Below, one piece after another: positions 1 through 64,000 of a stretch of 64,000 bases of DNA. The stretch lies in NCBI GenBank assembly GCA_026414975.1, contig JAOAHZ010000007.1, forward strand, positions 1 through 64,000, read 5' to 3'. This stretch comes from Bacteroidia bacterium (lineage in GTDB: Bacteria > Bacteroidota > Bacteroidia > SpSt-205). How positions within the stretch are numbered: the stretch's first letter is position 1; each line of letters starts with the position of its first letter. The translations under genes and the position numbers were made by a program. The notes beneath the pieces are model-generated. The model was not told where the DNA came from and did no database searches. It worked only from the letters and a program-made list of their open reading frames with translations.

Positions 1-825
1 CCCCCCTACTTTCTGGATAAGCTGGATGAGACTTGGACGCCCGAACGTGCGGCTCCTAAATCTTATAAGCGCCAGCAAGTGCATCACCTTCCCCCAGGCA
101 TGAAATTTGACCCCAGCCAGGGGAAAAGGCTCTATGAGTGGTACCTTCCCATCGCCCGAGAAATCCTTCGCGTGCTCAAACCAGGCGGCTTCTTCTTCAC
201 TTTTGCCAGCCCGCGGCTCTTTCACCGAGTAGCCTGTGCCGTAGAAGATGCAGGATTTTATTTGCGCGACACCTTTTTGTGGGTTTATACTCAGAGCCAG
301 CCCAAAGCTATGAGCCTTCATCACTTCATCCGGCGATTACCGCTTCCGGAAGCCGTCAAAGAAAAACTCCACCAGAAGCTCCACGGCTGGAAAACCCCTC
401 AAGTCAAATCGGTATATGAACCGATTATCGTAGCGCAAAAGCCCTATGAGGGCACACTCTTAGAAAACTTTCTCCAATATCAAGTAGGTCTCTTTCAAAC
501 CGAAGTCCCCATTGGTAAGGGCATGTTCCCCGCTAATCTGCTCTTAGTAGAAGAGACAGAAACCCTCTTAGATAAGTACTTCCTCCTGCCCAAATCCGCC
601 GAGGACCTCCCTCACCCTACGGCTAAGCCTGTGGCTTTATGTGAGTATCTGATAGAGCTTAGCACGGTTGAGGGGGCGGTAGTACTAGACCCGTTCTTAG
701 GCAGTGGCAGTACAGCCATAGCAGCCCTGCGCCGAAAAAGGCATTTTATAGGGGTAGAAATTCATCCCTTTTACGCAGAGCTGGCTACCCGAAGAGTCCA
801 AATGGTCTTGCCTGCTTTGCTATGA
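1..825 (+). CDS. Site-specific DNA methyltransferase, N-terminus cut off by window edge
   Basis: This is the C-terminal part of an S-adenosylmethionine-dependent DNA methyltransferase of the N6-adenine/N4-cytosine family. The frame is open from base 1 and begins with PPYFLDKLD, which matches catalytic motif IV (normally D/S-PPY) with its first residue lost off the edge. The cofactor-binding motif DPFLGSGSTA lies near the C-terminus, followed by GVEIHPFYAELA. Motif IV before motif I is the order of the beta class (PF01555 type). VLKPGGFF after motif IV is also typical. A GTG at 79 could serve as an internal start, but it would remove motif IV, so I do not think it is the start. No restriction endonuclease gene follows, so an orphan enzyme or an R-M partner upstream of the window are both possible. 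Confidence 0.85.
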   Translation, partial: PPYFLDKLDETWTPERAAPKSYKRQQVHHLPPGMKFDPSQGKRLYEWYLPIAREILRVLKPGGFFFTFASPRLFHRVACAVEDAGFYLRDTFLWVYTQSQPKAMSLHHFIRRLPLPEAVKEKLHQKLHGWKTPQVKSVYEPIIVAQKPYEGTLLENFLQYQVGLFQTEVPIGKGMFPANLLLVEETETLLDKYFLLPKSAEDLPHPTAKPVALCEYLIELSTVEGAVVLDPFLGSGSTAIAALRRKRHFIGVEIHPFYAELATRRVQMVLPALL

Positions 826-910
826 ACCCGGCGGGAAAGAATCTTTTCCGAGTTATGGGTGAAAAGTCTAAGGTAGGGGAAGAGCCATCTTAGACTCTCG
901 GCAGCCCTCC

Positions 911-1945
911 TCAGTCAGCCGGTACCGCAAAGAGCTGATTTTCTGCCTGCAGAGTCGTAGCCACATTTCGTATGCTTCTTGTAGTACCGCCTTGTGGTTC
1001 TTTGTTGCCGAAGTAGTAGTATCGCTTAGTAGAACCACTCTGGTTATGAATAAGCACTTGACCTGTTACGATTCCAAACCGACAGTTAGAGGGTAGTATG
1101 CCGCTAATATAAGGAGAGCCGATGATGTCCGGGGAGGTTCCAGCCCATGTTGAGTTGTCCGAAAATGAGGTTCTAACCCAAATACTCTGTCTAATAGGTA
1201 GCGTATCAATCCCCGGACCGTCGAGTCGCAAAAGCTGAGTAGAAAAAACCATCCATCGGCCAGGAGGAAGGTCTATGTAGGAGTTTAGGTATTGCCAGTC
1301 TGGGAAGTTAGTAGTTATATCCTGTTGATTGGTATGCAAAGCCCCGAGTATTAGCCCTGCATAGCCATTTTCGGCGAAGCGGCGCCATCGCCCCCCTTGC
1401 CAGTAATAATAGCCAGGCCTGACAAGATTCACCCCACTCCCAGCTGTAGCGGTGTTGTACACCAGCATCCCCTCCGTGGCGGAGCCGGCTACAGGACTCC
1501 AAGAGTTGGCAGCGGTTAGGGCCACGGTAGGTAAAATAACCCCCTGCGTACCATTCCCCAGCACGTGCAGCTTAGCTCCTGGATGAGGGGTCATGGTACC
1601 AATGCCCACCTGACCATTCACTACAGACATTCCATGCACCTCCCCCCAACGATTCGCGGCACCCGTACCATTTGTGTAAAAGTCAATTCTACCTGTGAAG
1701 CTCCCATTATCACCTGAGCGGATAAGACCCGGACGCCATTCCGATGGGAAACCTAAGGGATCGCTCACAAATTCTATACCTGCTGCCCCAAAGGCCCCTG
1801 TAGATTGAACGCGAATGTAGGTGGGGTTAGCTGTGCTATACACATGTAGCGGACGCTGGGGTTGATTAGTGCCTATACCCACATTTTGTCCATACAACAT
1901 CAGGCAGATACCAGCAGCCAAATTCAAGAGACGATAGCGAAACAT
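911..1945 (-). CDS. Secreted protein with tail-fibre-like VGIGT repeats
   Basis: Exported protein of unknown function, 344 residues from the chosen ATG at 1945. I chose it because the N-terminus is a signal peptide ending LMLYGQ and a TAnnTTTG box lies 3 nt upstream; the longer frame to 2005 would put a Cys-containing tail before the signal peptide. Two copies of a VGIGT..P...LHV motif occur (NVGIGTNQPQRPLHV at the mature N-terminus and QVGIGTMTPHPGAKLHV further in). This motif is common in large Bacteroidota surface proteins and resembles phage tail-fibre repeats. The C-terminal half has no recognised domain and no clear T9SS sorting domain. It converges with the methyltransferase gene and diverges from pstS. 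Confidence 0.7.
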   Translation of the reverse strand: MFRYRLLNLAAGICLMLYGQNVGIGTNQPQRPLHVYSTANPTYIRVQSTGAFGAAGIEFVSDPLGFPSEWRPGLIRSGDNGSFTGRIDFYTNGTGAANRWGEVHGMSVVNGQVGIGTMTPHPGAKLHVLGNGTQGVILPTVALTAANSWSPVAGSATEGMLVYNTATAGSGVNLVRPGYYYWQGGRWRRFAENGYAGLILGALHTNQQDITTNFPDWQYLNSYIDLPPGRWMVFSTQLLRLDGPGIDTLPIRQSIWVRTSFSDNSTWAGTSPDIIGSPYISGILPSNCRFGIVTGQVLIHNQSGSTKRYYYFGNKEPQGGTTRSIRNVATTLQAENQLFAVPAD

Positions 1946-1948
1946 GTG

Positions 1949-1956
1949 CAAATATA
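1949..1956 (-). promoter_or_regulatory. Bacteroidota -7 promoter box TATATTTG
   Basis: Exact match to the Bacteroidota sigma-factor -7 consensus TAnnTTTG, read on the minus strand, 3 nt before the ATG at 1945. No convincing -33 TTTG was seen. Confidence 0.6.
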
Positions 1957-2046
1957 CTACTGATTTCACCTCGCAAATTGGGCATTTCTGCATATCGGAA
2001 TGCACGAGTGTGTATTAGCTGTATGAACCTCGGTCCCTCGGATAGA

Positions 2047-2069
2047 AACCGCACTCCCAGAGTGCGGTT
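2047..2069. repeat. Perfect 10-bp inverted repeat in the divergent region upstream of pstS
   Basis: Arms AACCGCACTC and GAGTGCGGTT are separated by CCA, giving a 10-bp stem with a 3-nt loop. It lies between two divergent genes, where no terminator is needed, and no long T-run follows on either strand. It could be an operator or a leader hairpin; the sequence alone does not decide. Confidence 0.6.
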
Positions 2070-2221
2070 ATAGCTAAACAAGTCAAAGCACAAAAGACCA
2101 TGGTCGGCGAGAAGCCTATCTCTAGGGTAAGCCAGACCGAGATAGCTACCACTGGTAAGAGATCCACCTTCAGACAGAGCTTTAAACATTGGCTTTACAA
2201 AGGGAATGCTGATTTGCACTA

Positions 2222-3025
2222 ATGCGACATCTGCTGGGGGCCCTAATTTTACTTGGCTGTACCCGCAGAGACCTTATATCTGTCAAAGGTAGCGACACGA
2301 TATTACCTTTGAGCCAAGCTTTCGCCGAAGCTTTCCTAAGAGAGAGGAATGACTTGCTCATCAGTGTAACAGGTGGAGGAAGCGGAGTCGGTATCGCAGC
2401 TCTAATGAATGGAGATGCAGATATCGCTATGTCCTCTCGCCCTCTCAAACTCTCCGAAAGACTCAAGCTCATTGAACAAGGCAAAATTCTTGTAGAAGAT
2501 ACCATCGCTTGGGATGTTTTGGCTATTTGTGTCCATCCCAGCAACCCGGTTCAGAAGCTGACTCGAACGCAGCTCGCTGCTATCTTCACAGGAAGAATCA
2601 AGAACTGGAAAGAGGTAGGGGGGCCCGACCTGCGAATCTTACCTTACTCCCGGGAGTCCAGTTCAGGCACTTTCGAGTTTTTCCGTGAGCACATGTTGAA
2701 AGGGAAAGACTTTTCACCTGAGGTTCGCTTTATTCCGGCTACAGGCATGATGGTCCAATCTATCTCTCAGACGCCTGGGGCTATCGGGTACACTGGGGTG
2801 GCCTATGTAACCTCAGGCGTGAAAGTTTTGGCTGTTGCCCAAGATGGGGATACCCAGTACTACTTTCCTGCGCGTTCTCGTGCAGAACTGGATAAATACC
2901 CTATAGCTCGTCCGCTTTATTATTATTATGACGCAGCACGAGCCGAGCGTGTGAAGCCATTTTTGAAGTTCGTACATTCAGCGCAGGGGCGCCGGATCGT
3001 AGAAAAAGTCGGCTATGTCCCATGA
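2222..3025 (+). CDS. pstS: Phosphate ABC transporter substrate-binding lipoprotein PstS
   Basis: Periplasmic, membrane-anchored phosphate-binding component of the Pst importer. The 267-residue protein starts with a short lipoprotein signal ending LILLGC (Cys13). Phosphate-contacting motifs are visible in order: GSDT (23-26), GGGSGVG (51-57), SSRP (71-74) and RESSSGT (144-150). The family segment with NPV..LT..QL and NWKEVGGPD spans about 104-139. It overlaps pstC by 4 nt (ATGA), so the two are translationally coupled. A degenerate promoter box ending TTTG (2213-2216) lies 5 nt before the ATG. No PhoB-type box was recognised. Confidence 0.95.
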   Translation: MRHLLGALILLGCTRRDLISVKGSDTILPLSQAFAEAFLRERNDLLISVTGGGSGVGIAALMNGDADIAMSSRPLKLSERLKLIEQGKILVEDTIAWDVLAICVHPSNPVQKLTRTQLAAIFTGRIKNWKEVGGPDLRILPYSRESSSGTFEFFREHMLKGKDFSPEVRFIPATGMMVQSISQTPGAIGYTGVAYVTSGVKVLAVAQDGDTQYYFPARSRAELDKYPIARPLYYYYDAARAERVKPFLKFVHSAQGRRIVEKVGYVP

Positions 3026-4182
3026 GACACCGCTGGGGGCAGCGCATACTCCAAGCCTCAGCTCTTACGACTTTTCTCGTTCTTTTTGGGCTTACCGTGT
3101 TTTTATTCCGAGAGGGCTTACCAGCCCTCTTTCGGTCTCCCTATGCAGAACTGCGGTTTGCTGTGCATCCAGATAACCCTATCACCCACTTGAAAGCCTC
3201 CCAAGTGCGAGCTCTCGTGCGCCAAGAAAAGGGCTGGAAAGACTACCAAGGTCCAGAAGCCCCTGTTATCGCCGTTCATCTGGCTAACTTAGACCGATAC
3301 GCTGGCATCAGCGCTACCCCTGAGCGAGTGCGAGCTGTAATAGATTCCCTCGCTGAGATGAAAGGCATTCTTCTGGCGCTTCCACCCTCTTTGCTACCCC
3401 CTTCCGTAAAATCCCTCTCTGTGGAATGGGAAGGGTGGCGGGAGATATTTTTTTCCACACATTGGTCTCCTACTTATGAACCCATCCCTTCAGTAGGATT
3501 CCTTCCTCTTCTGGTAGGCAGCCTTTGGGTCAGCCTCATAGGGCTTTTGGTAGTGATACCCCTCGGCATCGCCATGGCGATCTATGTAGTAGAGTTTCTA
3601 CCCCGCACGCTCTACTATCCCGTGAAGATTCTATGGGAACTGTTAGCTGGCTTGCCCTCGGTAGTGGTAGGGTTTTGGGGACTGGTCGTAGTCGTGCCAT
3701 GGGTTCAAAAAGTCTTTAGACTTTCGGCTGGAGAAACAGCGCTTACGGCGGGATTGCTTTTGGGTTGGATGACACTTCCGCTGATGGCAAGCCTTGTAGA
3801 AGAAGCTTTGAGGGCGATTCCGCGTTTGTTAGAGGAGTCCAGCTATGGTTTAGGAGCCACGCAGTGGCAAACTATTCTACGCCTCAAGCTGCCCTATATT
3901 CTCCCTTCTATCGCCACAGCTGTATTGCTTTCCGCCGGGCGGATTATTGGCGAAACTATGGTAGTCCTAATGGTAAGTGGAAACTCCCCTATGCTTCCGC
4001 TTACGCCGCTTCAAGCCGTCCGCACCCTTCCAGCTACCCTCGCCGCTGAACTAGGTGAAGCCCCAGTAGGCAGTTATCATTACCATGTCTTATTCTTGCT
4101 GGGAACGATTCTATTCTTACTCACCCTCGCCCTAAACGTTGCAGCTTATTTTATTCGTCCACCTAATGCGAAGGCCTCGTAA
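3022..4182 (+). CDS. pstC: Phosphate ABC transporter permease PstC with an unusual periplasmic insert
   Basis: Inner-membrane permease subunit of the Pst phosphate importer, 386 residues. TM1 is about residues 13-30. TM2 begins near 157, and the binding-protein-dependent permease domain follows, with the EAA-type cytoplasmic loop seen as EESSYGLGATQWQTILRLKLP. PstC normally runs to about 300 residues with a short first loop. Here residues 31-150 form a long periplasmic loop, and residues 46-135 look like part of PstS: VHPDNP..HL...Q at 48-61 and GWKDYQGPE at 71-79 match VHPSNP..KL...Q and NWKEVGGPD in the PstS encoded upstream (see findings). Its 3' end overlaps pstA by 17 nt. Confidence 0.93.
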   Translation: MRHRWGQRILQASALTTFLVLFGLTVFLFREGLPALFRSPYAELRFAVHPDNPITHLKASQVRALVRQEKGWKDYQGPEAPVIAVHLANLDRYAGISATPERVRAVIDSLAEMKGILLALPPSLLPPSVKSLSVEWEGWREIFFSTHWSPTYEPIPSVGFLPLLVGSLWVSLIGLLVVIPLGIAMAIYVVEFLPRTLYYPVKILWELLAGLPSVVVGFWGLVVVVPWVQKVFRLSAGETALTAGLLLGWMTLPLMASLVEEALRAIPRLLEESSYGLGATQWQTILRLKLPYILPSIATAVLLSAGRIIGETMVVLMVSGNSPMLPLTPLQAVRTLPATLAAELGEAPVGSYHYHVLFLLGTILFLLTLALNVAAYFIRPPNAKAS

Positions 4183-5026
4183 TCGTTGGGGGGAGAGATT
4201 GGCCACTCTACTGATTACCCTGGTAAGTTGGGGAGCTATCTCTTTGCTCGGCGGTGTAGTGGGTTTTATAGCCTACAAGGGGATATCTGTAATAAGCTGG
4301 TCTTTCCTTATTGAACCGATGCGCGAGGGCATGCAAAAAGGTGGGATCGCCCCCGCTATAGTAGGCAGCCTATGGGTTACGCTCGTAGCTATTTCGGTAG
4401 GTGGCTTTATTGGAACCGCGGCTGGTGCCTACCTAAGCGAATTTGCCTCTCATCGTCGCTTTAGGCAGCTTATAGAGTTTCTGGTCACGACGCTGGCAGG
4501 TATCCCTTCTGTGGTGTATGGTCTATTTGGATTAGCTCTCTTTGTGGTAGCCTTAGGCTTTGGAGCCTCTATTTTGGCAGGGGGGCTAACTTTAGCGCTC
4601 TTATCCTTACCCTTACTAATAAGGAATGCTCAGGAAGCTTTCTCGGCTGTGCCTTCTTCTCTCAAAGAAGCCAGTTTGGGTTTAGGGGCTTCGGAAATGC
4701 AGACTTTTCTGCGAATTACTTTACCTGTAGCTTTGCCAAGGGTAGTCACCGGTCTCGTATTAGCCACAGGACGGGTCTTGGGGGAAACCGCCCCGATCCT
4801 CTTCACTGTAGCAGCTTACTATTTGCCTACCTATCCCCAAAGTATTTTTGAGCCTACAATGCTACTGCCCTATCACTTGTATGCGCTCATCACCAGTGGA
4901 ATCAACGTAAAGGAAACTTACCCCATGGCATTCGGGACTGCTCTGACTCTACTTCTGTTGAGCTTGTTTTTTACACTGATTGCTGCTTATTTTCGCTTTC
5001 GCCTCAAACAGAAATACCGTGTATAA
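4166..5026 (+). CDS. pstA: Phosphate ABC transporter permease PstA
   Basis: Second inner-membrane permease of the Pst importer, 286 residues from the ATG at 4166. I preferred this ATG to an in-frame TTG at 4139 because it gives the normal basic N-terminus ([13 protein letters not shown]) before TM1. About six membrane segments are visible, and the conserved loop [20 protein letters not shown] contacts the ATPase. The periplasmic loop after TM1 ([20 protein letters not shown]) is typical of the family. The gene overlaps pstC upstream and pstB downstream, as in a tightly coupled operon. Confidence 0.93.
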
Positions 5027-5771
5027 AGTAGAAGCCCACGCAGTCTCGGTTTGGTACGGCACCTATAAGGCGTTGGACTCGGTATCTTTAGCTCTTGAGC
5101 GGAATCAAGTATTAGCTCTCATTGGCCCCTCTGGATGCGGCAAATCTACTTTCCTTCGTCTGCTCAACCGAATGAACGACTACATAGAAGGCTTTCACAT
5201 GGAAGGCCGCCTGTTGATAGATGGGGAAGATATTTATTCGCCAGAAGTAGACCCTGTTCATTTACGCCGCCGAGTGGGCATGGTCTTTCAAAAACCGACC
5301 CCATTTCCTTTTTCTATTTACGAAAATGTGGCTTATGGCCTGCGCCTCCAGAATCGCCTTAAGGAAGCTCAGATACGGGAGCGCGTAGAACAGGCGCTAC
5401 GCCAATCCGCTCTCTGGGATGAAGTCAAAGACAACCTCAAAAAATCCGCTCTGGCTCTCTCGGGAGGCCAGCAGCAGCGTCTGTGCATCGCTCGTGCTTT
5501 AGCTGTCCGTCCCTCTCTCCTCCTCATGGATGAACCTACCTCTGCATTGGACCCCATATCCACAGCTAAGATTGAAGAGCTTATTCACGAACTGCGACAC
5601 ACCTACACCATCGTTATCGTTACCCATAATATGCAGCAAGCCGCCCGTATTAGTGATATGACCGCTTTCTTTTACATGGGGCGCATAGTGGAGTACGATA
5701 GAACTAAGGACTTTTTTACCAACCCGAAGCATCCCGAAACATTGCGCTATATTACAGGTAGATTTGGCTAA
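5019..5771 (+). CDS. pstB: Phosphate ABC transporter ATP-binding protein PstB
   Basis: Cytoplasmic ATPase that drives phosphate import through PstC/PstA. Walker A is GPSGCGKST, the ABC signature is LSGGQQQRL, Walker B is [12 protein letters not shown], and the switch His lies in VTHNMQQA. I place the start at GTG 5019, 8 nt before the end of pstA, giving about 250 residues and a first conserved stretch [17 protein letters not shown]. The longer frame from 4980 would add 13 residues that lie wholly inside pstA. PstB proteins are normally 250-260 residues. phoU follows after 2 nt. Confidence 0.93.
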
Positions 5772-5773
5772 CT

Positions 5774-6460
5774 ATGAGCATTATAGAAACAGAGATGGCC
5801 AAGTTGCGCGCCCGGGCTTATCAGGTCGTCAATCATGTGCGCCGCCAGCTTCTTCTTTTAGAGGAAGGGGTACGAGAACGAAACTGGCAGCGCTTGTTAG
5901 AAATAGAAAAGCTCAGAGAAGAGGCTCTGGAAGAAGATATGCGGTTAGACCGACGGTGTGCGCGCATACTGGCCCTCCATCAGCCTGTAGCCAACGACCT
6001 TCGCCTGGTTTTAGCCGTGCTGAGAATGCACTTTTACTTAGATGAAATTGGCGAACGTCTCTCCACCATCGGAAGGCGCCTGGCTCTGGCTATGCCTGAA
6101 CTACCTTCAACCGACTCAGATGAGATACCCATAGCGCAGCTCGTGAGTGGGGTGCGTCGCCTCTTAGAGCTCTGCTTAGAGGCTTTTTTCCAGAGTGATA
6201 CCGAAAAGGCCAAACGAATTGATGCAGAAGATGAAGCGGTAGATCAAACCTATGAAATGTGCATGCGACGCGCCGTCCAAGCGCTTACGGCTTCCCTCTC
6301 AGAGAGGGAAACAACAGCTTGGTTAGAAATAGCTATTGCAGCTAAAACCTTGGAGAAAATCGCTGATTATGCCACGGACATTGCCGATGCTTCCATTTAT
6401 TATGCGGAGGGAGTGTATTATTGGCATCGGTTTGCTCGCCGTTCAGGCTCCCCTTCGTAA
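5774..6460 (+). CDS. phoU: Phosphate transport regulator PhoU
   Basis: Cytoplasmic helical protein that in other bacteria links the Pst transporter to phosphate signalling and limits phosphate uptake. The 228-residue chain is almost all helical and shows the two PhoU repeats, each with a metal-binding E/D-rich helix. The second copy contains KTLEKIADYATDIADA, the usual E..aDya.niae signature. It is the last gene of pstSCAB-phoU, as in most bacteria. No PhoR/PhoB pair is present in the window. The 3' end overlaps the convergent WbqC-like gene by 18 nt. Confidence 0.92.
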   Translation: MSIIETEMAKLRARAYQVVNHVRRQLLLLEEGVRERNWQRLLEIEKLREEALEEDMRLDRRCARILALHQPVANDLRLVLAVLRMHFYLDEIGERLSTIGRRLALAMPELPSTDSDEIPIAQLVSGVRRLLELCLEAFFQSDTEKAKRIDAEDEAVDQTYEMCMRRAVQALTASLSERETTAWLEIAIAAKTLEKIADYATDIADASIYYAEGVYYWHRFARRSGSPS

Positions 6461-6916
6461 AAGGTAGTCTAACACGGAAAGTTCTGAGGCCGGGCAGGGC
6501 TGCCACTGGCCTACTGGCTCGGAAGCCCAACTGAAGCGCCAACCATACAGTCTGGCTAATTCATTCAGGATTAGCTCAGCGGCTTCCGCAAGGCGAGTAT
6601 AGGGGGCATGCAAGTAGAAGTATTCTAAAAAAGGCTTCCACTCATAGAAGAATGGAGCCTTTCCGTAGAGGGTCATGAGCGTACGCCAGTGATACAGGCG
6701 CCACGGTTTATCTGAGGGCCAAGAGGCTTGATGGGGGGTCGCCTTTAGAGCATGAATAATAGGTACGCTAAGCCATCGGTCCCCGGCAATACGATACCGA
6801 GTAAAACAACTCCCCTTAGGAAGGCGCTTAGGATAGCCAATGTAGAAGCTACGCAGAGCTTGAGCTTTATCTACCCAACTTTTTGGAGGCCATAGGAAAG
6901 CTGGCAGTACTTCCAT
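6443..6916 (-). CDS. WbqC-like family protein
   Basis: 157-residue protein that resembles the WbqC family (PF08889), found near O-antigen and surface-polysaccharide genes and of uncertain biochemical role. Family-like segments are the early FYIGYPKRLPKGSCFTRYRI, then LSVPIIHA, and HWRTLMTLYGKAPFFYEW, which matches the conserved HW.....Y..SP.F.yy motif. It is shorter than the usual 200 residues or so at the N-terminus, though WLPPK-like sequence appears as LWPPKSW. The gene is convergent with phoU and divergent from gldE. The assignment is by motif recognition only. Confidence 0.7.
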   Translation of the reverse strand: MEVLPAFLWPPKSWVDKAQALRSFYIGYPKRLPKGSCFTRYRIAGDRWLSVPIIHALKATPHQASWPSDKPWRLYHWRTLMTLYGKAPFFYEWKPFLEYFYLHAPYTRLAEAAELILNELARLYGWRFSWASEPVGQWQPCPASELSVLDYLLRRGA

Positions 6917-7011
6917 AGGTTACCTCTAAAGATGGAAAAAACGCACCCGAGTTGGCATATGTTCGGCTTTTTTCGTAGGTGGGGGAAGGTCCTTTGGGTG
7001 GGATGTTGTTT

Positions 7012-7056
7012 GGGTTGGGGGGCGCCAGCGCCTGCGGCGCTGGCGCCCCCCAACCC
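7012..7056. repeat. Perfect 21-bp inverted repeat, GC-rich hairpin
   Basis: Left arm 7012-7032 and right arm 7036-7056 are exact reverse complements, separated by TGC. The inner part is GGCGCCAGCGCC-TGC-GGCGCTGGCGCC and the outer part is a G-run facing a C-run. No T-run follows on either strand, and both neighbouring genes point away, so it is not an ordinary terminator. I found no second copy in the window. It could be a REP/BIME-like dispersed element, a site for a DNA-binding protein or a leader structure. Confidence 0.9.
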
Positions 7057-7195
7057 TTGATCATCCGAATCTACCCCCTCTTTAGCCCCTTCCACCTGGC
7101 AGCTCCCCCTTTCATGCTTCCTCTCTCTGAAGCAGATAGTCCAGATTCAAGCTATTTCAAACCTGCAAAATCATGAACAAAAGACCAAAATGTCG

Positions 7196-7203
7196 TACCT
7201 TTG
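7196..7203 (+). promoter_or_regulatory. Bacteroidota -7 promoter box TACCTTTG
   Basis: TAnnTTTG match 7 nt before the TTG start codon of gldE at 7211. An in-frame stop at 7202-7204 rules out any start upstream of the box. Confidence 0.6.
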
Positions 7204-7210
7204 AACAGTA

Positions 7211-8503
7211 TTGGACGCGGTACCGCTTGGTGTAGGCGCAGGGGTATCCCTACTTATTTCGGCGCTGTTCTCCGGATACGAGACAGCTTTCTATTCCCTT
7301 GCCCCAAACCAAATCCGCACCCTTACTCAGCAAGCCTGCACTCGTCCATGGGCCTATTGGCTGCGCTATTTTTCTGACAACCCCCAAATCCTACTGAGTT
7401 CCATCCTGCTCGGAAACACTCTGGTCAACCTCATCCTCACCTTGCTATTACTCAGAATAGCCCGACCTTGGGGACCTCTGGCGGAAACAACTGCTGGTGG
7501 AATTGCCCTCGGGCTAATCATTCTTTTTGGGGAAATCATACCCAAAACCTTAGCTTTGAGCTTTCCCATAGCCTTTCTCCGCGTCGGAACTCCCCTTATA
7601 CAGATGGTTTTCTGGTTTGTGTATCCCTTAGCTCAGAGCTTAGATAAGTTGCGCATATGGGCTGAGAAACAGTGGCAGCCCACCCCCTCTCCCGAGAAAC
7701 TGTCGCAGCTTGTAGAGAGTCTTCCAACTACCATCTCCCCGCCTGTGGAGAAAAAAGTCCTTAAGAATATCCTTCTGTTACGTCAGCTCCCTATCAAGTC
7801 CTTTATGGTGTCTCGTGTGGACATGAAAGCCATCTCAGCCGACCTCTCTTGGCAAGCGCTCAAAAAAGCTATCGCCGAGATTCCTTACATTCGTATCCCT
7901 ATCTACCGCCATTCGCTGGACGAAATCATAGGTATTCTCCTGCTCAAAGACGTTCTACCCCACTGGGAAGCTGAAGAGCTATCCAACTGGCAGGCTCTGA
8001 TTCGCCCTGCTTATTTCGTTCCTGAAACGAAAAACGCTTACGAGCTTCTCTTGGAACTCAAAACCAAGCGTCAGCATGTCGCTATAGTGGTAGATGAGTT
8101 TGGGAACATTGCAGGCCTAATCTCTCTACAGCGGCTTCTGGAAGTAGTCTTTGGATACGGAGAGGAAGAAGCCCGGGGAAGCGAAGCCCTATACGAGATA
8201 GATGGAAATGGTGCGGTGTGCTTCAAAGCTCAGGTTCCCTTAGTTGTGGTCCAAGAGCTTTTAGGGCTACCGGCTGACTTTTTTGCTCAGGAAGAAGCCC
8301 GCACGGCGGAGAATTTAGCGGAGTTCTTACTTTCGCTGGCTGAACGCATCCCTCAAGAAGGTGAGGTTCTCACATACCATGACTATGCTTTTGAAGTGGT
8401 GGAAGGCAGTCCTCATAGGATTGAGCGGATTCGGGCTTATCGTCTCATGCGAGGAGACGAGACTCCCGCGTCCGAAAGCTTACCCTCGCCTTCAGATGCC
8501 TGA
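7211..8503 (+). CDS. gldE: GldE: CNNM/CorC-type membrane protein of the gliding-motility set
   Basis: 430-residue inner-membrane protein with the CNNM/HlyC-CorC layout. A DUF21 domain with about four membrane segments spans roughly 1-165, two CBS domains lie at about 195-320 (IPIYRHSLDEIIGILLLKD and VAIVVDEFGNIAGLISL), and a CorC_HlyC domain is at about 335-415. In Bacteroidota a protein of this layout encoded beside gldD is GldE, which is linked to gliding and T9SS assembly. The start is TTG at 7211; an in-frame stop at 7202-7204 leaves little alternative. The last 40 or so codons overlap the signal peptide of gldD in another frame. Confidence 0.85.
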   Translation: MDAVPLGVGAGVSLLISALFSGYETAFYSLAPNQIRTLTQQACTRPWAYWLRYFSDNPQILLSSILLGNTLVNLILTLLLLRIARPWGPLAETTAGGIALGLIILFGEIIPKTLALSFPIAFLRVGTPLIQMVFWFVYPLAQSLDKLRIWAEKQWQPTPSPEKLSQLVESLPTTISPPVEKKVLKNILLLRQLPIKSFMVSRVDMKAISADLSWQALKKAIAEIPYIRIPIYRHSLDEIIGILLLKDVLPHWEAEELSNWQALIRPAYFVPETKNAYELLLELKTKRQHVAIVVDEFGNIAGLISLQRLLEVVFGYGEEEARGSEALYEIDGNGAVCFKAQVPLVVVQELLGLPADFFAQEEARTAENLAEFLLSLAERIPQEGEVLTYHDYAFEVVEGSPHRIERIRAYRLMRGDETPASESLPSPSDA

Positions 8504-8999
8504 TACTGGCCGATATGAGACCTTAGACTGCGCTATCTGCCCTATGCGTTTTGCTTATCCAGCCTATGCCAAGCTCCATTATGTCCCCAAAGACTCATGC
8601 TGGTTTGATTTGTATTTCCCGGAGTTAGATGCCTACTGGCATATTACGGCTCATGATCTCAAAGCTCTCAATAAGACTTCAGGCAAAGCTCTGGAGACCT
8701 ATCGAAAGCTGATTTACAAACACGCCATTCGAGCAACCGACATCATCGAAAAATCCATTCGAGGGCCCGCAGGTAAGGGCTTTTTTTATGAAATCTATGG
8801 CGAAGCTCCTACCCATGCGCTTTTGTTTTATACAGATTCGGTGCGCTATGCTATCATGATAGCTTCTTACTTCAAAGTAGCAGGTGCAGAAGACTCCTTA
8901 GCCCCGATCATTCAACGGATGAAATACGAACTTACTCGGATTTACCCCAGCATCACATGGCGACCCGTGGGATTGATACGCACGCCCACCTGTTTTTAG
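8379..8999 (+). CDS. gldD: Gliding motility lipoprotein GldD
   Basis: Outer-envelope lipoprotein required for gliding and T9SS function in flavobacteria. The sequence has a lipoprotein signal ending GLIVSC, then PRPKAYPRLQMPD, and CPMRFAYPAYAKL. This matches the GldD pattern of Cys, PKPKGY..i..P and a conserved P..f.YP.ya segment. Start candidates are ATG 8379 and ATG 8385; both keep the signal peptide intact. The gene starts about 120 nt inside gldE, an unusually long out-of-frame overlap, and its 3' end overlaps tatD by 43 nt. Adjacency to gldE supports both names. Confidence 0.85.
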   Translation: MTMLLKWWKAVLIGLSGFGLIVSCEETRLPRPKAYPRLQMPDTGRYETLDCAICPMRFAYPAYAKLHYVPKDSCWFDLYFPELDAYWHITAHDLKALNKTSGKALETYRKLIYKHAIRATDIIEKSIRGPAGKGFFYEIYGEAPTHALLFYTDSVRYAIMIASYFKVAGAEDSLAPIIQRMKYELTRIYPSITWRPVGLIRTPTCF

Positions 9000-9739
9000 G
9001 TGAGTTTAGCGCAGACATACAAGCCGTCACGCACAGAGCGAAAAGTGTCTGCGAAGCCGTCCTCCTCCCCAACTTGGATATTCACACCCTGCCTGCTCTG
9101 GAAAGCCTAACTGAGTCAGAGCCTGGATTTTACTACGGTATGATAGGCTTGCACCCCAGCTATGTAAAGGCAGACTTTAGGGAGCAGCTCAGGGCATTAG
9201 AAAAGCACCTTCATAGGCGAGCTTGGATAGGAATAGGCGAAGTAGGCATAGACCTCTATCACGATCGCTCTACCTTTAGCTGGCAAGCCGAAGCTCTATC
9301 CACTCAAGCGGAATGGGCTGCTCGGCTACGACTCCCCCTTTCAATTCACTTTCGCCATGCTCTGTCAGAGACCTTGGAGGTTTTAGCCCCTTACGCTGTG
9401 CGCGGTGTTTTCCACTGCTTTACCGGTTCGTATGAAGAAGGCAAGCGAATCTTAGATGCTGGATTTTACATAGGCATTGGGGGAGTCGTTACTTACAAGA
9501 ATGCAACGCTGCTCCGAGATGCAGTTGTAAGGCTTCCTTTGGAAGCGATCGTTTTGGAAACCGATAGCCCCTATTTAGCCCCAGTGCCCGTTCGAAGCAA
9601 ACGCAATGAGAGTAGCTACCTCACTTATATCGCCCGAGCCATAGGCGAACTGCGAGGGATTTCTGTAGAGCAAGTCTTAGAGATTACAACGGAGGCGGCC
9701 CGAAGACTGTTTCAGCTACCTATATTCAGCGCTGCGTAG
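8957..9739 (+). CDS. tatD: TatD-family metal-dependent deoxyribonuclease
   Basis: Cytoplasmic metal-dependent hydrolase of the TatD family, reported to act as a 3'-5' exonuclease in DNA repair. The metal-binding residues are visible in order: the HxH pair in DTHAHL, Glu in GIGEVGID, His in SIHFRHA, His in GVFHCF and Asp in ETDSPYLAP. At 260 residues it is the normal family length. It starts 43 nt before the end of gldD and its 3' end overlaps the convergent pcm by 24 nt. It is the third member of the gldE-gldD-tatD run. Confidence 0.92.
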   Translation: MATRGIDTHAHLFLGEFSADIQAVTHRAKSVCEAVLLPNLDIHTLPALESLTESEPGFYYGMIGLHPSYVKADFREQLRALEKHLHRRAWIGIGEVGIDLYHDRSTFSWQAEALSTQAEWAARLRLPLSIHFRHALSETLEVLAPYAVRGVFHCFTGSYEEGKRILDAGFYIGIGGVVTYKNATLLRDAVVRLPLEAIVLETDSPYLAPVPVRSKRNESSYLTYIARAIGELRGISVEQVLEITTEAARRLFQLPIFSAA

Positions 9740-10357
9740 AGGTACAAACTTGAAGTATCCTTTCTCCTCGCAGCTTAGCGTTTGACCTATTTTGCGATAT
9801 ACCGTCATGACTTGATGGGAAGAGCGCCCAACGGGAGCCACTAAGATTCCACCTTCACTAAGCTGCTCAAAAAGAGCTTCGGGAACTCGGTCTGTAGCCG
9901 CTGTCAGAAGAATGCGATCAAACGGCGCATAGGTGGGCCACCCGAAGCGTCCATCCCCCCAGCGTAAGCGAGCTCGGTACCCTAGCTTCTCCAAAAGGAC
10001 CTTAGCCCGTTCGTAGAGGCGCCGCTCCAACTCTACCGAATACACCTCTGCGCCCAGCTCACATAAGACAGCAGTCTGATAACCTGAGCCCGTACCGATC
10101 TCCAGCACTTTATGACCAGCTTGAACGCAAAGTAGCTGGGTCTGATAGGCAACGGTATAAGGTTGGCTGATTGTTTGGCCAGCCATGAGGGGGAGGGCCC
10201 TATCTTCATAAGCATGTTCTCTAAGAGCGGGGTCCACAAAGAGATGGCGAGGCACTCGCCCTATGGAGGCGACTACGGCTTGATCCTGTATGCCTTTCGA
10301 TTGAATCCGTTCAACGAGGCGACGACGCAGCCCCTGATAGCGAGGCAAATCTTCCAT
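9716..10357 (-). CDS. pcm: Protein-L-isoaspartate O-methyltransferase
   Basis: Cytoplasmic S-adenosylmethionine-dependent enzyme that repairs isoaspartyl residues in aged proteins. The SAM-binding motif is VLEIGTGSGYQTAVL, preceded by the family segment AGQTISQPYTVAYQTQ and the early VPRHLFVD motif. Length is 213 residues from ATG 10357, or 214 from the GTG immediately before it. The upstream beta-barrel gene ends at 10360, so the two are probably cotranscribed. It is tail-to-tail with tatD, with 24 bp shared by both coding sequences. Confidence 0.93.
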   Translation of the reverse strand: MEDLPRYQGLRRRLVERIQSKGIQDQAVVASIGRVPRHLFVDPALREHAYEDRALPLMAGQTISQPYTVAYQTQLLCVQAGHKVLEIGTGSGYQTAVLCELGAEVYSVELERRLYERAKVLLEKLGYRARLRWGDGRFGWPTYAPFDRILLTAATDRVPEALFEQLSEGGILVAPVGRSSHQVMTVYRKIGQTLSCEEKGYFKFVPLRSAEYR

Positions 10358-10359
10358 CA

Positions 10360-11097
10360 CTAACTCGTGGATCTCATACGAGCCTTTTGAGTAGAAGAGG
10401 CGCGCCCCAGTTTCCCCGCTTCAAAAAAGTAAATGCCTGCCTGTAAGGCACGCACATTAGTAGGACCTCGCCCATCTCGCCATAAGGGCGACAGATTATA
10501 GGTAGCAAAAATGCCTATGCCTCGGAAACCTAAGCGAGCACCAATGCCGTACTGGAGTACGTCGGTCTGAAAGTTATGGTTTCCATAAGACACGAAGCGA
10601 GATAATCCCTCATCGCTGCGGTACTTGCGCTTATGCTTCGCCCAAAGAAGAGCCTCCCCGTAAGCAAAGACAGCAAAATTGAACTTCTTTCGTAAGAAAC
10701 CGATCTCTACGGGAACTCGCAAATAACCCAACTGAAACTTGCTTTTAGCTCGCACAGAGCCTGGCAAGGAGTCAATGGAGTACCCGAGCTGCCGGCCCGA
10801 TGCACGAAATAAAGCCACAGGCTCCTCAAATCGCACCTCCCGAATAGCTAATCCAGCCCCAGCCCCTATGTACATAAGGCCTAACCGCAAATGGGGTATC
10901 CAGCTAAGATTTACCTTGATGGAACCAAGTCCTTCTACGGAGCCTCTTAGCGTGTCTGATAGGCCGAGAAACTGATTGTAGGCTATCTCTTGATGGGAAA
11001 CGAGCCCCCAGCGCTGCCTCTTAGCGGGTATAGAAGGCTCCTCCTGAGCGAGAATAAGCCCAATCCCAACCAGAGGCCATACGTACCGATACAGCAT
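10360..11097 (-). CDS. Outer-membrane beta-barrel protein, PorT-like class
   Basis: 245-residue exported protein. The signal peptide ends GLILAQ, so the predicted mature N-terminus is Gln18. The rest alternates hydrophobic and polar residues and ends in short strands rich in Gly and aromatic residues (LGYLRVPVEIGF, YGIGARLGFRGIGIFATYNL), the pattern of the outer-membrane beta-barrel family that includes PorT of the T9SS. I cannot tell PorT from other members by eye. The start is fixed by the -7 box 4 nt upstream. Confidence 0.65.
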   Translation of the reverse strand: MLYRYVWPLVGIGLILAQEEPSIPAKRQRWGLVSHQEIAYNQFLGLSDTLRGSVEGLGSIKVNLSWIPHLRLGLMYIGAGAGLAIREVRFEEPVALFRASGRQLGYSIDSLPGSVRAKSKFQLGYLRVPVEIGFLRKKFNFAVFAYGEALLWAKHKRKYRSDEGLSRFVSYGNHNFQTDVLQYGIGARLGFRGIGIFATYNLSPLWRDGRGPTNVRALQAGIYFFEAGKLGRASSTQKARMRSTS

Positions 11098-11101
11098 ACA
11101 G

Positions 11102-11109
11102 CAAATATA
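11102..11109 (-). promoter_or_regulatory. Bacteroidota -7 promoter box TATATTTG
   Basis: TAnnTTTG match on the minus strand, 4 nt before the ATG at 11097. Confidence 0.6.
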
Positions 11110-11241
11110 CGCGGTATCAACCTAAACCGAGATGAGAGATTTGGAGCGCTCTATAGCTGTGAAGGGTCAGCTTTCGGTCAAGCCATACTATCGGAGTCTA
11201 CGGGTCGGGGGCAGAAGCCACCCAAATCACTAAAGAGAAAC

Positions 11242-12393
11242 TCACCTACCCTCAGATGTCCTCCGAAACCGAGGCAAAGATGAAAGCAGTTCAACGAGAG
11301 TGGTGTAGAGGACCTCTATATTTTCTCGACGAGCCGCCGAGATAAATACAGTGGGATAAGGGGTTTGAGCCCGCCAGCTCTCCTCCACTAACTCTCGCTG
11401 CTCAGGAGAAAGGCGATCCATCTTATTCATCACCAGCAGTATAGGGATATGGCCCGCTCCAATGGTTTCCAAGGTTCGTTCCACCGTCCGTATCTGCTCT
11501 ATATATCCAGAGCTACTGGCGTCCACCACAAGCAGAAGTAGATCCGCTTCTCGCACTTCGGCAAGGGTAGTATGAAAGGCTTGAAGCAGCTTAGGAGGGA
11601 GCTTTCGGATAAAGCCAACCGTGTCCGACAGGAGAAACGACCATCCGTTGAGGGTTACCTTTCGGGTAGTGGTATCTAAAGTAGCAAAAAGGCGATCTTC
11701 CACGAGAACCGGAGCCTTCGTGATAAGCCGCATAAGGGTGGATTTGCCTACGTTAGTATAGCCCACGAGCGTCACGCGAGGAAGGCGATCCCGTCCTTCG
11801 CGGCGAACCTCAGCTTGCTGCTCAAATGCCTCCAGAGCCTTGCGTAAGCGAAAGATACGTTGGCGCATCTTTCGCCGGTCTATCTCTAACTGCTGCTCTC
11901 CCCCCCCACCTCGCAAACCAATACCTCCTCGCTCTCGGGATAAATGTGTCCATTGATGCGCCAAGCGGGGTAGCTCATACTCCAGCTTGGCTAGTTCCAC
12001 TTGGGCTTTAGCTTGAGCCGTGCGTGCACTGCGAGCAAAAATCTCCAATATCAAGCCTTCCCGATCCACCACAGGTTTTTCCCATACCTTTTCTAAGTTT
12101 CTAACTTGCACGGGTGAGATATCCGCATCTACGAGGATAAAGTCTATTTGGTCTCCCTTGGCTTTGAGGAGCTGGGCGATTTCCTCAACTCGTCCTTTTG
12201 TAATGAAAGTAGCAGGATCGGGGCGTCTCCACCCATAGCTGCGCTTTTCTGCAACCTCATACCCCGCACTCCTTACAAGAAAGACCAGCTCTTCCATATA
12301 CTCCTCACTTTGCTCAGGACTTTCGGCGAGGCTCTCTATGCGTATCACCAGAGTGCGAGGAGATAAGGAGGGGAGAGAGGATGGAATACTCAT
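11242..12393 (-). CDS. hflX: GTPase HflX
   Basis: Ribosome-associated GTPase that splits stalled ribosomes under stress. The 383-residue protein has the HflX N-terminal domain, the Gly-rich linker GGIGLRGGGGEQQLEIDRR, then the G domain: P-loop GYTNVGKSTLM, DTVGF (G3), NKMD (G4) and ISAARREN (G5). It overlaps the upstream propeller gene by 4 nt (ATGA), so it is the second gene of a two-gene transcript starting near 14387. Lengths of 360-430 are usual for the family. Confidence 0.95.
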   Translation of the reverse strand: MSIPSSLPSLSPRTLVIRIESLAESPEQSEEYMEELVFLVRSAGYEVAEKRSYGWRRPDPATFITKGRVEEIAQLLKAKGDQIDFILVDADISPVQVRNLEKVWEKPVVDREGLILEIFARSARTAQAKAQVELAKLEYELPRLAHQWTHLSRERGGIGLRGGGGEQQLEIDRRKMRQRIFRLRKALEAFEQQAEVRREGRDRLPRVTLVGYTNVGKSTLMRLITKAPVLVEDRLFATLDTTTRKVTLNGWSFLLSDTVGFIRKLPPKLLQAFHTTLAEVREADLLLLVVDASSSGYIEQIRTVERTLETIGAGHIPILLVMNKMDRLSPEQRELVEESWRAQTPYPTVFISAARRENIEVLYTTLVELLSSLPRFRRTSEGR

Positions 12394-14387
12394 TCAGGTA
12401 AGAGAGAATAAGCGCTTAGCACCCCATTTTCCACAACATAAAGTCGGCGATCTAGGGGATCCACCTCGTACTGGGGAGCATGGAAGAGACCTAAAGAGCC
12501 GAGACTTTTTTGAAAGATGACGCTACACTTGAGCTTGTCTATGCCGTAGACGGTAACGGTACGCCCTTCCATGCCGGTCAAAAAGACGAGATGCTCAACC
12601 TCCTTCATCCGAGTCCGACGGGCTTCAACGAGGGCGATCCAAGCTGCATCCGCCAATAGAGCTGCAGTAGCCGCCCCCAAACCATATCCTGTGGCAGTCA
12701 AGATTTTTCGGAGAGAGGTAGCTACATCGGGACGATCCCCTGGCCGCTCAGGATCGTAAGAGACCGTTTGCAGCGCCTTATAGCCCAAATAAGCCGATGT
12801 GATATAACCAGCAACCGAGAGAGTTACTCCTAAGATGCGCAAAGCTGCCGGCTGAGCGGGAACTGGACGACGAAACTCGCAATCAATCCTTCCCTCTGGC
12901 GTGAGACCATAAAGCGTTGAGCCACCCCAAACCCAGATTTTCCCGTTATCGTATGCTATCCCTTGAGGTGGGTCCTGTTGAAAGGCGGAAAGGCGATTCC
13001 CCACCGCCTGAGGTTCAGTTCCAGGGCCATCCCATCGAAAGAGCTGCCCTGTCTCATCTATGAGAAAGGCCTGAAATAGCCCTCCCTCTTCTCTCACGGC
13101 AAAGGGAAGCTGAAAAGGACGCTTAATGGATTTCTCCCACAGCACTTGCCCTTCCTCGCTAATGTACTGGAGACGACGAGCCGTTTGGACGAGAAAGCCG
13201 CCGGGGACAGTCTGGGCGTGAAGGAAAGCCCCCTTGAGCGTAATAGGACGCCTAAAAAGGAAAGTCCCCTGCTTTATATTCAGTACATCCACCTCCACAG
13301 CCCAATCGTCAACAGGCGAACGCCCTCCACCTCGGGGCCGTTCCCGATGAAAAAGGCACAGAAGCCGATTTTCATCCAGTGGAATGTATCCAGCCAGTAA
13401 GCCAGGGGTCTTAAGTCGCTCGCCCCAGAGATTGCTCCCCGTCTCATAGCTTAGCAGAAGAGCTAAAGGGGGAAAGAACAGATTCCGCCCCGTCGCTGAC
13501 TCGGCCGAACCCGGCTGCAAATCATCGGTAAAGATCAGAATACCTTGAGAGGTGCTGAAGGACTGAAGGACATTATCTCGCGGAACGTTGATGGGAGATG
13601 ACCAGACAGGCTGGCCATCAGAGCGACGAACAGCTATGACACGCCCACGCCCAAAAGCCACTATCCAATCCTTCTCCTCCTCTACGAAGAGATAAGTACC
13701 TGTCATCGCCCGTAAACTCAAGCCTTTCACTATCTCAGTGCGCCAGAGCGTACGACCATCGGAGGCATCAACTGCATACAAGGCTCTGTTGGTGAGATAG
13801 TAGATTTTCCCATCGTAGGTTAGTAGATTGCTGTATAGTCCTTCTGCAGCTGGCTTGTCTCCGGAGGGGCGGCGCCACCGCTGCTGACCTGTTCGCAAGT
13901 CATACCCAGCTAATAGCGATACTTGCAGACTCATGAACTTCTTCGGGTCTTTGGGGCCATCTCCGAAAACCACCAATAGACCCGACTGAGGGACTACCGC
14001 CCGCCCCCGAATGACAGCCCACTCATTTGGCGTAGCTCGGCTATCAAAAACAAGACGCCCATTAGCAGCGTTGAGGACTAAGTACCCTTCCTCACCCCAT
14101 CGGAAAGACTGAGAGCCACTATCGCTGGGAGCGCCCAAAGGCGCCAAGCTGCCTACTTCCCATAGAGGGTATGAGCCAATAGGACGCCATGTGCTGACAA
14201 GCAGAGGCCTCGGATACGAATACTGCCACATAGATGCACCCGTAGCAGAATTAAGAGCATAGGCTCGCTTGTCAGTAAGCACAAGGATATTCCCATCGGG
14301 TAAAAGCTCGATTCGAGCGTTTGAACCGACTTCTGCCTTCCAAAGAGAAGACTGCGCCCATAAAATCGCTATCCAGACGAAGTCCAT
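12390..14387 (-). CDS. Secreted PQQ-like beta-propeller protein with C-terminal membrane segments
   Basis: 665-residue exported protein of unknown function. I place the start at ATG 14387, where a signal peptide (MDFVWIAILWAQ) begins 3 nt after a TAnnTTTG box. The longer frame runs into the tRNA-Ala gene and is not credible. Propeller blades of the PQQ/BamB type recur, such as YALNSATGASMWQY, YDLRTGQQRWRR, YAVDASDGRTLWRT and IAVRRSDGQPVWSS. At about 540-610 two hydrophobic stretches (VTLSVAGYITSAYLGYKAL and ATGYGLGAATAALLADAAWI) are inserted before a last blade. This hybrid layout is unusual. It is upstream of and coupled to hflX. Confidence 0.75.
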   Translation of the reverse strand: MDFVWIAILWAQSSLWKAEVGSNARIELLPDGNILVLTDKRAYALNSATGASMWQYSYPRPLLVSTWRPIGSYPLWEVGSLAPLGAPSDSGSQSFRWGEEGYLVLNAANGRLVFDSRATPNEWAVIRGRAVVPQSGLLVVFGDGPKDPKKFMSLQVSLLAGYDLRTGQQRWRRPSGDKPAAEGLYSNLLTYDGKIYYLTNRALYAVDASDGRTLWRTEIVKGLSLRAMTGTYLFVEEEKDWIVAFGRGRVIAVRRSDGQPVWSSPINVPRDNVLQSFSTSQGILIFTDDLQPGSAESATGRNLFFPPLALLLSYETGSNLWGERLKTPGLLAGYIPLDENRLLCLFHRERPRGGGRSPVDDWAVEVDVLNIKQGTFLFRRPITLKGAFLHAQTVPGGFLVQTARRLQYISEEGQVLWEKSIKRPFQLPFAVREEGGLFQAFLIDETGQLFRWDGPGTEPQAVGNRLSAFQQDPPQGIAYDNGKIWVWGGSTLYGLTPEGRIDCEFRRPVPAQPAALRILGVTLSVAGYITSAYLGYKALQTVSYDPERPGDRPDVATSLRKILTATGYGLGAATAALLADAAWIALVEARRTRMKEVEHLVFLTGMEGRTVTVYGIDKLKCSVIFQKSLGSLGLFHAPQYEVDPLDRRLYVVENGVLSAYSLLPE

Positions 14388-14390
14388 GTT

Positions 14391-14398
14391 CAAAGGTA
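14391..14398 (-). promoter_or_regulatory. Bacteroidota -7 promoter box TACCTTTG
   Basis: TAnnTTTG match on the minus strand, 3 nt before the ATG at 14387. Confidence 0.6.
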
Positions 14399-14428
14399 CA
14401 GCAAAGCCTGCGGAGATGCCCTTACAGG

Positions 14429-14501
14429 TGGAGAGTAGCGGACTCGAACCGCTGACCTTCGGCTTGCAAAGCCGACGCTCTACCATCTGAGCTAACTCCC
14501 C
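14429..14501 (-). tRNA. tRNA-Ala (TGC)
   Basis: The 73-nt cloverleaf folds fully: acceptor GGGGAGT pairs with ACTCTCC, the D-arm is GCTC/GAGC, the anticodon stem TCGGC/GCCGA encloses TTTGCAA (anticodon TGC), and the T-arm is AGCGG-TTCGAGT-CCGCT. CCA is not encoded. It lies 5 nt downstream of tRNA-Ile on the same strand. Confidence 0.97.
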
Positions 14502-14506
14502 CGCCG

Positions 14507-14580
14507 TGGGCCTGCGTGGATTCGAACCACGGACCTCTACATTATCAGTGTAGCGCTCTAACCACCTGAGCTACAGGCCC
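14507..14580 (-). tRNA. tRNA-Ile (GAT)
   Basis: The 74-nt cloverleaf has acceptor GGGCCTG/CAGGCCC and anticodon stem CTACA/TGTAG enclosing CTGATAA (anticodon GAT). The T-arm is CGTGG-TTCGAAT-CCACG. CCA is not encoded. The Ile-Ala pair, usually found in the 16S-23S spacer, stands here without any rRNA gene beside it. Confidence 0.97.
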
Positions 14581-14588
14581 AGCACCCG

Positions 14589-14596
14589 CAAAGTTA
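14589..14596 (-). promoter_or_regulatory. -7 promoter box TAACTTTG for the tRNA-Ile/tRNA-Ala pair
   Basis: TAnnTTTG match on the minus strand, 8 nt before the mature 5' end of tRNA-Ile. Its position directly before a stable-RNA gene supports use of this box as a real promoter element in this organism. Confidence 0.6.
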
Positions 14597-14714
14597 GCAC
14601 TTTACTCCAAACCTCCTTACCAGAAGCTCCCCTCTCAGAATGCTACCGCTGTTGCCAACCTATACGAGACCTATTCTACCATTAATCTGTACCCCCTTAT
14701 CCCCATTAGTGAGG

Positions 14715-20086
<5,372 letters not shown>

Positions 20087-20200
20087 GCCTGAGGAAACGC
20101 AAAAAACTTTGAGAAAGTTCCCAGTTTCCCCTCTCCCCTAATACTCACCCAACATCTATAGTTGCGCCTTCTCTTCCCTCAATAGCTACCCCTTACTACT

Positions 20201-20208
20201 TATCTTTG
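20201..20208 (+). promoter_or_regulatory. Bacteroidota -7 promoter box TATCTTTG
   Basis: TAnnTTTG match, 4 nt before the ATG at 20213. Confidence 0.6.
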
Positions 20209-20212
20209 TAAT

Positions 20213-23200
20213 ATGCTCAGGCGCTTCGTAAGCGCACTCTTACTGATTGGTCTCCTCTGGGCTCAGGCTTATACCTACGGCAATGAATGGATTCAAGCGG
20301 GTGCCCCCTACATAAAACTTGTAGTCTGGCGGGATGGCGTTTATCGGATTACAGCGGCTCAGCTTGGTATTAGCACAAGCTCGGCTGGACTGCGCCTCTT
20401 TTGGCGAGGACAAGCAGTGCCTATATTCGTACAAGATGGAGGAGACGGCTTCTTCAGTGGAAACGATTATTTAGAGTTCGTCGGACACCGCAACGACGGT
20501 GAGCCGGATTCAGTGGTCTATCGGCATTCTCTCTTGCTTCAGAAGCAACCTGGTATCCATGGCAACCCCCTTATGCCCCTTAACCATAATGATACCTCAG
20601 CGTATTTTCTCACTTGGGGGGGATCAGCAGGAGAAAGGCTCAACTCTTACACTGATCCGAATGCCCTATCTCACCCCACGCAAAACTGGTTCTGGTGGCG
20701 GTTTGTGGAGAGCTTTCATACCAGCGGTTACTGGTTTGGCCCTGGTGGATTAGGTGTAGGCGGGTATGAACAGCACAACAATCCTATGTACATTTTTGGT
20801 GAGGGACGCGGCATAGGCCTTAATCCTCTGAGTCGCTCTTATACCCTCCCAAGCCCTCAGCCCAGTGCCTCGTCTCAGTTTTATGTAGAACTGTCTCATG
20901 CTTCTCTCGCCGCCTCAGGAACGGTAAGTTTGGAATGGCGTGTCAATAGCTATACCGCCCAGACTCTCACGACTAATGCCCCTTACTACTTCCGCCCCCG
21001 ATTCGCTATACCCACGACCTACCTCAGTAATCCCCTTAGTGTAAGTTGTAACAGTTCCACTCAGAACTATCGCGGAGAGTTTTTGCACTATGTGGCCGTT
21101 ACCTATCCTCGCCAAGCCAGCCTGAGCAGCTCAGATACTTTCTTGAGCATAGGTGTGGTGAATCCAAGCTCAAGCCCTTTTACGCTGATTCTGAGTGGGG
21201 CACCCATTAGTCCTGGTGATTCACTGCTTGTATATGACCTTCGTCATGGTCTCCGCTGGCAAGCGATACCAATCGGGAGTCAATGGTACCTGCCCCTACC
21301 AGCGATCCAGGATACCTTCCCTTTGTACATCGTCAGAGGTCAAAGCGTTCAGAGACCCATAGTCCGACCAGCCAACTTAGAGAACTATAGCAGCGCCCAA
21401 GGGTCTGAGATTTTACTTGTTACACACCGAAGCCTAGCGGCTTCGGCTCAAGCGTATAAACAGTACCGAGAGAGCCATCCTACTAATCCTCACTCTGTAT
21501 TTATCGCTTATACCGACGCGATATACGACGAGTTCGGATGGGGCCGAACTCATCATCCCTTGGCTATACGCAATTTGGTGCGATGGGCGTTAGACCGGTG
21601 GCCTGTAAGAGTCCGATACCTTTTGCTTTGGGGGGATGGAGTTGGACTTTACCGAATCGGCTACGGGCAACCGCCTCCCCCTCACCACTTAGTTCCTGTG
21701 TTTGGCTATCCAGCATCAGACTGGGGTTATGTATCAGACTTTTATGGTCAGCGTGATTTAGTCCCTGAGATACCTGTAGGACGGGTTACAGCTCAGAACG
21801 ATAATCACGGCTACACCTATATAGAGAAGCTCCGTACCTACGAGAGCATGAACAATCCCCCTTGGCTTAAATGGGCTCTGCATTTAGGGGGAGGGGCAGA
21901 TGCCATAGAACAAGCCCTCATTGGCTCTCAGCTCATAGCATGCCAGCAAGTATTAGAAGGCAGCCCTTACTTAGGTCAGGTGTTGTATTACCAAAAGCGA
22001 ACGGGGGGCATGCAAGCCCCACCCGGCAGCCCTACCATCAAAGAACGCATAGATAGCGGAGTCGTTGTATTGCAAACATTTGGACATTCGGGCGCTGAAC
22101 TCTTTGATGTGAGCTTCTACGAGCCAGTTGACTACGATAACTGGGAACGTTATCCTCTGGTGATTGTAAATGGTTGCTATCAGGGAAACTTTGATGAGAT
22201 AGGCGGTTTGAGTCAAATACACAGTGAGCGGTTTCTTTTACAGCCTAAGCGCGGCTGCCTATGGTACTTATCCTTATCGGGTTCGGGTTTTATAGGTCCC
22301 TTGGGGAATCAAACGCTGCGCATGTATGAGGTATTTTTCCGGGACTCTCTCAACTTTCCCGTGGGAAAAGGGATAGTAGAAACCTTTCGCCGGCTCGCTG
22401 CGGCAGGGATGGGTCCTTTTGAGTACTATCACATCGCCGGTCAACCGCTTTTAGGAGACCCCTGTGTGCGCCTGGCTGGCCCGACACGACCTGATTTAGC
22501 TATTTCGGCAGGGGACTTGCGCTTATCGCCTTCCACCCTCTCCTCTGAACAGAGTAGCTTTCGTCTCTTCATTCGCTACCACAATCTGGGCGTAGCTTTT
22601 ACAGATAGCTTCACTGTATCGGTATCCCACCGCATAGCCGGCACTGGACAACAGTTTTCTTACACCTACCGTCGTCCGCGCTTCAGCCGAAGCGACAGCT
22701 TTGAGGTTACCCTGCCCGTACCCGCCGGAGAATGGGCCGGCATCAACGAAATAGAAGTCTTCGTAGATTCCGATGATGCTATTCCGAATGAACTTAGAGA
22801 GGACAATAATCAAGTTCGTATAGAGTTTTTCGTTCGCTCCCCTCGCCCACTGCCTCTGTATCCATGGCCCTTTGCCGTCATCAACAAGGACTCTATTGCT
22901 TTAGTCGCTGCCACCTTCAATCAAAGCTCGTTTGCCCCGCAGGGATATTACTTTGAAATAGATACCAGTTATCGTTTTGATTCCCCGATTCGAGTCCAAA
23001 GTGGATTAGTCCCGGGTACGACGGTATTTGGACGGTGGGCGCTGCCCTTCAGGCTTCAGGACAGCGTCGTGTACTATTGGCGGGTTCGGTTAGAAGGAAG
23101 CGGTCCTCAGGAATGGGCTACCCAATCTTTTCAATACATCCCTGGACCTAAGGAGGGATGGGGACAAAGCGCCCGACCTCAATTTTTAGAGAATGATCTT

Positions 23201-25174
23201 GTTGGATTGCAGTATGCCGCACCAAGTTTTCGGTGGTCTTTCACCCAGCGAACCGTGAAGATAGAAGCACGGGATACTTATAATCCCTTGGGGTCTCGCC
23301 GCTTTCTTCAGAGGGATGGGAATATGCTCTCCACAGAAGATAGCCACACCCTCAACGCAGGTTGGTGGGATGGGGCGCGTCAGCCAGGTGTATTTATCGC
23401 TGTCTTCGATCCAATAACGTTTGCCCCGCGGGAAATAGACCCTATTTTCGGGGGGTGGCGATTCTTTTGCTCGGGCTTCTGCTATCAGCGATACGCGCCC
23501 GTTTACTATCAAGTTCATATGAGCAGCGACGCTATGGCAGATTCGCTCTGGGCGGTGATTCAACGGGCTCCTGCGGGGGCTCCGATTGTCCTACTTTTTA
23601 CCGCTGGACATACACCCTCTACATGGAGCCCACGTATAGCTCAAGTACTTTCATCTATCGGCGCCAGCAACAACCCCTATAACCTCACGCCGAGAACTAA
23701 AGGCATCCTCATCGGACAGAAAGGGGCTCCTCCCTCTACAGCTATAGAAGTATTCTGCGCTGATACAGCCTCCTGTTCTATCGAGAAAACGTATACCATC
23801 GCCATACCCCTTGGCTGGATGTATTCACCCCGAATCCCTAAACCCGTGCAGTGGGAGGAAGCCTTCTTCGCTTACGATAGACAGGGAAGCGGCGATACCA
23901 TCACTATGTCTATTTATGGACTCAAACCCGATGGTACGCAAGATACATTGTACAGGGATGTGTCTCATACAGGTGTGTATGATCTGCGTCCATATAACGC
24001 CCCTTACACCGACTTGAGGCTTTCAGCCCGCTATCAGAACTCTACCACTAGCGTAACTCCTCAGCTACGGTACTGGTATGTCTTAGTCCAGCCTTTTCCA
24101 GATATCGCCGTGGACCCATCTCTACGCTGGGTCTTGCGGCGGGATACGGTAGAAGAAGGTGAGACCCTGAGCGTAGAAATAGGCGTGCGTAACCTTCTAT
24201 CAGCACGTACCCCTGATAGCGTGGAGGTTCTCTATCTCGTCCAGAAGGCTTCGGGGGATTGGGACACCTTAGGCATACAGCGGTACGCCCCTTTGGAAGG
24301 ATTAGATACCCTGATCGCACGACTGTCTTTTTCCAGTATAGGATTAGGGGGAGCAAACCGCCTGCGCATCATTCTAAACTATCGCCCCCTTTTCGGAGAA
24401 CGGACTTTCGCCAACAACCGCTGGGAGGCGAGCTTCTTTGTCCACACAGATCGCATCAATCCCGTTGTAGATGTGTTATTTGACGGCCAGCGTATTCAAA
24501 ATGGCGATCTGGTTTCTCCTCAGCCTCTAATCACGATAGAAGTGAAAGACGAAAACCGATACTTAGCGTTAGACGATACGAATGCTGTAATCGTGAGGCT
24601 GCGCCGATCAGATGAGCGGAGCTTGGGCGAGCGGATTTACTACAGTTCGGGTAAGCTCACATTTACCCCTGCTAATCTCCCGGATAACCGAGCTAAAGTA
24701 GATTTCCGTCCCGGAAAGTTAGAGGATGGAGAGTATATCCTAAGTGTGGAGGCTTTTGATAAAAAACGCAACCGATCAGGGAATATGCCCTACGAGGTGC
24801 GTTTCCGAGTCGTCAATGAAAGCTCTATCACTTATGTCATCAACTACCCCAACCCTTTCTCTACCTCCACAAGGTTTTACTATGAGCTGACGGGCGCTGT
24901 CTTGCCAGAGGTATTCCAAATACACATTTACACGATCACAGGGCGTTTAGTCAAGGTCATAGATTTGAAAGCCCTGGGGGAAGTGCGGATTGGACGCCAT
25001 CTCACCAGTTATGCTTGGGATGGTACGGACGAATATGGAGACCGCTTGGCGAATGGGGTGTATTTATATCGGGTGGTCTTGCGTATGCCAGGCGATCAAG
25101 CCATAGAGCGCCGGTCAGAAGGGCTGGATACCTACTTCAAGGGAGGATGGGGTAAGATGGTTTTGATGCGATGA
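20213..25174 (+). CDS. porU2: PorU2-like C25 (gingipain-family) peptidase of the type IX secretion system
   Basis: 1653-residue cell-surface peptidase, related to the T9SS sortase PorU that cleaves the sorting domain from exported cargo. The signal peptide ends LLWAQ (Gln18). YGNEWIQAGAPYIKLVVWRD follows, as at the start of PorU proteins. The C25 catalytic region spans about 400-730, with the catalytic pair His625 in TFGHSGAE and Cys655 in VNGCYQGNFDE. A CARDB-like Ig segment follows (about 760-880), and the chain ends with a FlgD-like or T9SS-type C-terminal domain (YPNPFSTSTRFYYEL, LANGVYLYRVVL). The length and C-terminal domain fit PorU2 better than the shorter PorU. porV is 27 kb away. 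Confidence 0.75.
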   Translation: MLRRFVSALLLIGLLWAQAYTYGNEWIQAGAPYIKLVVWRDGVYRITAAQLGISTSSAGLRLFWRGQAVPIFVQDGGDGFFSGNDYLEFVGHRNDGEPDSVVYRHSLLLQKQPGIHGNPLMPLNHNDTSAYFLTWGGSAGERLNSYTDPNALSHPTQNWFWWRFVESFHTSGYWFGPGGLGVGGYEQHNNPMYIFGEGRGIGLNPLSRSYTLPSPQPSASSQFYVELSHASLAASGTVSLEWRVNSYTAQTLTTNAPYYFRPRFAIPTTYLSNPLSVSCNSSTQNYRGEFLHYVAVTYPRQASLSSSDTFLSIGVVNPSSSPFTLILSGAPISPGDSLLVYDLRHGLRWQAIPIGSQWYLPLPAIQDTFPLYIVRGQSVQRPIVRPANLENYSSAQGSEILLVTHRSLAASAQAYKQYRESHPTNPHSVFIAYTDAIYDEFGWGRTHHPLAIRNLVRWALDRWPVRVRYLLLWGDGVGLYRIGYGQPPPPHHLVPVFGYPASDWGYVSDFYGQRDLVPEIPVGRVTAQNDNHGYTYIEKLRTYESMNNPPWLKWALHLGGGADAIEQALIGSQLIACQQVLEGSPYLGQVLYYQKRTGGMQAPPGSPTIKERIDSGVVVLQTFGHSGAELFDVSFYEPVDYDNWERYPLVIVNGCYQGNFDEIGGLSQIHSERFLLQPKRGCLWYLSLSGSGFIGPLGNQTLRMYEVFFRDSLNFPVGKGIVETFRRLAAAGMGPFEYYHIAGQPLLGDPCVRLAGPTRPDLAISAGDLRLSPSTLSSEQSSFRLFIRYHNLGVAFTDSFTVSVSHRIAGTGQQFSYTYRRPRFSRSDSFEVTLPVPAGEWAGINEIEVFVDSDDAIPNELREDNNQVRIEFFVRSPRPLPLYPWPFAVINKDSIALVAATFNQSSFAPQGYYFEIDTSYRFDSPIRVQSGLVPGTTVFGRWALPFRLQDSVVYYWRVRLEGSGPQEWATQSFQYIPGPKEGWGQSARPQFLENDLVGLQYAAPSFRWSFTQRTVKIEARDTYNPLGSRRFLQRDGNMLSTEDSHTLNAGWWDGARQPGVFIAVFDPITFAPREIDPIFGGWRFFCSGFCYQRYAPVYYQVHMSSDAMADSLWAVIQRAPAGAPIVLLFTAGHTPSTWSPRIAQVLSSIGASNNPYNLTPRTKGILIGQKGAPPSTAIEVFCADTASCSIEKTYTIAIPLGWMYSPRIPKPVQWEEAFFAYDRQGSGDTITMSIYGLKPDGTQDTLYRDVSHTGVYDLRPYNAPYTDLRLSARYQNSTTSVTPQLRYWYVLVQPFPDIAVDPSLRWVLRRDTVEEGETLSVEIGVRNLLSARTPDSVEVLYLVQKASGDWDTLGIQRYAPLEGLDTLIARLSFSSIGLGGANRLRIILNYRPLFGERTFANNRWEASFFVHTDRINPVVDVLFDGQRIQNGDLVSPQPLITIEVKDENRYLALDDTNAVIVRLRRSDERSLGERIYYSSGKLTFTPANLPDNRAKVDFRPGKLEDGEYILSVEAFDKKRNRSGNMPYEVRFRVVNESSITYVINYPNPFSTSTRFYYELTGAVLPEVFQIHIYTITGRLVKVIDLKALGEVRIGRHLTSYAWDGTDEYGDRLANGVYLYRVVLRMPGDQAIERRSEGLDTYFKGGWGKMVLMR

Positions 25175-25178
25175 CCCC

Positions 25179-25207
25179 TTGCGTGTGGGAGAAAAGTTAT
25201 ACTTTTG
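25179..25207 (+). promoter_or_regulatory. Promoter with -33 TTG and -7 TACTTTTG for the tRNA-Gly/tRNA-Leu transcript
   Basis: The -7 box TACTTTTG (25200-25207) lies 8 nt before the mature 5' end of tRNA-Gly. A TTG at 25179-25181 is 18 nt upstream, close to the usual -33/-7 spacing in Bacteroidota. This is the most complete promoter seen in the window. Confidence 0.6.
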
Positions 25208-25215
25208 CCTGAGCT

Positions 25216-25288
25216 GCGGCAGTAGCTCAGCTGGTAGAGCGCAACCTTGCCAAGGTTGAGGTCGCGGGTTCGAGTCCCGTCTGCCGCT
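25216..25288 (+). tRNA. tRNA-Gly (GCC)
   Basis: The 73-nt cloverleaf has acceptor GCGGCAG/CTGCCGC, D-arm GCTC/GAGC, anticodon stem CAACC/GGTTG enclosing TTGCCAA (anticodon GCC), and T-arm GCGGG-TTCGAGT-CCCGT. CCA is not encoded. tRNA-Leu follows after 5 nt. Confidence 0.97.
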
Positions 25289-25293
25289 CTCTC

Positions 25294-25380
25294 GCCGAGG
25301 TGGTGGAATCGGTAGACACGCAGGACTTAAAATCCTGTCGCCTGAAAAAGGCGGTACGGGTTCGAGTCCCGTCCTCGGCA
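25294..25380 (+). tRNA. tRNA-Leu (TAA)
   Basis: The 87-nt class II tRNA has acceptor GCCGAGG/CCTCGGC, anticodon stem CAGGA/TCCTG enclosing CTTAAAA (anticodon TAA), a long variable arm (CGCCTGAAAAAGGCG) and T-arm ACGGG-TTCGAGT-CCCGT. CCA is not encoded. A protein-coding ORF starts only 4 nt after the discriminator base. Confidence 0.97.
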
Positions 25381-25384
25381 TGCG

Positions 25385-25594
25385 ATGGACCCCTCCTTCG
25401 CCGACTTTCTACGCCAGAAGCGCATAGACCCCGAAAAGTGGGCAAGGGGTGAGACTGAAGCGGGGAAGCGCCTCCATATCTTAGCTTACAAAATGCTGGG
25501 CAAGACAGCATACGAGCAGCGTTATCTATTTTACTTCAATCGGTGGCGCAAGCTGTATCCCCTTTCCGAGGCTTCTGGAGTATCGGCTACTTAG
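25385..25594 (+). CDS. Small conserved-type Bacteroidota protein, 69 residues
   Basis: Basic 69-residue protein of unknown function. It resembles a short protein widespread in Bacteroidota with the plan DFL..KKIDP....E......F......LF..N..RR.YPL: here DFLRQKRIDPEKW at the start and RYLFYFNRWRKLYPL near the end. The match is from memory. The ATG at 25385 is 4 nt after the 3' end of tRNA-Leu, so the mRNA would be released by tRNA 3' processing with almost no leader. The 3' end overlaps the FtsX-like gene by about 50 nt, so the two are probably coupled. Confidence 0.7.
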   Translation: MDPSFADFLRQKRIDPEKWARGETEAGKRLHILAYKMLGKTAYEQRYLFYFNRWRKLYPLSEASGVSAT

Positions 25595-26757
25595 GCCGGC
25601 GTTTGCTTTTTGGCCAGGGCCTGCGACGGCAACGGTTGGTGTTTTTCCTTCAGCTTAGCGCTATTGCCCTCGGTAGTGGTAGTGCTCTTCTGATTCTCAT
25701 TCTCTCCTACAGCTTTCGCAGCGCCATCACCGATAAGCTCTATGGATACTTTGGCCGATTCTGGATTCAATATTATGCAAATGAGCAAGAAAGCCATCCC
25801 CGTCCCATACAACGGACTTACCTCCAAAAACTATCCGTGAGGGCGGAGCCTGCCATCCATCTCCCCGTACTTGTGGAAGGCTCCAGTCAAAGGTATGAAG
25901 GGGTGCAGTTATTAGCAGTAGATGACACTTGGTGGAAAAACCCGATTTGGAAGGCCTCACTCAGGGATTCTCTCGTTGGCTGGACTGTGGCATACGGGGT
26001 CGTTTTATCCCAACGGTTGGCGGGTCGTCTCGGGGTCACCCCGGGTGAAAAGGTTACGATTGTATGGCTTGCTGATCCTCCTCGTCTGAGGCGTCTACCA
26101 GTCATTGGTCTGTACGATGCCCAGATAGAAGAAATAGATAGGCAAGTCGCTTTCGTCCCCCTTAGCCTCGGTCAAGAGCTCTTGGGGTGGGATACTTCCC
26201 AAGCTCAAATAGGACATCTTTTTATGCCTTCCACACCTAATCCAGGCGAACTGATTGAGCGGCTCACAGAAGATTTGCCAACTCCATACGAGCTCGTACC
26301 GATAGAGAATATTTTTCCCGATATTTTCGGCTGGTTAGGTCTAATAGAGCAAAACGTTCAGGTTATTCTGGGGATAGTTTTAGGTCTTAGCTTTTTTGCG
26401 GTTGCCTCAGGCTTTTTAGTACTTCAGTTTGCTCAAAGATTGAGATATGAGGTTCTATGGGTGCTTGGTGCAACTGAAGCTCAGCTACGAAGCCTCTCCC
26501 TGTTTCAAGCAGCTTGGTCTGTGTTTCTAGGGGTCACTATAGGCTTAGGGTGGGCGAGCTTATTATTATGGACGCAAGCCAGGTGGAAATGGTTTAGGTT
26601 AGACCCAGAAAACTATCTCCTGTCAACGGTACCGGTTCGATGGCACGTGGAATCGTACCTATGGGTAACGGCGGTGGGTCTTTTTCTGTCGGTTGTATTG
26701 AGCTGGATGACGTATCCGAGGCGGCGTGCCCTACGCTTGCTTACCCAAGCCGAATAG
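25543..26757 (+). CDS. FtsX-like ABC transporter permease, LolC/LolE type
   Basis: Inner-membrane permease of the FtsX/MacB/LolCE superfamily, about 404 residues. The plan is TM1 (about 32-55, SAIALGSGSALLILILSYSF), a large periplasmic domain (about 60-270), then three membrane segments near 275-300, 330-350 and 375-395. LolC/E moves lipoproteins to the outer membrane. The ATPase partner is not adjacent, so the substrate is uncertain. I used the GTG at 25543, which lies inside the preceding small gene; no ATG fits upstream of TM1. Confidence 0.85.
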   Translation: MAQAVSPFRGFWSIGYLGRRLLFGQGLRRQRLVFFLQLSAIALGSGSALLILILSYSFRSAITDKLYGYFGRFWIQYYANEQESHPRPIQRTYLQKLSVRAEPAIHLPVLVEGSSQRYEGVQLLAVDDTWWKNPIWKASLRDSLVGWTVAYGVVLSQRLAGRLGVTPGEKVTIVWLADPPRLRRLPVIGLYDAQIEEIDRQVAFVPLSLGQELLGWDTSQAQIGHLFMPSTPNPGELIERLTEDLPTPYELVPIENIFPDIFGWLGLIEQNVQVILGIVLGLSFFAVASGFLVLQFAQRLRYEVLWVLGATEAQLRSLSLFQAAWSVFLGVTIGLGWASLLLWTQARWKWFRLDPENYLLSTVPVRWHVESYLWVTAVGLFLSVVLSWMTYPRRRALRLLTQAE

Positions 26758-26763
26758 GGCTCA

Positions 26764-26771
26764 TAACTTTG
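26764..26771 (+). promoter_or_regulatory. Bacteroidota -7 promoter box TAACTTTG
   Basis: TAnnTTTG match, 6 nt before the ATG at 26778 and 6 nt after the stop of the permease gene. Confidence 0.6.
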
Positions 26772-26777
26772 TCTAAG

Positions 26778-28280
26778 ATGAGGCTTCTCTTAGCTGGGCT
26801 CATGAGCGTGGCCCTCAGCCAACGCTCCCCCCTCCCGCCTTACATCAATACGCCGCTTCACGAAAGCGCTCCCGTTTTGTCTGCCGATGGACGGCAGCTC
26901 TTTTTCTGGAGACTAGATGATCCGATCGGCTTTGGGGCTCAGGACATATTCTACACCGTTTGGAATGACACCATTGGAGATTTCGGGTTGCCTGTTCATT
27001 TGGGCAGTGCCATCAACGATCCTCGCGGGAATATTCCCTTTGGCATTACTCCAGATGGACAGCATTTGCTGGTCTATAAAGAGTTTCGTAATCCTCGCAA
27101 CCCTTGTGAGTTAGGACTCTCACGGCGTTTAGCCGGGGATATTTGGTCGGCGCCAGTCCAGCTGCGCATACAAAATTTTTACAGCGAAAGCGGAAGCTCT
27201 CTCACGGCTGCCTTAGGTTGGGACGGCCGTACCTTGCTTCTATCTATGAAAGGCAAGGGGAGCCTCGGCGGTGAAGACTTGTATGTCAGCTTCTATGACC
27301 CTGAGCAAAGAATATGGAGCGAACCTCTCCACCTCGGTCCGGTGATCAATACAACTGGAGATGAAATCACCCCCTTCTTGGCCCCAGATGGACTCACGCT
27401 TTATTTTTCCACTCAAGGGCGTCCTGACTCCAAAGGCATGGATATCTATATGACCCGTCGATTGGACGAAAGCTGGCAACACTGGAGCACACCACAACGC
27501 CTTCCCGAACCCATCAACTCCCCGGCTGATGATTATTACTTCAAGTTTGCAGCTCTCGCACCGGACATAGCTTATTTTGTCTCTACCGACTCGGTGGGTA
27601 CAAGCGGCAGGCAAATATATCGTGCTCCTCTACCGCCTGCTTATCAGCCTAAGCCGACTGTTCTTATACAAGGGCGCATTTTAGAAAGAAGCTCGCGCCG
27701 CCCTATTCCGAATGCTGAAGTACGATATTACGACCTGATTGAACGCAAGTTAGAAGGCACGGCGGTATCCAGTGAAGGTACAGGGGCTTATAGAATACTC
27801 TTACCTATCGGCACTCTATATGGCATCATCGTACTAAATCCCGGCTACTTCAGCTTGAGCGAACAAATAGACCTGCGCAGCTATGCCTCCAAGGGTGGAT
27901 TAGAGAAGGATATACTCGTAGCTCCTCTGCAAACAGATGAAGTTTTCCGCTTGAATGGATTGTTCTTCGCTGTAGGCGACAGCACTTTGGCACCTGAAAG
28001 CTACTTAGAGTTAGAACGACTTTCTTGGCTTTTGAGCGACAAGCCTACCATGCGCATAGAGATTATTGGCCATACAGACAGTACGGGAGGCTTTGAGCGA
28101 AACATGGAGCTATCTTGGCGCCGAGCTAATGCTGTCGCTAAATACCTCATCGGGCGCGGCATCCCCGAAGAGCGGCTGAAGGTCGTTGGACGAGGCCCCA
28201 CAGAACCCATTGCTGATAATCGCCTGCCAGAGGGACGCGCCCTAAATCGGCGGGTGGAGTTCCGAATTTTATCCCCATAG
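26778..28280 (+). CDS. OmpA-family protein with PD40 propeller
   Basis: 500-residue exported protein, predicted to sit at the outer membrane and bind peptidoglycan. The ATG at 26778 gives the signal peptide MRLLLAGLMSVALSQ; the longer frame from 26640 overlaps the permease and lacks a signal. PD40/WD40-like blades recur (SAPVLSADGRQLFFWR, ITPFLAPDGLTLYFST). A carboxypeptidase-regulatory-like segment follows at about 295-370, and the C-terminal OmpA domain contains IEIIGHTDSTGGFERNMELS and ALNRRVEFRI. The propeller plus OmpA plan recalls PorE of the T9SS, but there is no TPR part, so I do not use that name. Confidence 0.88.
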   Translation: MRLLLAGLMSVALSQRSPLPPYINTPLHESAPVLSADGRQLFFWRLDDPIGFGAQDIFYTVWNDTIGDFGLPVHLGSAINDPRGNIPFGITPDGQHLLVYKEFRNPRNPCELGLSRRLAGDIWSAPVQLRIQNFYSESGSSLTAALGWDGRTLLLSMKGKGSLGGEDLYVSFYDPEQRIWSEPLHLGPVINTTGDEITPFLAPDGLTLYFSTQGRPDSKGMDIYMTRRLDESWQHWSTPQRLPEPINSPADDYYFKFAALAPDIAYFVSTDSVGTSGRQIYRAPLPPAYQPKPTVLIQGRILERSSRRPIPNAEVRYYDLIERKLEGTAVSSEGTGAYRILLPIGTLYGIIVLNPGYFSLSEQIDLRSYASKGGLEKDILVAPLQTDEVFRLNGLFFAVGDSTLAPESYLELERLSWLLSDKPTMRIEIIGHTDSTGGFERNMELSWRRANAVAKYLIGRGIPEERLKVVGRGPTEPIADNRLPEGRALNRRVEFRILSP

Positions 28281-28367
28281 TTACATGCAACCGCATCCAT
28301 TCTGCGTTTACTTGCGGGAGACGATCTCAGCTTCATTTATAGCCACTACAAACCCTCTAATACTACC

Positions 28368-28793
28368 ATGCCTATCCGTATAGCTGATACTCGAGAAACC
28401 GTACGGAGGCCTGAGCGACGAGCCATCTTAGAAACTTTCCTTTTTGTCACGAATCAGCCGCAGGTCATTCATCTGCACACAGAGGAGTTCAGTGCCGTCT
28501 GTCCCGGAACGGGTCTTCCCGATATAGGGAAGTTAGACATATGGTACGTGCCTTCCGACCGATGTATTGAGCTCAAGTCGCTCAAAATGTATCTTTTCAG
28601 CTATAGGAACGAAGAGATTTTTCAAGAGCCAGTAGCAGACTTGATATTTGAGGACCTGTGGGCTACTTTGGCACCCCGCTACATGCGTTTATCCTTGCAG
28701 TACAACATTCGGGGGGGTATCTTAACCACAGTCCATTTAGCTCGGGGAGATTTGAGTCAACTGCCCCCTGAGATACAACGACTTTTGCCGTAA
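28368..28793 (+). CDS. queF: NADPH-dependent 7-cyano-7-deazaguanine reductase QueF
   Basis: Cytoplasmic enzyme that reduces preQ0 to preQ1 in queuosine biosynthesis. It is the short unimodular form, 141 residues. The catalytic Cys is in FSAVCPGTGLPDIG, and the substrate/NADPH motif ELKSLKMYLFSYRNEEIFQE is present. The end includes the family RGGILTTVHLAR. No other queuosine gene is adjacent. The ATG at 28368 has no clear -7 box near it, unlike many neighbours. Confidence 0.96.
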   Translation: MPIRIADTRETVRRPERRAILETFLFVTNQPQVIHLHTEEFSAVCPGTGLPDIGKLDIWYVPSDRCIELKSLKMYLFSYRNEEIFQEPVADLIFEDLWATLAPRYMRLSLQYNIRGGILTTVHLARGDLSQLPPEIQRLLP

Positions 28794-28804
28794 GCGAGGG
28801 GTTG

Positions 28805-28812
28805 TACTTTTG
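28805..28812 (+). promoter_or_regulatory. Bacteroidota -7 promoter box TACTTTTG
   Basis: TAnnTTTG match, 5 nt before the ATG of pruA at 28818. Confidence 0.6.
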
Positions 28813-28817
28813 CCTTT

Positions 28818-30431
28818 ATGGAATGGAGCTTTCCTCTGCCTAAGAATGAGCCAGTGTTAGCTCATGCACCCGGCTCGCCTGAGCGAATCGCCTTAGAAAA
28901 GGCCCTTAATCAGCTCTATAATCGTCAAGTAGAAATCCGCAGCTACATCGGGGGGCGATGGTGGGATGGGGAGCCCTTCTTAATCGCGCCTCCTCATCGT
29001 AAATCTCATCCTATCGGTACTGGCTATCGTGTGGGGCATGAAGGTGTTCAAGCAGCTATAGAAGCCGCCCTTCGTGCTCACTCTTCGTGGAGTCGGTGGA
29101 GCTTTGAGCGGCGAGCCGAAATCTTTCTCAAAGCAGCCGACCTTCTATCGCAAAAATATCGTGCGTATGCCAATGCCGCTTGCATGATAGGGCAATCTAA
29201 GACAGTATTTCAATCGGAGATAGACATCATAGCAGAACTGGCGGATTTCTGGCGTTTTAATGTGCATTATGCGGAGTATATTCTCCGCTGGCAGCCTTAT
29301 AGCCCTGCTGCTACCCTCAACCGTATGGATTATCGCCCCTTAGAAGGATTTGTATTAGCCATCACGCCCTTCAACTTCGCCTCCATCGCAGGGAACCTCC
29401 CAACTGCCCCAGCTTTATTGGGAAATACGGTTCTGTGGAAGCCAGCGGAAACCCAGCTTTACTCCGCTCAGGTGATATTAGAAGTCCTCTTGGAAGCAGG
29501 ACTTCCAGAAGGGGTTATTAACCTGCTGGTCGTTTCGGGACCTGTTCTATCAGATGTAGCTCTGAAACATCCGTATTTTGCCGGACTTCATTTTACGGGT
29601 TCTACAGCTACCCTCAACCATCTCTGGCAGACCATTGGCGCTAACCTGCCCGTGTATCGTAGCTATCCCCGCATTGTAGCTGAGACGGGCGGGAAAGACT
29701 TTGTATGGGTGCATTCTTCTGCGGACATAAAAGGGGCCGCTGTAGCTCTCGCCCGAGGCGCTTACGAATACCAAGGACAGAAGTGCTCAGCTGCTTCGCG
29801 AGCTTATCTACCCGCCTCCCGAGCAGATGAGATTCTTGGAGAGCTTACCGGCATGATTAAGACTTTCCGCATGGGTCCCCCTGAGGACTTTTCTAACTTT
29901 ATCACAGCGGTAATAGACAAAAAGGCCTTTGACAAAATCGTCTCCTATATAGAAGCGGGACGAAGCGACCCGACTATAACTCTCTTGGCCGGAGGGGGAT
30001 ATGACGATTCAGTGGGCTACTTCATCGAGCCAACGCTCTTCTTAACGCAAGACCCCAAACACCGCCTTATGGAGGAGGAGATTTTTGGACCCGTTCTCAC
30101 GGTCTATATCTATCCAGACGAGGCATGGGAAGCATCTTTACGACTCGTAGATGAGACGTCTCCATACGGGCTGACGGGAGCGATATGGGCTCAAGACCGA
30201 AAGGTAATCCAAAAAAGTTTGGAAGAACTACGCTACAGCGCCGGAAATATTTACATCAATGACAAGCCTACGGGGGCAATAGTCAATCAGCAACCATTTG
30301 GAGGTGCTCGGGCTTCAGGTACAAATGACAAAGCAGGCTCTCCATGGAACCTCATCCGTTGGCTCAGCCCTCGAGCTATCAAGGAAACCTTTTTACCACC
30401 CCATGATTATCGCTATCCCTTTATGGGATGA
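28818..30431 (+). CDS. pruA: L-glutamate gamma-semialdehyde (P5C) dehydrogenase
   Basis: Cytoplasmic NAD-dependent aldehyde dehydrogenase that turns glutamate semialdehyde into glutamate, the second step of proline breakdown. Length is 537 residues. The catalytic Cys is in YEYQGQKCSAASRAYLP, the general-base Glu in VAETGGKDFVWVH, and the cofactor segment is GFVLAITPFNFASIAGNLP. ERAEIFLKAA and NIYINDKPTGAIVNQQPFGG are typical of the P5C group. No proline dehydrogenase is adjacent. It is coupled to the acetyltransferase by a 4-nt overlap. Confidence 0.93.
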   Translation: MEWSFPLPKNEPVLAHAPGSPERIALEKALNQLYNRQVEIRSYIGGRWWDGEPFLIAPPHRKSHPIGTGYRVGHEGVQAAIEAALRAHSSWSRWSFERRAEIFLKAADLLSQKYRAYANAACMIGQSKTVFQSEIDIIAELADFWRFNVHYAEYILRWQPYSPAATLNRMDYRPLEGFVLAITPFNFASIAGNLPTAPALLGNTVLWKPAETQLYSAQVILEVLLEAGLPEGVINLLVVSGPVLSDVALKHPYFAGLHFTGSTATLNHLWQTIGANLPVYRSYPRIVAETGGKDFVWVHSSADIKGAAVALARGAYEYQGQKCSAASRAYLPASRADEILGELTGMIKTFRMGPPEDFSNFITAVIDKKAFDKIVSYIEAGRSDPTITLLAGGGYDDSVGYFIEPTLFLTQDPKHRLMEEEIFGPVLTVYIYPDEAWEASLRLVDETSPYGLTGAIWAQDRKVIQKSLEELRYSAGNIYINDKPTGAIVNQQPFGGARASGTNDKAGSPWNLIRWLSPRAIKETFLPPHDYRYPFMG

Positions 30432-30910
30432 GGCCGCCCATCGTTATCGCTCTGGTTAGTGCTGAGACGGTCCGTCCGCTGCGATGGCGCGTCCTTCGGC
30501 CAGGACGACCCGCGGAGTCAGCTCATTTCCCAGAAGATGAAGCGCTAACGACTTGGCACTTTGCCGCCCTCTTGTACGGAAACGATGTAGTCGGTGTAGC
30601 TTCTTACTTCTTAGAGGGGTATCCAGACCTGCCAGCAATTTGCGCCTACCGTTTGCGGGGTATGGCGACTCATCCTGATTACCAACGCTCTATGGGCATA
30701 GGCCGCGAGCTTCTGTTGAAGAGCCTGAGCTTTCTATATCGGAGAGGCGTAGACCTTGTATGGTGCTATGCCCGACTCTCAGCAGTGCCCTTTTATGAGA
30801 AAATGCATTTCTCTCGGTGGGAAGCCGCTGGGACGATAGACATTCCAGATGTGGGACCTCATGAGGTATGGTACAAATACTTGCTGGAACATAAGGAGAG
30901 AAAGACATAA
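30428..30910 (+). CDS. GNAT-family N-acetyltransferase
   Basis: 160-residue acetyl-CoA-dependent acetyltransferase of unknown substrate. The acetyl-CoA binding motif A is LRGMATHPDYQRSMGIGREL, with the R/Q-x-x-G-x-G/A core as QRSMGIG. Motif B ends in PFYEKMHFSRW. It overlaps pruA by 4 nt and probably shares its transcript. The family gives no clue to the acceptor. Confidence 0.88.
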   Translation: MRPPIVIALVSAETVRPLRWRVLRPGRPAESAHFPEDEALTTWHFAALLYGNDVVGVASYFLEGYPDLPAICAYRLRGMATHPDYQRSMGIGRELLLKSLSFLYRRGVDLVWCYARLSAVPFYEKMHFSRWEAAGTIDIPDVGPHEVWYKYLLEHKERKT

Positions 30911-31001
30911 GGCAGTGGCTCTGTAAATAGGTAAATCCCAAAGCCCAGCTAAATAGAACGGTAAGGTGGGGGACCCCACGCTTTTTTCCGAAGCCGTGCG
31001 T

Positions 31002-31009
31002 TACCTTTG
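31002..31009 (+). promoter_or_regulatory. Bacteroidota -7 promoter box TACCTTTG
   Basis: TAnnTTTG match, 5 nt before the ATG of the 53-residue basic protein at 31015. Confidence 0.6.
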
Positions 31010-31014
31010 CAGAC

Positions 31015-31176
31015 ATGGCCCGAAAACCAGATAAGCGTGTTTATGTGAGGCGTAACCGAGTACGCCGCAAGCTCCAGAAGCGCCGGGCGTGGGCTCCCAT
31101 CACTAAGCACAAGGCAAATGCCCTCCAAAAGTCTAATCTAAGCCTTCTGAGAGAGCTTGAGCGCCTTTTAGGATGA
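31015..31176 (+). CDS. Highly basic 53-residue protein of unknown function
   Basis: Unrecognised short ORF. It has 18 Lys/Arg against 3 acidic residues. Residues 1-33 are strongly basic (MARKPDKRVYVRRNRVRRK at the start), and the last 15 form a likely amphipathic helix (SNLSLLRELERLLG). Support for a real gene: a -7 box 5 nt upstream, and an ATGA overlap with the next gene. The composition suggests RNA or ribosome binding. It does not match bS20, bS21, bTHX or bL32/bL34 as far as I can see. Confidence 0.65.
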   Translation: MARKPDKRVYVRRNRVRRKLQKRRAWAPITKHKANALQKSNLSLLRELERLLG

Positions 31177-32108
31177 AGGCGCCCCTACGCTTAGGGATAG
31201 TGGGGCTAGGGTACATGGGTAGCCTTCACTTGCAAAAGGCCTTAGCCCACCCTCAGATAGAGGTTACGGCTTTATATGATGCTGATAAAGATGTCCAAGA
31301 TGGTCTTCGAGCCAAAGGACTGCCCGTCGTGTCCTCATACGAAGAGCTTTTAGATAAGGTGGAGGCTTTGATTGTAGCCTCTCCTACCACGAGCCACAAA
31401 CATTATGTAGAGTTAGCTCTGCGAGCTCAACGGCACGTTTTGGTAGAAAAACCCGTCACGCTCTCACTCAGAGAGCTGGAACAGCTTATCTTTCTCCGGG
31501 AGGAAGCTGGGACTGTAGCTATCGTAGGACACATAGAGCGCTTTAATCCGGCTTTTCAGGCCCTACTTCCATACAGGGAGCAGCTCAAGCTATTTAGCTT
31601 TGAACGAGTAGCCCCCTGGACGCCCCGAGGAACCGATGCTTCAGCCGTGATGGACCTGCTCATTCATGATTTGGACCTATTTTGGGCCCTAACTGAGGGG
31701 TATAGTTCGGATATACGCGCCAGTGCCTATCGAGTCCGCACTGCTCAAGCGGATACCCTTCAGGTCTGGATAGACCTTGTGGATGGACGCGCTGCCAGCT
31801 TCTCGGTGAGTCGAAACGCTCCTTACAAAAGGCGACGCCTCGTTGCCCACGGCCCAACCCTCTGGGCAGAGGCCGACCTGATTCAGCGCTCGCTTCACTT
31901 ATGGCAACTGTCCGTATCTGTGGATCCTGCCCTCCTTTCTATTGAGCTTCCCCACTCAGATGCTCTCTCAGCCGAGCTGGAACACTTTTTGCAGTGTATC
32001 CATGAACAAAAATCATCTACCCTTTCCTTAGAGCATGTGTATTCGGTCATGGCTTGGGCTCAGCAGGTGGAGATGTTATCTGAGCGTCATCTATTTTTTA
32101 CTCGTTAG
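31173..32108 (+). CDS. Gfo/Idh/MocA-family NAD(P)-dependent oxidoreductase
   Basis: 311-residue sugar or sugar-nucleotide dehydrogenase. The Rossmann motif is GIVGLGYMGSLHLQKA, the nicotinamide-site motif is VLVEKPVTLS, and the second-domain segment VGHIERFNPAF with HDLDLFW supplies the catalytic His. Members with this HIERFNPA pattern include UDP-GlcNAc 3-dehydrogenases used in envelope polysaccharide or lipid A variants. The sugar transferase two genes downstream fits a surface-polysaccharide role, but the substrate is not known. The 3' end overlaps the next gene by 74 nt. Confidence 0.9.
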   Translation: MKAPLRLGIVGLGYMGSLHLQKALAHPQIEVTALYDADKDVQDGLRAKGLPVVSSYEELLDKVEALIVASPTTSHKHYVELALRAQRHVLVEKPVTLSLRELEQLIFLREEAGTVAIVGHIERFNPAFQALLPYREQLKLFSFERVAPWTPRGTDASAVMDLLIHDLDLFWALTEGYSSDIRASAYRVRTAQADTLQVWIDLVDGRAASFSVSRNAPYKRRRLVAHGPTLWAEADLIQRSLHLWQLSVSVDPALLSIELPHSDALSAELEHFLQCIHEQKSSTLSLEHVYSVMAWAQQVEMLSERHLFFTR

Positions 32109-32922
32109 CTGCCGTTCTCAAGAAGCATTACCGCCAGCCTACCTGCGTCTTAGTGCAGCCCAAGTCGTCATTGAAGCCGATACGCTTTCCATCTCTCCTC
32201 CCTTGGATGCCTGGATCTACCCCCAAGGAAAGTTCCTGAGTATGGTAGAAGCAGGAGGACGAGTTCCTATTGTTCCTGCCGAAACCACTCCTATTTTGTT
32301 AGCGGGTGGCGTCTGGGTCAACGGCATATCCGCTACCCGCCGCCCCTATCCTTTTTGGGAATTTGACACTTTACATGGACCCTTAATACCCGAAACCGAG
32401 CGTATTTACACCCCTATTTACCGATACTTGGCTGATACCTTGCTTCAGTATCTGCTAAAAGAGGACTTTGAAAGTCCCCAGCTCTCCGTACGAAACCCAA
32501 ACTTAGGCGAACCTAATGCCGTGCCTATTCGTCGCACGCTTGCTCATTCACGCCGAGGTTTTTGGGCCGGTGAAATCAGCTTACCGCCCAATAGCGACTT
32601 TAAGCTGGAAAATGTTACGCCATTTGAGTTTCCTCAGGGTGAAGTATGGGCTGAAATCTCAGTCAAAGGGGATCGTAACTTAGGCGTCGGTCTCGTTCGG
32701 GAAAATAAACGAACTGGATCTCTCGTGTCCCGAGAGATATTTTTATTGCTCCGACCCCCCGACACAAGCTGGGCTACTTATTTCGTAGACCTAACCCCTT
32801 GGGTAGCTCGGGAATCTGATCTGTATCGCTATCGCCTCTATCTGACCAGCGCAGGGGACACAACGGGGTATTACACCCTTTACATAGATGATATTCGAAT
32901 CATATCTCTGAGGCGACGATGA
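32035..32922 (+). CDS. Predicted lipoprotein of unknown function
   Basis: 295-residue exported protein with a lipobox, IYFLLVSC, near residue 26. I recognise no domain. The middle is rich in Pro, and the C-terminal half alternates strand-like segments (WAEISVKGDRNLGVGLVRE, YRLYLTSAGDTTGYYTLYID). It resembles carbohydrate-binding or jelly-roll folds only in a general way. The signal peptide is encoded inside the end of the oxidoreductase gene in another frame. The 3' end overlaps the sugar transferase by 4 nt, so it belongs to the same operon. Confidence 0.75.
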   Translation: MCIRSWLGLSRWRCYLSVIYFLLVSCRSQEALPPAYLRLSAAQVVIEADTLSISPPLDAWIYPQGKFLSMVEAGGRVPIVPAETTPILLAGGVWVNGISATRRPYPFWEFDTLHGPLIPETERIYTPIYRYLADTLLQYLLKEDFESPQLSVRNPNLGEPNAVPIRRTLAHSRRGFWAGEISLPPNSDFKLENVTPFEFPQGEVWAEISVKGDRNLGVGLVRENKRTGSLVSREIFLLLRPPDTSWATYFVDLTPWVARESDLYRYRLYLTSAGDTTGYYTLYIDDIRIISLRRR

Positions 32923-34322
32923 GACGTCAGCTTATCGGTATCTTTTTTGCCGTATCAGATTTTTTACTCGCCTATGGAGGCTGGGTGAGTTTCTATTGGA
33001 TTAGGCGGTTCTACCTTTACAATTATGAAGCTCAGAGCGGCACTTTATGGGAGTACCTCTGGGCACCTCTCATCGTAGGAGGCTATTGGACCCTCTTGTA
33101 TGCCATAGGAGGAAGCTATAAAGACCCTATCCGTCAATCTATTCTTCATGAGGTTCTAAATAGAGGCTGGCTCACCCTCTTGGGCAGCTTGGCCTTATTC
33201 TTCCTGGCTTTTTTAGATGACCCTATACCCAATTACCGAATGTATCGGACCACATTGATTCTTTACATTTTTCTCCAAGCAAGTCTGAGCTGGCTATCGC
33301 TGATTTTTTTACGCTTGGTCATGCTCAAAATACTGCGCCGTCGTCTATTTAGATTTCCGACGATTATCGTAGGCGCTGGGCAAAATGCTTTATCGGTCTG
33401 GAAAGAACTTTCCCGCCATGGAGAGAGCTTGGGATACGACATCGTGGGTTTCGTTACGGCCGAAGAGGAAACAAAACCCCTGCTGCGCGGTAAGGTTCGT
33501 CATTTAGGGTCCTTAAGCGACTTAGAACGGATTGCCATGAGACGCGGGGCCCACCACATTGTTATTGCTACCGAGACCTTAGATGAAAAGGTTCTACAAA
33601 CGGTCTTGGCTCACATTAACGGCCTTCCCGTAGAAGTACATCTCACACCTGCTTTGCGGGATGTGCTGGGGGGAGGCGTCCGTGTCGGCAGTCCATTAGA
33701 TATCCCGTGGGTAACGATTACTCCCGCCTCGCCTTCACCTTGGTACGAGTTAGTGAAGCGGCTTATGGACCTTTTCATATCTGTATTCGCTTTGATCTTG
33801 CTGGCGCCCGTTATGGTGGTGATAGCAGTGCTGGTACGTCTATCCTCGCCCGGACCGATTATTTTCCGTCAAGAGCGCATCGGAAAAAATGGCCGCCCAT
33901 TCATCATATACAAGTTTCGCACGATGTATATAGATGCCGAGAAAGAAGGACCCGCCCTCAGCCGAGAAGGCGACCCTCGCATAACCCCAATCGGGCGTTG
34001 GTTACGCAAAACCCGTTTAGATGAGCTACCGCAGTTTTGGAATGTCATAAAAGGGAATATGAGTTTAGTCGGACCTCGTCCTGAACGCAAGTTTTTTATA
34101 GATCAGATTATCCAGCGCGCACCTGAATATAAACAGCTTCTCAAAGTCCGCCCAGGCATCACAAGCCTCGGTATGGTAAAGTTTGGCTATGCGTCTTCTG
34201 TGAGTGAGATGATAGAGCGAATGAAATACGACCTCATCTACTTAGCCAATCGCTCTCTCATGTTAGACCTTAAGATTCTTCTCTATACAGTACTGCGAGT
34301 CCTACAAGCCCGCGGAAAGTGA
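32919..34322 (+). CDS. Polyprenyl-phosphate sugar-1-phosphate transferase (WcaJ/WbaP type)
   Basis: 467-residue inner-membrane enzyme that starts surface-polysaccharide repeat synthesis by moving a sugar-1-phosphate to undecaprenyl phosphate. Several TM segments occupy about 1-135. A CoA-binding-like Rossmann segment follows (about 140-250, TIIVGAGQNAL). A further TM lies near 285-310. The bacterial sugar transferase domain ends the chain: PGPIIFRQERIGKNGRPF, YKFRTM, LRKTRLDELPQFWNVIKG and SLVGPRPE. The layout matches exopolysaccharide initiating transferases. The sugar is not predictable. It is the last gene of the oxidoreductase-lipoprotein-transferase run. Confidence 0.94.
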   Translation: MRRQLIGIFFAVSDFLLAYGGWVSFYWIRRFYLYNYEAQSGTLWEYLWAPLIVGGYWTLLYAIGGSYKDPIRQSILHEVLNRGWLTLLGSLALFFLAFLDDPIPNYRMYRTTLILYIFLQASLSWLSLIFLRLVMLKILRRRLFRFPTIIVGAGQNALSVWKELSRHGESLGYDIVGFVTAEEETKPLLRGKVRHLGSLSDLERIAMRRGAHHIVIATETLDEKVLQTVLAHINGLPVEVHLTPALRDVLGGGVRVGSPLDIPWVTITPASPSPWYELVKRLMDLFISVFALILLAPVMVVIAVLVRLSSPGPIIFRQERIGKNGRPFIIYKFRTMYIDAEKEGPALSREGDPRITPIGRWLRKTRLDELPQFWNVIKGNMSLVGPRPERKFFIDQIIQRAPEYKQLLKVRPGITSLGMVKFGYASSVSEMIERMKYDLIYLANRSLMLDLKILLYTVLRVLQARGK

Positions 34323-34330
34323 TACTTTTG
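34323..34330 (+). promoter_or_regulatory. Bacteroidota -7 promoter box TACTTTTG
   Basis: TAnnTTTG match, starting directly after the sugar transferase stop codon and 4 nt before the rpmE2 ATG. Confidence 0.6.
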
Positions 34331-34334
34331 TCCC

Positions 34335-34592
34335 ATGAAGAAAGAAGGGCATCCGGAATATCGCTTTGTTGTGTTCAAGGATACCTCCGCCGATTTCGCA
34401 TTTCTGACCCGCTCCACTGTCCGCACGAAGGAAACGATTATATGGGAGGATGGAAAAGAGTATCCACTGGTGAAATTAGATATCTCCAGCGCTTCTCATC
34501 CCTTCTTTACAGGTAAGCAGAAGTTTGTAGACACAGCCCGGAGAGTAGACAAGTTTATGGCCCGATACAATAAGGGAAAGGGTTCAAAGTAA
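34335..34592 (+). CDS. rpmE2: 50S ribosomal protein bL31, type B (zinc-independent)
   Basis: 85-residue ribosomal protein of the large subunit. The sequence follows the type B pattern: [39 protein letters not shown], then [20 protein letters not shown]. It contains no cysteine, so the zinc-binding CxxC pair of the other form is absent. It has its own promoter box and no ribosomal neighbour. Confidence 0.97.
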
Positions 34593-34898
34593 CTTGCTTC
34601 CCCCTTCCTATCCTTGGGCGTGCCTGAAACGAATTGAGAGGTTCTAAATGTAGGGAGAACTGCCTCAAAGGAGGTCAGTAGGGCATACCTCCTACTCCTC
34701 ATAGAGAAGAATTCAAGCCCCTTCCAGAGCTACAGGGAAACTTTTTGCTTGAATGTCCGCTAACGCTTTGCAGGGCCAAAGATCGGGGACTTTCGGGCGG
34801 TAAAACCACAGAATTAGGCTACGAGCAAGATTCCATTTCAATGCAAAAGGGCGGAAAGCCCAAAGCTTTCCGCCCTTCAAAAGAGGATGCTAGACGCC
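34593..34898. other. Intergenic stretch, 306 bp, between convergent rpmE2 and a T9SS cargo gene
   Basis: It holds the terminator at 34847-34877. A weak dyad (AGGAGGT at 34669-34675, ACCTCCT at 34687-34693) has no T-run and may be chance. The minus-strand frame at 34496-34702 overlaps rpmE2 and has no sign of being a gene. Confidence 0.6.
34847..34877 (-). terminator. Intrinsic terminator for the T9SS cargo gene at 34899-36833
   Basis: Arms AAGGGCGGAAAGC and GCTTTCCGCCCTT form a perfect 13-bp stem with a 5-nt loop. On the minus strand the 3' arm runs into TTTTGCATT, giving the U-run. It starts about 20 nt after the cargo gene stop. This is the clearest intrinsic terminator in the window. Confidence 0.85.
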
Positions 34899-36833
34899 TC
34901 AATGCATATGGTCTGACTTGATGAGACGGATAGAGCGAACTTCATTCCCAAAGGTTACCACAGCATTATAGTTACCGATTGCCACACGACTGAGAAGAGG
35001 GGACAGGTCTATATGGTGGGAGCCAGCCGTTAGGTTATACTCACTCTTCAGAACGAGCTTACCCGCTGCATCGTATACCTGAAAGCCTAAAAGACCACTA
35101 GAAGGCACGTTTACCTGCAGAAATCCTTCATTCACGAAAGGCTGCGGATAAAGCTGGACAGAGAAGGCCTCACCCGCCCCGGGCAGGATCGCTTCTACAG
35201 TGTTAGAGTAGCGAATATTGCCAAGAGCATCGTGTTGCTCCACTCGGTAAAAGTATCGGGTCAAAGGTTGTACATACACATCCTGATGATGATAGGTAGT
35301 ACGCCCCTGTTTATCTACTTGAGCAATGCGAGAGAAGTTGAGCCCGTCGGTGCTACGGTACAGTTCATAACCTAAAACATATTCCCGCTCAGGGGTGACT
35401 TCCCAAGTAAGAGCTATGGAAGAGCCTGAGGGAATAGCGGTTAGACGGATTTCATCGGAAGGCAAGGGTGCGTTATGAGTGATAACGGTGGCGTAATAGT
35501 AAGTGCCATTGAGGTTGTAGGCACTGAAGTTAGTACGCTGAACGGTCCAGCCTGTACTGGACCCCTCGCAATTGTTGGGCGGGGTGAGGATACCCGCGGG
35601 AGCTGACCGTTGGTTGTACCCAACGAAGCAGAGATTAGTAGGGTAGTTGTTCCAGTAAGGGTCTGATCCACCCGGCAGACCTGAGGTAGCCCCTGCATTA
35701 GGGCAGTCACCCGTTGTAGGAGCATTGGAGACGACCCTATTATACATAGTAACAGAGCTGGGTCCAGATGGATTGGAAGGTGCAGTTGCATCCACCGCAG
35801 GGAATGGCATAATTTCCCACCGGCCATTATTCAAAGGATTATACTGGCGGTTTGGACCCGGATCGCCTGGACGGCAATAAGGGGATTGATTAAAAGGGCC
35901 CTGAACCGTAGGATCAAACTGCACCCTTACATAGTGAGATGCTGAAGGAGCTACTACAATCCCTTGAATGCCCCTTGCATTGGTACCTGTAGGAACCCCT
36001 CCTACAGGGAAGTTGTAGGCATTACCCACTCCAACAACCACATTGCGCCGAAGGATACCATAGATGTACCTATCATCATTACCTGCTAAGAGTACATTGA
36101 AGCCTCCTGTACTATTAGGAGGCCAAGGACTTCGAGATATAGCCAAGGGGTCGTTATTGAGCATGCGCACCTCAGCATAGGTGCCATTGGACAAGGAAGT
36201 AGTAAAAGTGTGGATGCGTCCGCTTTGGAGAGTGAGAGTGTTTGCGACCCACATATCTCTGTCGGGCGGATCAATACATGCGGTCGCTAAAGTCCCATTG
36301 CTGTTGTAATCTGCTTGCTCACAATCAAGCGCAACAAAGCGCCCCGCTATATCATTATTCGTATTGTTGATTCGTACATCATAGAAGGTCCAGTTCTGGG
36401 GATTTGATTGAGTAGCATTGCTTACATAGATAGAGACCACTTGGGGACGATTAGGGCCATTGAACTCTACGGTACCACCCAGTGTAGTATTTCCATTGGC
36501 TGCAAACGTGCCAGTGGAGCGATGATGACCTCGGATGTTGTGATAGTTCCCTTGAAGGTATATCCATGAGTTAGGGCGAGAGTTTACCTCAGCACCTTCT
36601 CCAATCTTGAAGTGACCTCTGTAGCCACCAGCCCCATCTACACAACGGATTTCGCCCAAATTCTCTAAGACGCCTTGATTAGCTCCATTGTCATTGGTCT
36701 GCATGCCGCCCTGGACATATACGAGGGCGCCTGCTTGGACATAGACAAGGGCTCCCTGATTGAAAAACAAATCAGGCTGCGCCCACAATAAGGCAATGCA
36801 GAAGCAAGCCGAATATGACTTCACGGAAACCAT
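34899..36833 (-). CDS. Secreted protein with T9SS type A sorting domain
   Basis: 644-residue exported protein. The signal peptide ends CIALLWAQ. The N-terminal region is rich in Asn and Gly with strand-like repeats (GALVYVQAGALVYVQGG). A fibronectin-like segment lies near 470-550 (SIALTWEVTPEREYVLGYEL, RYFYRVEQHDALGNIRYS). The last 85 residues are a T9SS type A domain: VQLYPQPFVNEGFLQVNVP, GFQVYDAAGKLVLKSEY and NYNAVVTFGNEVRSIRLIK. Export through the outer membrane by T9SS is expected. It is the last gene of a three-gene minus-strand run and is followed by a strong terminator. Confidence 0.88.
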   Translation of the reverse strand: MVSVKSYSACFCIALLWAQPDLFFNQGALVYVQAGALVYVQGGMQTNDNGANQGVLENLGEIRCVDGAGGYRGHFKIGEGAEVNSRPNSWIYLQGNYHNIRGHHRSTGTFAANGNTTLGGTVEFNGPNRPQVVSIYVSNATQSNPQNWTFYDVRINNTNNDIAGRFVALDCEQADYNSNGTLATACIDPPDRDMWVANTLTLQSGRIHTFTTSLSNGTYAEVRMLNNDPLAISRSPWPPNSTGGFNVLLAGNDDRYIYGILRRNVVVGVGNAYNFPVGGVPTGTNARGIQGIVVAPSASHYVRVQFDPTVQGPFNQSPYCRPGDPGPNRQYNPLNNGRWEIMPFPAVDATAPSNPSGPSSVTMYNRVVSNAPTTGDCPNAGATSGLPGGSDPYWNNYPTNLCFVGYNQRSAPAGILTPPNNCEGSSTGWTVQRTNFSAYNLNGTYYYATVITHNAPLPSDEIRLTAIPSGSSIALTWEVTPEREYVLGYELYRSTDGLNFSRIAQVDKQGRTTYHHQDVYVQPLTRYFYRVEQHDALGNIRYSNTVEAILPGAGEAFSVQLYPQPFVNEGFLQVNVPSSGLLGFQVYDAAGKLVLKSEYNLTAGSHHIDLSPLLSRVAIGNYNAVVTFGNEVRSIRLIKSDHMH

Positions 36834-36849
36834 ATTCTTGAAGTTTCAG

Positions 36850-37797
36850 CTAAGGTACGGCAAAATCAGGAAACTTCCAAATGGGCTTGTCTGGCTGTCG
36901 GAGAGCATAGGCCTCTAAGGAGTGAGGACTAAGTTTCCATAATCCTACTACAGCCTTGCCCCAGAGGGCCTTTTTTGGGGTAAGAGGCTCGGTTTTGCAG
37001 CCGCTGCCGCTTACGATGGCGTATTTATTCTCAGAAAGCCGATGAATTTGAAGGTTATGGTCGTGGCCCGAGAGAAAAAGAACAGGTTGAGCAAGGCGAT
37101 GCGCCCGCCCTAATAAACTATCTGCCAGAGATGCGTAGGTAGGATATCTTTGGTCAGTCGGGTGACGAACTGCTTTCCTTACAGCGATCAGAGCTGTACC
37201 CACTACGGGCAGCGGCAAGTAGAGAAAAGGATGAAGAAGGCGCAGCGGAAAGAGATGCGCACTGAAAGGAAAGTAGCCTCCGTGAGCTCCTGCAGTCCGA
37301 GGTGGATGATGAAGTACGAAGAAAAAAAAGCTTGAAGCAGGAATCTGGCTTATTAGAGCATCAACACGCTGCCAATCAAAACCTTGTCCTCCATTCCGGA
37401 TGTAGCGCTCTGAATCTATAAAGAGGAAGCGATACCGCCCAACGATGAGAGTCTCTACCTGAGAAGAGTCTGGGTCAGGGAGGTGGCGAATATCTTTTGC
37501 TTGACGGCGCAAGCCGCTGAGCCCTGCCTTCCAGTCGTGGTTACCCGGGGTAGCAACCACTATGCCCGGAAAGCTTCGACTCACCGCAAGAAGGCGTTCC
37601 CACCGTCGTCGATCCCGAACCCTGTTTTGATGTCCAGCAGGATAGAGATTATCGCCTAGCCAGATTAGAATATCTCCCGGTTGGGCATGCTTTGTCCAAA
37701 AGCGCTGATAAAGACGAACTTGGCGGGAGCTGAGAGCACCTGCATCGCCTACAGCAAAAATCTGCTGTAGCCAAACAAGCCCTATCCATATCATCAA
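36850..37797 (-). CDS. Exported metallophosphoesterase
   Basis: 315-residue phosphatase of the calcineurin-like/purple acid phosphatase superfamily, probably periplasmic or surface-exposed. The five metal-site motifs are visible: GDAGALS, WLGDNLYP, GNHDW, VLHHPPR and SGHDHNLQIH. The N-terminus (MMIWIGLVWLQQIFA) looks like a signal peptide. It overlaps the SPOR-like gene upstream by 4 nt, and the cargo gene follows after 16 nt. The substrate is unknown; the pst operon is too distant to imply joint regulation. Confidence 0.9.
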   Translation of the reverse strand: MMIWIGLVWLQQIFAVGDAGALSSRQVRLYQRFWTKHAQPGDILIWLGDNLYPAGHQNRVRDRRRWERLLAVSRSFPGIVVATPGNHDWKAGLSGLRRQAKDIRHLPDPDSSQVETLIVGRYRFLFIDSERYIRNGGQGFDWQRVDALISQIPASSFFFFVLHHPPRTAGAHGGYFPFSAHLFPLRLLHPFLYLPLPVVGTALIAVRKAVRHPTDQRYPTYASLADSLLGRAHRLAQPVLFLSGHDHNLQIHRLSENKYAIVSGSGCKTEPLTPKKALWGKAVVGLWKLSPHSLEAYALRQPDKPIWKFPDFAVP

Positions 37798-38417
37798 GAC
37801 CCGCCCCGAGCAAGCAGGTCTTTAGCCTCTTTCATCGTGATACGCACGCCGTCCTTGAAGGGTACAATCCATGCATCTTTTATGCCTAAGCGCTTGAGGT
37901 CTTTCTGAAACGCTTCAGCCAAACCCAAATCGCGGAACCGTCCCACGGTGTACCGATTGATATCGCCAAGCGCCTCGGTTTCGAAGAAAGGATTATCCTG
38001 AGCATACTTACGCATGTCAAACAAACGAAAAGCACCTATCTGAACCTTGAAGACTAAACCCGGCATAACATCAAGGCGAGCTTGTTTCTTCTCGGCTTCA
38101 TAAGCAGCCTTTAGGCGCATGACCTCGCTATTGAGGGAGTCAACGGAGTATTGACGGGCTCTGAGTTGGTCCTCCAGCTTAGCGAGCTGCTCAGCCAGCT
38201 CCCGGTTTCGTCGCTGAAGCTCGGCGATTTGATTATCCCGATCCTGAATCTGCTTTTGGAATCCCTCCTCTCGGGCTTTGAGAGCTAAGGGGTTTTTTAC
38301 ATACTGTTTGGCCTTCTTTTTCCACTCTTTTCGGAGCTGCTTCTGAGGGTCTCCCTTCTTTTTTTGCGCCCAACCAAGTCCGAGGCTCAGAACGAGAGCT
38401 ACCCAAATGTATCGCAT
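37794..38417 (-). CDS. Exported coiled-coil protein with SPOR-like C-terminal domain
   Basis: 207-residue protein. The signal peptide ends LGLGWAQ, followed by a Lys-rich linker. A long coiled coil spans about 45-115 (heptads in QIQDRDNQIAELQRRNREL). The C-terminal domain (about 120-200) starts VFKVQIGAFRLFD and includes RYTVGRFRDLGLAEAFQKDL, the pattern of SPOR-type peptidoglycan-binding domains. Similar proteins occur across Bacteroidota as ezrin/radixin/moesin-like hypotheticals. First gene of its operon, with a -7 box 4 nt upstream of the ATG. Confidence 0.85.
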   Translation of the reverse strand: MRYIWVALVLSLGLGWAQKKKGDPQKQLRKEWKKKAKQYVKNPLALKAREEGFQKQIQDRDNQIAELQRRNRELAEQLAKLEDQLRARQYSVDSLNSEVMRLKAAYEAEKKQARLDVMPGLVFKVQIGAFRLFDMRKYAQDNPFFETEALGDINRYTVGRFRDLGLAEAFQKDLKRLGIKDAWIVPFKDGVRITMKEAKDLLARGGS

Positions 38418-38421
38418 ACCA

Positions 38422-38429
38422 CAAAAGTA
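38422..38429 (-). promoter_or_regulatory. -7 promoter box TACTTTTG, minus-strand half of a divergent pair
   Basis: TAnnTTTG match on the minus strand, 4 nt before the ATG at 38417. The plus-strand box starts 2 bp away. Confidence 0.6.
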
Positions 38430-38431
38430 AG

Positions 38432-38439
38432 TAGATTTG
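38432..38439 (+). promoter_or_regulatory. -7 promoter box TAGATTTG, plus-strand half of a divergent pair
   Basis: TAnnTTTG match, 4 nt before the ATG at 38444. The two boxes lie back to back in a 26-bp intergenic gap, so any -33 element of each must lie inside the coding region of the other gene. Confidence 0.6.
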
Positions 38440-38443
38440 ACAC

Positions 38444-40564
38444 ATGTGGCTACTCTTCCTGTTCATCTGGACTCAGCTTTTCCTGCGTCCTACAGCTCCT
38501 ATAGTTAGCTTTGACCAAGATACCCTGTACAACGCTTGGGCAGGCGGGTGGAATAGCCCGCAGTTTTCCACGATTGACATAGATGGGGATGGGCAGGCTG
38601 AACTGTTTGTCTTTGACCGATCGGATGACCGCTGCATGATTTTCAAAAAGGATGGAAGTCGGTGGATCTACTCGCCTGAAGCCGACTCTCTCTTCCCCCA
38701 AAGGCTTCTTTCGGGCTGGGTCTTACTGCGGGATTATGACGGAGATGGGGATAAGGACCTCTTCACAAATATCAACTCTAATGTACGCGTGTTTCAAAAC
38801 ATAGCGCCTCTGGGAGCCCCCCCTGTTTGGAGGTTAGCGTATGATACTCTCCGCAGCTTATATGCGCCGAACTACCCATCCTACTTGTATGCTGCTCGCA
38901 CGGACATACCGGCTATCGCAGATATTGATGGTGATGGAGACATAGACCTCCTCGTATACGAAGTTCTCGGCACCCTAATAGAATGGCATAAAAATCAAGC
39001 CGTGGAACAGTTGGGTCGTCCCGACACTCTCATCTTAGAACTACAGTCAAGCTGCTGGGGACATGTGTTTGAGCGGTATGACTATACAACAAATACATTT
39101 TCGTTTATAGAGTATCATTGCGGTCCAGGTCAAAGGGAGGGGGAACTTTTGACTGTGCCGCCTCAAGGTAGAATCCACCATGCGGGCGGAACTATACTCG
39201 CCATAGACCTCAATGGAGATGGGCTGCGAGATATTGTCATAGGCGACGATGGCCCCCCTTACCTGATAGCAGGTCTAAACACTGGCACAACACAGATCGC
39301 TCACATTGAGGCTTCTACAGCTATCTCTCCTTATCCGGTCCAGAATCCTCTGTATATGCCTTCCTTTCCAGCAGCATATTATGAAGATATAACGGGAGAT
39401 GGTAAACCAGACTTGATTTGTGCTAACAACAGCCCCATTTCTGGAGAAGATAGATATACAGTATGGCTATACGAGAACATCGGTCGTATTGACTCCCCAG
39501 CATGGAATCCTCCCATCATCGGCTGGCTCTATCATACCATGTTGGATGTCGGGCGTAATGCTCACCCCACCCTAGCTGACCTCAACCGAGACGGTTACCC
39601 AGACTTGATCCTCAGTAGCGAAAGTTTCTACACTAACACAGGAACTAAGGCTCGTGCTATCTTGCTATGGGGGACGGCTCAAGGCTTTGCCGTTGGAGAT
39701 ACAAACTGGCTCAATCTACCAAGCTATAACCTTCTGAATCCGACTTTCACTGTAGGAGATATAGATGGAAATGGACGGATGGACCTTATTGCAGGAACCA
39801 GTACGGGTAAGCTCTGGCGATGGGAGGAACAAACCGCCGGTGGAGTTGATTTTAGCTTGGTTTCCCAAGACTTTGCTGGGATTACAGCTCTTGCCTTTGC
39901 TACACCGCTGCTATACGACTACGATGGAGATGGAGATTTAGATTTGATCGTAGGTGCGCGAAATGGAAGACTCTCGCTTTATCGGCAGGAGTCGGGAGGG
40001 AGCTTCACGCTTGTTACAAACTTTCTGGGTCAAATAGAGCTGCGAGATACTCTAAGTACTCTTTTAGGCTTTACGCGCCCAGCTCTAATAGACTTAGACC
40101 GCAACGGTACGCCTGAGCTCTTAGTAGGCAATCTAACGGGGTTCTTGCGAGTCTATTGGGCTTTCTGGGGTGCACCCACTGCTGCTTGGCTACCCATCGC
40201 TGACCTTCCCTATCGCTGGGGTAAACGCGCTAGCCCAACAGTATGGCAGCAGAACGATTCCACCCTTATTCTGGTTGGCAATACGAGAGGAGGGGTACAA
40301 GCCTTTTCGCTCACTTTGGGTCGCTCCAGTTTAGCTTTATCCTCATCCTCCTCCCGTCCTTATACTCTCCTTCGTCAGAGTGACTCCTACCTCATCCAAG
40401 CTGATAGGCCCGCAAAAGTAAGCATTTATGATCCGCTTGGACGCGAGATAGCGCGGCTTCCGGAGGCAACTCTCATCTACATCCCCCCTCTAGCGAGCGG
40501 GCTGTATGTGTTGAGTGTTTCAGTTGGGCCAGAATCTTTCTGGGAAAAAATTTGGATTTACTGA
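38444..40564 (+). CDS. Secreted FG-GAP/VCBS repeat protein with T9SS type A-like C-terminus
   Basis: 706-residue exported protein, predicted to be a calcium-binding beta-propeller at the cell surface. The signal peptide is MWLLFLFIWTQLFLRP. At least nine FG-GAP type DxDGDGxxDL loops occur, among them IDIDGDGQAEL, RDYDGDGDKDL, ADIDGDGDIDL, EDITGDGKPDL, GDIDGNGRMDL and YDYDGDGDLDL. The last 70 residues look like a T9SS sorting domain (PAKVSIYDPLGREIARL, LASGLYVLSVSVG). It belongs to the same plus-strand run as the type B cargo gene, which begins 1 nt after its stop. No enzyme domain is seen. Confidence 0.9.
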   Translation: MWLLFLFIWTQLFLRPTAPIVSFDQDTLYNAWAGGWNSPQFSTIDIDGDGQAELFVFDRSDDRCMIFKKDGSRWIYSPEADSLFPQRLLSGWVLLRDYDGDGDKDLFTNINSNVRVFQNIAPLGAPPVWRLAYDTLRSLYAPNYPSYLYAARTDIPAIADIDGDGDIDLLVYEVLGTLIEWHKNQAVEQLGRPDTLILELQSSCWGHVFERYDYTTNTFSFIEYHCGPGQREGELLTVPPQGRIHHAGGTILAIDLNGDGLRDIVIGDDGPPYLIAGLNTGTTQIAHIEASTAISPYPVQNPLYMPSFPAAYYEDITGDGKPDLICANNSPISGEDRYTVWLYENIGRIDSPAWNPPIIGWLYHTMLDVGRNAHPTLADLNRDGYPDLILSSESFYTNTGTKARAILLWGTAQGFAVGDTNWLNLPSYNLLNPTFTVGDIDGNGRMDLIAGTSTGKLWRWEEQTAGGVDFSLVSQDFAGITALAFATPLLYDYDGDGDLDLIVGARNGRLSLYRQESGGSFTLVTNFLGQIELRDTLSTLLGFTRPALIDLDRNGTPELLVGNLTGFLRVYWAFWGAPTAAWLPIADLPYRWGKRASPTVWQQNDSTLILVGNTRGGVQAFSLTLGRSSLALSSSSSRPYTLLRQSDSYLIQADRPAKVSIYDPLGREIARLPEATLIYIPPLASGLYVLSVSVGPESFWEKIWIY

Positions 40565-40565
40565 A

Positions 40566-43439
40566 ATGCGCTACTTGAAAGCTGCCACCTTTCTTACGCT
40601 TAGTTTAGCCCGTCATATCGCTGGGGCGGACTTTTACTACGAGTGCATAGACTCTGCGCAAAACCTATATCGATTTGAGCTGTGGTTATATCGAGATTGT
40701 ACAGACCCTGAGGGCGCTGATTACGACAATCCGATTGTCCTCTACATTTTCCAAGGAGATGGTATCCTTTATGCCATCCAAAACATAACTTTGACCCGTA
40801 GCCGACCTTGGGACCCTGAAGGTGTAGACGCTTGCTTTCTCCAGCGCCCCGGTACCTGCTTAGAAGAGGGCGTGTATCGGTTTAATCTAAGGCTTCCGCC
40901 TCGGGCAGATGGGTATTATGTAGCGTGGGCGCGCTGTTGCCGAAATGCCGCTATCACCAACTTAGCTTCCCCGCTCAATATGGGGATCACCTACTTAGCG
41001 AGGATACCGCCAGCTCGTCGAGCAGTTTGCAATACCAGTCCCCGGTTCGTTCAGCGTCCGCCGTTCTTCCTCTGCATGGGGCATGATTTCTATTTTAATC
41101 ACAGCGCTACCGATGCCGATGGCGACTCGCTGGTGTATCAGATCGTAGCTGCTTACCACAGCGTCAATACCCAAGGACAAGGAGCAGTAAATCCTATACA
41201 GGGCGGTTCTCCTACGGTGGGACCTCACAACCCCATGGGACCCCCACCTTATCAGACCGTTACTTATGCGCCAGGCTACTCTGCCAATCAGCCTTTTGGC
41301 TCAGGTGGCATTTGCCAAATAAACTCTAACACAGGCTTACTTCACCTGCGAGCGCCTAATCCAGGCCTATACGTGGTCGCTATAGCGGTCTTAGAGTACC
41401 GAAACGGGGAGTTTCTTGGCGAAACGCGACGAGACATGCAGTTCTATGTGGCTCCTTGTCGCCCGCCTACAGCTCCGCCTGTGGTAACGCATGACCTATC
41501 AGGGCTTCCTCACCGAGGAGATACCCTTGTGCTACAAGCCAACCAAAATGCATGCTTCACCGCTGTCATACAAGACACTCAGCCCCCCACTCCACCTGCT
41601 GTTCTTACCTACTCTGTCTTCCCGTTATCCTCTACCCTACAAGCCAGTGGAACCAATCCCCTTCTTCTGCAGATTTGCATCCGCCCCAGTTGCCAAGACA
41701 CGGGACGCGTACTACCCCTCTATATCTTAGGACGAAAAACCGAACTCTGCGGCACCACCGAAGATTACGACACGGTGTGGATAGAGGTTTTAGCCCCTCC
41801 CAATCGGACTTTGACAGGAGCTTTAGTTCCCCCTTCCCTCCCGCAGCAAAGCGGTGTGTTTCTCATTCAGTTAGACAGCGTAAGTTGCGCCAGATTTTGG
41901 GCTTTAGCCACTCCTCCTCAACCCCCTATCCAAATAAGTTATGCTACTTCTCCACCTTCAGCGCAAGTTGGGCTTGTTACCCGGTGGCGGGGAGACACTT
42001 TAGAAGGCGAGTTGTGCTACCGAGGCGGGTGCGAGGGACTATCCCAGCCTGTGAGCATTATTTTGAGGGCGGTAGCTCCTTCTATTTGTCATCCGAGCCC
42101 TGAGCGGGCTGACACCCTACGATTTCAGGTGCAGCTCCCCGAAAATCCTCCACCGAGACCCGTTTTTATAGCTCCAGACACCTTGGTTGTGTTAGCCGAT
42201 AGCGGTGTATGTGTCCGTCTGCGAGTAAGCGATAGCCTTCCTCTCAGCCGACATACGCTATATGTCCAAAGCTACCCCCCTCTCGTACGGAATCTTAGCG
42301 CTACGCCGTCAGGAGGTACAGGCTCTTGGGAGGCTGAAGTGTGTTTTACCCCTTCTTGCGAAGCCTTAGAACAGGTCATTCTCCTCGTAGCCGAAGTGCG
42401 CGATTCGCTAAGCTGCGCCGAACTGTATCGTCGGTACGATACATTGAGAGTTTGGGTGCGTTCTCGCCCCACTTATCCTCTGGCTCTTTATGCGCCAGCA
42501 TGGTCCGCAGATACACCTTTTCAGCCACTCTTCAATACCTCCTATTGCTTTTCTGTGGTAGCGCGCGATACAGCAGGCAACGGTGGTACTTATCAGATAC
42601 AAGCTATAGCCCCTCAAATACCCCTACAACTGGGCTCTTTTACTCAAGTGGGCGACTCCATACGCGGAGAGGTATGCTTTCGTTTGGACTGTAACTTTAG
42701 TCATGATAGCTTGTATCCGATTATTCTGCGGGCGACAAACCTGCCACCCTGCGCCTTAGTTCCACCTGAAACGATAGATACAATCTGGCTGCGTCCTCGC
42801 TACCTTTCTATCAATCGCCCTCCTGTTCTTATCCGAGACCGACCCAGCCCTTGGGAGGTTACCCCCTCTGGGGACAGTCTATGCTATACGCTTCTCGTGC
42901 GTGACTCAGACTCGGTAGCGCTTTTCTCGTACGAGGGGATAGGAGCAGCGTTTTCACCCGAGTTTTTTTGGGGTTCTCATTTCTCTCTATCTGTCCTCAG
43001 TAACGACCCTCTCCGCCTGCGGCTATGCGCTGAAATAAATTGCTATGCCCAAGGCCAAACCTTTCCTGTGATAGTATGCGTTCAGGATACCGCCAGTTGT
43101 GATCCTAATCAGCGGTGGCAGGTGTGCGACACTTTACAGGTTCGGACACGTCTATGCCATGGGGTTATGCCGAATGTCTTTACGCCAAATGGGGATGGCC
43201 TAAATGATCGGCTCGCTCCTTATGAGCTTGCGGGCATAGATCGGTGGAGACTGCTTGTGTGGGATCGATGGGGTCAACAGGTTTTTGCGGGCAACTGGGG
43301 TGAATCTTGGGATGGAAGCGTTTTCGGTAGCCCAGCCCCTGAGGGTGTGTACTTTTACATCTTGGAGCTGAACCTTTTGAGCGGAAGAGGTCCGAGCTTA
43401 CGCTTTGAGCGAGCAGGCAGCGTGAGTCTTCTACGCTAA
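40566..43439 (+). CDS. Secreted multi-domain protein with T9SS type B (gliding-motility) C-terminal domain
   Basis: 957-residue exported protein. I chose the ATG at 40566, 1 nt after the stop of the previous gene, because it starts a signal peptide (MRYLKAATFLTLSLARHIAG). The N-terminal domain has paired Cys and segments like YYVAWARCCRNAAITNL, common in large Bacteroidota adhesins. The middle has repeated segments of about 120 residues, each with paired Cys (ELCYRGGC, EVCFTPSC, EVCFRLDC). The last 85 residues are the gliding-motility/CHU_C type B domain: VMPNVFTPNGDGLNDRLAP, LLVWDRWGQQVFAG and APEGVYFYILEL. A surface adhesin role is plausible but inferred. Confidence 0.88.
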   Translation: MRYLKAATFLTLSLARHIAGADFYYECIDSAQNLYRFELWLYRDCTDPEGADYDNPIVLYIFQGDGILYAIQNITLTRSRPWDPEGVDACFLQRPGTCLEEGVYRFNLRLPPRADGYYVAWARCCRNAAITNLASPLNMGITYLARIPPARRAVCNTSPRFVQRPPFFLCMGHDFYFNHSATDADGDSLVYQIVAAYHSVNTQGQGAVNPIQGGSPTVGPHNPMGPPPYQTVTYAPGYSANQPFGSGGICQINSNTGLLHLRAPNPGLYVVAIAVLEYRNGEFLGETRRDMQFYVAPCRPPTAPPVVTHDLSGLPHRGDTLVLQANQNACFTAVIQDTQPPTPPAVLTYSVFPLSSTLQASGTNPLLLQICIRPSCQDTGRVLPLYILGRKTELCGTTEDYDTVWIEVLAPPNRTLTGALVPPSLPQQSGVFLIQLDSVSCARFWALATPPQPPIQISYATSPPSAQVGLVTRWRGDTLEGELCYRGGCEGLSQPVSIILRAVAPSICHPSPERADTLRFQVQLPENPPPRPVFIAPDTLVVLADSGVCVRLRVSDSLPLSRHTLYVQSYPPLVRNLSATPSGGTGSWEAEVCFTPSCEALEQVILLVAEVRDSLSCAELYRRYDTLRVWVRSRPTYPLALYAPAWSADTPFQPLFNTSYCFSVVARDTAGNGGTYQIQAIAPQIPLQLGSFTQVGDSIRGEVCFRLDCNFSHDSLYPIILRATNLPPCALVPPETIDTIWLRPRYLSINRPPVLIRDRPSPWEVTPSGDSLCYTLLVRDSDSVALFSYEGIGAAFSPEFFWGSHFSLSVLSNDPLRLRLCAEINCYAQGQTFPVIVCVQDTASCDPNQRWQVCDTLQVRTRLCHGVMPNVFTPNGDGLNDRLAPYELAGIDRWRLLVWDRWGQQVFAGNWGESWDGSVFGSPAPEGVYFYILELNLLSGRGPSLRFERAGSVSLLR

Positions 43440-43444
43440 GTTTG
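43437..43444 (+). promoter_or_regulatory. -7 promoter box TAAGTTTG, sharing bases with an upstream stop codon
   Basis: TAnnTTTG match, 5 nt before the lysS ATG. The TAA that ends the type B cargo gene (43437-43439) forms the first three bases of the box. Confidence 0.55.
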
Positions 43445-43449
43445 CACCC

Positions 43450-44931
43450 ATGGACCCCGTTCGCCAGGCCAAGATAGCCGAGCTACGCCGACTGGGCATA
43501 GACCCTTTTCCGACCGAACCTTTTCTGGTCAATACTACAGCTGCGCAGATCTTTCGATATTATCCCCAGCAGAAACTTGACTTTAAGTCGGTTCGCCTGG
43601 CAGGGCGCCTATGGCGCAAACGGCTAATGGGTAAAGCCTCCTTCGCCGTACTGCGCGACGAGAGTGGAGAGATTCAACTCTACTTTCAACGAGATGACTT
43701 TGCTGAACGGCCAGAACTGTACGATATAGTTTTCAAGAAGCTCTTAGACCTGGGCGATGTCTTAGGAGTAGAAGGCTTTGTCTTTACCACGAAGACGGGC
43801 GAAATCACCGTTCATGTTCAGCGATTCCGTCTACTGGCTAAGTGTTTGCGCCCACTGCCCATAGAAAAAGAGACAGAGGAGAAAACTTATGCAGCTTTCA
43901 CGGATCCAGAGCTGCGCTACCGAATGCGGTATGTGGATCTGATTGTGCATTTAGGTGTAAGAGATATTTTTCGACGGCGCACGACTATCGTGCAGAGCAT
44001 CCGAGATTTTTTCAATCAGCGGGGCTATTTAGAAGTAGAAACGCCAATACTACAACCCGTTTATGGGGGTGCATTTGCTCGTCCTTTTACCACTCATCAC
44101 GAGGCGCTGGATATGCAGCTTTTCCTTCGCATCTCCAACGAGCTCTACTTGAAGCGTCTTATCGTAGGCGGCTTCACAGGGGTGTATGAGTTTTCTAAAG
44201 ATTTTCGCAACGAAGGCATAGACCGCTATCACAACCCAGAATTCACCCAGGTAGAGCTGTATGTGGCCTATCAGGATTACCTCTGGATGATGGAACTGGT
44301 AGAACAGCTCTTGGAAAGCGTGGTTCGGCAAACCCTTGGCAAGACTACCGTACAATACGGTGAGCATGAAATAGATTTCGCCGCTCCTTATCGTCGCGTG
44401 CGCTACTACGATGCTATAGAAAGCAGCTTGGGCGTAAACGTACGCCATCTATCGGAAAGGGAGCTCATAGAGCTGCTTCACCAGAAAAACCTACCCCTGC
44501 CCACCCCCCCTTACGAACGAGCAGACCTAATAGCCCGCCTTTTTGACAAGCTGGTAGAGCCTTCTCTGATCCAGCCGACCTTTGTGATGGATTACCCGAT
44601 TGAACTCAGTCCCTTAGCTAAGGCCCATCGGACAGACCCAGAGCTAACAGAACGATTTGAGCTCATCGTCGCTGGTAAGGAACTTGCAAACGCCTATTCC
44701 GAGCTGAACGATCCCATAGACCAGCGTCAGCGTTTGGAGAAACAAATGGCTTTACGAGCAGCCGGCGGACTTGAAGCGATGCCCATGGATGAAGATTTCC
44801 TACGAGCCTTAGAATACGGCATGCCCCCAACCGCTGGATTAGGATTGGGTATAGACCGCCTCGCTATGCTACTTTGCAATGTACCCAGCATTCAAGAGGT
44901 TTTGCTTTTCCCACTGCTGAGACCCGAATAG
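43450..44931 (+). CDS. lysS: Lysine--tRNA ligase, class II
   Basis: Cytoplasmic aminoacyl-tRNA synthetase that charges tRNA-Lys, 493 residues. The N-terminal OB-fold (about 45-150) binds the anticodon (VRLAGRLWRKRLMGKASFAVL). Class II motif 2 is FRNEGIDRYHNPEFTQVELY and motif 3 is AGLGLGIDRLAML. The length is shorter than many Bacteroidota LysRS, which carry a C-terminal extension, but fits the bacterial core enzyme. It is followed after 40 nt by the convergent ribBA. Confidence 0.96.
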   Translation: MDPVRQAKIAELRRLGIDPFPTEPFLVNTTAAQIFRYYPQQKLDFKSVRLAGRLWRKRLMGKASFAVLRDESGEIQLYFQRDDFAERPELYDIVFKKLLDLGDVLGVEGFVFTTKTGEITVHVQRFRLLAKCLRPLPIEKETEEKTYAAFTDPELRYRMRYVDLIVHLGVRDIFRRRTTIVQSIRDFFNQRGYLEVETPILQPVYGGAFARPFTTHHEALDMQLFLRISNELYLKRLIVGGFTGVYEFSKDFRNEGIDRYHNPEFTQVELYVAYQDYLWMMELVEQLLESVVRQTLGKTTVQYGEHEIDFAAPYRRVRYYDAIESSLGVNVRHLSERELIELLHQKNLPLPTPPYERADLIARLFDKLVEPSLIQPTFVMDYPIELSPLAKAHRTDPELTERFELIVAGKELANAYSELNDPIDQRQRLEKQMALRAAGGLEAMPMDEDFLRALEYGMPPTAGLGLGIDRLAMLLCNVPSIQEVLLFPLLRPE

Positions 44932-44971
44932 CAATTTCACTCAAAGAGCTCTATCTGCCCTGAGCACCCCC

Positions 44972-46258
44972 TCAAGAGGGCCCACAGGCGCGAGCTCCTT
45001 CACTTGAGGGAACCGAAGCCGTATCTGACAGAATATCTTCGGGTAAGATATGACCTAAACGAGTCTTTTTGGCTTGGAGATAACGCCTGTTGTAAGGGGT
45101 AGGTGGGCTGAGGAGAGGGATGATCTCCACGATTTCCAAATCATAGCCTGCTAACCCTGCTCGCTTCTTGGGATTGTTGGTCATAAGACGCATTTTGCGA
45201 ACCCCTAAGTCCCGCAGAATCTGAGCCCCGGTCCCGTAGTCTCGCTCATCGGGTTTATAGCCTAAAGCCAAGTTAGCCTCCACCGTATCTAGACCTTCCT
45301 CTTGGAGCTTATAGGCGTGCATTTTAGGGAGCAAGCCGATACCGCGTCCCTCTTGATTGATATAGACTAAGACGCCTTTGCCCTCTTCTTCTATGCGCTG
45401 AAGGGCTAAGGCGAGCTGGTCGCCACAATCACAGCGCAAAGAACCCAAGATATCCCCCGTAAAGCAAGACGAATGCACCCGGACCAAAACGGGCTCTTCG
45501 GGGTCCCAGCTTCCTTTGACTAAGGCGATATGGGGCTGCCCCGTGAGCGTATGACGATAAGCGTAAAGTTTGAAGTGTCCATACCGGGTAGGCATATCCA
45601 CGACGACCTCTCGGGAGACGGTGCTTTCGGTGCGAAGGCGATAGGTAATCAGGTTCTGGATGGTAATAAGGGGTATGCCCCATTTGTCGGCAAGCTGACG
45701 CAGTTGGGGTAAGCGTGCCATAGTTCCGTCCTCATTCATGATTTCTACGATCACAGCGACGGGATAGAGGCCCGCCAAACGCATCAAATCCACTGCCGCC
45801 TCGGTATGTCCAGCTCGGCGAAGGACCCCTTCAGCTTGAGCTACCAGAGGGAAGATATGGCCCGGTCGGGCGAAGTCTTCAGGCCGAGCTTGAGGATCCG
45901 CTAAAGCCCGAATGGTGCGAGCGCGGTCCTGAGCTGAAATGCCCGTAACCTTCCCCTCGCCTACGTAATCCACCGATACTGTGAAAGCCGTATGGTGAGG
46001 AGCCGTATTTTCTATGACCATAGGGGACAAACGGAGTTGACGAGCTCTCTCCTCTGTCAGAGGCACGCATATGAGGCCGCGAGCCTCTTTCGCCATGAAG
46101 TTAACCGCCTCTGGCGTTACAAACTGAGCTGCCATGACTAAGTCCCCCTCATTCTCTCTATCCTCATCATCCACAACTATAACGAACCGTCCTTGCTGAA
46201 GGGCGGATATAGCCGACTCTACGCTATCTATGCGAATCTCTTCCTCCGAGTAGGTCAT
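44972..46258 (-). CDS. ribBA: Bifunctional DHBP synthase / GTP cyclohydrolase II (RibBA)
   Basis: Cytoplasmic riboflavin-pathway enzyme, 428 residues. The N-terminal half makes 3,4-dihydroxy-2-butanone 4-phosphate ([33 protein letters not shown]). The C-terminal half is GTP cyclohydrolase II with the zinc site in [18 protein letters not shown] and the catalytic region [15 protein letters not shown]. It overlaps adk by 4 nt and likely shares its transcript. Other riboflavin genes are not in the window. Confidence 0.96.
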
Positions 46259-46827
46259 GAAGCTCTTAACAAAGTTTGAACGATGCCCTCTATATGACCG
46301 CTGACCTCCTCCACAGAACCCGTACCAGGAATAGAATACAAGCGACCTTGTTGCCGATAGAAGCTGAGGAGGGGCGCTGTTTTCTGCTCGTATTCACGGA
46401 GGCGGGTTTGGATCGTGGTCGGTGTATCATCAGTGCGACCTTCAGCCTGAGCTCGTCCTAAAATACGCCGAATAAGCTCTGCCTCAGGAACATCCAGAAA
46501 CAAGACCCCGACAAGCCGTCCACCTCTCTCCGCCAAGAGCCGTTCCAAAGCTTCAGCCTGCCCTATCGTGCGTGGGAAACCATCTATGAGATAATCGCTT
46601 CCATTCCTAAGATGACTCTCAACCAGCCGAATGATCAAATCATCGGGCACCAACTTCCCCTCTTCAACTAAGTTCTTGATGCTTTGACCCAAGGGGGTAC
46701 CTCGCTGAATCTCCTCCCGTAAAAGGTCGCCAGTAGCCAAATAGGTCCAGCCGTATCGCTCTACAAGTCGCCGAGCTTGAGTGCCTTTGCCAGCGCCGGG
46801 CGGACCTATGAGCAAAAAAACCTGCAT
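46255..46827 (-). CDS. adk: Adenylate kinase
   Basis: Cytoplasmic enzyme that interconverts AMP, ADP and ATP. The start at ATG 46827 gives 190 residues and places the P-loop [10 protein letters not shown] right at the N-terminus; the longer frame to 46884 overlaps the TPR gene and is not credible. AMP site: TGDLLREEI and [13 protein letters not shown]. The LID is the short form without a zinc finger ([11 protein letters not shown]). A -7 box sits in the 13-nt gap before it. ribBA follows with a 4-nt overlap. Confidence 0.96.
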
Positions 46828-46831
46828 AAAG

Positions 46832-46839
46832 CAAAGGTA
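46832..46839 (-). promoter_or_regulatory. Bacteroidota -7 promoter box TACCTTTG
   Basis: TAnnTTTG match on the minus strand, 4 nt before the adk ATG. It fits inside the 13-bp gap between the TPR gene and adk. Confidence 0.6.
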
Positions 46840-46840
46840 G

Positions 46841-48550
46841 TCATCGCGCCCACTTCTGGAGTTTCTCTCGGGCGAGCCGAGCATATAGGCTGCCAGGCAG
46901 CTCTCGTAGGAGACGCTCGTAATATTGAGCTGCTTCCTTGGGAGTGCGACTCAGCTCCCCCAGTAGATAAAGCGCCTCATCGCGGTATAGGCTTTCTGAG
47001 TCAGGATAGTCAGCCAAAAGAGTCAAGTAAGTCCGGGCTTGAGCGCTATCCCGCTGAGCGAGACAATGTTGGGACTTAAGCCACAGCACATCATCAGTAA
47101 TAGGATGTCCGCGATAGACTTTCTCCAACGAGTCCAACAGCCGAAAGGACTCCGCCAAGCGACCCTGATACCGCAGAAGCTCAGCCCGAGCAAACTGATA
47201 CAGGGGCTCAGAAAGGGTATCCGGCTTCAGATTATCTTCTATATGCCAAAAGAGCTGGATGGCATCGTTAGAGAGGTCATCTTGGGTATCGTATTTGAGG
47301 AGGCGCAAACGCGTCTTGGCCAGCTCAAATTCCCCCTGAAAGTATGCCAAGCGTGCTAACTGATAATATACTTCGCTTTGCCAGGTAGACTGGGCTAATC
47401 GGGTTTCCACTTCTAAAAGATAGAGTCGGCTTCGGGTGAAGTCGCCTCGCTGCATCGCAGCCTCAGCGAGGAGAAGGTATTTTTGGGCAAGAGCGGCCGC
47501 CGTAGGCGGGTCAAAAGTTTCCATGAGCCGTAGCACCGAATCAGCCTCTCCCAAGCGAAGGTGCCAGCGGGCTTTCTCTAAGCGAAGCGCTGTCGAGTAG
47601 GGAGACCTCTTCAACAACGAATCTACCAGAGCCAGGGCGCGGCGAGGCTCACGCAAGATAGCTTCTGCCTCAGCAAAGCGAGCCAGCGCCGTGTTATAAT
47701 ACGGGCAGACTTCTCCTACCGTAAGAAGCAAGCGGAAGGCCTCCACAGCGGTAGAGAAAAGGCCGCGTTCATAAGCCATCCAACCCACCTCATATAGAGG
47801 ACGACAGTCGCGCTCTAAACGAAAGGCTGCCCGAGCGTATCGCAGAGCCTCCGAGTAGTTTTCTGTCAAGAGATAGAAGCGCAGCAAAAGGATAGCGTAA
47901 GCGGGATGTGGGGCGTTCTGCCAAGACTCTAAAAGCGATAGCTCTACACTATCCGCTGAGACCCCATCTTCTAAGTATCGCTTGAGTACGGAGAAGAGGG
48001 TGTCGACCGGAATAGCTTGAGCTTGCCAGAAGAGGAGCCATTCCCGCCAAGCAAGGTGAAGCAGTCTATCCCGCTCATAGGAGAGAATAAGGGCTTCGGC
48101 GTAAGCATGCGGCAAGGGATTGAGGCGGCGTGCTGAGATAAGGGCTACCCGCTGCCAATCTAATCGTCCCCAGACTCGCTGAGCAACCTCCGCCATAGCC
48201 TCTAAGGTGGGTAGAGCTAAATCATTACGCTCAACCAAAGCCTGCCATTCACGGTCGGTGCTTGTGTCGCCCTCTAAGGACCGACGACGCAGCTCCCAAG
48301 CACTTCCCCAGACCGATAATTTACCTTTCTGACGCTCGGTTTGCACCCATTTTCCATACTCATTCACCTTTTGTTGCTGTAAGAGGCATTCTACCGCATA
48401 GGTACCCCATAGATAGTCTTTAGTGCGATCAAAAAGTCGCTTGAAGTGCGGGTAGGCCTCCTCGTATCGCCCCATGCGGAAAAGCTCCACAGCGGGGCGA
48501 GGGTCCTGAGCCCAGAGGCCAGTCCATACAAGAAGAAGAGCTTTTCTCAT
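46841..48550 (-). CDS. Exported TPR-repeat protein
   Basis: 569-residue exported protein. The signal peptide ends LVWTGLWAQ. The rest is almost all helical with repeated TPR-like pairs of about 34 residues, for example FRMGRYEEAYPHFKRLF, RFYLLTENYSEALRYARAAF, LVDSLLKRSPYSTALRLEKA and YLLGELSRTPKEAAQYYERL. No enzyme motif is visible. TPR proteins of this sort in Bacteroidota act in outer-membrane assembly and gliding (GldK/N partners, BamD), but I cannot name it. It starts 4 nt inside the end of rseP, so it is coupled to it. Confidence 0.85.
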   Translation of the reverse strand: MRKALLLVWTGLWAQDPRPAVELFRMGRYEEAYPHFKRLFDRTKDYLWGTYAVECLLQQQKVNEYGKWVQTERQKGKLSVWGSAWELRRRSLEGDTSTDREWQALVERNDLALPTLEAMAEVAQRVWGRLDWQRVALISARRLNPLPHAYAEALILSYERDRLLHLAWREWLLFWQAQAIPVDTLFSVLKRYLEDGVSADSVELSLLESWQNAPHPAYAILLLRFYLLTENYSEALRYARAAFRLERDCRPLYEVGWMAYERGLFSTAVEAFRLLLTVGEVCPYYNTALARFAEAEAILREPRRALALVDSLLKRSPYSTALRLEKARWHLRLGEADSVLRLMETFDPPTAAALAQKYLLLAEAAMQRGDFTRSRLYLLEVETRLAQSTWQSEVYYQLARLAYFQGEFELAKTRLRLLKYDTQDDLSNDAIQLFWHIEDNLKPDTLSEPLYQFARAELLRYQGRLAESFRLLDSLEKVYRGHPITDDVLWLKSQHCLAQRDSAQARTYLTLLADYPDSESLYRDEALYLLGELSRTPKEAAQYYERLLRELPGSLYARLAREKLQKWAR

Positions 48551-49854
48551 AGTCGCCGCAAATCATTCCAGAAAGCAAAAATCATCAAAGCCAAAATGAA
48601 AGCCAGTCCTATATACTGAGCTACTTCTCGGAGACGATATGAGGGTTCGCGCCGAAAGAGCGCTTCTAATCCCAAGAAGAGCAGATGCCCTCCGTCCAAT
48701 AGGGGTATGGGGAGTAGATTCATGAAAGCTAAAATGAGGCTGAGAGCTGCTGTGAAAGCTAAAAAGCCAAGCCAGCCGCTGGTTTCGAAGGTGCGTCCGG
48801 CCACTCGGGCGATACCAATAGGCCCGGCGACACTCTCTGAGATGCGGGCTTGCCCCGTGATAAGATAAACGAGGGCCTTAAGATTGGCGGCTGTTATGCG
48901 ATAAGCCTGCGAGACTGCCACACCCATTGCATCGGAAAGGGATAAGGTCCGTATCTCCTGGGGCAGTTCTACAGCAGGAAAGGCTTGGAGGCGATAAGCG
49001 GTGTCCAAGCGGACTCCCACCTGGAAGGAGGAGGTTCCCCGGCGCACTTCCACCACCACAGAGTCGCGACGCAGCTTTTGGAGGATCTCCCTCATATGAC
49101 TGAAACTGCTCACGAGCTCCCCCTCTATACGGAGGACTAAGTCTCCCTTTTGCAAGCCAGCTCGGGCTGCGGGCCCACCCGGCACCGGCTCTATCTGCGC
49201 TGGCAGCCTCAAAGCCAGTACCTCCCTACCCCGCCCGTACAAACTCAGCAGACTATCCCGTACAGAAGGAGACACACCGAGAGAAAGCGTATCCTTGCCT
49301 CGTAAAATCGTTAGAGTGGGGTGTTCAGATAAGAGCCATTCAGGCGAAGAAACGACATCTAAATAGGCCGGCTCACCATTCACCGCTAAAAGGCGATCGC
49401 CGGTTTGAATGCCAAGTAAGGGCTGCGCTTCTAATCCTAACTCCCAGCGCATGAGCGGTACTCGTCGTATACCCGACAGATAGAAAATCCCCGTTAGAAC
49501 CAGCAAGGCATAAAGGACATTCATGAGAGGGCCCCCAGCTATCACTAAGGCTCGCTGAGGCAAAGGCTTTGCTCGAAACTCATCCGGAGCAGGCGCAGAA
49601 GGAAGCCCGCCTCGCTTGCCAAGCTGACTCTCATCCACCATTCCAGCTATCTTCACGTACCCACCCAGCGGTAGAATCCCAATCCCATATTCCGTATCCT
49701 TGCGCTTCCAACTCCATAGCTTGGTGGGCCAGTCAAAGAAGAGATAAAACTTCTCCACGCGCATCCCAAAGGCCTTGGCTGGCAGAAAGTGGCCCAGCTC
49801 GTGAATGATAATGAGCAGGCTCAGCGCCAGCACAAACAGTCCCAGTGTTACCAC
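48547..49854 (-). CDS. rseP: Site-2 intramembrane protease RseP
   Basis: Inner-membrane zinc metalloprotease that cuts membrane proteins within the bilayer; in E. coli it acts in the sigma-E envelope-stress pathway. The zinc motif HELGH is at residues 18-22, near the end of TM1. A PDZ domain lies around 210-290 (PGGPAARAGLQKGDLVLRIEG), and the second catalytic motif is in LLPIPLLDGGHLL near the C-terminus, with a last TM after it. The start is GTG at 49854. The TPR gene downstream overlaps by 4 nt. pspA and fbp lie upstream in the same direction. Confidence 0.95.
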   Translation of the reverse strand: MVTLGLFVLALSLLIIIHELGHFLPAKAFGMRVEKFYLFFDWPTKLWSWKRKDTEYGIGILPLGGYVKIAGMVDESQLGKRGGLPSAPAPDEFRAKPLPQRALVIAGGPLMNVLYALLVLTGIFYLSGIRRVPLMRWELGLEAQPLLGIQTGDRLLAVNGEPAYLDVVSSPEWLLSEHPTLTILRGKDTLSLGVSPSVRDSLLSLYGRGREVLALRLPAQIEPVPGGPAARAGLQKGDLVLRIEGELVSSFSHMREILQKLRRDSVVVEVRRGTSSFQVGVRLDTAYRLQAFPAVELPQEIRTLSLSDAMGVAVSQAYRITAANLKALVYLITGQARISESVAGPIGIARVAGRTFETSGWLGFLAFTAALSLILAFMNLLPIPLLDGGHLLFLGLEALFRREPSYRLREVAQYIGLAFILALMIFAFWNDLRRL

Positions 49855-49863
49855 ACCCGAATA

Positions 49864-49881
49864 TAACGAAAAGTTTCGTTA
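49864..49881. repeat. Short interrupted palindrome upstream of rseP
   Basis: TAACGAAA-AG-TTTCGTTA, two perfect 8-bp arms. It spans the stop codon of the 81-residue ORF and lies 10 nt before the GTG of rseP. It looks like an operator half-site pair, but coding constraint covers 3 bp of it and it may be chance. Confidence 0.4.
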
Positions 49882-50124
49882 GAGTAAGGACTTGTCCGAA
49901 GGGGGGGGCGTGGATTCTGGGTCAGAGGGCTGGGACGAAGAAGGGTCATCTAAAGTCTCAGCGAGACCAAGCCCCCGCAGCGAGGCTTCCATTTGTTGCA
50001 GATGCCACTCGGCCTTTTGGCGTAGGGCGTGGCGACGAAGCTGCTCCAAGATAGCCTTTCGCTCTAAGAGGTCTTTCTTGTAAAATGCCTTGAGGCTTTC
50101 GTACTCTTCTGGGGTGTAGGGCAT
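49879..50124 (-). CDS. Small charged protein encoded next to pspA
   Basis: 81-residue protein of unknown function. The first 45 residues form a charged, helical stretch (YESLKAFYKKDLLERKAIL). The rest is a Pro/Ser/Asp-rich tail that ends PPPSDKSLL. The adjacent PspA ends in a similar way, EPTDKHSLL. Start codon and pspA stop overlap by 1 nt (TAATG). It lies between pspA and rseP on the same strand, so it may be part of the same envelope-stress module. No cysteines or signal peptide are seen. Confidence 0.7.
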   Translation of the reverse strand: MPYTPEEYESLKAFYKKDLLERKAILEQLRRHALRQKAEWHLQQMEASLRGLGLAETLDDPSSSQPSDPESTPPPSDKSLL

Positions 50125-50855
50125 TATAGGAGAGAATGTTTGTCGGTGGGTTCTGAAATACCCTGTTGGGGTGGAGGCGGGGCAGCCTCTAAGCCCAGCT
50201 CAGATTTCAGGCGAGCCAAGGACTCTCGGGCTTGAATGCGCTCCATTTCCTCATCCACTTTGAGTCGGGAGGTATCTATGCTCTCTATAGCTAGTTCTAA
50301 ACGAGCCTCATACTTAGCAGACTTTTCTTGGAGGCGCCTTACCATTTCATCGTGGGTTTGATCTATGCCCCCTACCTCAAACTGCTCAAACGCTTCAGCG
50401 ATTTGAGCCTGCCATTTAGCACGTTCGTACTGCTGGAGAGCAGCGCGAGCTTCTTGGATTTTTCGTTCCCGCTCACGCATGAAGAGCTTCTTGACTTCTA
50501 AGGCTTTTTCGTAAGCTCGGCGAGCAGCTTCTAACTCCACTTGGGTTTGAGCGATGCTTTGTTTGAGCTTTTCTATCCGAAGGGCGTACTGTTCAGCCAA
50601 ATCTTCCCGATTTTGACTAAGGGCAGCTCGCACGCGAGCTATGAGTTCGTTGTACTCTTTCTGATATTTCTCTATTTCGCGCTCAAGCAGGGTAACCGTC
50701 GCCTTCACCGAGGCGATGTGTTCATTCATTTTAGGGACTTGCTCATTGAGCTCACGGATATTTTGCTCTAAAATCAGCTTGGGGTCTTCTATGGTCTCCA
50801 CGGCTTTGCCGAGGAGGGCGCGTATAGCCCGCTTAAGTCGCTTCCACAGGGACAT
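50124..50855 (-). CDS. pspA: PspA/IM30-family membrane-maintenance protein
   Basis: 243-residue coiled-coil protein of the ESCRT-III-like PspA/IM30 superfamily, which binds and stabilises stressed membranes. The N-terminal amphipathic helix MSLWKRLKRAIRALLGKAVE is followed by the family segment EDPKLILEQNIRELNEQ and long helices to about 215. The last 25 residues are Pro-rich and end EPTDKHSLL. It overlaps fbp by 23 nt upstream and touches the 81-residue ORF downstream. No PspF-type regulator is seen. Confidence 0.93.
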   Translation of the reverse strand: MSLWKRLKRAIRALLGKAVETIEDPKLILEQNIRELNEQVPKMNEHIASVKATVTLLEREIEKYQKEYNELIARVRAALSQNREDLAEQYALRIEKLKQSIAQTQVELEAARRAYEKALEVKKLFMRERERKIQEARAALQQYERAKWQAQIAEAFEQFEVGGIDQTHDEMVRRLQEKSAKYEARLELAIESIDTSRLKVDEEMERIQARESLARLKSELGLEAAPPPPQQGISEPTDKHSLL

Positions 50856-51834
50856 CTTCGTTCAGAAAGGCAGTTACACGATCTATTTCAGAAGCTGGAC
50901 CCAAGAAGAGAGGCGTACGCTGGTGGATAGCCGTCGGCGTTACATCCAGTAGCGAGCAAGTCCCGTTGGTGGCCTTACCGCCTGCTTGTTCAGTTAGCCA
51001 AGCCATCGGATACCCTTCGTACAAAAGGCGGAGCTTGCCCTCTGGTTTTTTCAAGGTGCCAGGATACATGAAGAGGCCGCCCTTAAGGAGGTTGCGGTGA
51101 AAGTCCGCTACTAAGGAGCCTACATACCGAAGAGAAGGAGACTGAGGAGCTTTGCGGTTATGAGCATGAAGGTCTGCTACATAACGCTGAAGACCAGGAG
51201 CCCATTCGTGGAGTTGATTGTCGTTGAAGGAGTAGTAAGTAAGTTGGGGGGGCATTTGGACTTGAGGGTAGGTTAGAAGAAACTCCCCTGCCGCTGGTTC
51301 TAAAGTAAAGCCATGAACACCTTGCCCCGTAGTATAAAAGAGGAGGGTGCTCGTCCCGTATAGAATGTAACCCGCAGCAACTTGCTTTCGCCCCCCTTGT
51401 AGAAAGTCAGCCTCTGTGCAAGGTGTGCCCGAAGGCGTAAGCCGTCGATACACGGAGAAAATAGTCCCAACAGGTACGCCCACATCTATGTTGGATGAGC
51501 CATCCAGCGGATCCAAGAGAACAACATACTTGCCGTCGGGATTGAGCGGGAGAATCTCATCCTCTTCCTCCGAAGCCAGACCTGCCACATGAGGGTTTTT
51601 AGAGAAAAGATTTATAAGCAGGCGATTGGCCATAGCATCCAACTTTTGGACACTTTCACCCTGTATATTGGTCAGGCCGAGCTCGCCTAAGAAGCCAGCG
51701 AGGGAAGCCCGCCGAAGGTAGAAGCTAACGAGCTTAGCTCCAAGACTCAGGTCTCGAAGGATTTTAGAGAAGGCGCCTGTGGCTCCCTCAAACTCCTGCT
51801 GGCGATCAGCAATAAACTGCTCCAGCGTAACCAT
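50833..51834 (-). CDS. fbp: Fructose-1,6-bisphosphatase, class I
   Basis: Cytoplasmic gluconeogenic enzyme, 333 residues. The metal-binding core is LDPLDGSSNIDVGVPVGTIF, preceded by GLASEEEDEIL and followed by the substrate region with GGLFMYPGT and PMAWLTEQAGGKATNG. The start is ATG 51834 with VTLEQFIADRQQEF, the usual class I N-terminus. That ATG is 1 nt after the 3' end of tRNA-Ser, leaving no room for a ribosome-binding site. pspA follows with a 23-nt overlap. Confidence 0.96.
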   Translation of the reverse strand: MVTLEQFIADRQQEFEGATGAFSKILRDLSLGAKLVSFYLRRASLAGFLGELGLTNIQGESVQKLDAMANRLLINLFSKNPHVAGLASEEEDEILPLNPDGKYVVLLDPLDGSSNIDVGVPVGTIFSVYRRLTPSGTPCTEADFLQGGRKQVAAGYILYGTSTLLFYTTGQGVHGFTLEPAAGEFLLTYPQVQMPPQLTYYSFNDNQLHEWAPGLQRYVADLHAHNRKAPQSPSLRYVGSLVADFHRNLLKGGLFMYPGTLKKPEGKLRLLYEGYPMAWLTEQAGGKATNGTCSLLDVTPTAIHQRTPLFLGPASEIDRVTAFLNEDVPVEAT

Positions 51835-51835
51835 G

Positions 51836-51923
51836 CGGAGGGAGAGGGATTCGAACCCCCGAGCCCGCTTAGCGAGCTACCTGATTTCAAGTCAGGCCCG
51901 TTCGACCACTCCGGCATCCCTCC
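51836..51923 (-). tRNA. tRNA-Ser (TGA)
   Basis: The 88-nt class II tRNA has acceptor GGAGGGA/TCCCTCC, anticodon stem CCTGA/TCAGG enclosing CTTGAAA (anticodon TGA), a long variable arm (GCTCGCTAAGCGGGC) and T-arm CGGGGG-TTCGAAT-CCC. The discriminator is G and CCA is not encoded. The fbp start codon follows after 1 nt. Confidence 0.96.
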
Positions 51924-51927
51924 ACAG

Positions 51928-51935
51928 CAAAAATA
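51928..51935 (-). promoter_or_regulatory. -7 promoter box TATTTTTG for tRNA-Ser
   Basis: TAnnTTTG match on the minus strand, 4 nt before the mature 5' end of tRNA-Ser. It would also drive fbp and the genes after it. Confidence 0.5.
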
Positions 51936-51948
51936 CGACAAGCCTGCT

Positions 51949-51956
51949 TATATTTG
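51949..51956 (+). promoter_or_regulatory. -7 promoter box TATATTTG for porV
   Basis: TAnnTTTG match on the plus strand, 22 nt before the porV ATG. This is the one protein gene with a clear box and a longer leader. Confidence 0.55.
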
Positions 51957-51978
51957 CCGGCGATCCTTCTCGCTCTGT

Positions 51979-53097
51979 ATGCGAAGCCACATCGTACCAC
52001 TTGGATTACTCATCACTTGTGCATACGCCCAAGCTCAATCTAACCCTGCAGGTCAGATTCGGGCTATCACAACGGCTGTTCCATTCCTTCTGATTTGTCC
52101 CGATGCCCGAAGTGGGGGCATGGCAGAAACCGGCGTCGCTCTACCGCCAAACATGTACAGCATGCACTGGAATGTGGGAGCCTTGGCTTTAGCCGAAGAA
52201 AGAGGAGGTATAGCTTTCTCGTATACCCCCTGGCTGCGCGCACTTGGGATTGGCGATATCAATCACTTCTACCTGCCAGGCTATGCCCACTTAGGGGAAA
52301 AAGCGGGTACTATCGGTGCATCCATGACCTTTTTTAGCTTAGGGCGAATAGAATTCACAGACAACGCCGGCATCAAAACAGGCGAGTATGATGCAAATGA
52401 GTTTTCTTTCTCCGCTGGGTACAGTCGCCTCTTAGCCAGTAACCTGTCAGCGGGCGTTGCTCTCAAATACATTCAAAGTAACCTCACAGGTGCTACCACG
52501 GTGGGAGGGCTTACGACTCAGCCTGGCCGCTCTGTCGCTGGTGACCTCGGGTTATACTACCAAAAAGACTTCACCCTCAAAGTGCGCCCTCAAGCCATCC
52601 CGACCACCTTCCGATGGGGTGTCAGCTTATCTAATGTCGGCGCCAAAATGGCTTACACCGCTTCTGGACAGCGCGACTTCATTCCAACCAACCTACGCTT
52701 GGGTTACTCCTTCACCTTCAAAATAGATGACTTCAACAGCTTTACGCTCGCAAATGATTACAACAAGCTGTTAGTTCCCTCGGCGGGAGGTGCGGCCCAA
52801 GTTCCCCTCTTGGAAGGCATGTTCAAGAGTTTTGGGGATGCCAGGGGGGGATGGCGGGAGGAGCTATCTGAAATCTACTGGAGCATTGGAGCTGAATACG
52901 ACTACAACCGCCTTTTCCGCGTGCGGGGGGGTTTTTTCTACGAGGACCCCATGAAGGGCAACCGGCGATTCATCACGCTGGGAGCAGGCATCCATTTCCG
53001 CCGTTTAGGATTAGATTTAGCGTATCTTAATTCCCTTGTACAAAACCATCCCCTGCAGAATACCTTACGCTTCACCCTGTATCTGTCGTGGCAGTGA
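51979..53097 (+). CDS. porV: Type IX secretion outer-membrane protein PorV (LptO)
   Basis: Outer-membrane beta-barrel of the FadL/PorV type, 372 residues, needed in the T9SS to hand cargo from the translocon to the PorU sortase. The signal peptide ends CAYAQ (Gln18). Next come ITTAVPFLLICPDARSGGMA and ALPPNMYSMHWN, the well-conserved PorV start, and EERGGIAFSYTPWLRALG. Later strands include SLSNVGAKMAYT and the C-terminal LDLAYLNSLVQNHPLQNTLR. It diverges from tRNA-Ser and its 3' end overlaps lpxB by 26 nt. The PorU-like gene is 27 kb away. Confidence 0.93.
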   Translation: MRSHIVPLGLLITCAYAQAQSNPAGQIRAITTAVPFLLICPDARSGGMAETGVALPPNMYSMHWNVGALALAEERGGIAFSYTPWLRALGIGDINHFYLPGYAHLGEKAGTIGASMTFFSLGRIEFTDNAGIKTGEYDANEFSFSAGYSRLLASNLSAGVALKYIQSNLTGATTVGGLTTQPGRSVAGDLGLYYQKDFTLKVRPQAIPTTFRWGVSLSNVGAKMAYTASGQRDFIPTNLRLGYSFTFKIDDFNSFTLANDYNKLLVPSAGGAAQVPLLEGMFKSFGDARGGWREELSEIYWSIGAEYDYNRLFRVRGGFFYEDPMKGNRRFITLGAGIHFRRLGLDLAYLNSLVQNHPLQNTLRFTLYLSWQ

Positions 53098-54157
53098 GGA
53101 GAAGTTGAGCTACTGTCTCGGCTGTCCTCTGCTCTCCGAGCAGCACGCGAAGCTGCTGGAGCTTTTGCCTGATTTGTTCTGCCTTTTGTAGCTGTTCTCT
53201 GAGGGCTGAGGCTACTTTTTGGGGCGTACAATCGGACTGGATCAGCTCGGGAAAAACCCTCTCACCCAAAATTAGATTGGGCAGCCCAATGAAAGGCACC
53301 TGAACTAACCTTCTGGCGATGTGGTAAGATAAAGGATTGCCTTTGTAGAGGATAACCGTGGGAACGCCAAGAAGACCTGCTTCTAAAGTAGCGGTTCCTG
53401 AGGTAACGACCGCAGCCATCGCCCCGCGTAAAAGCTCAGGCGTATGACCCTCTATGTGAAGCAGACCGGGTGCTAAGTTCTTGTACAATGCTTCTGGTAG
53501 ATGACTCACTTTGGACACCAGAAAGTCATATTGGGGGAAAAGACCCACAAGCTCTACCATGACGGGAAGCATATGTTTCACTTCATGGACTCGACTGCCC
53601 GGAAGCAGAGCTATGTAAGGCCTCTCCCAAGAGAAGGGTTCTATGTCTCTGAGCCTCTCTACTAAAGGATGTCCCACGTAGATAGCGGAGACAGCATGTT
53701 TGGCATAAAACTCAGGTTCAAAAGGTAAGATGCAGAGGACCTGGATAAGCTCATTCCGTAAAGACCGAACCCGACCTGGATTCCATGCCCAGAGCTGAGG
53801 CGGGATAAAGTACGTAACGGGAATCCGATGCTTTACAGCCCAGCGAGCTAAGCGAAGATTGAGTCCAGGATAATCCACGAGGATGAGCCGATCCGGACGA
53901 TAAGCCAGAATATCCCGCCGTAAGTACCGATAAAGCCAAATAAAGCGAGGAAGATTTTGTAGGACCTCTATGAAACCTACCACAGCATAATCGCGCCAGT
54001 GAGCTGCCAGCTCCATACCTAATGCTGCCATGGCATCGCCTCCCATTCCACGCAAATGCAGGTTAGGGTGGAGCTGTCTCAAGACAGAGATAACAGATGC
54101 CGCATGCATTTCCCCGGATAGTTCACCCACTACCCAGTACAGCCGGAGCAGTTTCAT
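53072..54157 (-). CDS. lpxB: Lipid-A-disaccharide synthase
   Basis: Peripheral inner-membrane glycosyltransferase that joins UDP-diacylglucosamine and lipid X in lipid A synthesis, 361 residues. Family marks are the N-terminal GELSGEMHAASVI, RGMGGDAMAALGMEL, PPQLWAWNPGRVRSLR, YVGHPLVERL, ALLPGSRVHEVKHMLPV and TSGTATLEAGLLGVPTVILYKGNPLSY. A one-mismatch promoter box lies 7 nt before the ATG. It is convergent with porV, with 26 bp coding on both strands. Confidence 0.96.
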   Translation of the reverse strand: MKLLRLYWVVGELSGEMHAASVISVLRQLHPNLHLRGMGGDAMAALGMELAAHWRDYAVVGFIEVLQNLPRFIWLYRYLRRDILAYRPDRLILVDYPGLNLRLARWAVKHRIPVTYFIPPQLWAWNPGRVRSLRNELIQVLCILPFEPEFYAKHAVSAIYVGHPLVERLRDIEPFSWERPYIALLPGSRVHEVKHMLPVMVELVGLFPQYDFLVSKVSHLPEALYKNLAPGLLHIEGHTPELLRGAMAAVVTSGTATLEAGLLGVPTVILYKGNPLSYHIARRLVQVPFIGLPNLILGERVFPELIQSDCTPQKVASALREQLQKAEQIRQKLQQLRVLLGEQRTAETVAQLLLTATTDTG

Positions 54158-54494
54158 CGCTTAGCGAAGGTAAGCCGCTTTACCCCCGATAGACGCAGTC
54201 TAACTTAGCATAGGGTAAGTTCGGAGAAGGTACGTCCGCCTACCGTATGCTATCAGAAACCGTGAGAGATAGATTAGTACTCAAGTGGATAAAAACCCTG
54301 CCCCTTCTGCCTTAGGGAAAAAAGATGGACGAGCACCGGCCGAGCCTTGAAAGGGGGTACTCGTTAGTCTCACCTCTCTGAGGGGGTAGGAAAAACCGAG
54401 TAGATTGCCTGAGGAGACCTGAAGGTCGTTGAGATCAGTCGAGGGCATAGAGAAAGGCTTTTTACTGAGGATGGGAGCCGTTACATGCCTGCAG
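54158..54494. other. Intergenic stretch of 337 bp between tRNA-Thr and lpxB
   Basis: I see no gene here. It holds the weak lpxB promoter box at its left end. A small dyad (GACC-TGAA-GGTC, 54416-54427) and two GGGGGTA strings may be chance. I looked for tmRNA, SRP RNA and 6S-like features by eye and found none. Confidence 0.55.
54165..54172 (-). promoter_or_regulatory. Possible -7 box TACCTTCG for lpxB
   Basis: One mismatch to TAnnTTTG on the minus strand, 7 nt before the lpxB ATG. Confidence 0.35.
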
Positions 54495-54566
54495 AGCCCC
54501 CTGACGGATTCGAACCGCCGACCTACTGATTACAAATCAGTTGCTCTACCGCTGAGCTAAGGGGGC
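54495..54566 (-). tRNA. tRNA-Thr (TGT)
   Basis: The 72-nt cloverleaf has acceptor GCCCCCT/AGGGGGC, D-arm GCTC/GAGC, anticodon stem ACTGA/TCAGT enclosing TTTGTAA (anticodon TGT), and T-arm GGCGG-TTCGAAT-CCGTC. CCA is not encoded. It sits just after rplQ on the same strand but has its own promoter box. Confidence 0.97.
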
Positions 54567-54577
54567 CTTTTGAAGGG

Positions 54578-54585
54578 CAAATATA
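54578..54585 (-). promoter_or_regulatory. -7 promoter box TATATTTG for tRNA-Thr
   Basis: TAnnTTTG match on the minus strand, 11 nt before the mature 5' end, in the 26-bp gap after rplQ. Confidence 0.55.
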
Positions 54586-54592
54586 GCGATTC

Positions 54593-55015
54593 CTATTTCG
54601 TACGACGACGGCGACGAGAGCCTTTCGTCCGAGAGAGCGATTCGCCAGCGAGATAAGGATTGAAATCTACTAACTCAATCAAAGCCATCTCGGCTCCATC
54701 GCCATGGCGAGGACCTAACTTGAGCACCCGAGTGTAGCCTCCAGGACGCTGCATAATCGCCGGAGCTATCGTGCTATAAAGCTCCTTGATGGCCTCTTTG
54801 TCCTGCAAATATCCAAAGAGAATGCGGCGATTGTGCGTGGTATCCACTTTTGCCCGGGTCAAGAGCGGCTCAATGAAGCGGCGCAGAGCCTTGGCCTTAG
54901 CCAAGGTCGTAACGATACGCTTGTGCCTGATCAGCGATAAAGCCAAGTTTCTCAGGAGAGCGTCCCGATGAGCGTTTTTACGCCCTAAGTTATTGATGGT
55001 ATCTCCGTGTCGCAT
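54593..55015 (-). CDS. rplQ: 50S ribosomal protein bL17
   Basis: 140-residue large-subunit protein at the polypeptide exit tunnel region. The N-terminus [20 protein letters not shown] and the segment [20 protein letters not shown] are diagnostic. The C-terminus is an Arg/Lys-rich extension ([10 protein letters not shown]). It ends the alpha-operon part of the ribosomal cluster, 3 nt after rpoA. Confidence 0.97.
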
Positions 55016-55018
55016 AGG

Positions 55019-56026
55019 TTACTTCGTCAAATGGGCTTTATAGGCGGAGACATCCATGCCGAGCTTGAGGTTGAGGCGGGCAAGATAGGCTTCTATCTTC
55101 TCCACACTCTCCCGACCTATGCCTCGAAAGTGCTCTAAGTCCTTCGGCTGAAGCTGAACTAAATCTATGAGTCGCGTGATCCCCTGGCTCTTGAGTGAGT
55201 TGAACCCTGTTGCTGTAAGGCCAAGCTCAGCATCTTCTATAGGGGTCAGAAGGACTTTAAGTAGGTCTTTGGATTTTTCCTTGGAGTCCATCGCCACAGA
55301 TTTGGAAGGGGTTAGCTCTGACGGGCGCCCCAGTAGACGAACAAAGTGCTCTATTAGAATGTCCGTGGCCGCATGAAGCGACTCACGAGGGGTGATATTG
55401 CCTTTAGTCTCTATCTCCAAGGTAAGCTGTTCATAATCCGCCCGCTCACGATACAGAATCGTCTCCACCCGCGGCACGACCCGTAAAACCGGCGAGAAAC
55501 TGGTATCCAGAACAATCTCATGCAGGTCTATTTTCCCCCGAAGTAAGGCTTTATTTTCTTCAGCCAGCCGATACCCGCGTCCTTTCGCTATGAGCATCTC
55601 CATCTGTACGACGGCGGAGCGGTCTAAGTTCATGATCACAAGGTCAGGATTAGCCACCTCGTAGGCAGGCGCCTGCTCGGCTAAATCACCAGCGGTGAAG
55701 ACTTCTTTATTCCGAATCTCTATAAAGAGCCGATCAGGAGCGTCGTCCGTATTCGGACGCAAAGCCACCTTTTTGAGATTCAGAACAATATCTACCACAT
55801 CTTCCATGACCCCTTCAATCGCACTGAACTCATGATAAACATTCGGGATTTTGAGAGTAGCGATGGCATACCCCTCTATAGAAGAAAGAAGAACCCGGCG
55901 CAGGGCGTTTCCAACCGTAATCCCATAACCTGGCTCCAAGGGGCGGAAAACATAGCGTCCGAAGTAACGGCTCTCTTCAACGACTTCAAAACTCTCGGGT
56001 AGAACTAAGGGTGCTGTCAGCTGCAT
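55019..56026 (-). CDS. rpoA: RNA polymerase subunit alpha
   Basis: 335-residue subunit that nucleates RNA polymerase assembly. The N-terminal domain has GYGITVGNALRRVLLSSIEG and the dimerisation/assembly segments. A linker near 245 leads to the C-terminal domain (AELGLTATGFNSLKSQGI, FRGIGRESVEKIEAYLARL), which contacts promoter DNA and activators. It sits between rpsD and rplQ, the usual place. Confidence 0.97.
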   Translation of the reverse strand: MQLTAPLVLPESFEVVEESRYFGRYVFRPLEPGYGITVGNALRRVLLSSIEGYAIATLKIPNVYHEFSAIEGVMEDVVDIVLNLKKVALRPNTDDAPDRLFIEIRNKEVFTAGDLAEQAPAYEVANPDLVIMNLDRSAVVQMEMLIAKGRGYRLAEENKALLRGKIDLHEIVLDTSFSPVLRVVPRVETILYRERADYEQLTLEIETKGNITPRESLHAATDILIEHFVRLLGRPSELTPSKSVAMDSKEKSKDLLKVLLTPIEDAELGLTATGFNSLKSQGITRLIDLVQLQPKDLEHFRGIGRESVEKIEAYLARLNLKLGMDVSAYKAHLTK

Positions 56027-56033
56027 AGTCTAT

Positions 56034-56639
56034 CTATTTGGAGTATAGCTCAACGATTAGACGCTCTTGAATGTTTTCAGGAATCTCAGCTCGGGACGGA
56101 ATGTAGAGAAAGGTTCCAGCAAACTCAGCCTTGCGGACTTCTATCCAAGGATATTTAGACCGGCTCGCCTCAAAGGTCTTCTGGAACTCACTCACTTGAC
56201 GAGCTTTCGGCGTGAGGGAGATAACATCCCCTGCTGAGACGAGATAGGATGGGATATTGACGGGCTTGCCGTTTACCAGAATGTGTCCGTGGGAGACGAG
56301 CTGACGAGCGCTCGGGCGAGTACGGGCAAAGCCTATTCGGTACACAACATTGTCCAGGCGACGCTCCAAAAGCTGAAGGAGATTTTCTCCCGTATTACCT
56401 TTCATACGAGAAGCCTTCTCAAAGAACCGGCGGAACTGACGCTCTAATACGCCATAGATAGCCTTGGCTTTTTGCTTCTCCATGAGCTGGCGACCATACT
56501 CGCTGAGCTTACTCCCGCGCTTGAAGCGTCCATGAATGCCCGGAGGATAGTTCTTACGACTCAATACACGCGAGGAGCCAAATATCGGCTCGCCAAAGCG
56601 TCGTGAAATACGAAGCCGAGGTCCAGTGTATCGGGCCAT
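56034..56639 (-). CDS. rpsD: 30S ribosomal protein uS4
   Basis: 201-residue primary 16S rRNA-binding protein. The start [20 protein letters not shown] and the S4 domain [20 protein letters not shown] are clear. It has no cysteines in the N-terminal region, so it is the zinc-independent form. It lies 2 nt after rpsK and 7 nt before rpoA. Confidence 0.97.
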
Positions 56640-56641
56640 GG

Positions 56642-57034
56642 CTAGACTCGTCTGGGTTTAGGAGGACGGCAGCCGTTATGAGGAATCGGCGTAATATCCC
56701 TAATACTGCGCACATGGATGCCCGTGCTCTCTATAGCGAGGAGAGCCGCTTCTCGTCCTGAGCCTGTACCCTTGAGGTAGGCATCCACCGTTCGCAGACC
56801 TGCCTCGTAGGCGACCTTCGCTGCGTCCAGCGCTGCAATCTGCCCAGCATAGGGCGTGTTCTTCTTTGAGCCGCGAAAGCCTGACTTGCCTGCGGAACTC
56901 CAAGCGATAACATTGCCAGCCGCATCAGTAAAAGTGATGATAATGTTGTTGAAGGTCGCTTGGATATAGACCCGTCCTTCTGGTGCGACCTTGATTTTCT
57001 TGCGTGACCTGCCCTTCTTTTCTGGAGAAGTCAT
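56642..57034 (-). CDS. rpsK: 30S ribosomal protein uS11
   Basis: 130-residue protein of the 30S platform. Family signatures: [40 protein letters not shown] and the end [12 protein letters not shown]. It follows rpsM by 6 nt. Confidence 0.97.
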
Positions 57035-57040
57035 ATCGTT

Positions 57041-57421
57041 TTACTTCTTAGGTGCTTTCTTTTTGCCTGCCACAGTCTTTCGCTTGCCTTTGCGCGTTCG
57101 GGCATTCGTACGCGTACGCTGCCCTCGCACAGGCAAGCCCAGCTTGTGGCGCATTCCTCTGTACGAGCCGATCTCTATCAGCCGGCGGATGTTCATCTGC
57201 ACCTCAGCTCGCAACTGCCCCTCTACGGTATAACCCTGCTCGATCACAGAGCGAATACGGCCGATTTCTTCCTCGCTCCATTCAGACACTCGCTTATGGG
57301 GGTCCACCTGAGCTTGGACTAATACATCCCATGCGTTGCTACGCCCAATCCCATAGATATACCGCAGCGCTACGAACCCAACCTTATTTCTAGGCAAATC
57401 TACTCCTGCAATCCGAGCCAT
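57041..57421 (-). CDS. rpsM: 30S ribosomal protein uS13
   Basis: 126-residue protein at the top of the 30S head, contacting P-site tRNA and uL5. The start [13 protein letters not shown] and the segment [20 protein letters not shown] are typical. The tail is Lys-rich. It begins 1 nt after the stop of rpmJ. Confidence 0.97.
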
Positions 57422-57422
57422 A

Positions 57423-57539
57423 TTAGCCTTGTCGCTGTTTGAGCTTAGGATTCTTCTTGTTGATAATGTAAATGCGCCCTTTGCGACGGACGACGATGCA
57501 GTCAGCGCTGCGTTTGCGAACCGATGCTTTGACCTTCAT
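57423..57539 (-). CDS. rpmJ: 50S ribosomal protein bL36, zinc-independent form
   Basis: 38-residue ribosomal protein, shorter than a simple ORF length cut-off. It begins [20 protein letters not shown] and ends [12 protein letters not shown]. Only one Cys is present (Cys14), so the CxxC...C..H zinc site of the other form is lost. It lies between infA and rpsM, its usual place. Confidence 0.95.
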
Positions 57540-57546
57540 AGGCGTA

Positions 57547-57765
57547 TCATTTATAGCGGTAGATTATACGTCCTTTGGTGAGGTCGTAGGGAGAGATTTC
57601 CACCGTAACCTTGTCTCCCGGAAAGATTCGGATGAAATGTTTGCGCATCTTTCCAGATATGTGGGCTAATATGAGGTGCCCATTTTCAAGGCGCACGCGG
57701 AACATAGCGTTAGGGAGGGATTCTTCTATTGTGCCATCTAACCGAATGAAGTCCTCCTTAGACAT
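57547..57765 (-). CDS. infA: Translation initiation factor IF-1
   Basis: 72-residue OB-fold protein that binds the 30S A site during initiation. I use the ATG at 57765 ([20 protein letters not shown]), the standard IF-1 start; the frame upstream of it lies inside map. The core [20 protein letters not shown] and the end GRIIYRYK are typical. It overlaps map by 8 nt. Confidence 0.97.
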
Positions 57766-58567
57766 GGACAAGGGCTTTTTTGATAGGCTCAAAGGAGGTA
57801 AGGACCTGAGGGGAACCTCGCCGTACGACAACGGTATGTTCAAAGTGAGCAGCTAGAGAGCCATCTTTTGTCTGGACAGACCACCCGTCGGGACCACGAG
57901 TAATCCGTCGCGAGCCGATGTGAACCATCGGCTCAATAGCAATCACAAGATTTTCAGGAAGCCGAACGCCTTTACCTGGCTTCCCCACATTAGGCACATC
58001 TGGTGGCATATGCATAGCCTCTCCGACGCCGTGTCCTGTAAGCTGTTCTGAGACGGCAAAGTTATAGCTTTTCACAAACTCTGAGATGGCGTAGCCAATA
58101 TCCCCGGTGTAGGCTCCAGCTTTGGCTTGGGCGATGCCGCGCCAGAGGGCTTCATGCGTAACCTGAAGCAGCCGAGCCGCTTGGGGCGAGACAGCTCCTA
58201 TGGCGAAAGTGTAAGCCATATCGGCATGGAACCCCTCCAAACGTACCCCACAATCAATCGTAAGAATCTGACCCGATGTCAAATAGCGATGAGGAGAAGG
58301 AAGACCATGGACTACCTCCTCGTTGATGGAAACACACAAGGTGTACGGGTAAGATTCCTCTTCAAAGGGGGGCTGATAACCCTTAAAAGCCGGCTCGGCT
58401 CCTTCTCGACGGATAAAGTCTTCGGCTATCTCATCCAGCTCAGCTGTAGAAATGCCGGGCGTAAGGTGGGGGACTAAATATCCAAAGAGTCGGCTCAAAA
58501 TGTCAGCGGCAGCAGCTATAATCCGTATCTGCTCTTCACTATAAATGGGCCAGCCCTCGTATTTCAT
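57758..58567 (-). CDS. map: Methionine aminopeptidase, type I
   Basis: Cytoplasmic metalloenzyme that removes the initiator Met from nascent chains, 269 residues. The five metal ligands are visible: Asp in [18 protein letters not shown] (two), His in [12 protein letters not shown], Glu in AIEPMVH and Glu in HFEHTVVV. Its place between secY and infA is the usual one in this operon. The C-terminal end extends some 10 residues past the usual VLT. Confidence 0.96.
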
Positions 58568-59904
58568 AGAGCTGGTGCGGTTACGCTTCGACCCCGAATC
58601 CGCCCCGTTTTCATGAGCCCCTCATAATGACGCATCAACAGAAAGCTCTCCACTTGTTGGAGGGTGTCCAGCACGACCCCTATCATGATGAGAATGGTCG
58701 TCCCTCCAAAAAACTGGGCGAACTGATTAGACACCCCAGCCAAACGCACAAAAGCGGGTAGAATAGCAACCGCCGCTAAGGCAAGTGCCCCAGGAAGGGT
58801 AATGCGAGTCAGTACAGTATCTATATAATCGGCTGTAGGCTTACCCGGCTTGATGCCCGGAATATAGCCCCCAGCCCGTTTGAGCTGCTCAGCAATATCG
58901 CGAGGATTTATGGCTATGGCCGTATAGAAGTAGGTGAAGAGAACTATCAGCAAGACGAAGAAGAAGTTGTAAGCAAAGCTGGTATAATCGGCAAACCAGC
59001 TACCCGTGGAGAGCCAGAAGTCACTTTCGGGGAAGTATTGCGCAATAGTCGCAGGCAAAAACATGATGGATTGGGCAAAGATGATAGGCATGACGCCGGC
59101 AGAAGTGAGCTTGAGGGGGATATGACTGGTGGAAGAAATACCCCCTAAGCCCATGGGATAGCGCCCCCCAGCCATTTGACGGGCATAATGCACGGGAATC
59201 TTACGGACCGACTGCTGAAGCAGGACCACCGCCCCGATTACCACCATAAGCGCCAACACCTCTATGTAAAAGACCATCGGAGGATTAGAGGTGGCTTCAT
59301 TCAAGAGTGCAGGAGGCAGCTCAGCTACGATGCCTATGGCAATAATGAGGGAGCTGCCATTCCCGAGACCTTTGTCGGTAATCTTGTCTGCCATCCAGAC
59401 GAGAAACATAGTCCCTGCCAGCATGCATAAAAGCGAAGTGATCGTGAAAGTGGTAGGGGACATAGTAATGGCAGCAGCATATTGAGTGCGAAGATTGACC
59501 AAGTAGCCCGTACCTTGAACCAAAACAACTCCAACGGTGAGGAGCTTGGTGTACTGATTAAGGCGACGGGTACCACTCTCGCCCTCTTTCTGAAGTTTCT
59601 GAAGAGAAGGCACAGCGGTAGCCAAAAGCTGAATGATGATAGAGGCGGAAATATAAGGCATGATTCCCAGAGCTAAGATGGCCCCCCGAGAGAAAGCCCC
59701 TCCGACAAAAGCGTTGAGCATGCCCAAAATACCCATCCCCTGCGTACGGGCAAACTCCTCGGATAGAACTTGGGAATCTATGCCCGGCAGAATGATGAAA
59801 GAGGCAGCCCGGTAGATAGCCAAAAGAAACAGCGTAAATAAAATCCGCTCCCGCAGCTCAGGGACACTGAATATATTCCGAAGGGTCTGAATGAGCCCTT
59901 TCAT
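58564..59904 (-). CDS. secY: Preprotein translocase subunit SecY
   Basis: 446-residue channel subunit of the Sec translocon with about ten membrane segments. Recognisable segments: LPGIDSQVLSEEFARTQ, LNAFVGGAFSRGAILALGIM with the plug region, MPYISASIIIQLLATAVPSL and the cytoplasmic loop near RYPMGLGGISSTSHIPLKL. It exports proteins to the periplasm, the step before the T9SS. It overlaps map and rplO by 4 nt each. Confidence 0.96.
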   Translation of the reverse strand: MKGLIQTLRNIFSVPELRERILFTLFLLAIYRAASFIILPGIDSQVLSEEFARTQGMGILGMLNAFVGGAFSRGAILALGIMPYISASIIIQLLATAVPSLQKLQKEGESGTRRLNQYTKLLTVGVVLVQGTGYLVNLRTQYAAAITMSPTTFTITSLLCMLAGTMFLVWMADKITDKGLGNGSSLIIAIGIVAELPPALLNEATSNPPMVFYIEVLALMVVIGAVVLLQQSVRKIPVHYARQMAGGRYPMGLGGISSTSHIPLKLTSAGVMPIIFAQSIMFLPATIAQYFPESDFWLSTGSWFADYTSFAYNFFFVLLIVLFTYFYTAIAINPRDIAEQLKRAGGYIPGIKPGKPTADYIDTVLTRITLPGALALAAVAILPAFVRLAGVSNQFAQFFGGTTILIMIGVVLDTLQQVESFLLMRHYEGLMKTGRIRGRSVTAPAL

Positions 59905-60362
59905 ACAGATAAAGATACGACCTTTCCACCGACCTTTTCTATAGCAGCTTGGGCGGCAGCACTAACTTTATGAACCCGCAGGGTAATGGGTCGGGAAAGC
60001 TGCCCCCGAGCTAAAACTTTTATAGGCATACCCCGACGCACATAACCCTGCTCGTAAAGCCAATCTGGAGTGAGTTCTGTAAGGTCTGGATGTGCTTCCA
60101 ATAGGGCCGATATACGATCCAAGTTGAGGGGAAAGTATTCTACGCGGAAGGGGCTACGAAAGCCGAACTTCGGGATGCGACGCTGATAGGGCATTTGCCC
60201 ACCCTCAAAGCCTCGCTTCAGCCGATAACCAGAGCGCGACTTATCCCCTTTGTGGCCTCGAGTAGACGTGCCGCCATGACCGCTACCTTCCCCTCGGCCG
60301 ATACGCTTTTCTTTATGAGTAGAGCCGGGAGCAGGCTTGAGATTGTGTAGGATATGGCTCAT
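59901..60362 (-). CDS. rplO: 50S ribosomal protein uL15
   Basis: 153-residue large-subunit protein. The Gly-rich start KRIGRGEGSGHGGTSTRGHK and GFEGGQMPYQRRIPKFGF are diagnostic. The C-terminal half has the globular domain (ITLRVHKVSAAAQAAIEKVG). It overlaps secY and rpmD by 4 nt. Confidence 0.97.
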   Translation of the reverse strand: MSHILHNLKPAPGSTHKEKRIGRGEGSGHGGTSTRGHKGDKSRSGYRLKRGFEGGQMPYQRRIPKFGFRSPFRVEYFPLNLDRISALLEAHPDLTELTPDWLYEQGYVRRGMPIKVLARGQLSRPITLRVHKVSAAAQAAIEKVGGKVVSLSV

Positions 60363-60556
60363 GACACAGGCTCTATTTTTTCTATCTTGACGAGGTGGCT
60401 TACAGTTCTAAGCATACCGATAAGGGCGGGGTTGAGCTCTATTTCCACGGTATGCAAGCGGCGGCGCAGGCCAAGAGCCCGCAGCGTAGCTTTCTGCCGG
60501 CGAGGGCAGTCTATACTACTGCGCACCTGTGTTACTCGTACCCGAATGGGCTTCAT
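60359..60556 (-). CDS. rpmD: 50S ribosomal protein uL30
   Basis: 65-residue protein. I use ATG 60556 ([19 protein letters not shown]), since uL30 proteins are normally 58-65 residues; ATG 60565 and 60589 are alternatives. The family core [20 protein letters not shown] is clear. Its start overlaps the end of rpsE by about 40 nt, which is unusual for a ribosomal gene. Confidence 0.9.
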
Positions 60557-61067
60557 AGACTCCATGAAAAACTTTTTGTAGGGATACATGACGGCGCTGG
60601 GCGATGGATGCAGCGTCCTCTAAATCCATGAGGGCCTTGAAAGTAGCTCGGACGACATTATGTGGATTAGAGGAGCCTATCACCTTGGCCAGAACGTCCT
60701 GCACGCCTAAAACCTCCAAAACAGCGCGCACAGCTCCACCAGCGATAAGACCTGTACCAGGTGCCGCTGGACGAAGGATAAGGCGAGTGGCTTCATACTT
60801 AACAGATACCATATGGGGTATGGTTGTGCGCCGCAGGGGGATACGGTACAGGTTCTTTTTAGCTGCCTCTACTCCCTTAGCGATAGCGACATTAGCTTCA
60901 GCGGCTTTGCCTAACCCAAAGCCCACCACCCCCTGCCGATCGCCTACGACAACCAACGCCGCAAACCCAAACCGACGACCTCCCTTAACGACCTTGGAAG
61001 TTCGATTGAGCCAGACCAGGCGATCTTCCAAAGCCAGGGCTTCCTTAGAGACGACTCGCTTAGCCAT
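60516..61067 (-). CDS. rpsE: 30S ribosomal protein uS5
   Basis: 183-residue protein with the double-stranded RNA-binding-like domain ([20 protein letters not shown]) and the fold [20 protein letters not shown], followed by [19 protein letters not shown] use the ATG at 61067 ([13 protein letters not shown]) because the longer frame to 61154 runs through rplR. It contributes to decoding accuracy in the 30S subunit. Confidence 0.95.
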
Positions 61068-61074
61068 ATCGGAT

Positions 61075-61434
61075 TTAGAAGATAAGTCCACCTTCTCGGG
61101 CTCCCTCTGCAAGCGCCCGAACGTTGCCGTGATACTTGTATCCGTTGCGATCAAAAACCACCTTCTCTATCCCAGCGGCTTTAGCGCGCTCAGCGAGCTT
61201 TAGACCAACCAACCGACTGCGCTCAATGGGACGAGCTGCACCTGATTGAATATCTGCTTCACGGGAACTTGCCGAGGCGAGGGTAACGCCCCGTGTATCA
61301 TCTATAAGCTGGGCATACATATACCGATTACTTCGGAAAACCGATAGGCGCGGACGCTCGGGCGTACCGAAGACTTTTTTTCGGATTCGCCGCTTGACGC
61401 GCAATCGGTGGTGACGCTTGACCTTCACCTGCAT
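61075..61434 (-). CDS. rplR: 50S ribosomal protein uL18
   Basis: 119-residue 5S rRNA-binding protein. The basic N-terminus and the segment [20 protein letters not shown] are typical, as is the end [21 protein letters not shown]. It lies 7 nt from each neighbour. Confidence 0.97.
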
Positions 61435-61441
61435 GGTCTAT

Positions 61442-62005
61442 CTACTTTTTGCCTTTACCTTTCGCTTTTCCAGCCTTAAGTCTAATCACTTCGTCAGCGT
61501 AGCGGATACCTTTGCCCTTATAGGGGTCGGGAGGGCGTAGATTTCGCAGCATCGCCGCTACTTGTCCGACGAGCTGCTTGTCAGCGCCATCCAGTACGAT
61601 ACGCAGGTTCTGCCCCCGCTCTTGTACCACTTGAGCCTTAACCCCCTGAGGCAACACAAAGGCTATATCGTGCGAATAGCCCAGAGTTAGCAGGAGTACA
61701 TCTCCGCCTTTGAGTTCTGCCTTATATCCAATACCCACGATTTCTAAAACCTTTTGGAAGCCTTGCGAGACTCCTATAACGGCGTTTTGAATAAGCGCCC
61801 GATAGGTTCCGTGAAGAGCCCGGTCCCGCTTTTCGTCGGAGGGCCGATGTAAAATGAGATGATTGGGGTCCTGCTGGACCGAAAAGCCTTCGGGAAGGTG
61901 CAGAGTATGCGTGCCTTTGGGTCCCTGCAAGGTCAGAACAGGAGCCTGCCAGGAAACTCGGAGCCCCGTAGGAATAGGAATGGGCTTTTTTCCAACGCGA
62001 GACAT
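61442..62005 (-). CDS. rplF: 50S ribosomal protein uL6
   Basis: 187-residue protein near the factor-binding site. The start MSRVGKKPIPIPTGLRVSW and the C-terminal motif RPPDPYKGKGIRYADEVIRL are diagnostic. The tail KAGKAKGKGKK is basic. Confidence 0.97.
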   Translation of the reverse strand: MSRVGKKPIPIPTGLRVSWQAPVLTLQGPKGTHTLHLPEGFSVQQDPNHLILHRPSDEKRDRALHGTYRALIQNAVIGVSQGFQKVLEIVGIGYKAELKGGDVLLLTLGYSHDIAFVLPQGVKAQVVQERGQNLRIVLDGADKQLVGQVAAMLRNLRPPDPYKGKGIRYADEVIRLKAGKAKGKGKK

Positions 62006-62008
62006 ACC

Positions 62009-62398
62009 TTAGCGAACAAAACACAAAATTTCTCCCCCGACTCGGAGACGACGAGCCTCCTTATCGGTCATAATCCCTTTGGAAGTAGAGATAATCGCTA
62101 CGCCAAGTCCATTCGCTACTTCAGGCAAAGCGACAGCGGAGCTGTACAAGCGGCGGCCCGGCTTGCTTACCCGTATAATTTCCCGTAAAGCGGGGGTTTG
62201 ACGAGGTCCATAACGCAGAAGCACGCGTAAAAACCGCTTGGGGCCCTCCTCAATGACTTGATAGTCCTCAATATAACCTTGCTCTTTGAGAATACGGGCA
62301 ATCTCCGTACGAACAAAAGAAGCCTGCACTTGAATCATGGGGTGATGAGCTTGGTAAGCGTTGCGCAGGCGAGTTAGAAAGTCTCCTATGGTATCCAT
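62009..62398 (-). CDS. rpsH: 30S ribosomal protein uS8
   Basis: 129-residue 16S rRNA-binding protein. I use ATG 62398 (MDTIGDFLTRLRNAYQAHH), the standard uS8 start; an in-frame start at 62410 would overlap rpsN. The C-terminal GLGVAIISTSKGIMTDKEAR is diagnostic. Confidence 0.96.
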   Translation of the reverse strand: MDTIGDFLTRLRNAYQAHHPMIQVQASFVRTEIARILKEQGYIEDYQVIEEGPKRFLRVLLRYGPRQTPALREIIRVSKPGRRLYSSAVALPEVANGLGVAIISTSKGIMTDKEARRLRVGGEILCFVR

Positions 62399-62403
62399 AA
62401 ACC

Positions 62404-62673
62404 TTACCAACTGGCTTTGGTCATGCCTGGTATTTTACCTTCTAAGGCAAGTTCACGCAGCTTAATCCTACACAGCCCGAAAGCTCGGTAGTTGCCTCTA
62501 GGACGGCCGGTGAGCTGACAGCGAAATCGCAAACGCACAGGTGAAGAGTTTCTCGGTAGGAGAGCCAGCTCCTCCCAGCGTCCCTCTTTTTTCAAGCGTA
62601 CTCGCTTTGGAGCGTACTTCTGATAGAGCTTCCATCGCTTACGCTCCCGAGCTATTACCGCATCTGTCGCCAT
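62404..62673 (-). CDS. rpsN: 30S ribosomal protein uS14, zinc-independent form
   Basis: 89-residue protein. It is the long form without CxxC zinc motifs. The segment [20 protein letters not shown] and the end [11 protein letters not shown] are diagnostic. Confidence 0.97.
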
Positions 62674-62676
62674 ACA

Positions 62677-63249
62677 TTATGCTTTTTTCTTAGTAGGTTC
62701 AGCTTCGCGGAAAGGCAGTCCTAAGGCCTTAAGAAGTTCATAGGCCTCTCGGTCCGTGCGAGCTGTGGTTACAAAAGTGATGTCCATACCCGCTATTTTG
62801 TAGACCTTGTCAATATCAATCTCGGGGAAAATAAGCTGCTCGCGCACACCGAGGGTGTAGTTACCCCGACCATCAAAACCCGTCGGAGAAACGCCCCTAA
62901 AATCCCTAGTACGAGGTAAGGCCACGTGTATCAGCCGCTCCATGAACTCATACATTCGTGCCCCTCTTAGCGTAACCTTCACGCCGATAGGCATTCTCTT
63001 GCGCAGCTTGAAGCCGGCCACATCTTTCCGAGAGAGGGCTATTACAGGCTTTTGACCCGTGATAAGCGCTAAATCCGACACCGCCTGTTCCAAGAGCTTT
63101 TTGTCCGAGACAGCTCCACCTACCCCTCGAGATACAACAATCTTCTCTAACCGTGGAACCTGCATCACATTTTTGTAGCCTAAGGTGGCTTGAAGATGAG
63201 GAATGACTTTCTCCTTGTAGAGCCGGTAAAGATTAGGTGTGTAGCTCAT
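62677..63249 (-). CDS. rplE: 50S ribosomal protein uL5
   Basis: 190-residue 5S rRNA-binding protein that contacts P-site tRNA. Segments: [38 protein letters not shown] and [19 protein letters not shown]. It overlaps rplX by 4 nt. Confidence 0.97.
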
Positions 63250-63614
63250 AGGACTTTACCACTTTTTTTGGCATAGCGAACCCATTTCCCATTCTCTAAG
63301 CGACGCCCGACCCGAGTGGGCTGATTAGTGGAGGGGTCTATCACTTGGAGCTTACAAACGGGGATAGGACGCTCTACTTCCACGACGCCTCCTTGAGGGT
63401 AGCGTTGGCTTTTTCGCACCCGCTTCTTTACAAGGGCTATGCCTTCCACGATAGCAAGCCCTTTCTTCGGAAAGACTCGGACAACACGGCCGGTTTTGCC
63501 CTTATCCTCCCCTGAGAGAACCTTTACCAAGTCCCCCCGCTTGATATGGAGCTTTGGGACGAATCGCTTGCGTCCTCGAAAGCCCTCAGGTAAGTTTGAC
63601 ACCTTCACGCTCAT
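63246..63614 (-). CDS. rplX: 50S ribosomal protein uL24
   Basis: 122-residue assembly-initiator protein with the KOW motif [20 protein letters not shown]. The C-terminus is a longer than usual basic tail ([20 protein letters not shown]). It overlaps rplN by 4 nt. Confidence 0.96.
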
Positions 63615-63979
63615 ATGACCTCTGGCGCTAAGGAGACGATTTTCATGAAACCCTTGTCGCGTAGCTCGCGAGCCACAGGACCAAAAATCCGAGAGCCCCG
63701 AGGCTCCCCTTCGTTATTGATGATGACCGCTGCATTGTCTTCAAAACGAACATAGGTACCATTGGGTCGGCGATAAGCCCGACGGGTCCGAACAATAACC
63801 GCCTTGACGACATCCCCTTTTTTGACCATGCCGTTAGGGATGGCATCTTTGACCGAGGCTACTATGACATCCCCAAGGCCCCCGTAACGGCGGTGGCTAC
63901 CCCCTAATACTCGGATACAGAGCAGCTCACGCGCTCCCGTATTATCGGCCACGTTTAGACGAGACTCTTGCTGTATCAT
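63611..63979 (-). CDS. rplN: 50S ribosomal protein uL14
   Basis: 122-residue protein at the subunit interface. The start [20 protein letters not shown] and [20 protein letters not shown] are diagnostic. It follows the end of the putative rpsQ by 4 nt. Confidence 0.97.
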
Positions 63980-63983
63980 AGCT

Positions 63984-64000
63984 TTACTTAGCTTTTTGGA
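63984..64000 (-). CDS. rpsQ: End of 30S ribosomal protein uS17, cut by window edge
   Basis: Only the last four codons (QKAK and stop) fall in the window. The call rests on position: rpsQ normally precedes rplN in this operon, and uS17 proteins often end in EKA-type residues. Confidence 0.5.

Follow-up and report, generated by a model that had tools for sequence, protein, structure and literature searches.

Where does transcription begin when a promoter box lies only a few nucleotides before a start codon? The question is raised by the 64-kb stretch of Bacteroidia DNA analysed here (the window), in which exact TAnnTTTG boxes had been reported directly before 14 genes and read, in the original prediction, as a sign of leaderless translation as the default in the lineage. 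The sigma-ABfr promoter of Bacteroidota (Bacteroides, Flavobacterium) consists of TAnnTTTG at −7 and TTTG at −33, and Bacteroidota are known for managing without Shine-Dalgarno (SD) signals.

Coordinates, strands and gaps of all 14 boxes were reproduced, and the four tRNA transcripts of the window said to carry the same box were found to do so at gaps of 4, 8, 8 and 11 nt. A total of 53 TAnnTTTG boxes were present in the window, compared with 29.7±5.9 in shuffled sequence (100 shuffles, all with fewer than 53). For 13 of the 49 called genes a box was located at a gap of 3–7 nt, while 0–1 genes were found that way at fifteen upstream-shifted positions. These 13 include 5774+ (gap 7), which was absent from the original list and starts 2 nt past the end of its upstream neighbour gene. 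A gene caller based on codon statistics only, and thus blind to upstream sequence, picked 12 of the 14 box-adjacent starts; the remaining two, 34335+ and 31015+, are small genes that it missed. The boxes next to genes and tRNAs, together with one leadered counter-example (51949..51956), are as follows.

1949..1956, minus strand: box TATATTTG, 3 nt before ATG 1945- (344 aa, no family)
5759..5766, plus strand: box TAGATTTG, 7 nt before ATG 5774+
7196..7203, plus strand: box TACCTTTG, 7 nt before TTG 7211+ (GldE/CNNM-like, below curated cut-off)
11102..11109, minus strand: box TATATTTG, 4 nt before ATG 11097- (no family)
14391..14398, minus strand: box TACCTTTG, 3 nt before ATG 14387- (weak BamB/PQQ-repeat match)
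14589..14596, minus strand: box TAACTTTG, 8 nt before mature tRNA-Ile (tRNA-Ile/tRNA-Ala pair)
16679..16686, minus strand: box TAGCTTTG, 5 nt before gyrB ATG 16673-
20201..20208, plus strand: box TATCTTTG, 4 nt before ATG 20213+ (PorU2-type T9SS sortase)
25200..25207, plus strand: box TACTTTTG, 8 nt before mature tRNA-Gly (tRNA-Gly/tRNA-Leu pair)
26764..26771, plus strand: box TAACTTTG, 6 nt before ATG 26778+ (OmpA/PorE-like, below curated cut-offs)
28805..28812, plus strand: box TACTTTTG, 5 nt before ATG 28818+ (aldehyde dehydrogenase family)
31002..31009, plus strand: box TACCTTTG, 5 nt before ATG 31015+ (53-aa basic protein, no Pfam match)
34323..34330, plus strand: box TACTTTTG, 4 nt before ATG 34335+ (ribosomal protein L31)
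38422..38429, minus strand: box TACTTTTG, 4 nt before ATG 38417-
38432..38439, plus strand: box TAGATTTG, 4 nt before ATG 38444+ (FG-GAP repeat protein)
43437..43444, plus strand: box TAAGTTTG, 5 nt before ATG 43450+ (class II tRNA synthetase, D/K/N type)
46832..46839, minus strand: box TACCTTTG, 4 nt before ATG 46827- (adenylate kinase)
51928..51935, minus strand: box TATTTTTG, 4 nt before mature tRNA-Ser
51949..51956, plus strand: box TATATTTG, 22 nt before ATG 51979+
54578..54585, minus strand: box TATATTTG, 11 nt before mature tRNA-Thr

The weakest of these are 7211+, with its TTG start, and 1945- and 14387-, whose gap of 3 is one base below the usual distance from box to transcription start site. 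The boxes of 38417- and 38444+ stand back to back in an intergenic space of only 26 bp.

The spacing is a property of the source genome, of which 978 kb out of 2.206 Mb were analysed. When TAHHTTTG followed after k nucleotides by the ATG of a frame ≥100 aa long was counted, k=3 to 9 yielded 8, 63, 22, 15, 13, 9 and 6 occurrences, and any k from 10 to 60 yielded 0–6. The anticipated distance peak is therefore sharp, with its maximum at gap 4, enrichment at 3–8 nt and low counts elsewhere. Among 683 genes called from codon usage only, 130 had the box 3–7 nt before the start, with 1–15 in shifted windows. Chance as the cause of this spacing was ruled out by offset, shuffle and reversed-pattern controls.

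The box was unevenly distributed among gene classes. An exact box at 2–8 nt was present at 72 of 198 divergent genes. Among co-directional genes it was found at 39 of the 157 whose upstream space is 60 nt or longer, and at 13 of the 276 (operon-internal) with <20 nt upstream. A motif model fitted from a TA..TTTG seed placed a box at 3–8 nt in 57% (n=178), 36% and 9% of these classes, respectively; for divergent genes the box was at 9 nt or more in 26% (20–35%), and ~16% had no clear box. A promoter is expected at 352 genes; 183 of them lack an exact box in the 120 nt upstream, and in 38 the only one lies at 9–120 nt. The motif fitted on divergent genes (T 0.87, A 0.91, C 0.43, C 0.59, T 0.97, T 0.97, T 0.86 and G 0.91) has the consensus TACCTTTG, with G rare at the two middle positions. 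In a search for a −33 element at fixed spacing, no position beyond 2 nt upstream of the box exceeded 0.12 bits (167 promoters), and no clear preferred spacing was found between back-to-back boxes.

Pairing of box and start was conserved within the family, represented by 12 genomes including the source and G399, a complete second genome of the genus (400 kb analysed). For gyrB, the box was found in 11 of 11 usable genomes (one near-match) at gap 5, except for gap 4 before GTG in one, and this gap was held although the N-terminus has five different lengths. The box precedes rpsA at gap 7 in 11 of 11 genomes, rpsU at gap 4–7 in 11 of 11 and the GTG of infC at gap 5–8 in 9 of 9. The 53-aa frame of 31015+ has matches beginning at residue 1 in 11 of the 12 genomes, source included, and in all 11 a box (one near-match) lies 4–6 nt before the ATG. 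Together these five genes contribute 53 boxes, 49 exact and four ending in TTCG. Comparison of the two genomes of the genus gave a more mobile picture: 13 of 17 source-genome genes with a close exact box have a G399 orthologue with one, and only 13 of 30 G399 genes have such a source-genome orthologue (near-matches there being uncounted). Judged from these pairs, the close-box arrangement is turning over between the two genomes. Conservation of the exact gap between source and G399 orthologues was not supported (5 of 13 agree; 0.38 versus 0.23 by permutation), although the gaps of gyrB, rpsA and rpsU are closely kept.

Could the motif act in translation, as a ribosome-binding element of TTTG type whose likeness to the promoter box is accidental? 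Its position, 4–12 nt before the codon, fits the region of a ribosome-binding site, and the lineage has no SD signal. Yet an exact box also lies 4–11 nt before the mature 5′ end of 13 of 13 transcript-first tRNAs, which are untranslated, and it is uncommon at the operon-internal genes, for which translation is required but a promoter is not (the fitted model still gives 17% for those of G399). The identical 8-base consensus is, moreover, the mapped promoter element of relatives (PMC9723704, PMC6847099). The ribosome-binding reading was rejected on the tRNAs and the operon-internal scarcity, and its probability is very low; as the original prediction held from the tRNAs, the box is, by its distribution, a promoter and not a ribosome signal. 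The other reading is that the promoters are leadered in the ordinary way and the start codons are mis-called, translation truly beginning 15–40 nt downstream of the box-side codon. Start calling is indeed imperfect, as 22 of the 352 source genes have an in-frame upstream start 3–8 nt after a box and 3 have a downstream one. However, calls made blind to upstream sequence still line up with the box, and the same method gives a different main peak (around k=14–26) in other Bacteroidota. Substitution is already of coding type in codons 2–6 past the box-proximal start (mismatch of 0.44, 0.23 and 0.59 at codon positions 1, 2 and 3; 14 pairs); the 53-aa protein and rpsU, whose N-terminus is nearly invariant, are conserved from their first residues, and the Pfam match of L31 (34335+) begins at residue 1. 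On this N-terminal conservation mis-calling was rejected, and it is only slightly less improbable than a ribosome-binding element.

That all Bacteroidota might be alike, with spacing statistics differing for instance with GC content, deserves more weight, though it too is unlikely. In 78 named loci from other Bacteroidota, a minor peak at k=4–8 accompanies the main one; the N3–7 excess of box-ATG pairs over control was high in two lineages outside the family, G440 (214 per Mb) and G041 (100 per Mb), and was more than twice the N20–24 excess in 12 of 48 non-family genomes (G419 having none at N20–24). The sequences from G440 (50 kb) and G406 (48 kb) are too short for a gap histogram. A close box precedes gyrB in 8 of 75 cases from other genera, 7 of which group with Saprospiraceae. 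Against a uniform phylum, every one of the 12 family genomes had an N3–7 excess of 135–184 per Mb, where the 48 others had a median of 30, and its ratio to that at N20–24 was 4.7–10 throughout the 12. The spacing peak recurs in G399, where the model put a box at 3–8 nt of the start in 66% of 84 divergent genes, compared with 8% of 238 in the named loci; as a share of fitted boxes (bootstrap), the range is 60–75% in the source genome, 61–82% in G399 and 5–17% in the named loci. Published maps of three species likewise give ~4–13% short or absent leaders: leaders exceed 10 nt in 87% in F. johnsoniae (PMC6847099), leaderless mRNAs are 5.5% in F. psychrophilum (PMC9723704) and ~3.7% of 5′-UTRs are <10 nt in B. 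thetaiotaomicron (PMC7366714). From these sequence comparisons, first genes of the family thus appear to rely mainly on a mode that is minor in the phylum. Relative to the sigma-ABfr promoter, the family has the same −7 box, tRNAs included, with two G-poor middle positions as in F. johnsoniae, but lacks the −33 motif and places the box 3–8 nt from the start in most divergent genes; for F. johnsoniae the revised box is TAHHTTTG and there, too, the −33 motif is far less conspicuous (PMC6847099). In Actinobacteria and Deinococcus-Thermus many genes likewise have a promoter box, though a different one, at a fixed short distance from the start.

The start codon of a leaderless mRNA is expected to be ATG or GTG and hardly ever TTG. 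Box-proximal starts were 89 ATG, 16 GTG and 1 TTG in the source genome and 48 ATG and 13 GTG in G399; the operon-internal mix (ATG/GTG/TTG of 230/31/4 and 105/14/2, respectively) is not discriminating. SD-like motifs were not enriched, being found at 24 of 253 operon-internal starts versus 36 and 37 in control windows. The A-rich upstream signal present in the named Bacteroidota loci was absent here (A at −3 of 0.27 at source operon-internal starts versus 0.56, the base composition of the two sets being different). Searches for 16S families found nothing; the only readable 16S end, that of G399, contains the anti-SD core CCTCC. A search for lost translation factors gave no lead, S1, bS21 and IF3 being matched in most family genomes: S1 in 11 of 12 (every match under the curated cut-off, as was also the case in 12 of 14 control genomes), bS21 in 11 of 12 (no match in the 99% complete G403) and IF3 in 9 of 12 (the three exceptions being 66–83% complete). 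Residue 54 of the source-genome bS21, as counted along its own translation, is tyrosine. The family thus resembles F. johnsoniae, which is SD-poor with a sequestered anti-SD, in having no SD enrichment, CCTCC in G399 and bS21 in most genomes. Weak SD use in the phylum is not enough to explain the leaderless mode, because published maps of other SD-poor Bacteroidota show mostly leadered mRNAs. In many Flavobacteriales rpsU carries an extended SD serving autoregulation (PMC9976891), whereas in the family the box lies 4–7 nt from its ATG, too close for a transcript made from that promoter to include an SD.

We consider it very probable, from sequence, that most transcript-first genes of the family have their start codon placed at the transcription start, on leaderless or near-leaderless mRNA. 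The box, mostly TACCTTTG with no detectable −33 element, would be the −7 element of a housekeeping promoter of the sigma-ABfr type. As it ends 3–8 nt (mostly 4) before the codon, RNA polymerase would begin on the A/GUG or 1–4 nt before it, and the leader would be absent or a few nucleotides long (at most 8 nt for gaps of 3–8 with a start after the box). At the three tRNAs with gap 4, transcription begins at the fifth base after the box at the latest, which holds for tRNA-Ser if it is served by the promoter at 51928..51935. In Flavobacterium the box spans −12 to −5 (PMC9723704, PMC6847099), and with this spacing the first RNA base at gap 4 falls on the start codon; we infer on such grounds the exact start site and initiation on the 5′-terminal codon. 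For genes with gap 3 the start site would have to lie one base nearer to the box than it usually does. The ribosome must then accept a 5′-terminal start codon without SD or A-rich upstream help. Genes downstream in operons are mostly boxless and lie tightly against the preceding gene or overlap it; coupling to that gene is probably how they are started. Leaderless translation as the lineage default would thus hold for first genes (57–66% of divergent genes; 60–82% of fitted boxes), not for operon-internal ones, and box-bearing genes may have further, leadered promoters upstream. The joint reading, in which the promoter sets the translation start, no cis translation signal is detectable, first genes are started at whatever A/GUG sits at the transcription start so that N-termini can follow the promoter (gyrB), two complete divergent promoters can share ~26–35 bp and even rpsU has been converted, stands at even chances.

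A survey of leaderless genes (Zheng 2011; PMC3160421), as described targeting Pribnow-like boxes only, predicted averages of 19.2% for Actinobacteria and 39.4% for Deinococcus-Thermus genes, with 1 of 37 genomes, at 2.4%, in its Bacteroidetes/Chlorobi row. This suggests that surveys based on Pribnow boxes would miss the family, which also contrasts with the few leaderless mRNAs reported in the maps of three Bacteroidota species. A box 3–8 nt upstream is a usable start-site signal for gene finders and already supports the conserved 53-aa gene. With first genes that appear to be mainly leaderless, yet with S1, IF3 and bS21 genes in most genomes, the family lends itself to comparisons of how start codons are located by a ribosome whose anti-SD is hidden.

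The source genome of the window (2.206 Mb in 58 contigs, 96.7% complete) harbours 507 matches to TAnnTTTG-N2-8-ATG, versus 79 for the reversed pattern. In the window, all 14 boxes (TAnnTTTG, the -7 promoter element of Bacteroidota) that the original prediction had placed 3-7 nt before start codons were found at those gaps, a gap being the number of nt between the end of the box and the start codon. The distance to the start codon, for which a peak had been proposed, was determined over 978,567 bases of this genome, in stretches; genes were called by codon statistics only, with starts picked blind to upstream sequence. A sharp peak was found at 4 nt: among 198 divergent genes (back-to-back neighbours needing their own promoter), the stricter form TAHHTTTG lies at gaps of 3, 4, 5, 6, 7, 8 and 9 nt in 3, 33, 10, 7, 11, 4 and 2 genes, respectively, and in 0-3 per gap from there to 40 nt. 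A box at gap 3-7 precedes 130 of 683 genes (those with <200 nt of upstream sequence being left out), versus 1-15 when the window was moved upstream by 10-150 nt. In a variant that is free of start calls (the box, k bases and an ATG opening a frame of at least 100 aa), 63 cases were found at k=4 and at most six at every k from 10 to 60.

The box is found mainly before genes expected to start a transcript. Exact boxes lie 2-8 nt upstream of 72 of the 198 divergent genes. Among co-directional genes, they do so in 39 of 157 where the upstream space is 60 nt or more and in 13 of 276 where it is <20 nt. Divergent genes whose upstream space reached 25 nt, 178 of 196 in the source genome and 84 of 88 in G399 (a complete genome of the same genus), were used to fit a model combining motif and position. 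Boxes 3-8 nt from the start were assigned to 57% (bootstrap 50-65%) and 66% (57-76%) of these genes, respectively, and boxes at least 9 nt away to 26 and 25%, with ~16% in the source genome receiving none; for shuffled sequences the share at 3-8 nt was 0%. For operon-internal genes (co-directional and closely following another gene) it was 9 and 17%, so that leaderless mRNAs as the default of the lineage, as originally proposed, appear to hold for the transcript-first genes of the family but not for operon-internal ones. Of 352 genes of the source genome expected to need a promoter, 106 harbour an exact box 3-8 nt from the called start and 25 have an alternative in-frame start at that distance, while in 38 the box lies at other distances only and 183 lack one throughout the 120 nt upstream.

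Among the 19 tRNAs in these stretches, six lie no more than 41 nt behind another tRNA and lack an exact box; the other 13, which come first in their transcripts, all carry one 4-11 nt before the mature 5′ end (4 nt in three), which bears out the use of tRNAs as support for a promoter. A role as ribosome site was also considered, yet the tRNA boxes and the scarcity of boxes before operon-internal genes rule against it. If the box 4 nt from a tRNA is its promoter, the latest possible transcription start is the fifth base downstream of the box. As reported for Flavobacterium psychrophilum (PMC9723704) and F. johnsoniae (PMC6847099), the box occupies -12 to -5; with this placement, a gap of 4 would make the A of the ATG the first base transcribed, and gaps of 5-8 would give leaders of 1-4 nt. 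Even without it, a transcription start anywhere after the box would leave a leader of at most 8 nt.

Comparison across the family (12 genomes including the source) indicates that the start codons beside the boxes are real. For gyrB, one genome (G401) was excluded because its frame is broken by stops; the gene (L151) is fragmented, with two in-frame TGA codons in one of the fragments, in a genome of ~10 contigs, and either sequencing error or decay may be the cause. In 10 of the 11 usable genomes, 5 nt separate the box from an ATG (with the variant TAGCTTCG in G402); G405 has a GTG start at gap 4. The gyrB start lies 27, 30, 33, 48 or 81 nt ahead of the codon aligned to residue 10 of the source protein (by hand arithmetic, assuming an ungapped alignment), thus giving five N-terminal lengths with the box-start spacing unchanged. 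In rpsU, matched in 11 of the 12 genomes (none in G403) with the first 20 residues nearly invariant, an exact box lies 4-7 nt upstream in 10 and the variant TATTTTCG at gap 5 in G397. The exact box of rpsA is at gap 7 in 11 of 11 genomes, and infC starts with GTG at gaps of 5-8 in nine, the G400 box ending in TTCG. For a very basic 53-aa protein without Pfam match (window 31015-31176, forward strand), matches beginning at residue 1 were found in 11 of the 12 genomes, with gaps of 4-6 and the variant TACCTTCG in G397; the boxes in G395, G397, G405 and G399 were identified by eye. Together these five genes, a non-random choice by function or mention in the original prediction, have 53 boxes, 49 exact and four ending in TTCG.

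An unselected comparison of 64 orthologue pairs between the source genome and G399, the source member being expected to need a promoter, is weaker support. A close exact box was found in both members of 13 pairs, in the source only in 4, in G399 only in 17 and in neither in 30; a one-mismatch box was present in the G399 member of one of the 4 and of seven of the 30. The gap was equal in five of the 13 shared pairs, which is not clearly above permutation. Thus the arrangement appears strict in some genes, while in others it turns over or escapes exact matching. Codons 2-6 after box-proximal starts showed a coding-type substitution pattern (14 pairs).

Among 167 promoters of the two genomes, TA and TTTG are separated mostly by C or T followed by C, with mild A/T enrichment 5-7 nt ahead of the box; the -33 motif, its partner elsewhere, was sought in them and not found. 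Close-box starts comprise 89 ATG, 16 GTG and 1 TTG in the source genome and 48 ATG and 13 GTG in G399, with 28 of the 29 GTG starts at gaps 4 and 5. Divergent pairs <60 bp apart number 34 of 98 and 17 of 44, respectively, versus 2 of 119 in 78 named loci of other Bacteroidota, a contrast that is to some extent inflated, since gene calling with the pooled codon model was sparser in the latter (845 genes in 1.43 Mb, versus 694 in 0.98 Mb of the source genome). For example, the genes starting at 38417 (reverse strand) and 38444 (forward strand) have 26 bp between their start codons, with two complete back-to-back boxes 2 bp apart (window 38395-38470), so that an upstream element of either promoter would fall inside the coding region of the other gene. 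Similar close pairs recur elsewhere in the genome.

Before operon-internal genes of the source genome, neither a Shine-Dalgarno (SD) excess (24 of 253, versus 36 and 37 in control windows) nor an A-rich upstream signal was found. Co-directional genes have a median gap of 10 nt, with a 4-nt overlap in 77 of 481. The sole readable 16S end, that of G399, contains the anti-SD core. tRNA-Ile and tRNA-Ala, which frequently sit in the rRNA spacer, stand alone in the window (14427-14580), adjoining gyrB; in G399 (L152), the visible 16S-23S spacer is short and gave no reported match to a tRNA.

The closest named records by gyrB are 'Bacteroidia bacterium isolate SKW103' (88%) and J049 (67%), and the gyrB tree sets the family together with J049, whose branch is long, apart from other Bacteroidota as a deep clade (support 100). 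In a set of 60 relatives, box-N3-7-ATG exceeded the reversed pattern by 135-184 per Mb in each of the 12 family genomes and by a median of 30 in the 48 others, while the N20-24 excess was alike in the two groups (median 21 each). G406, the sole other family of the order sampled, had 52. However, G440, which belongs to a different family and has a GC content of 34% in the portion examined, was top of the 60 with 214 (900 matches versus 278), G041, also outside the family, had 100, and in 12 of the 48 the N3-7 excess was more than twice the N20-24 excess, all of which counts against a clean family boundary. Among 395 Bacteroidota genomes, the source genome was apparently top in both excess per Mb and match-to-control ratio (rows judged by eye).

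In the named loci, the main peak lies at k of ~14-26 and a smaller one at 4-8, and the fitted model placed a box at 3-8 nt in 8% (5-13%) of 238 divergent genes; in 140 kb of a further genome, G012, it did so in 11-12% of 34. A close box precedes gyrB in 8 of 75 loci, three further ones being too near a contig end. Those at 4-8 nt in loci that fall near Saprospiraceae in the tree (L077, L094, L103, L105, L118, L120 and L127) suggest that leaderless mRNAs are more frequent in a second group as well. Record titles clash with gyrB placement in L120, L112, L106 and L090: a contig titled 'Thermoanaerobaculia' falls among Saprospiraceae, a record titled 'Chitinophaga pinensis' and a 'Sediminibacterium' MAG fall outside other Chitinophagaceae, and a MAG titled 'Spirosoma fluviale' is placed with Aquirufa.

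In the published accounts, 87% of predicted leaders exceed 10 nt in F. johnsoniae (PMC6847099), 5.5% of mRNAs are leaderless in F. psychrophilum (PMC9723704) and ~3.7% of 5′ UTRs are <10 nt in B. thetaiotaomicron (PMC7366714). Zheng 2011 (PMC3160421), in which only Pribnow-like boxes were sought, lists leaderless genes in one of 37 Bacteroidetes/Chlorobi genomes, at 2.4%, and StartLink describes the FCB group with AT-rich non-canonical RBSs. No description of leaderless dominance in any Bacteroidota lineage was found among the papers listed in searches of an open-access library. In many Flavobacteriales, rpsU is described with an extended SD serving autoregulation (PMC9976891), whereas the family rpsU (L190-L200) has the box 4-7 nt before the ATG; a transcript from this box would have no room for an SD, so that autoregulation must differ or be absent. 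Residue 54 of the source bS21, counted along the translation without alignment to the published protein, is tyrosine, and tyrosine 54 is named there as uniquely conserved in Bacteroidia.

The near-leaderless reading thus stands for the transcript-first genes of the family, with transcription starts as predicted from sequence. The promoter box and this kind of mRNA are both known; what would be new is the common use of such mRNAs in a phylum whose mapped species use them rarely.

Follow-up and report, generated by a model that had tools for sequence, protein, structure and literature searches.

The class I fructose-1,6-bisphosphatase gene (fbp) of a Bacteroidia bacterium begins a single nucleotide after a tRNA-Ser gene on the same strand, and this arrangement poses the question of how the fbp mRNA acquires its 5' end and how ribosomes start on it. 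A sequence-only reading of the region had proposed that the tRNA, fbp, the PspA-family gene and the genes after them are made as one transcript, from which tRNA 3' processing by RNase Z would create a nearly leaderless fbp mRNA. We report a computational analysis of this locus in the window, that is, the whole stretch of 64,000 nucleotides analysed (contig JAOAHZ010000007.1), in the remainder of the host genome (G000, a 2.2-Mb Bacteroidia MAG) and in related genomes. The observation on which the earlier proposal was founded is confirmed, and its interpretation is supported on every point that sequence can test.

The tRNA-Ser/fbp junction and its predicted transcription unit

The acceptor stem of the tRNA comprises 7 bp (GGAGGGA/TCCCTCC) and is followed by the discriminator G51836, by C51835 and then by the ATG of fbp at 51834 (Table 1); ARAGORN extends the 3' end of the tRNA to C51835 and Infernal ends it at G51836. 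With a gap of 1 nt there is no space for a leader between the two genes or, as had been noted, for a promoter, and no room for a terminator. It had also been stated that CCA is not encoded, which holds for the complete triplet, though its first nucleotide, C74, is encoded and is the spacer C51835 itself. A partial CCA of this kind raises the question of where RNase Z cuts, and the encoded C74 could slow the cleavage. We considered C74 as a signal specific to the lineage and rejected the idea since it is general in the sampled Bacteroidia, being encoded in 39/45 tRNA genes of the host, in a further 41/43, and in 27/28 and 31/34 of those in the class controls; C75 and A76 are usually not encoded. 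The host possesses an intact RNase Z gene (G000:C57:64963-65853).

The ATG at 51834 is the true start of fbp. The frame remains open for 14 codons upstream, within the tRNA (a 347-aa open frame), and a longer start is impossible because none of these codons is ATG, GTG or TTG. Furthermore, residues 1-326 of Fbp align with positions 4-331 of the class I FBPase profile, the match beginning at residue 1, and the N-terminus in outgroup proteins lies only 1-7 residues earlier, so the N-terminus is the normal one for enzymes of class I. The sequence directly preceding the start, CTCCCTCCGC, is without a Shine-Dalgarno motif.

Table 1. Coordinates of the tRNA-Ser/fbp unit in the window
Feature	Position	Strand	Remarks	Evidence
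TAnnTTTG (-7) promoter box, TATTTTTG	51928..51935	minus	predicted transcription start 51923 = tRNA nucleotide 1	
tRNA-Ser(UGA)	51836..51923	minus	single copy, discriminator G51836	ARAGORN; Infernal RF00005 58.1 bits
Spacer C between tRNA-Ser and fbp	51835..51835	minus	single nt = C74 of partial CCA; RNase Z cut predicted just before or after	
fbp, class I fructose-1,6-bisphosphatase	50833..51834	minus	333 aa, ATG start; predicted near-leaderless mRNA	NF006778 E=3.7e-128; PF00316, PF18913
pspA, PspA/IM30-family gene	50124..50855	minus	overlaps fbp 3' end; predicted same transcript as fbp	PF04012 E=1.3e-23
81-aa ORF	49879..50124	minus	predicted same transcript as fbp	ORF list
rseP-like site-2 metalloprotease (M50 + PDZ)	48547..49854	minus	predicted same transcript as fbp	PF02163 E=3.8e-58
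TPR protein gene	46841..48550	minus	probable last gene of fbp unit	TPR Pfam matches

In Flavobacterium psychrophilum the motif TAnnTTTG occupies positions -12 to -5 relative to mapped transcription starts (PMC9723704). The claim that the box in front of the tRNA is the only promoter box stands for perfect copies of this motif: it is the sole one on the minus strand between 46839 and 53267, none lies between fbp and the rseP-like gene, and the next one, at 46839-46832, follows the TPR gene. The 81-aa ORF has no Pfam match. The sequence seems to leave co-transcription of tRNA-Ser and fbp as almost the only option.

By the -12 rule, transcription of tRNA-Ser is predicted to start at nucleotide 1 of the tRNA. 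The box likewise lies at -12 for Ser(CGA), Asn and Lys(CUU), and near -16 for most tRNAs; owing to the position of the box, the four tRNAs of the first group may carry no 5' leader for RNase P, and a 5' leader of about 4 nt is predicted for most others. A loss of RNase P, which tRNAs possibly starting at nucleotide 1 would suggest, was considered and rejected, as the RNase P RNA is present (RF00010). On the opposite strand, a TATATTTG box (51949-51956, plus) is found 30 nt before a PorV-like (type IX secretion) gene at 51979, and this box and the tRNA-Ser promoter stand back to back within 55 bp.

Conservation of the junction and the wider set of tRNA-gene pairs

tRNA-Ser(UGA) precedes fbp in all 12 family genomes, comprising 11 genus genomes (the host included) and one member of another genus. 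The gap between discriminator and ATG is 1 nt in ten of these genomes, 2 nt in G006 and 3 nt in G005; the gaps were read from the sequences themselves because at a few loci (L087, L089 and L092 among them) the automatic acceptor-stem parse is displaced by one base. Every family genome has a TAnnTTTG box upstream of the tRNA, which by the automatic tRNA parse lies at -11 to -13 in all genus members and at -18 in the member of the other genus, and changes in the codons just after the ATG are largely synonymous across the family. A scan of the fbp loci of an order-level relative and 17 class-level relatives revealed no tRNA before the gene, and in several of these relatives fbp has a TAnnTTTG box of its own, 24-40 nt ahead of the start codon. 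Since the tRNA is absent from these relatives, the junction looks like a derived trait of the family.

The layout is real, as had been described, but fbp is not alone in having it: at least ten tRNA-gene pairs share it across the family. All 45 tRNAs of the host genome were located with Infernal, their surroundings were read, and they were grouped into 34 tRNA units. A long ORF starts 8 nt or less after the last discriminator in 11/34 units of the host and 10/33 units of G005, a complete genus relative, and in 0/26 and 0/27 units of two class-level controls; the gap is 1-4 nt in 10/34 and 9/33 units, respectively. Start codons opening an ORF of at least 130 aa occur at 0.55% of positions per strand, and for 10/34 units with such a start at an offset of 0-4 the binomial P is about 2e-8. 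On the divergent 5' side of the same tRNAs there are 0 (host) and 1 (G005) ORF starts within 4 nt.

Ten pairs are common to the host and G005: Ser-fbp, Val-dxr, Leu-tig, Arg-rplY, Gln-prs, His-DUF2480, Asp-ligA, Met-osmC, Phe-phoD-like and Thr-cytochrome. One further pair, Thr(GGU) with a 199-aa ORF at +4, was dropped from the shared set as it is not kept in G005. The paired genes were identified by NCBIfam or Pfam: dxr matches TIGR00243 from residue 1, rplY encodes L25, tig gives a weak but clear match to its N-terminal domain, the partners of Met, Phe and His are an OsmC protein, a PhoD-like phosphatase and DUF2480, and the Thr partner is a multihaem-cytochrome-like lipoprotein with a weak family match. 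The start codons are backed by profiles matching from residue 1 (Dxr, L25, Fbp) or by signal-peptide-like N-termini.

We traced seven pairs through the family genomes and obtained a total of 72 family junctions of 10 nt or less. Val-dxr is found in 10/10 genomes, always with a gap of 1 nt and a TTG start (junction CTTG), and Arg-rplY in 11/11, always with 2 nt and the junction CTATG. Leu-tig is present in 11/11, with 1 nt in 8; Gln-prs in 10/10, with 4-5 nt; His-DUF2480 in 8/8 testable genomes, with 0-1 nt; and Asp-ligA in 10/10, with a looser gap of 1-10 nt. Gaps of 4-10 nt at prs and ligA amount to short leaders rather than none. The TTG start used next to the tRNA, by dxr in all ten genomes and by tig in most, is a feature in its own right, UUG being an uncommon start codon for a near-leaderless mRNA. 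The dxr match of G007 is split between reading frames (G007:C3:264549-265673) and the RNase Z gene falls into two pieces (G007:C6:124386-125280), both probably sequence errors of that MAG.

Beyond the family, where the tRNA surroundings of G012, G047 and G052 were sampled with partial coverage, the Leu-tig gap is 2 nt in G012, 6 nt in G015 and 57-73 nt in G014 and G019, and the Gln-prs gap is about 10 nt in G012 and G013. By this comparison the Leu-tig and Gln-prs pairs are apparently older than the other pairs, and the spacer between tRNA and gene seems to have shrunk step by step. In the order-level relative G012, an ORF whose N-terminus reads as histidyl-tRNA synthetase (hisS) lies 4 nt downstream of tRNA-His, so that this tRNA is joined to the putative gene of its own synthetase.

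These distances bear on the possibility that compaction of the genome is all there is to explain: the tRNA and the gene would be co-transcribed and the tRNA excised, and the tight spacing would simply be what deletion bias leaves in a streamlined genome whose ribosomes can start on leaderless messages, and would carry no regulatory meaning. We regard this as a serious possibility and give it slightly less than even credence. The window is about 90% coding and same-strand genes often overlap by 4 nt, and in a genome so compact tight spacing may need no regulatory reason; the drift of the ligA gap from 1 to 10 nt and the wider Leu-tig and Gln-prs gaps in outgroups, as if from gradual shrinkage, also fit. 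However, dxr (1 nt, 10/10), rplY (2 nt, 11/11) and fbp (1 nt, 10/12) keep their exact spacing at 63-87% protein identity, and about ten different tRNA-gene pairs sit at 1-4 nt. Our confidence in compaction does not exclude the route proposed below, because the same transcript and the same cut fit both.

Leaderless expression and the predicted route to the fbp mRNA

Whether a message that begins at its start codon could be translated here depends on the habits of the lineage. In sequences of the host and G005 the distance from TAnnTTTG box to start codon clusters sharply, with its mode at exactly -12 (18 cases). Boxes at -15 to -11 were counted 33 times before the start codons of 139 ORFs and 0 times before 397 internal codons; these statistics come from a crude ORF caller (ORFs of at least 150 aa, any start in the first 40 codons), which makes the percentages approximate. 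As a box at -12 would place the start of transcription on or next to the start codon, leaderless mRNA is predicted for roughly a quarter of the ORFs tested. In a separate set of genus loci around fbp the box lies at -15 to -10 in only 3/57 ORFs, a low figure perhaps reflecting that many of these genes are inside the fbp operon. There is no excess of Shine-Dalgarno motifs before the ORFs (1/105 against a background of 1). The peak for the box in outgroup Bacteroidia is at -27 to -33, from which leaders of about 15-21 nt would follow. Studied Bacteroidota have median 5' UTRs of 24-32 nt and 4-6% leaderless mRNAs (PMC9723704, PMC7366714), the leaderless share being 3.7% in B. thetaiotaomicron (PMC7366714) and 5.5% in F. 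psychrophilum (PMC9723704).

Leaderless mRNA thus looks normal in this lineage, unlike other Bacteroidia, and its ribosomes appear adapted to 5'-terminal start codons. To ribosomes of this kind, a message that RNase Z has released with 0-1 nt ahead of its AUG would be an ordinary substrate. The near-leaderless fbp mRNA of the earlier proposal would not be an oddity here, where many ordinary genes look leaderless too.

From the layout we infer a route comprising one transcript, RNase Z as the cutter, leaderless translation and linkage to growth rate. RNA polymerase would start at the tRNA-Ser promoter with tRNA nucleotide 1 as +1 and read through into fbp, pspA and probably the rseP-like and TPR genes, giving a single primary transcript. 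Once the tRNA has folded, RNase Z would cleave 3' of either G73 or C74, and the CCA-adding enzyme would complete the CCA; endonucleolytic processing is favoured because exonucleolytic trimming would need a prior cut inside fbp. The downstream product would be an fbp mRNA reading (C)AUG..., with a leader of 0-1 nt and a 5' monophosphate, on which initiation would follow the leaderless route that many ordinary mRNAs of the lineage appear to use. In the uncut precursor the AUG would lie against the acceptor stem and be poorly accessible, so that translation would come after maturation of the tRNA 3' end. We consider it quite probable that one promoter and one transcript serve both genes in this way, with RNase Z releasing the tRNA and a near-leaderless mRNA. 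A 5' monophosphate, as the processed mRNA would bear, is usually a destabilising end, and this counts against the mechanism. A strong fold acting as a regulatory leader was also considered and rejected, the tRNA-fbp stretch folding little better than shuffles (z = -1.1).

Alternatively, fbp could be translated while the tRNA is still attached to the transcript, through internal ribosome entry or after the acceptor stem has opened, in which case tRNA processing and translation would compete. The sequence leaves room for this, and Bacteroidota initiate without Shine-Dalgarno motifs (PMC6847099), but initiation in this phylum favours unstructured RNA upstream of the start, and here a 7-bp, mostly G-C stem lies 1 nt from the AUG. 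With a stem so stable one nucleotide away, translation before the cut is unlikely, and we judge this alternative improbable.

Very improbable, finally, is an unrecognised promoter inside the tRNA gene giving a separate leaderless fbp mRNA and leaving tRNA and fbp independent: it would need only a box 12 nt before the ATG, in a lineage where leaderless transcription from -12 boxes is common, but the acceptor stem dictates the letters at -12 to -5 of fbp, CTCCCTCC, which are unlike TAnnTTTG, none of 88 tRNAs contains a perfect box (the scan registers perfect boxes, and promoters departing from the consensus would escape it), and about ten tRNAs of differing sequence would all need such a hidden promoter.

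Under the RNase Z route, the promoter in front of the only Ser(UGA) tRNA of the genome would have to be constantly active, there being no second copy, and fbp would follow the demand for the tRNA. Together with nine more genes, through other tRNAs, it would be linked to tRNA transcription and probably to growth rate.

Relation to known systems and significance

In mitochondrial punctuation tRNA genes and protein genes lie next to each other, separated by a few nucleotides or none, and excision of the tRNAs yields leaderless or near-leaderless mRNAs that have no Shine-Dalgarno motif; tRNA excision as the normal route to mRNA 5' ends is a textbook mitochondrial trait. For animal mtDNA PMC4633059 cites Montoya 1981 and Stewart 2009. 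The family resembles this system in that tRNAs directly flank protein genes with almost no spacer, that excision is predicted to give near-leaderless mRNAs and that Shine-Dalgarno motifs are lacking. It differs in that each tRNA unit has its own bacterial promoter on a 2-Mb chromosome and that tRNAs do not set most of the mRNAs apart: a protein gene directly follows only about a third of the tRNA units, and the majority of genes stand in ordinary operons or behind their own promoters. The arrangement would thus work like punctuation but is, on its gene organisation, not a member of the mitochondrial system.

The thrU-tyrU-glyT-thrT-tufB operon of E. coli and Salmonella places tRNAs and a protein gene behind one promoter (PMC6134099), as is predicted here for a tRNA and a housekeeping gene. 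However, the thrT-tufB gap of E. coli is 114 nt (NC_000913), enough for an ordinary leader, whereas the family gap is 1-10 nt in about ten units, and no leader is possible at 1 nt. Leaderless mRNAs are known from Actinobacteria, Deinococcus-Thermus and archaea (PMC3160421, PMC4633059, PMC4681348), and the messages predicted here would share with them a start codon at or a few nucleotides from the 5' end and a fixed distance to the promoter box; classical leaderless mRNAs are primary transcripts, whereas the tRNA-linked ones would be products of processing. Plant dicistronic tRNA-mRNA transcripts, which derive from nuclear genes and are proposed mobility signals (PMC8166872), also unite a tRNA and a protein gene, as predicted here, but without an abutting start codon. 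In the open-access literature, precedents for tRNA punctuation, tRNA-mRNA operons or tRNase Z with leaderless mRNA come from mitochondria, plants and archaea, and no such bacterial case was found.

We lean moderately towards the broader proposition that the family is largely leaderless and that tRNA 3' processing forms the 5' ends of some ten housekeeping messages, those of fbp, dxr, tig, rplY, prs and ligA among them; these messages would be coupled one-to-one to tRNA synthesis as a bacterial counterpart of mitochondrial punctuation. If this is true, a bacterial lineage repeatedly makes mRNA 5' ends by tRNA excision, otherwise a mitochondrial trait, and would show how punctuation may evolve from ordinary tRNA operons through shrinkage of a spacer that is unnecessary because the ribosomes would start on leaderless messages. 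One could then use the pairs, as they occur in nature, to test whether transcription of tRNAs tunes metabolic and translation genes. Leaderless mRNA, moreover, seems frequent in this Bacteroidota family, whereas the members of the phylum studied so far have 4-6%.
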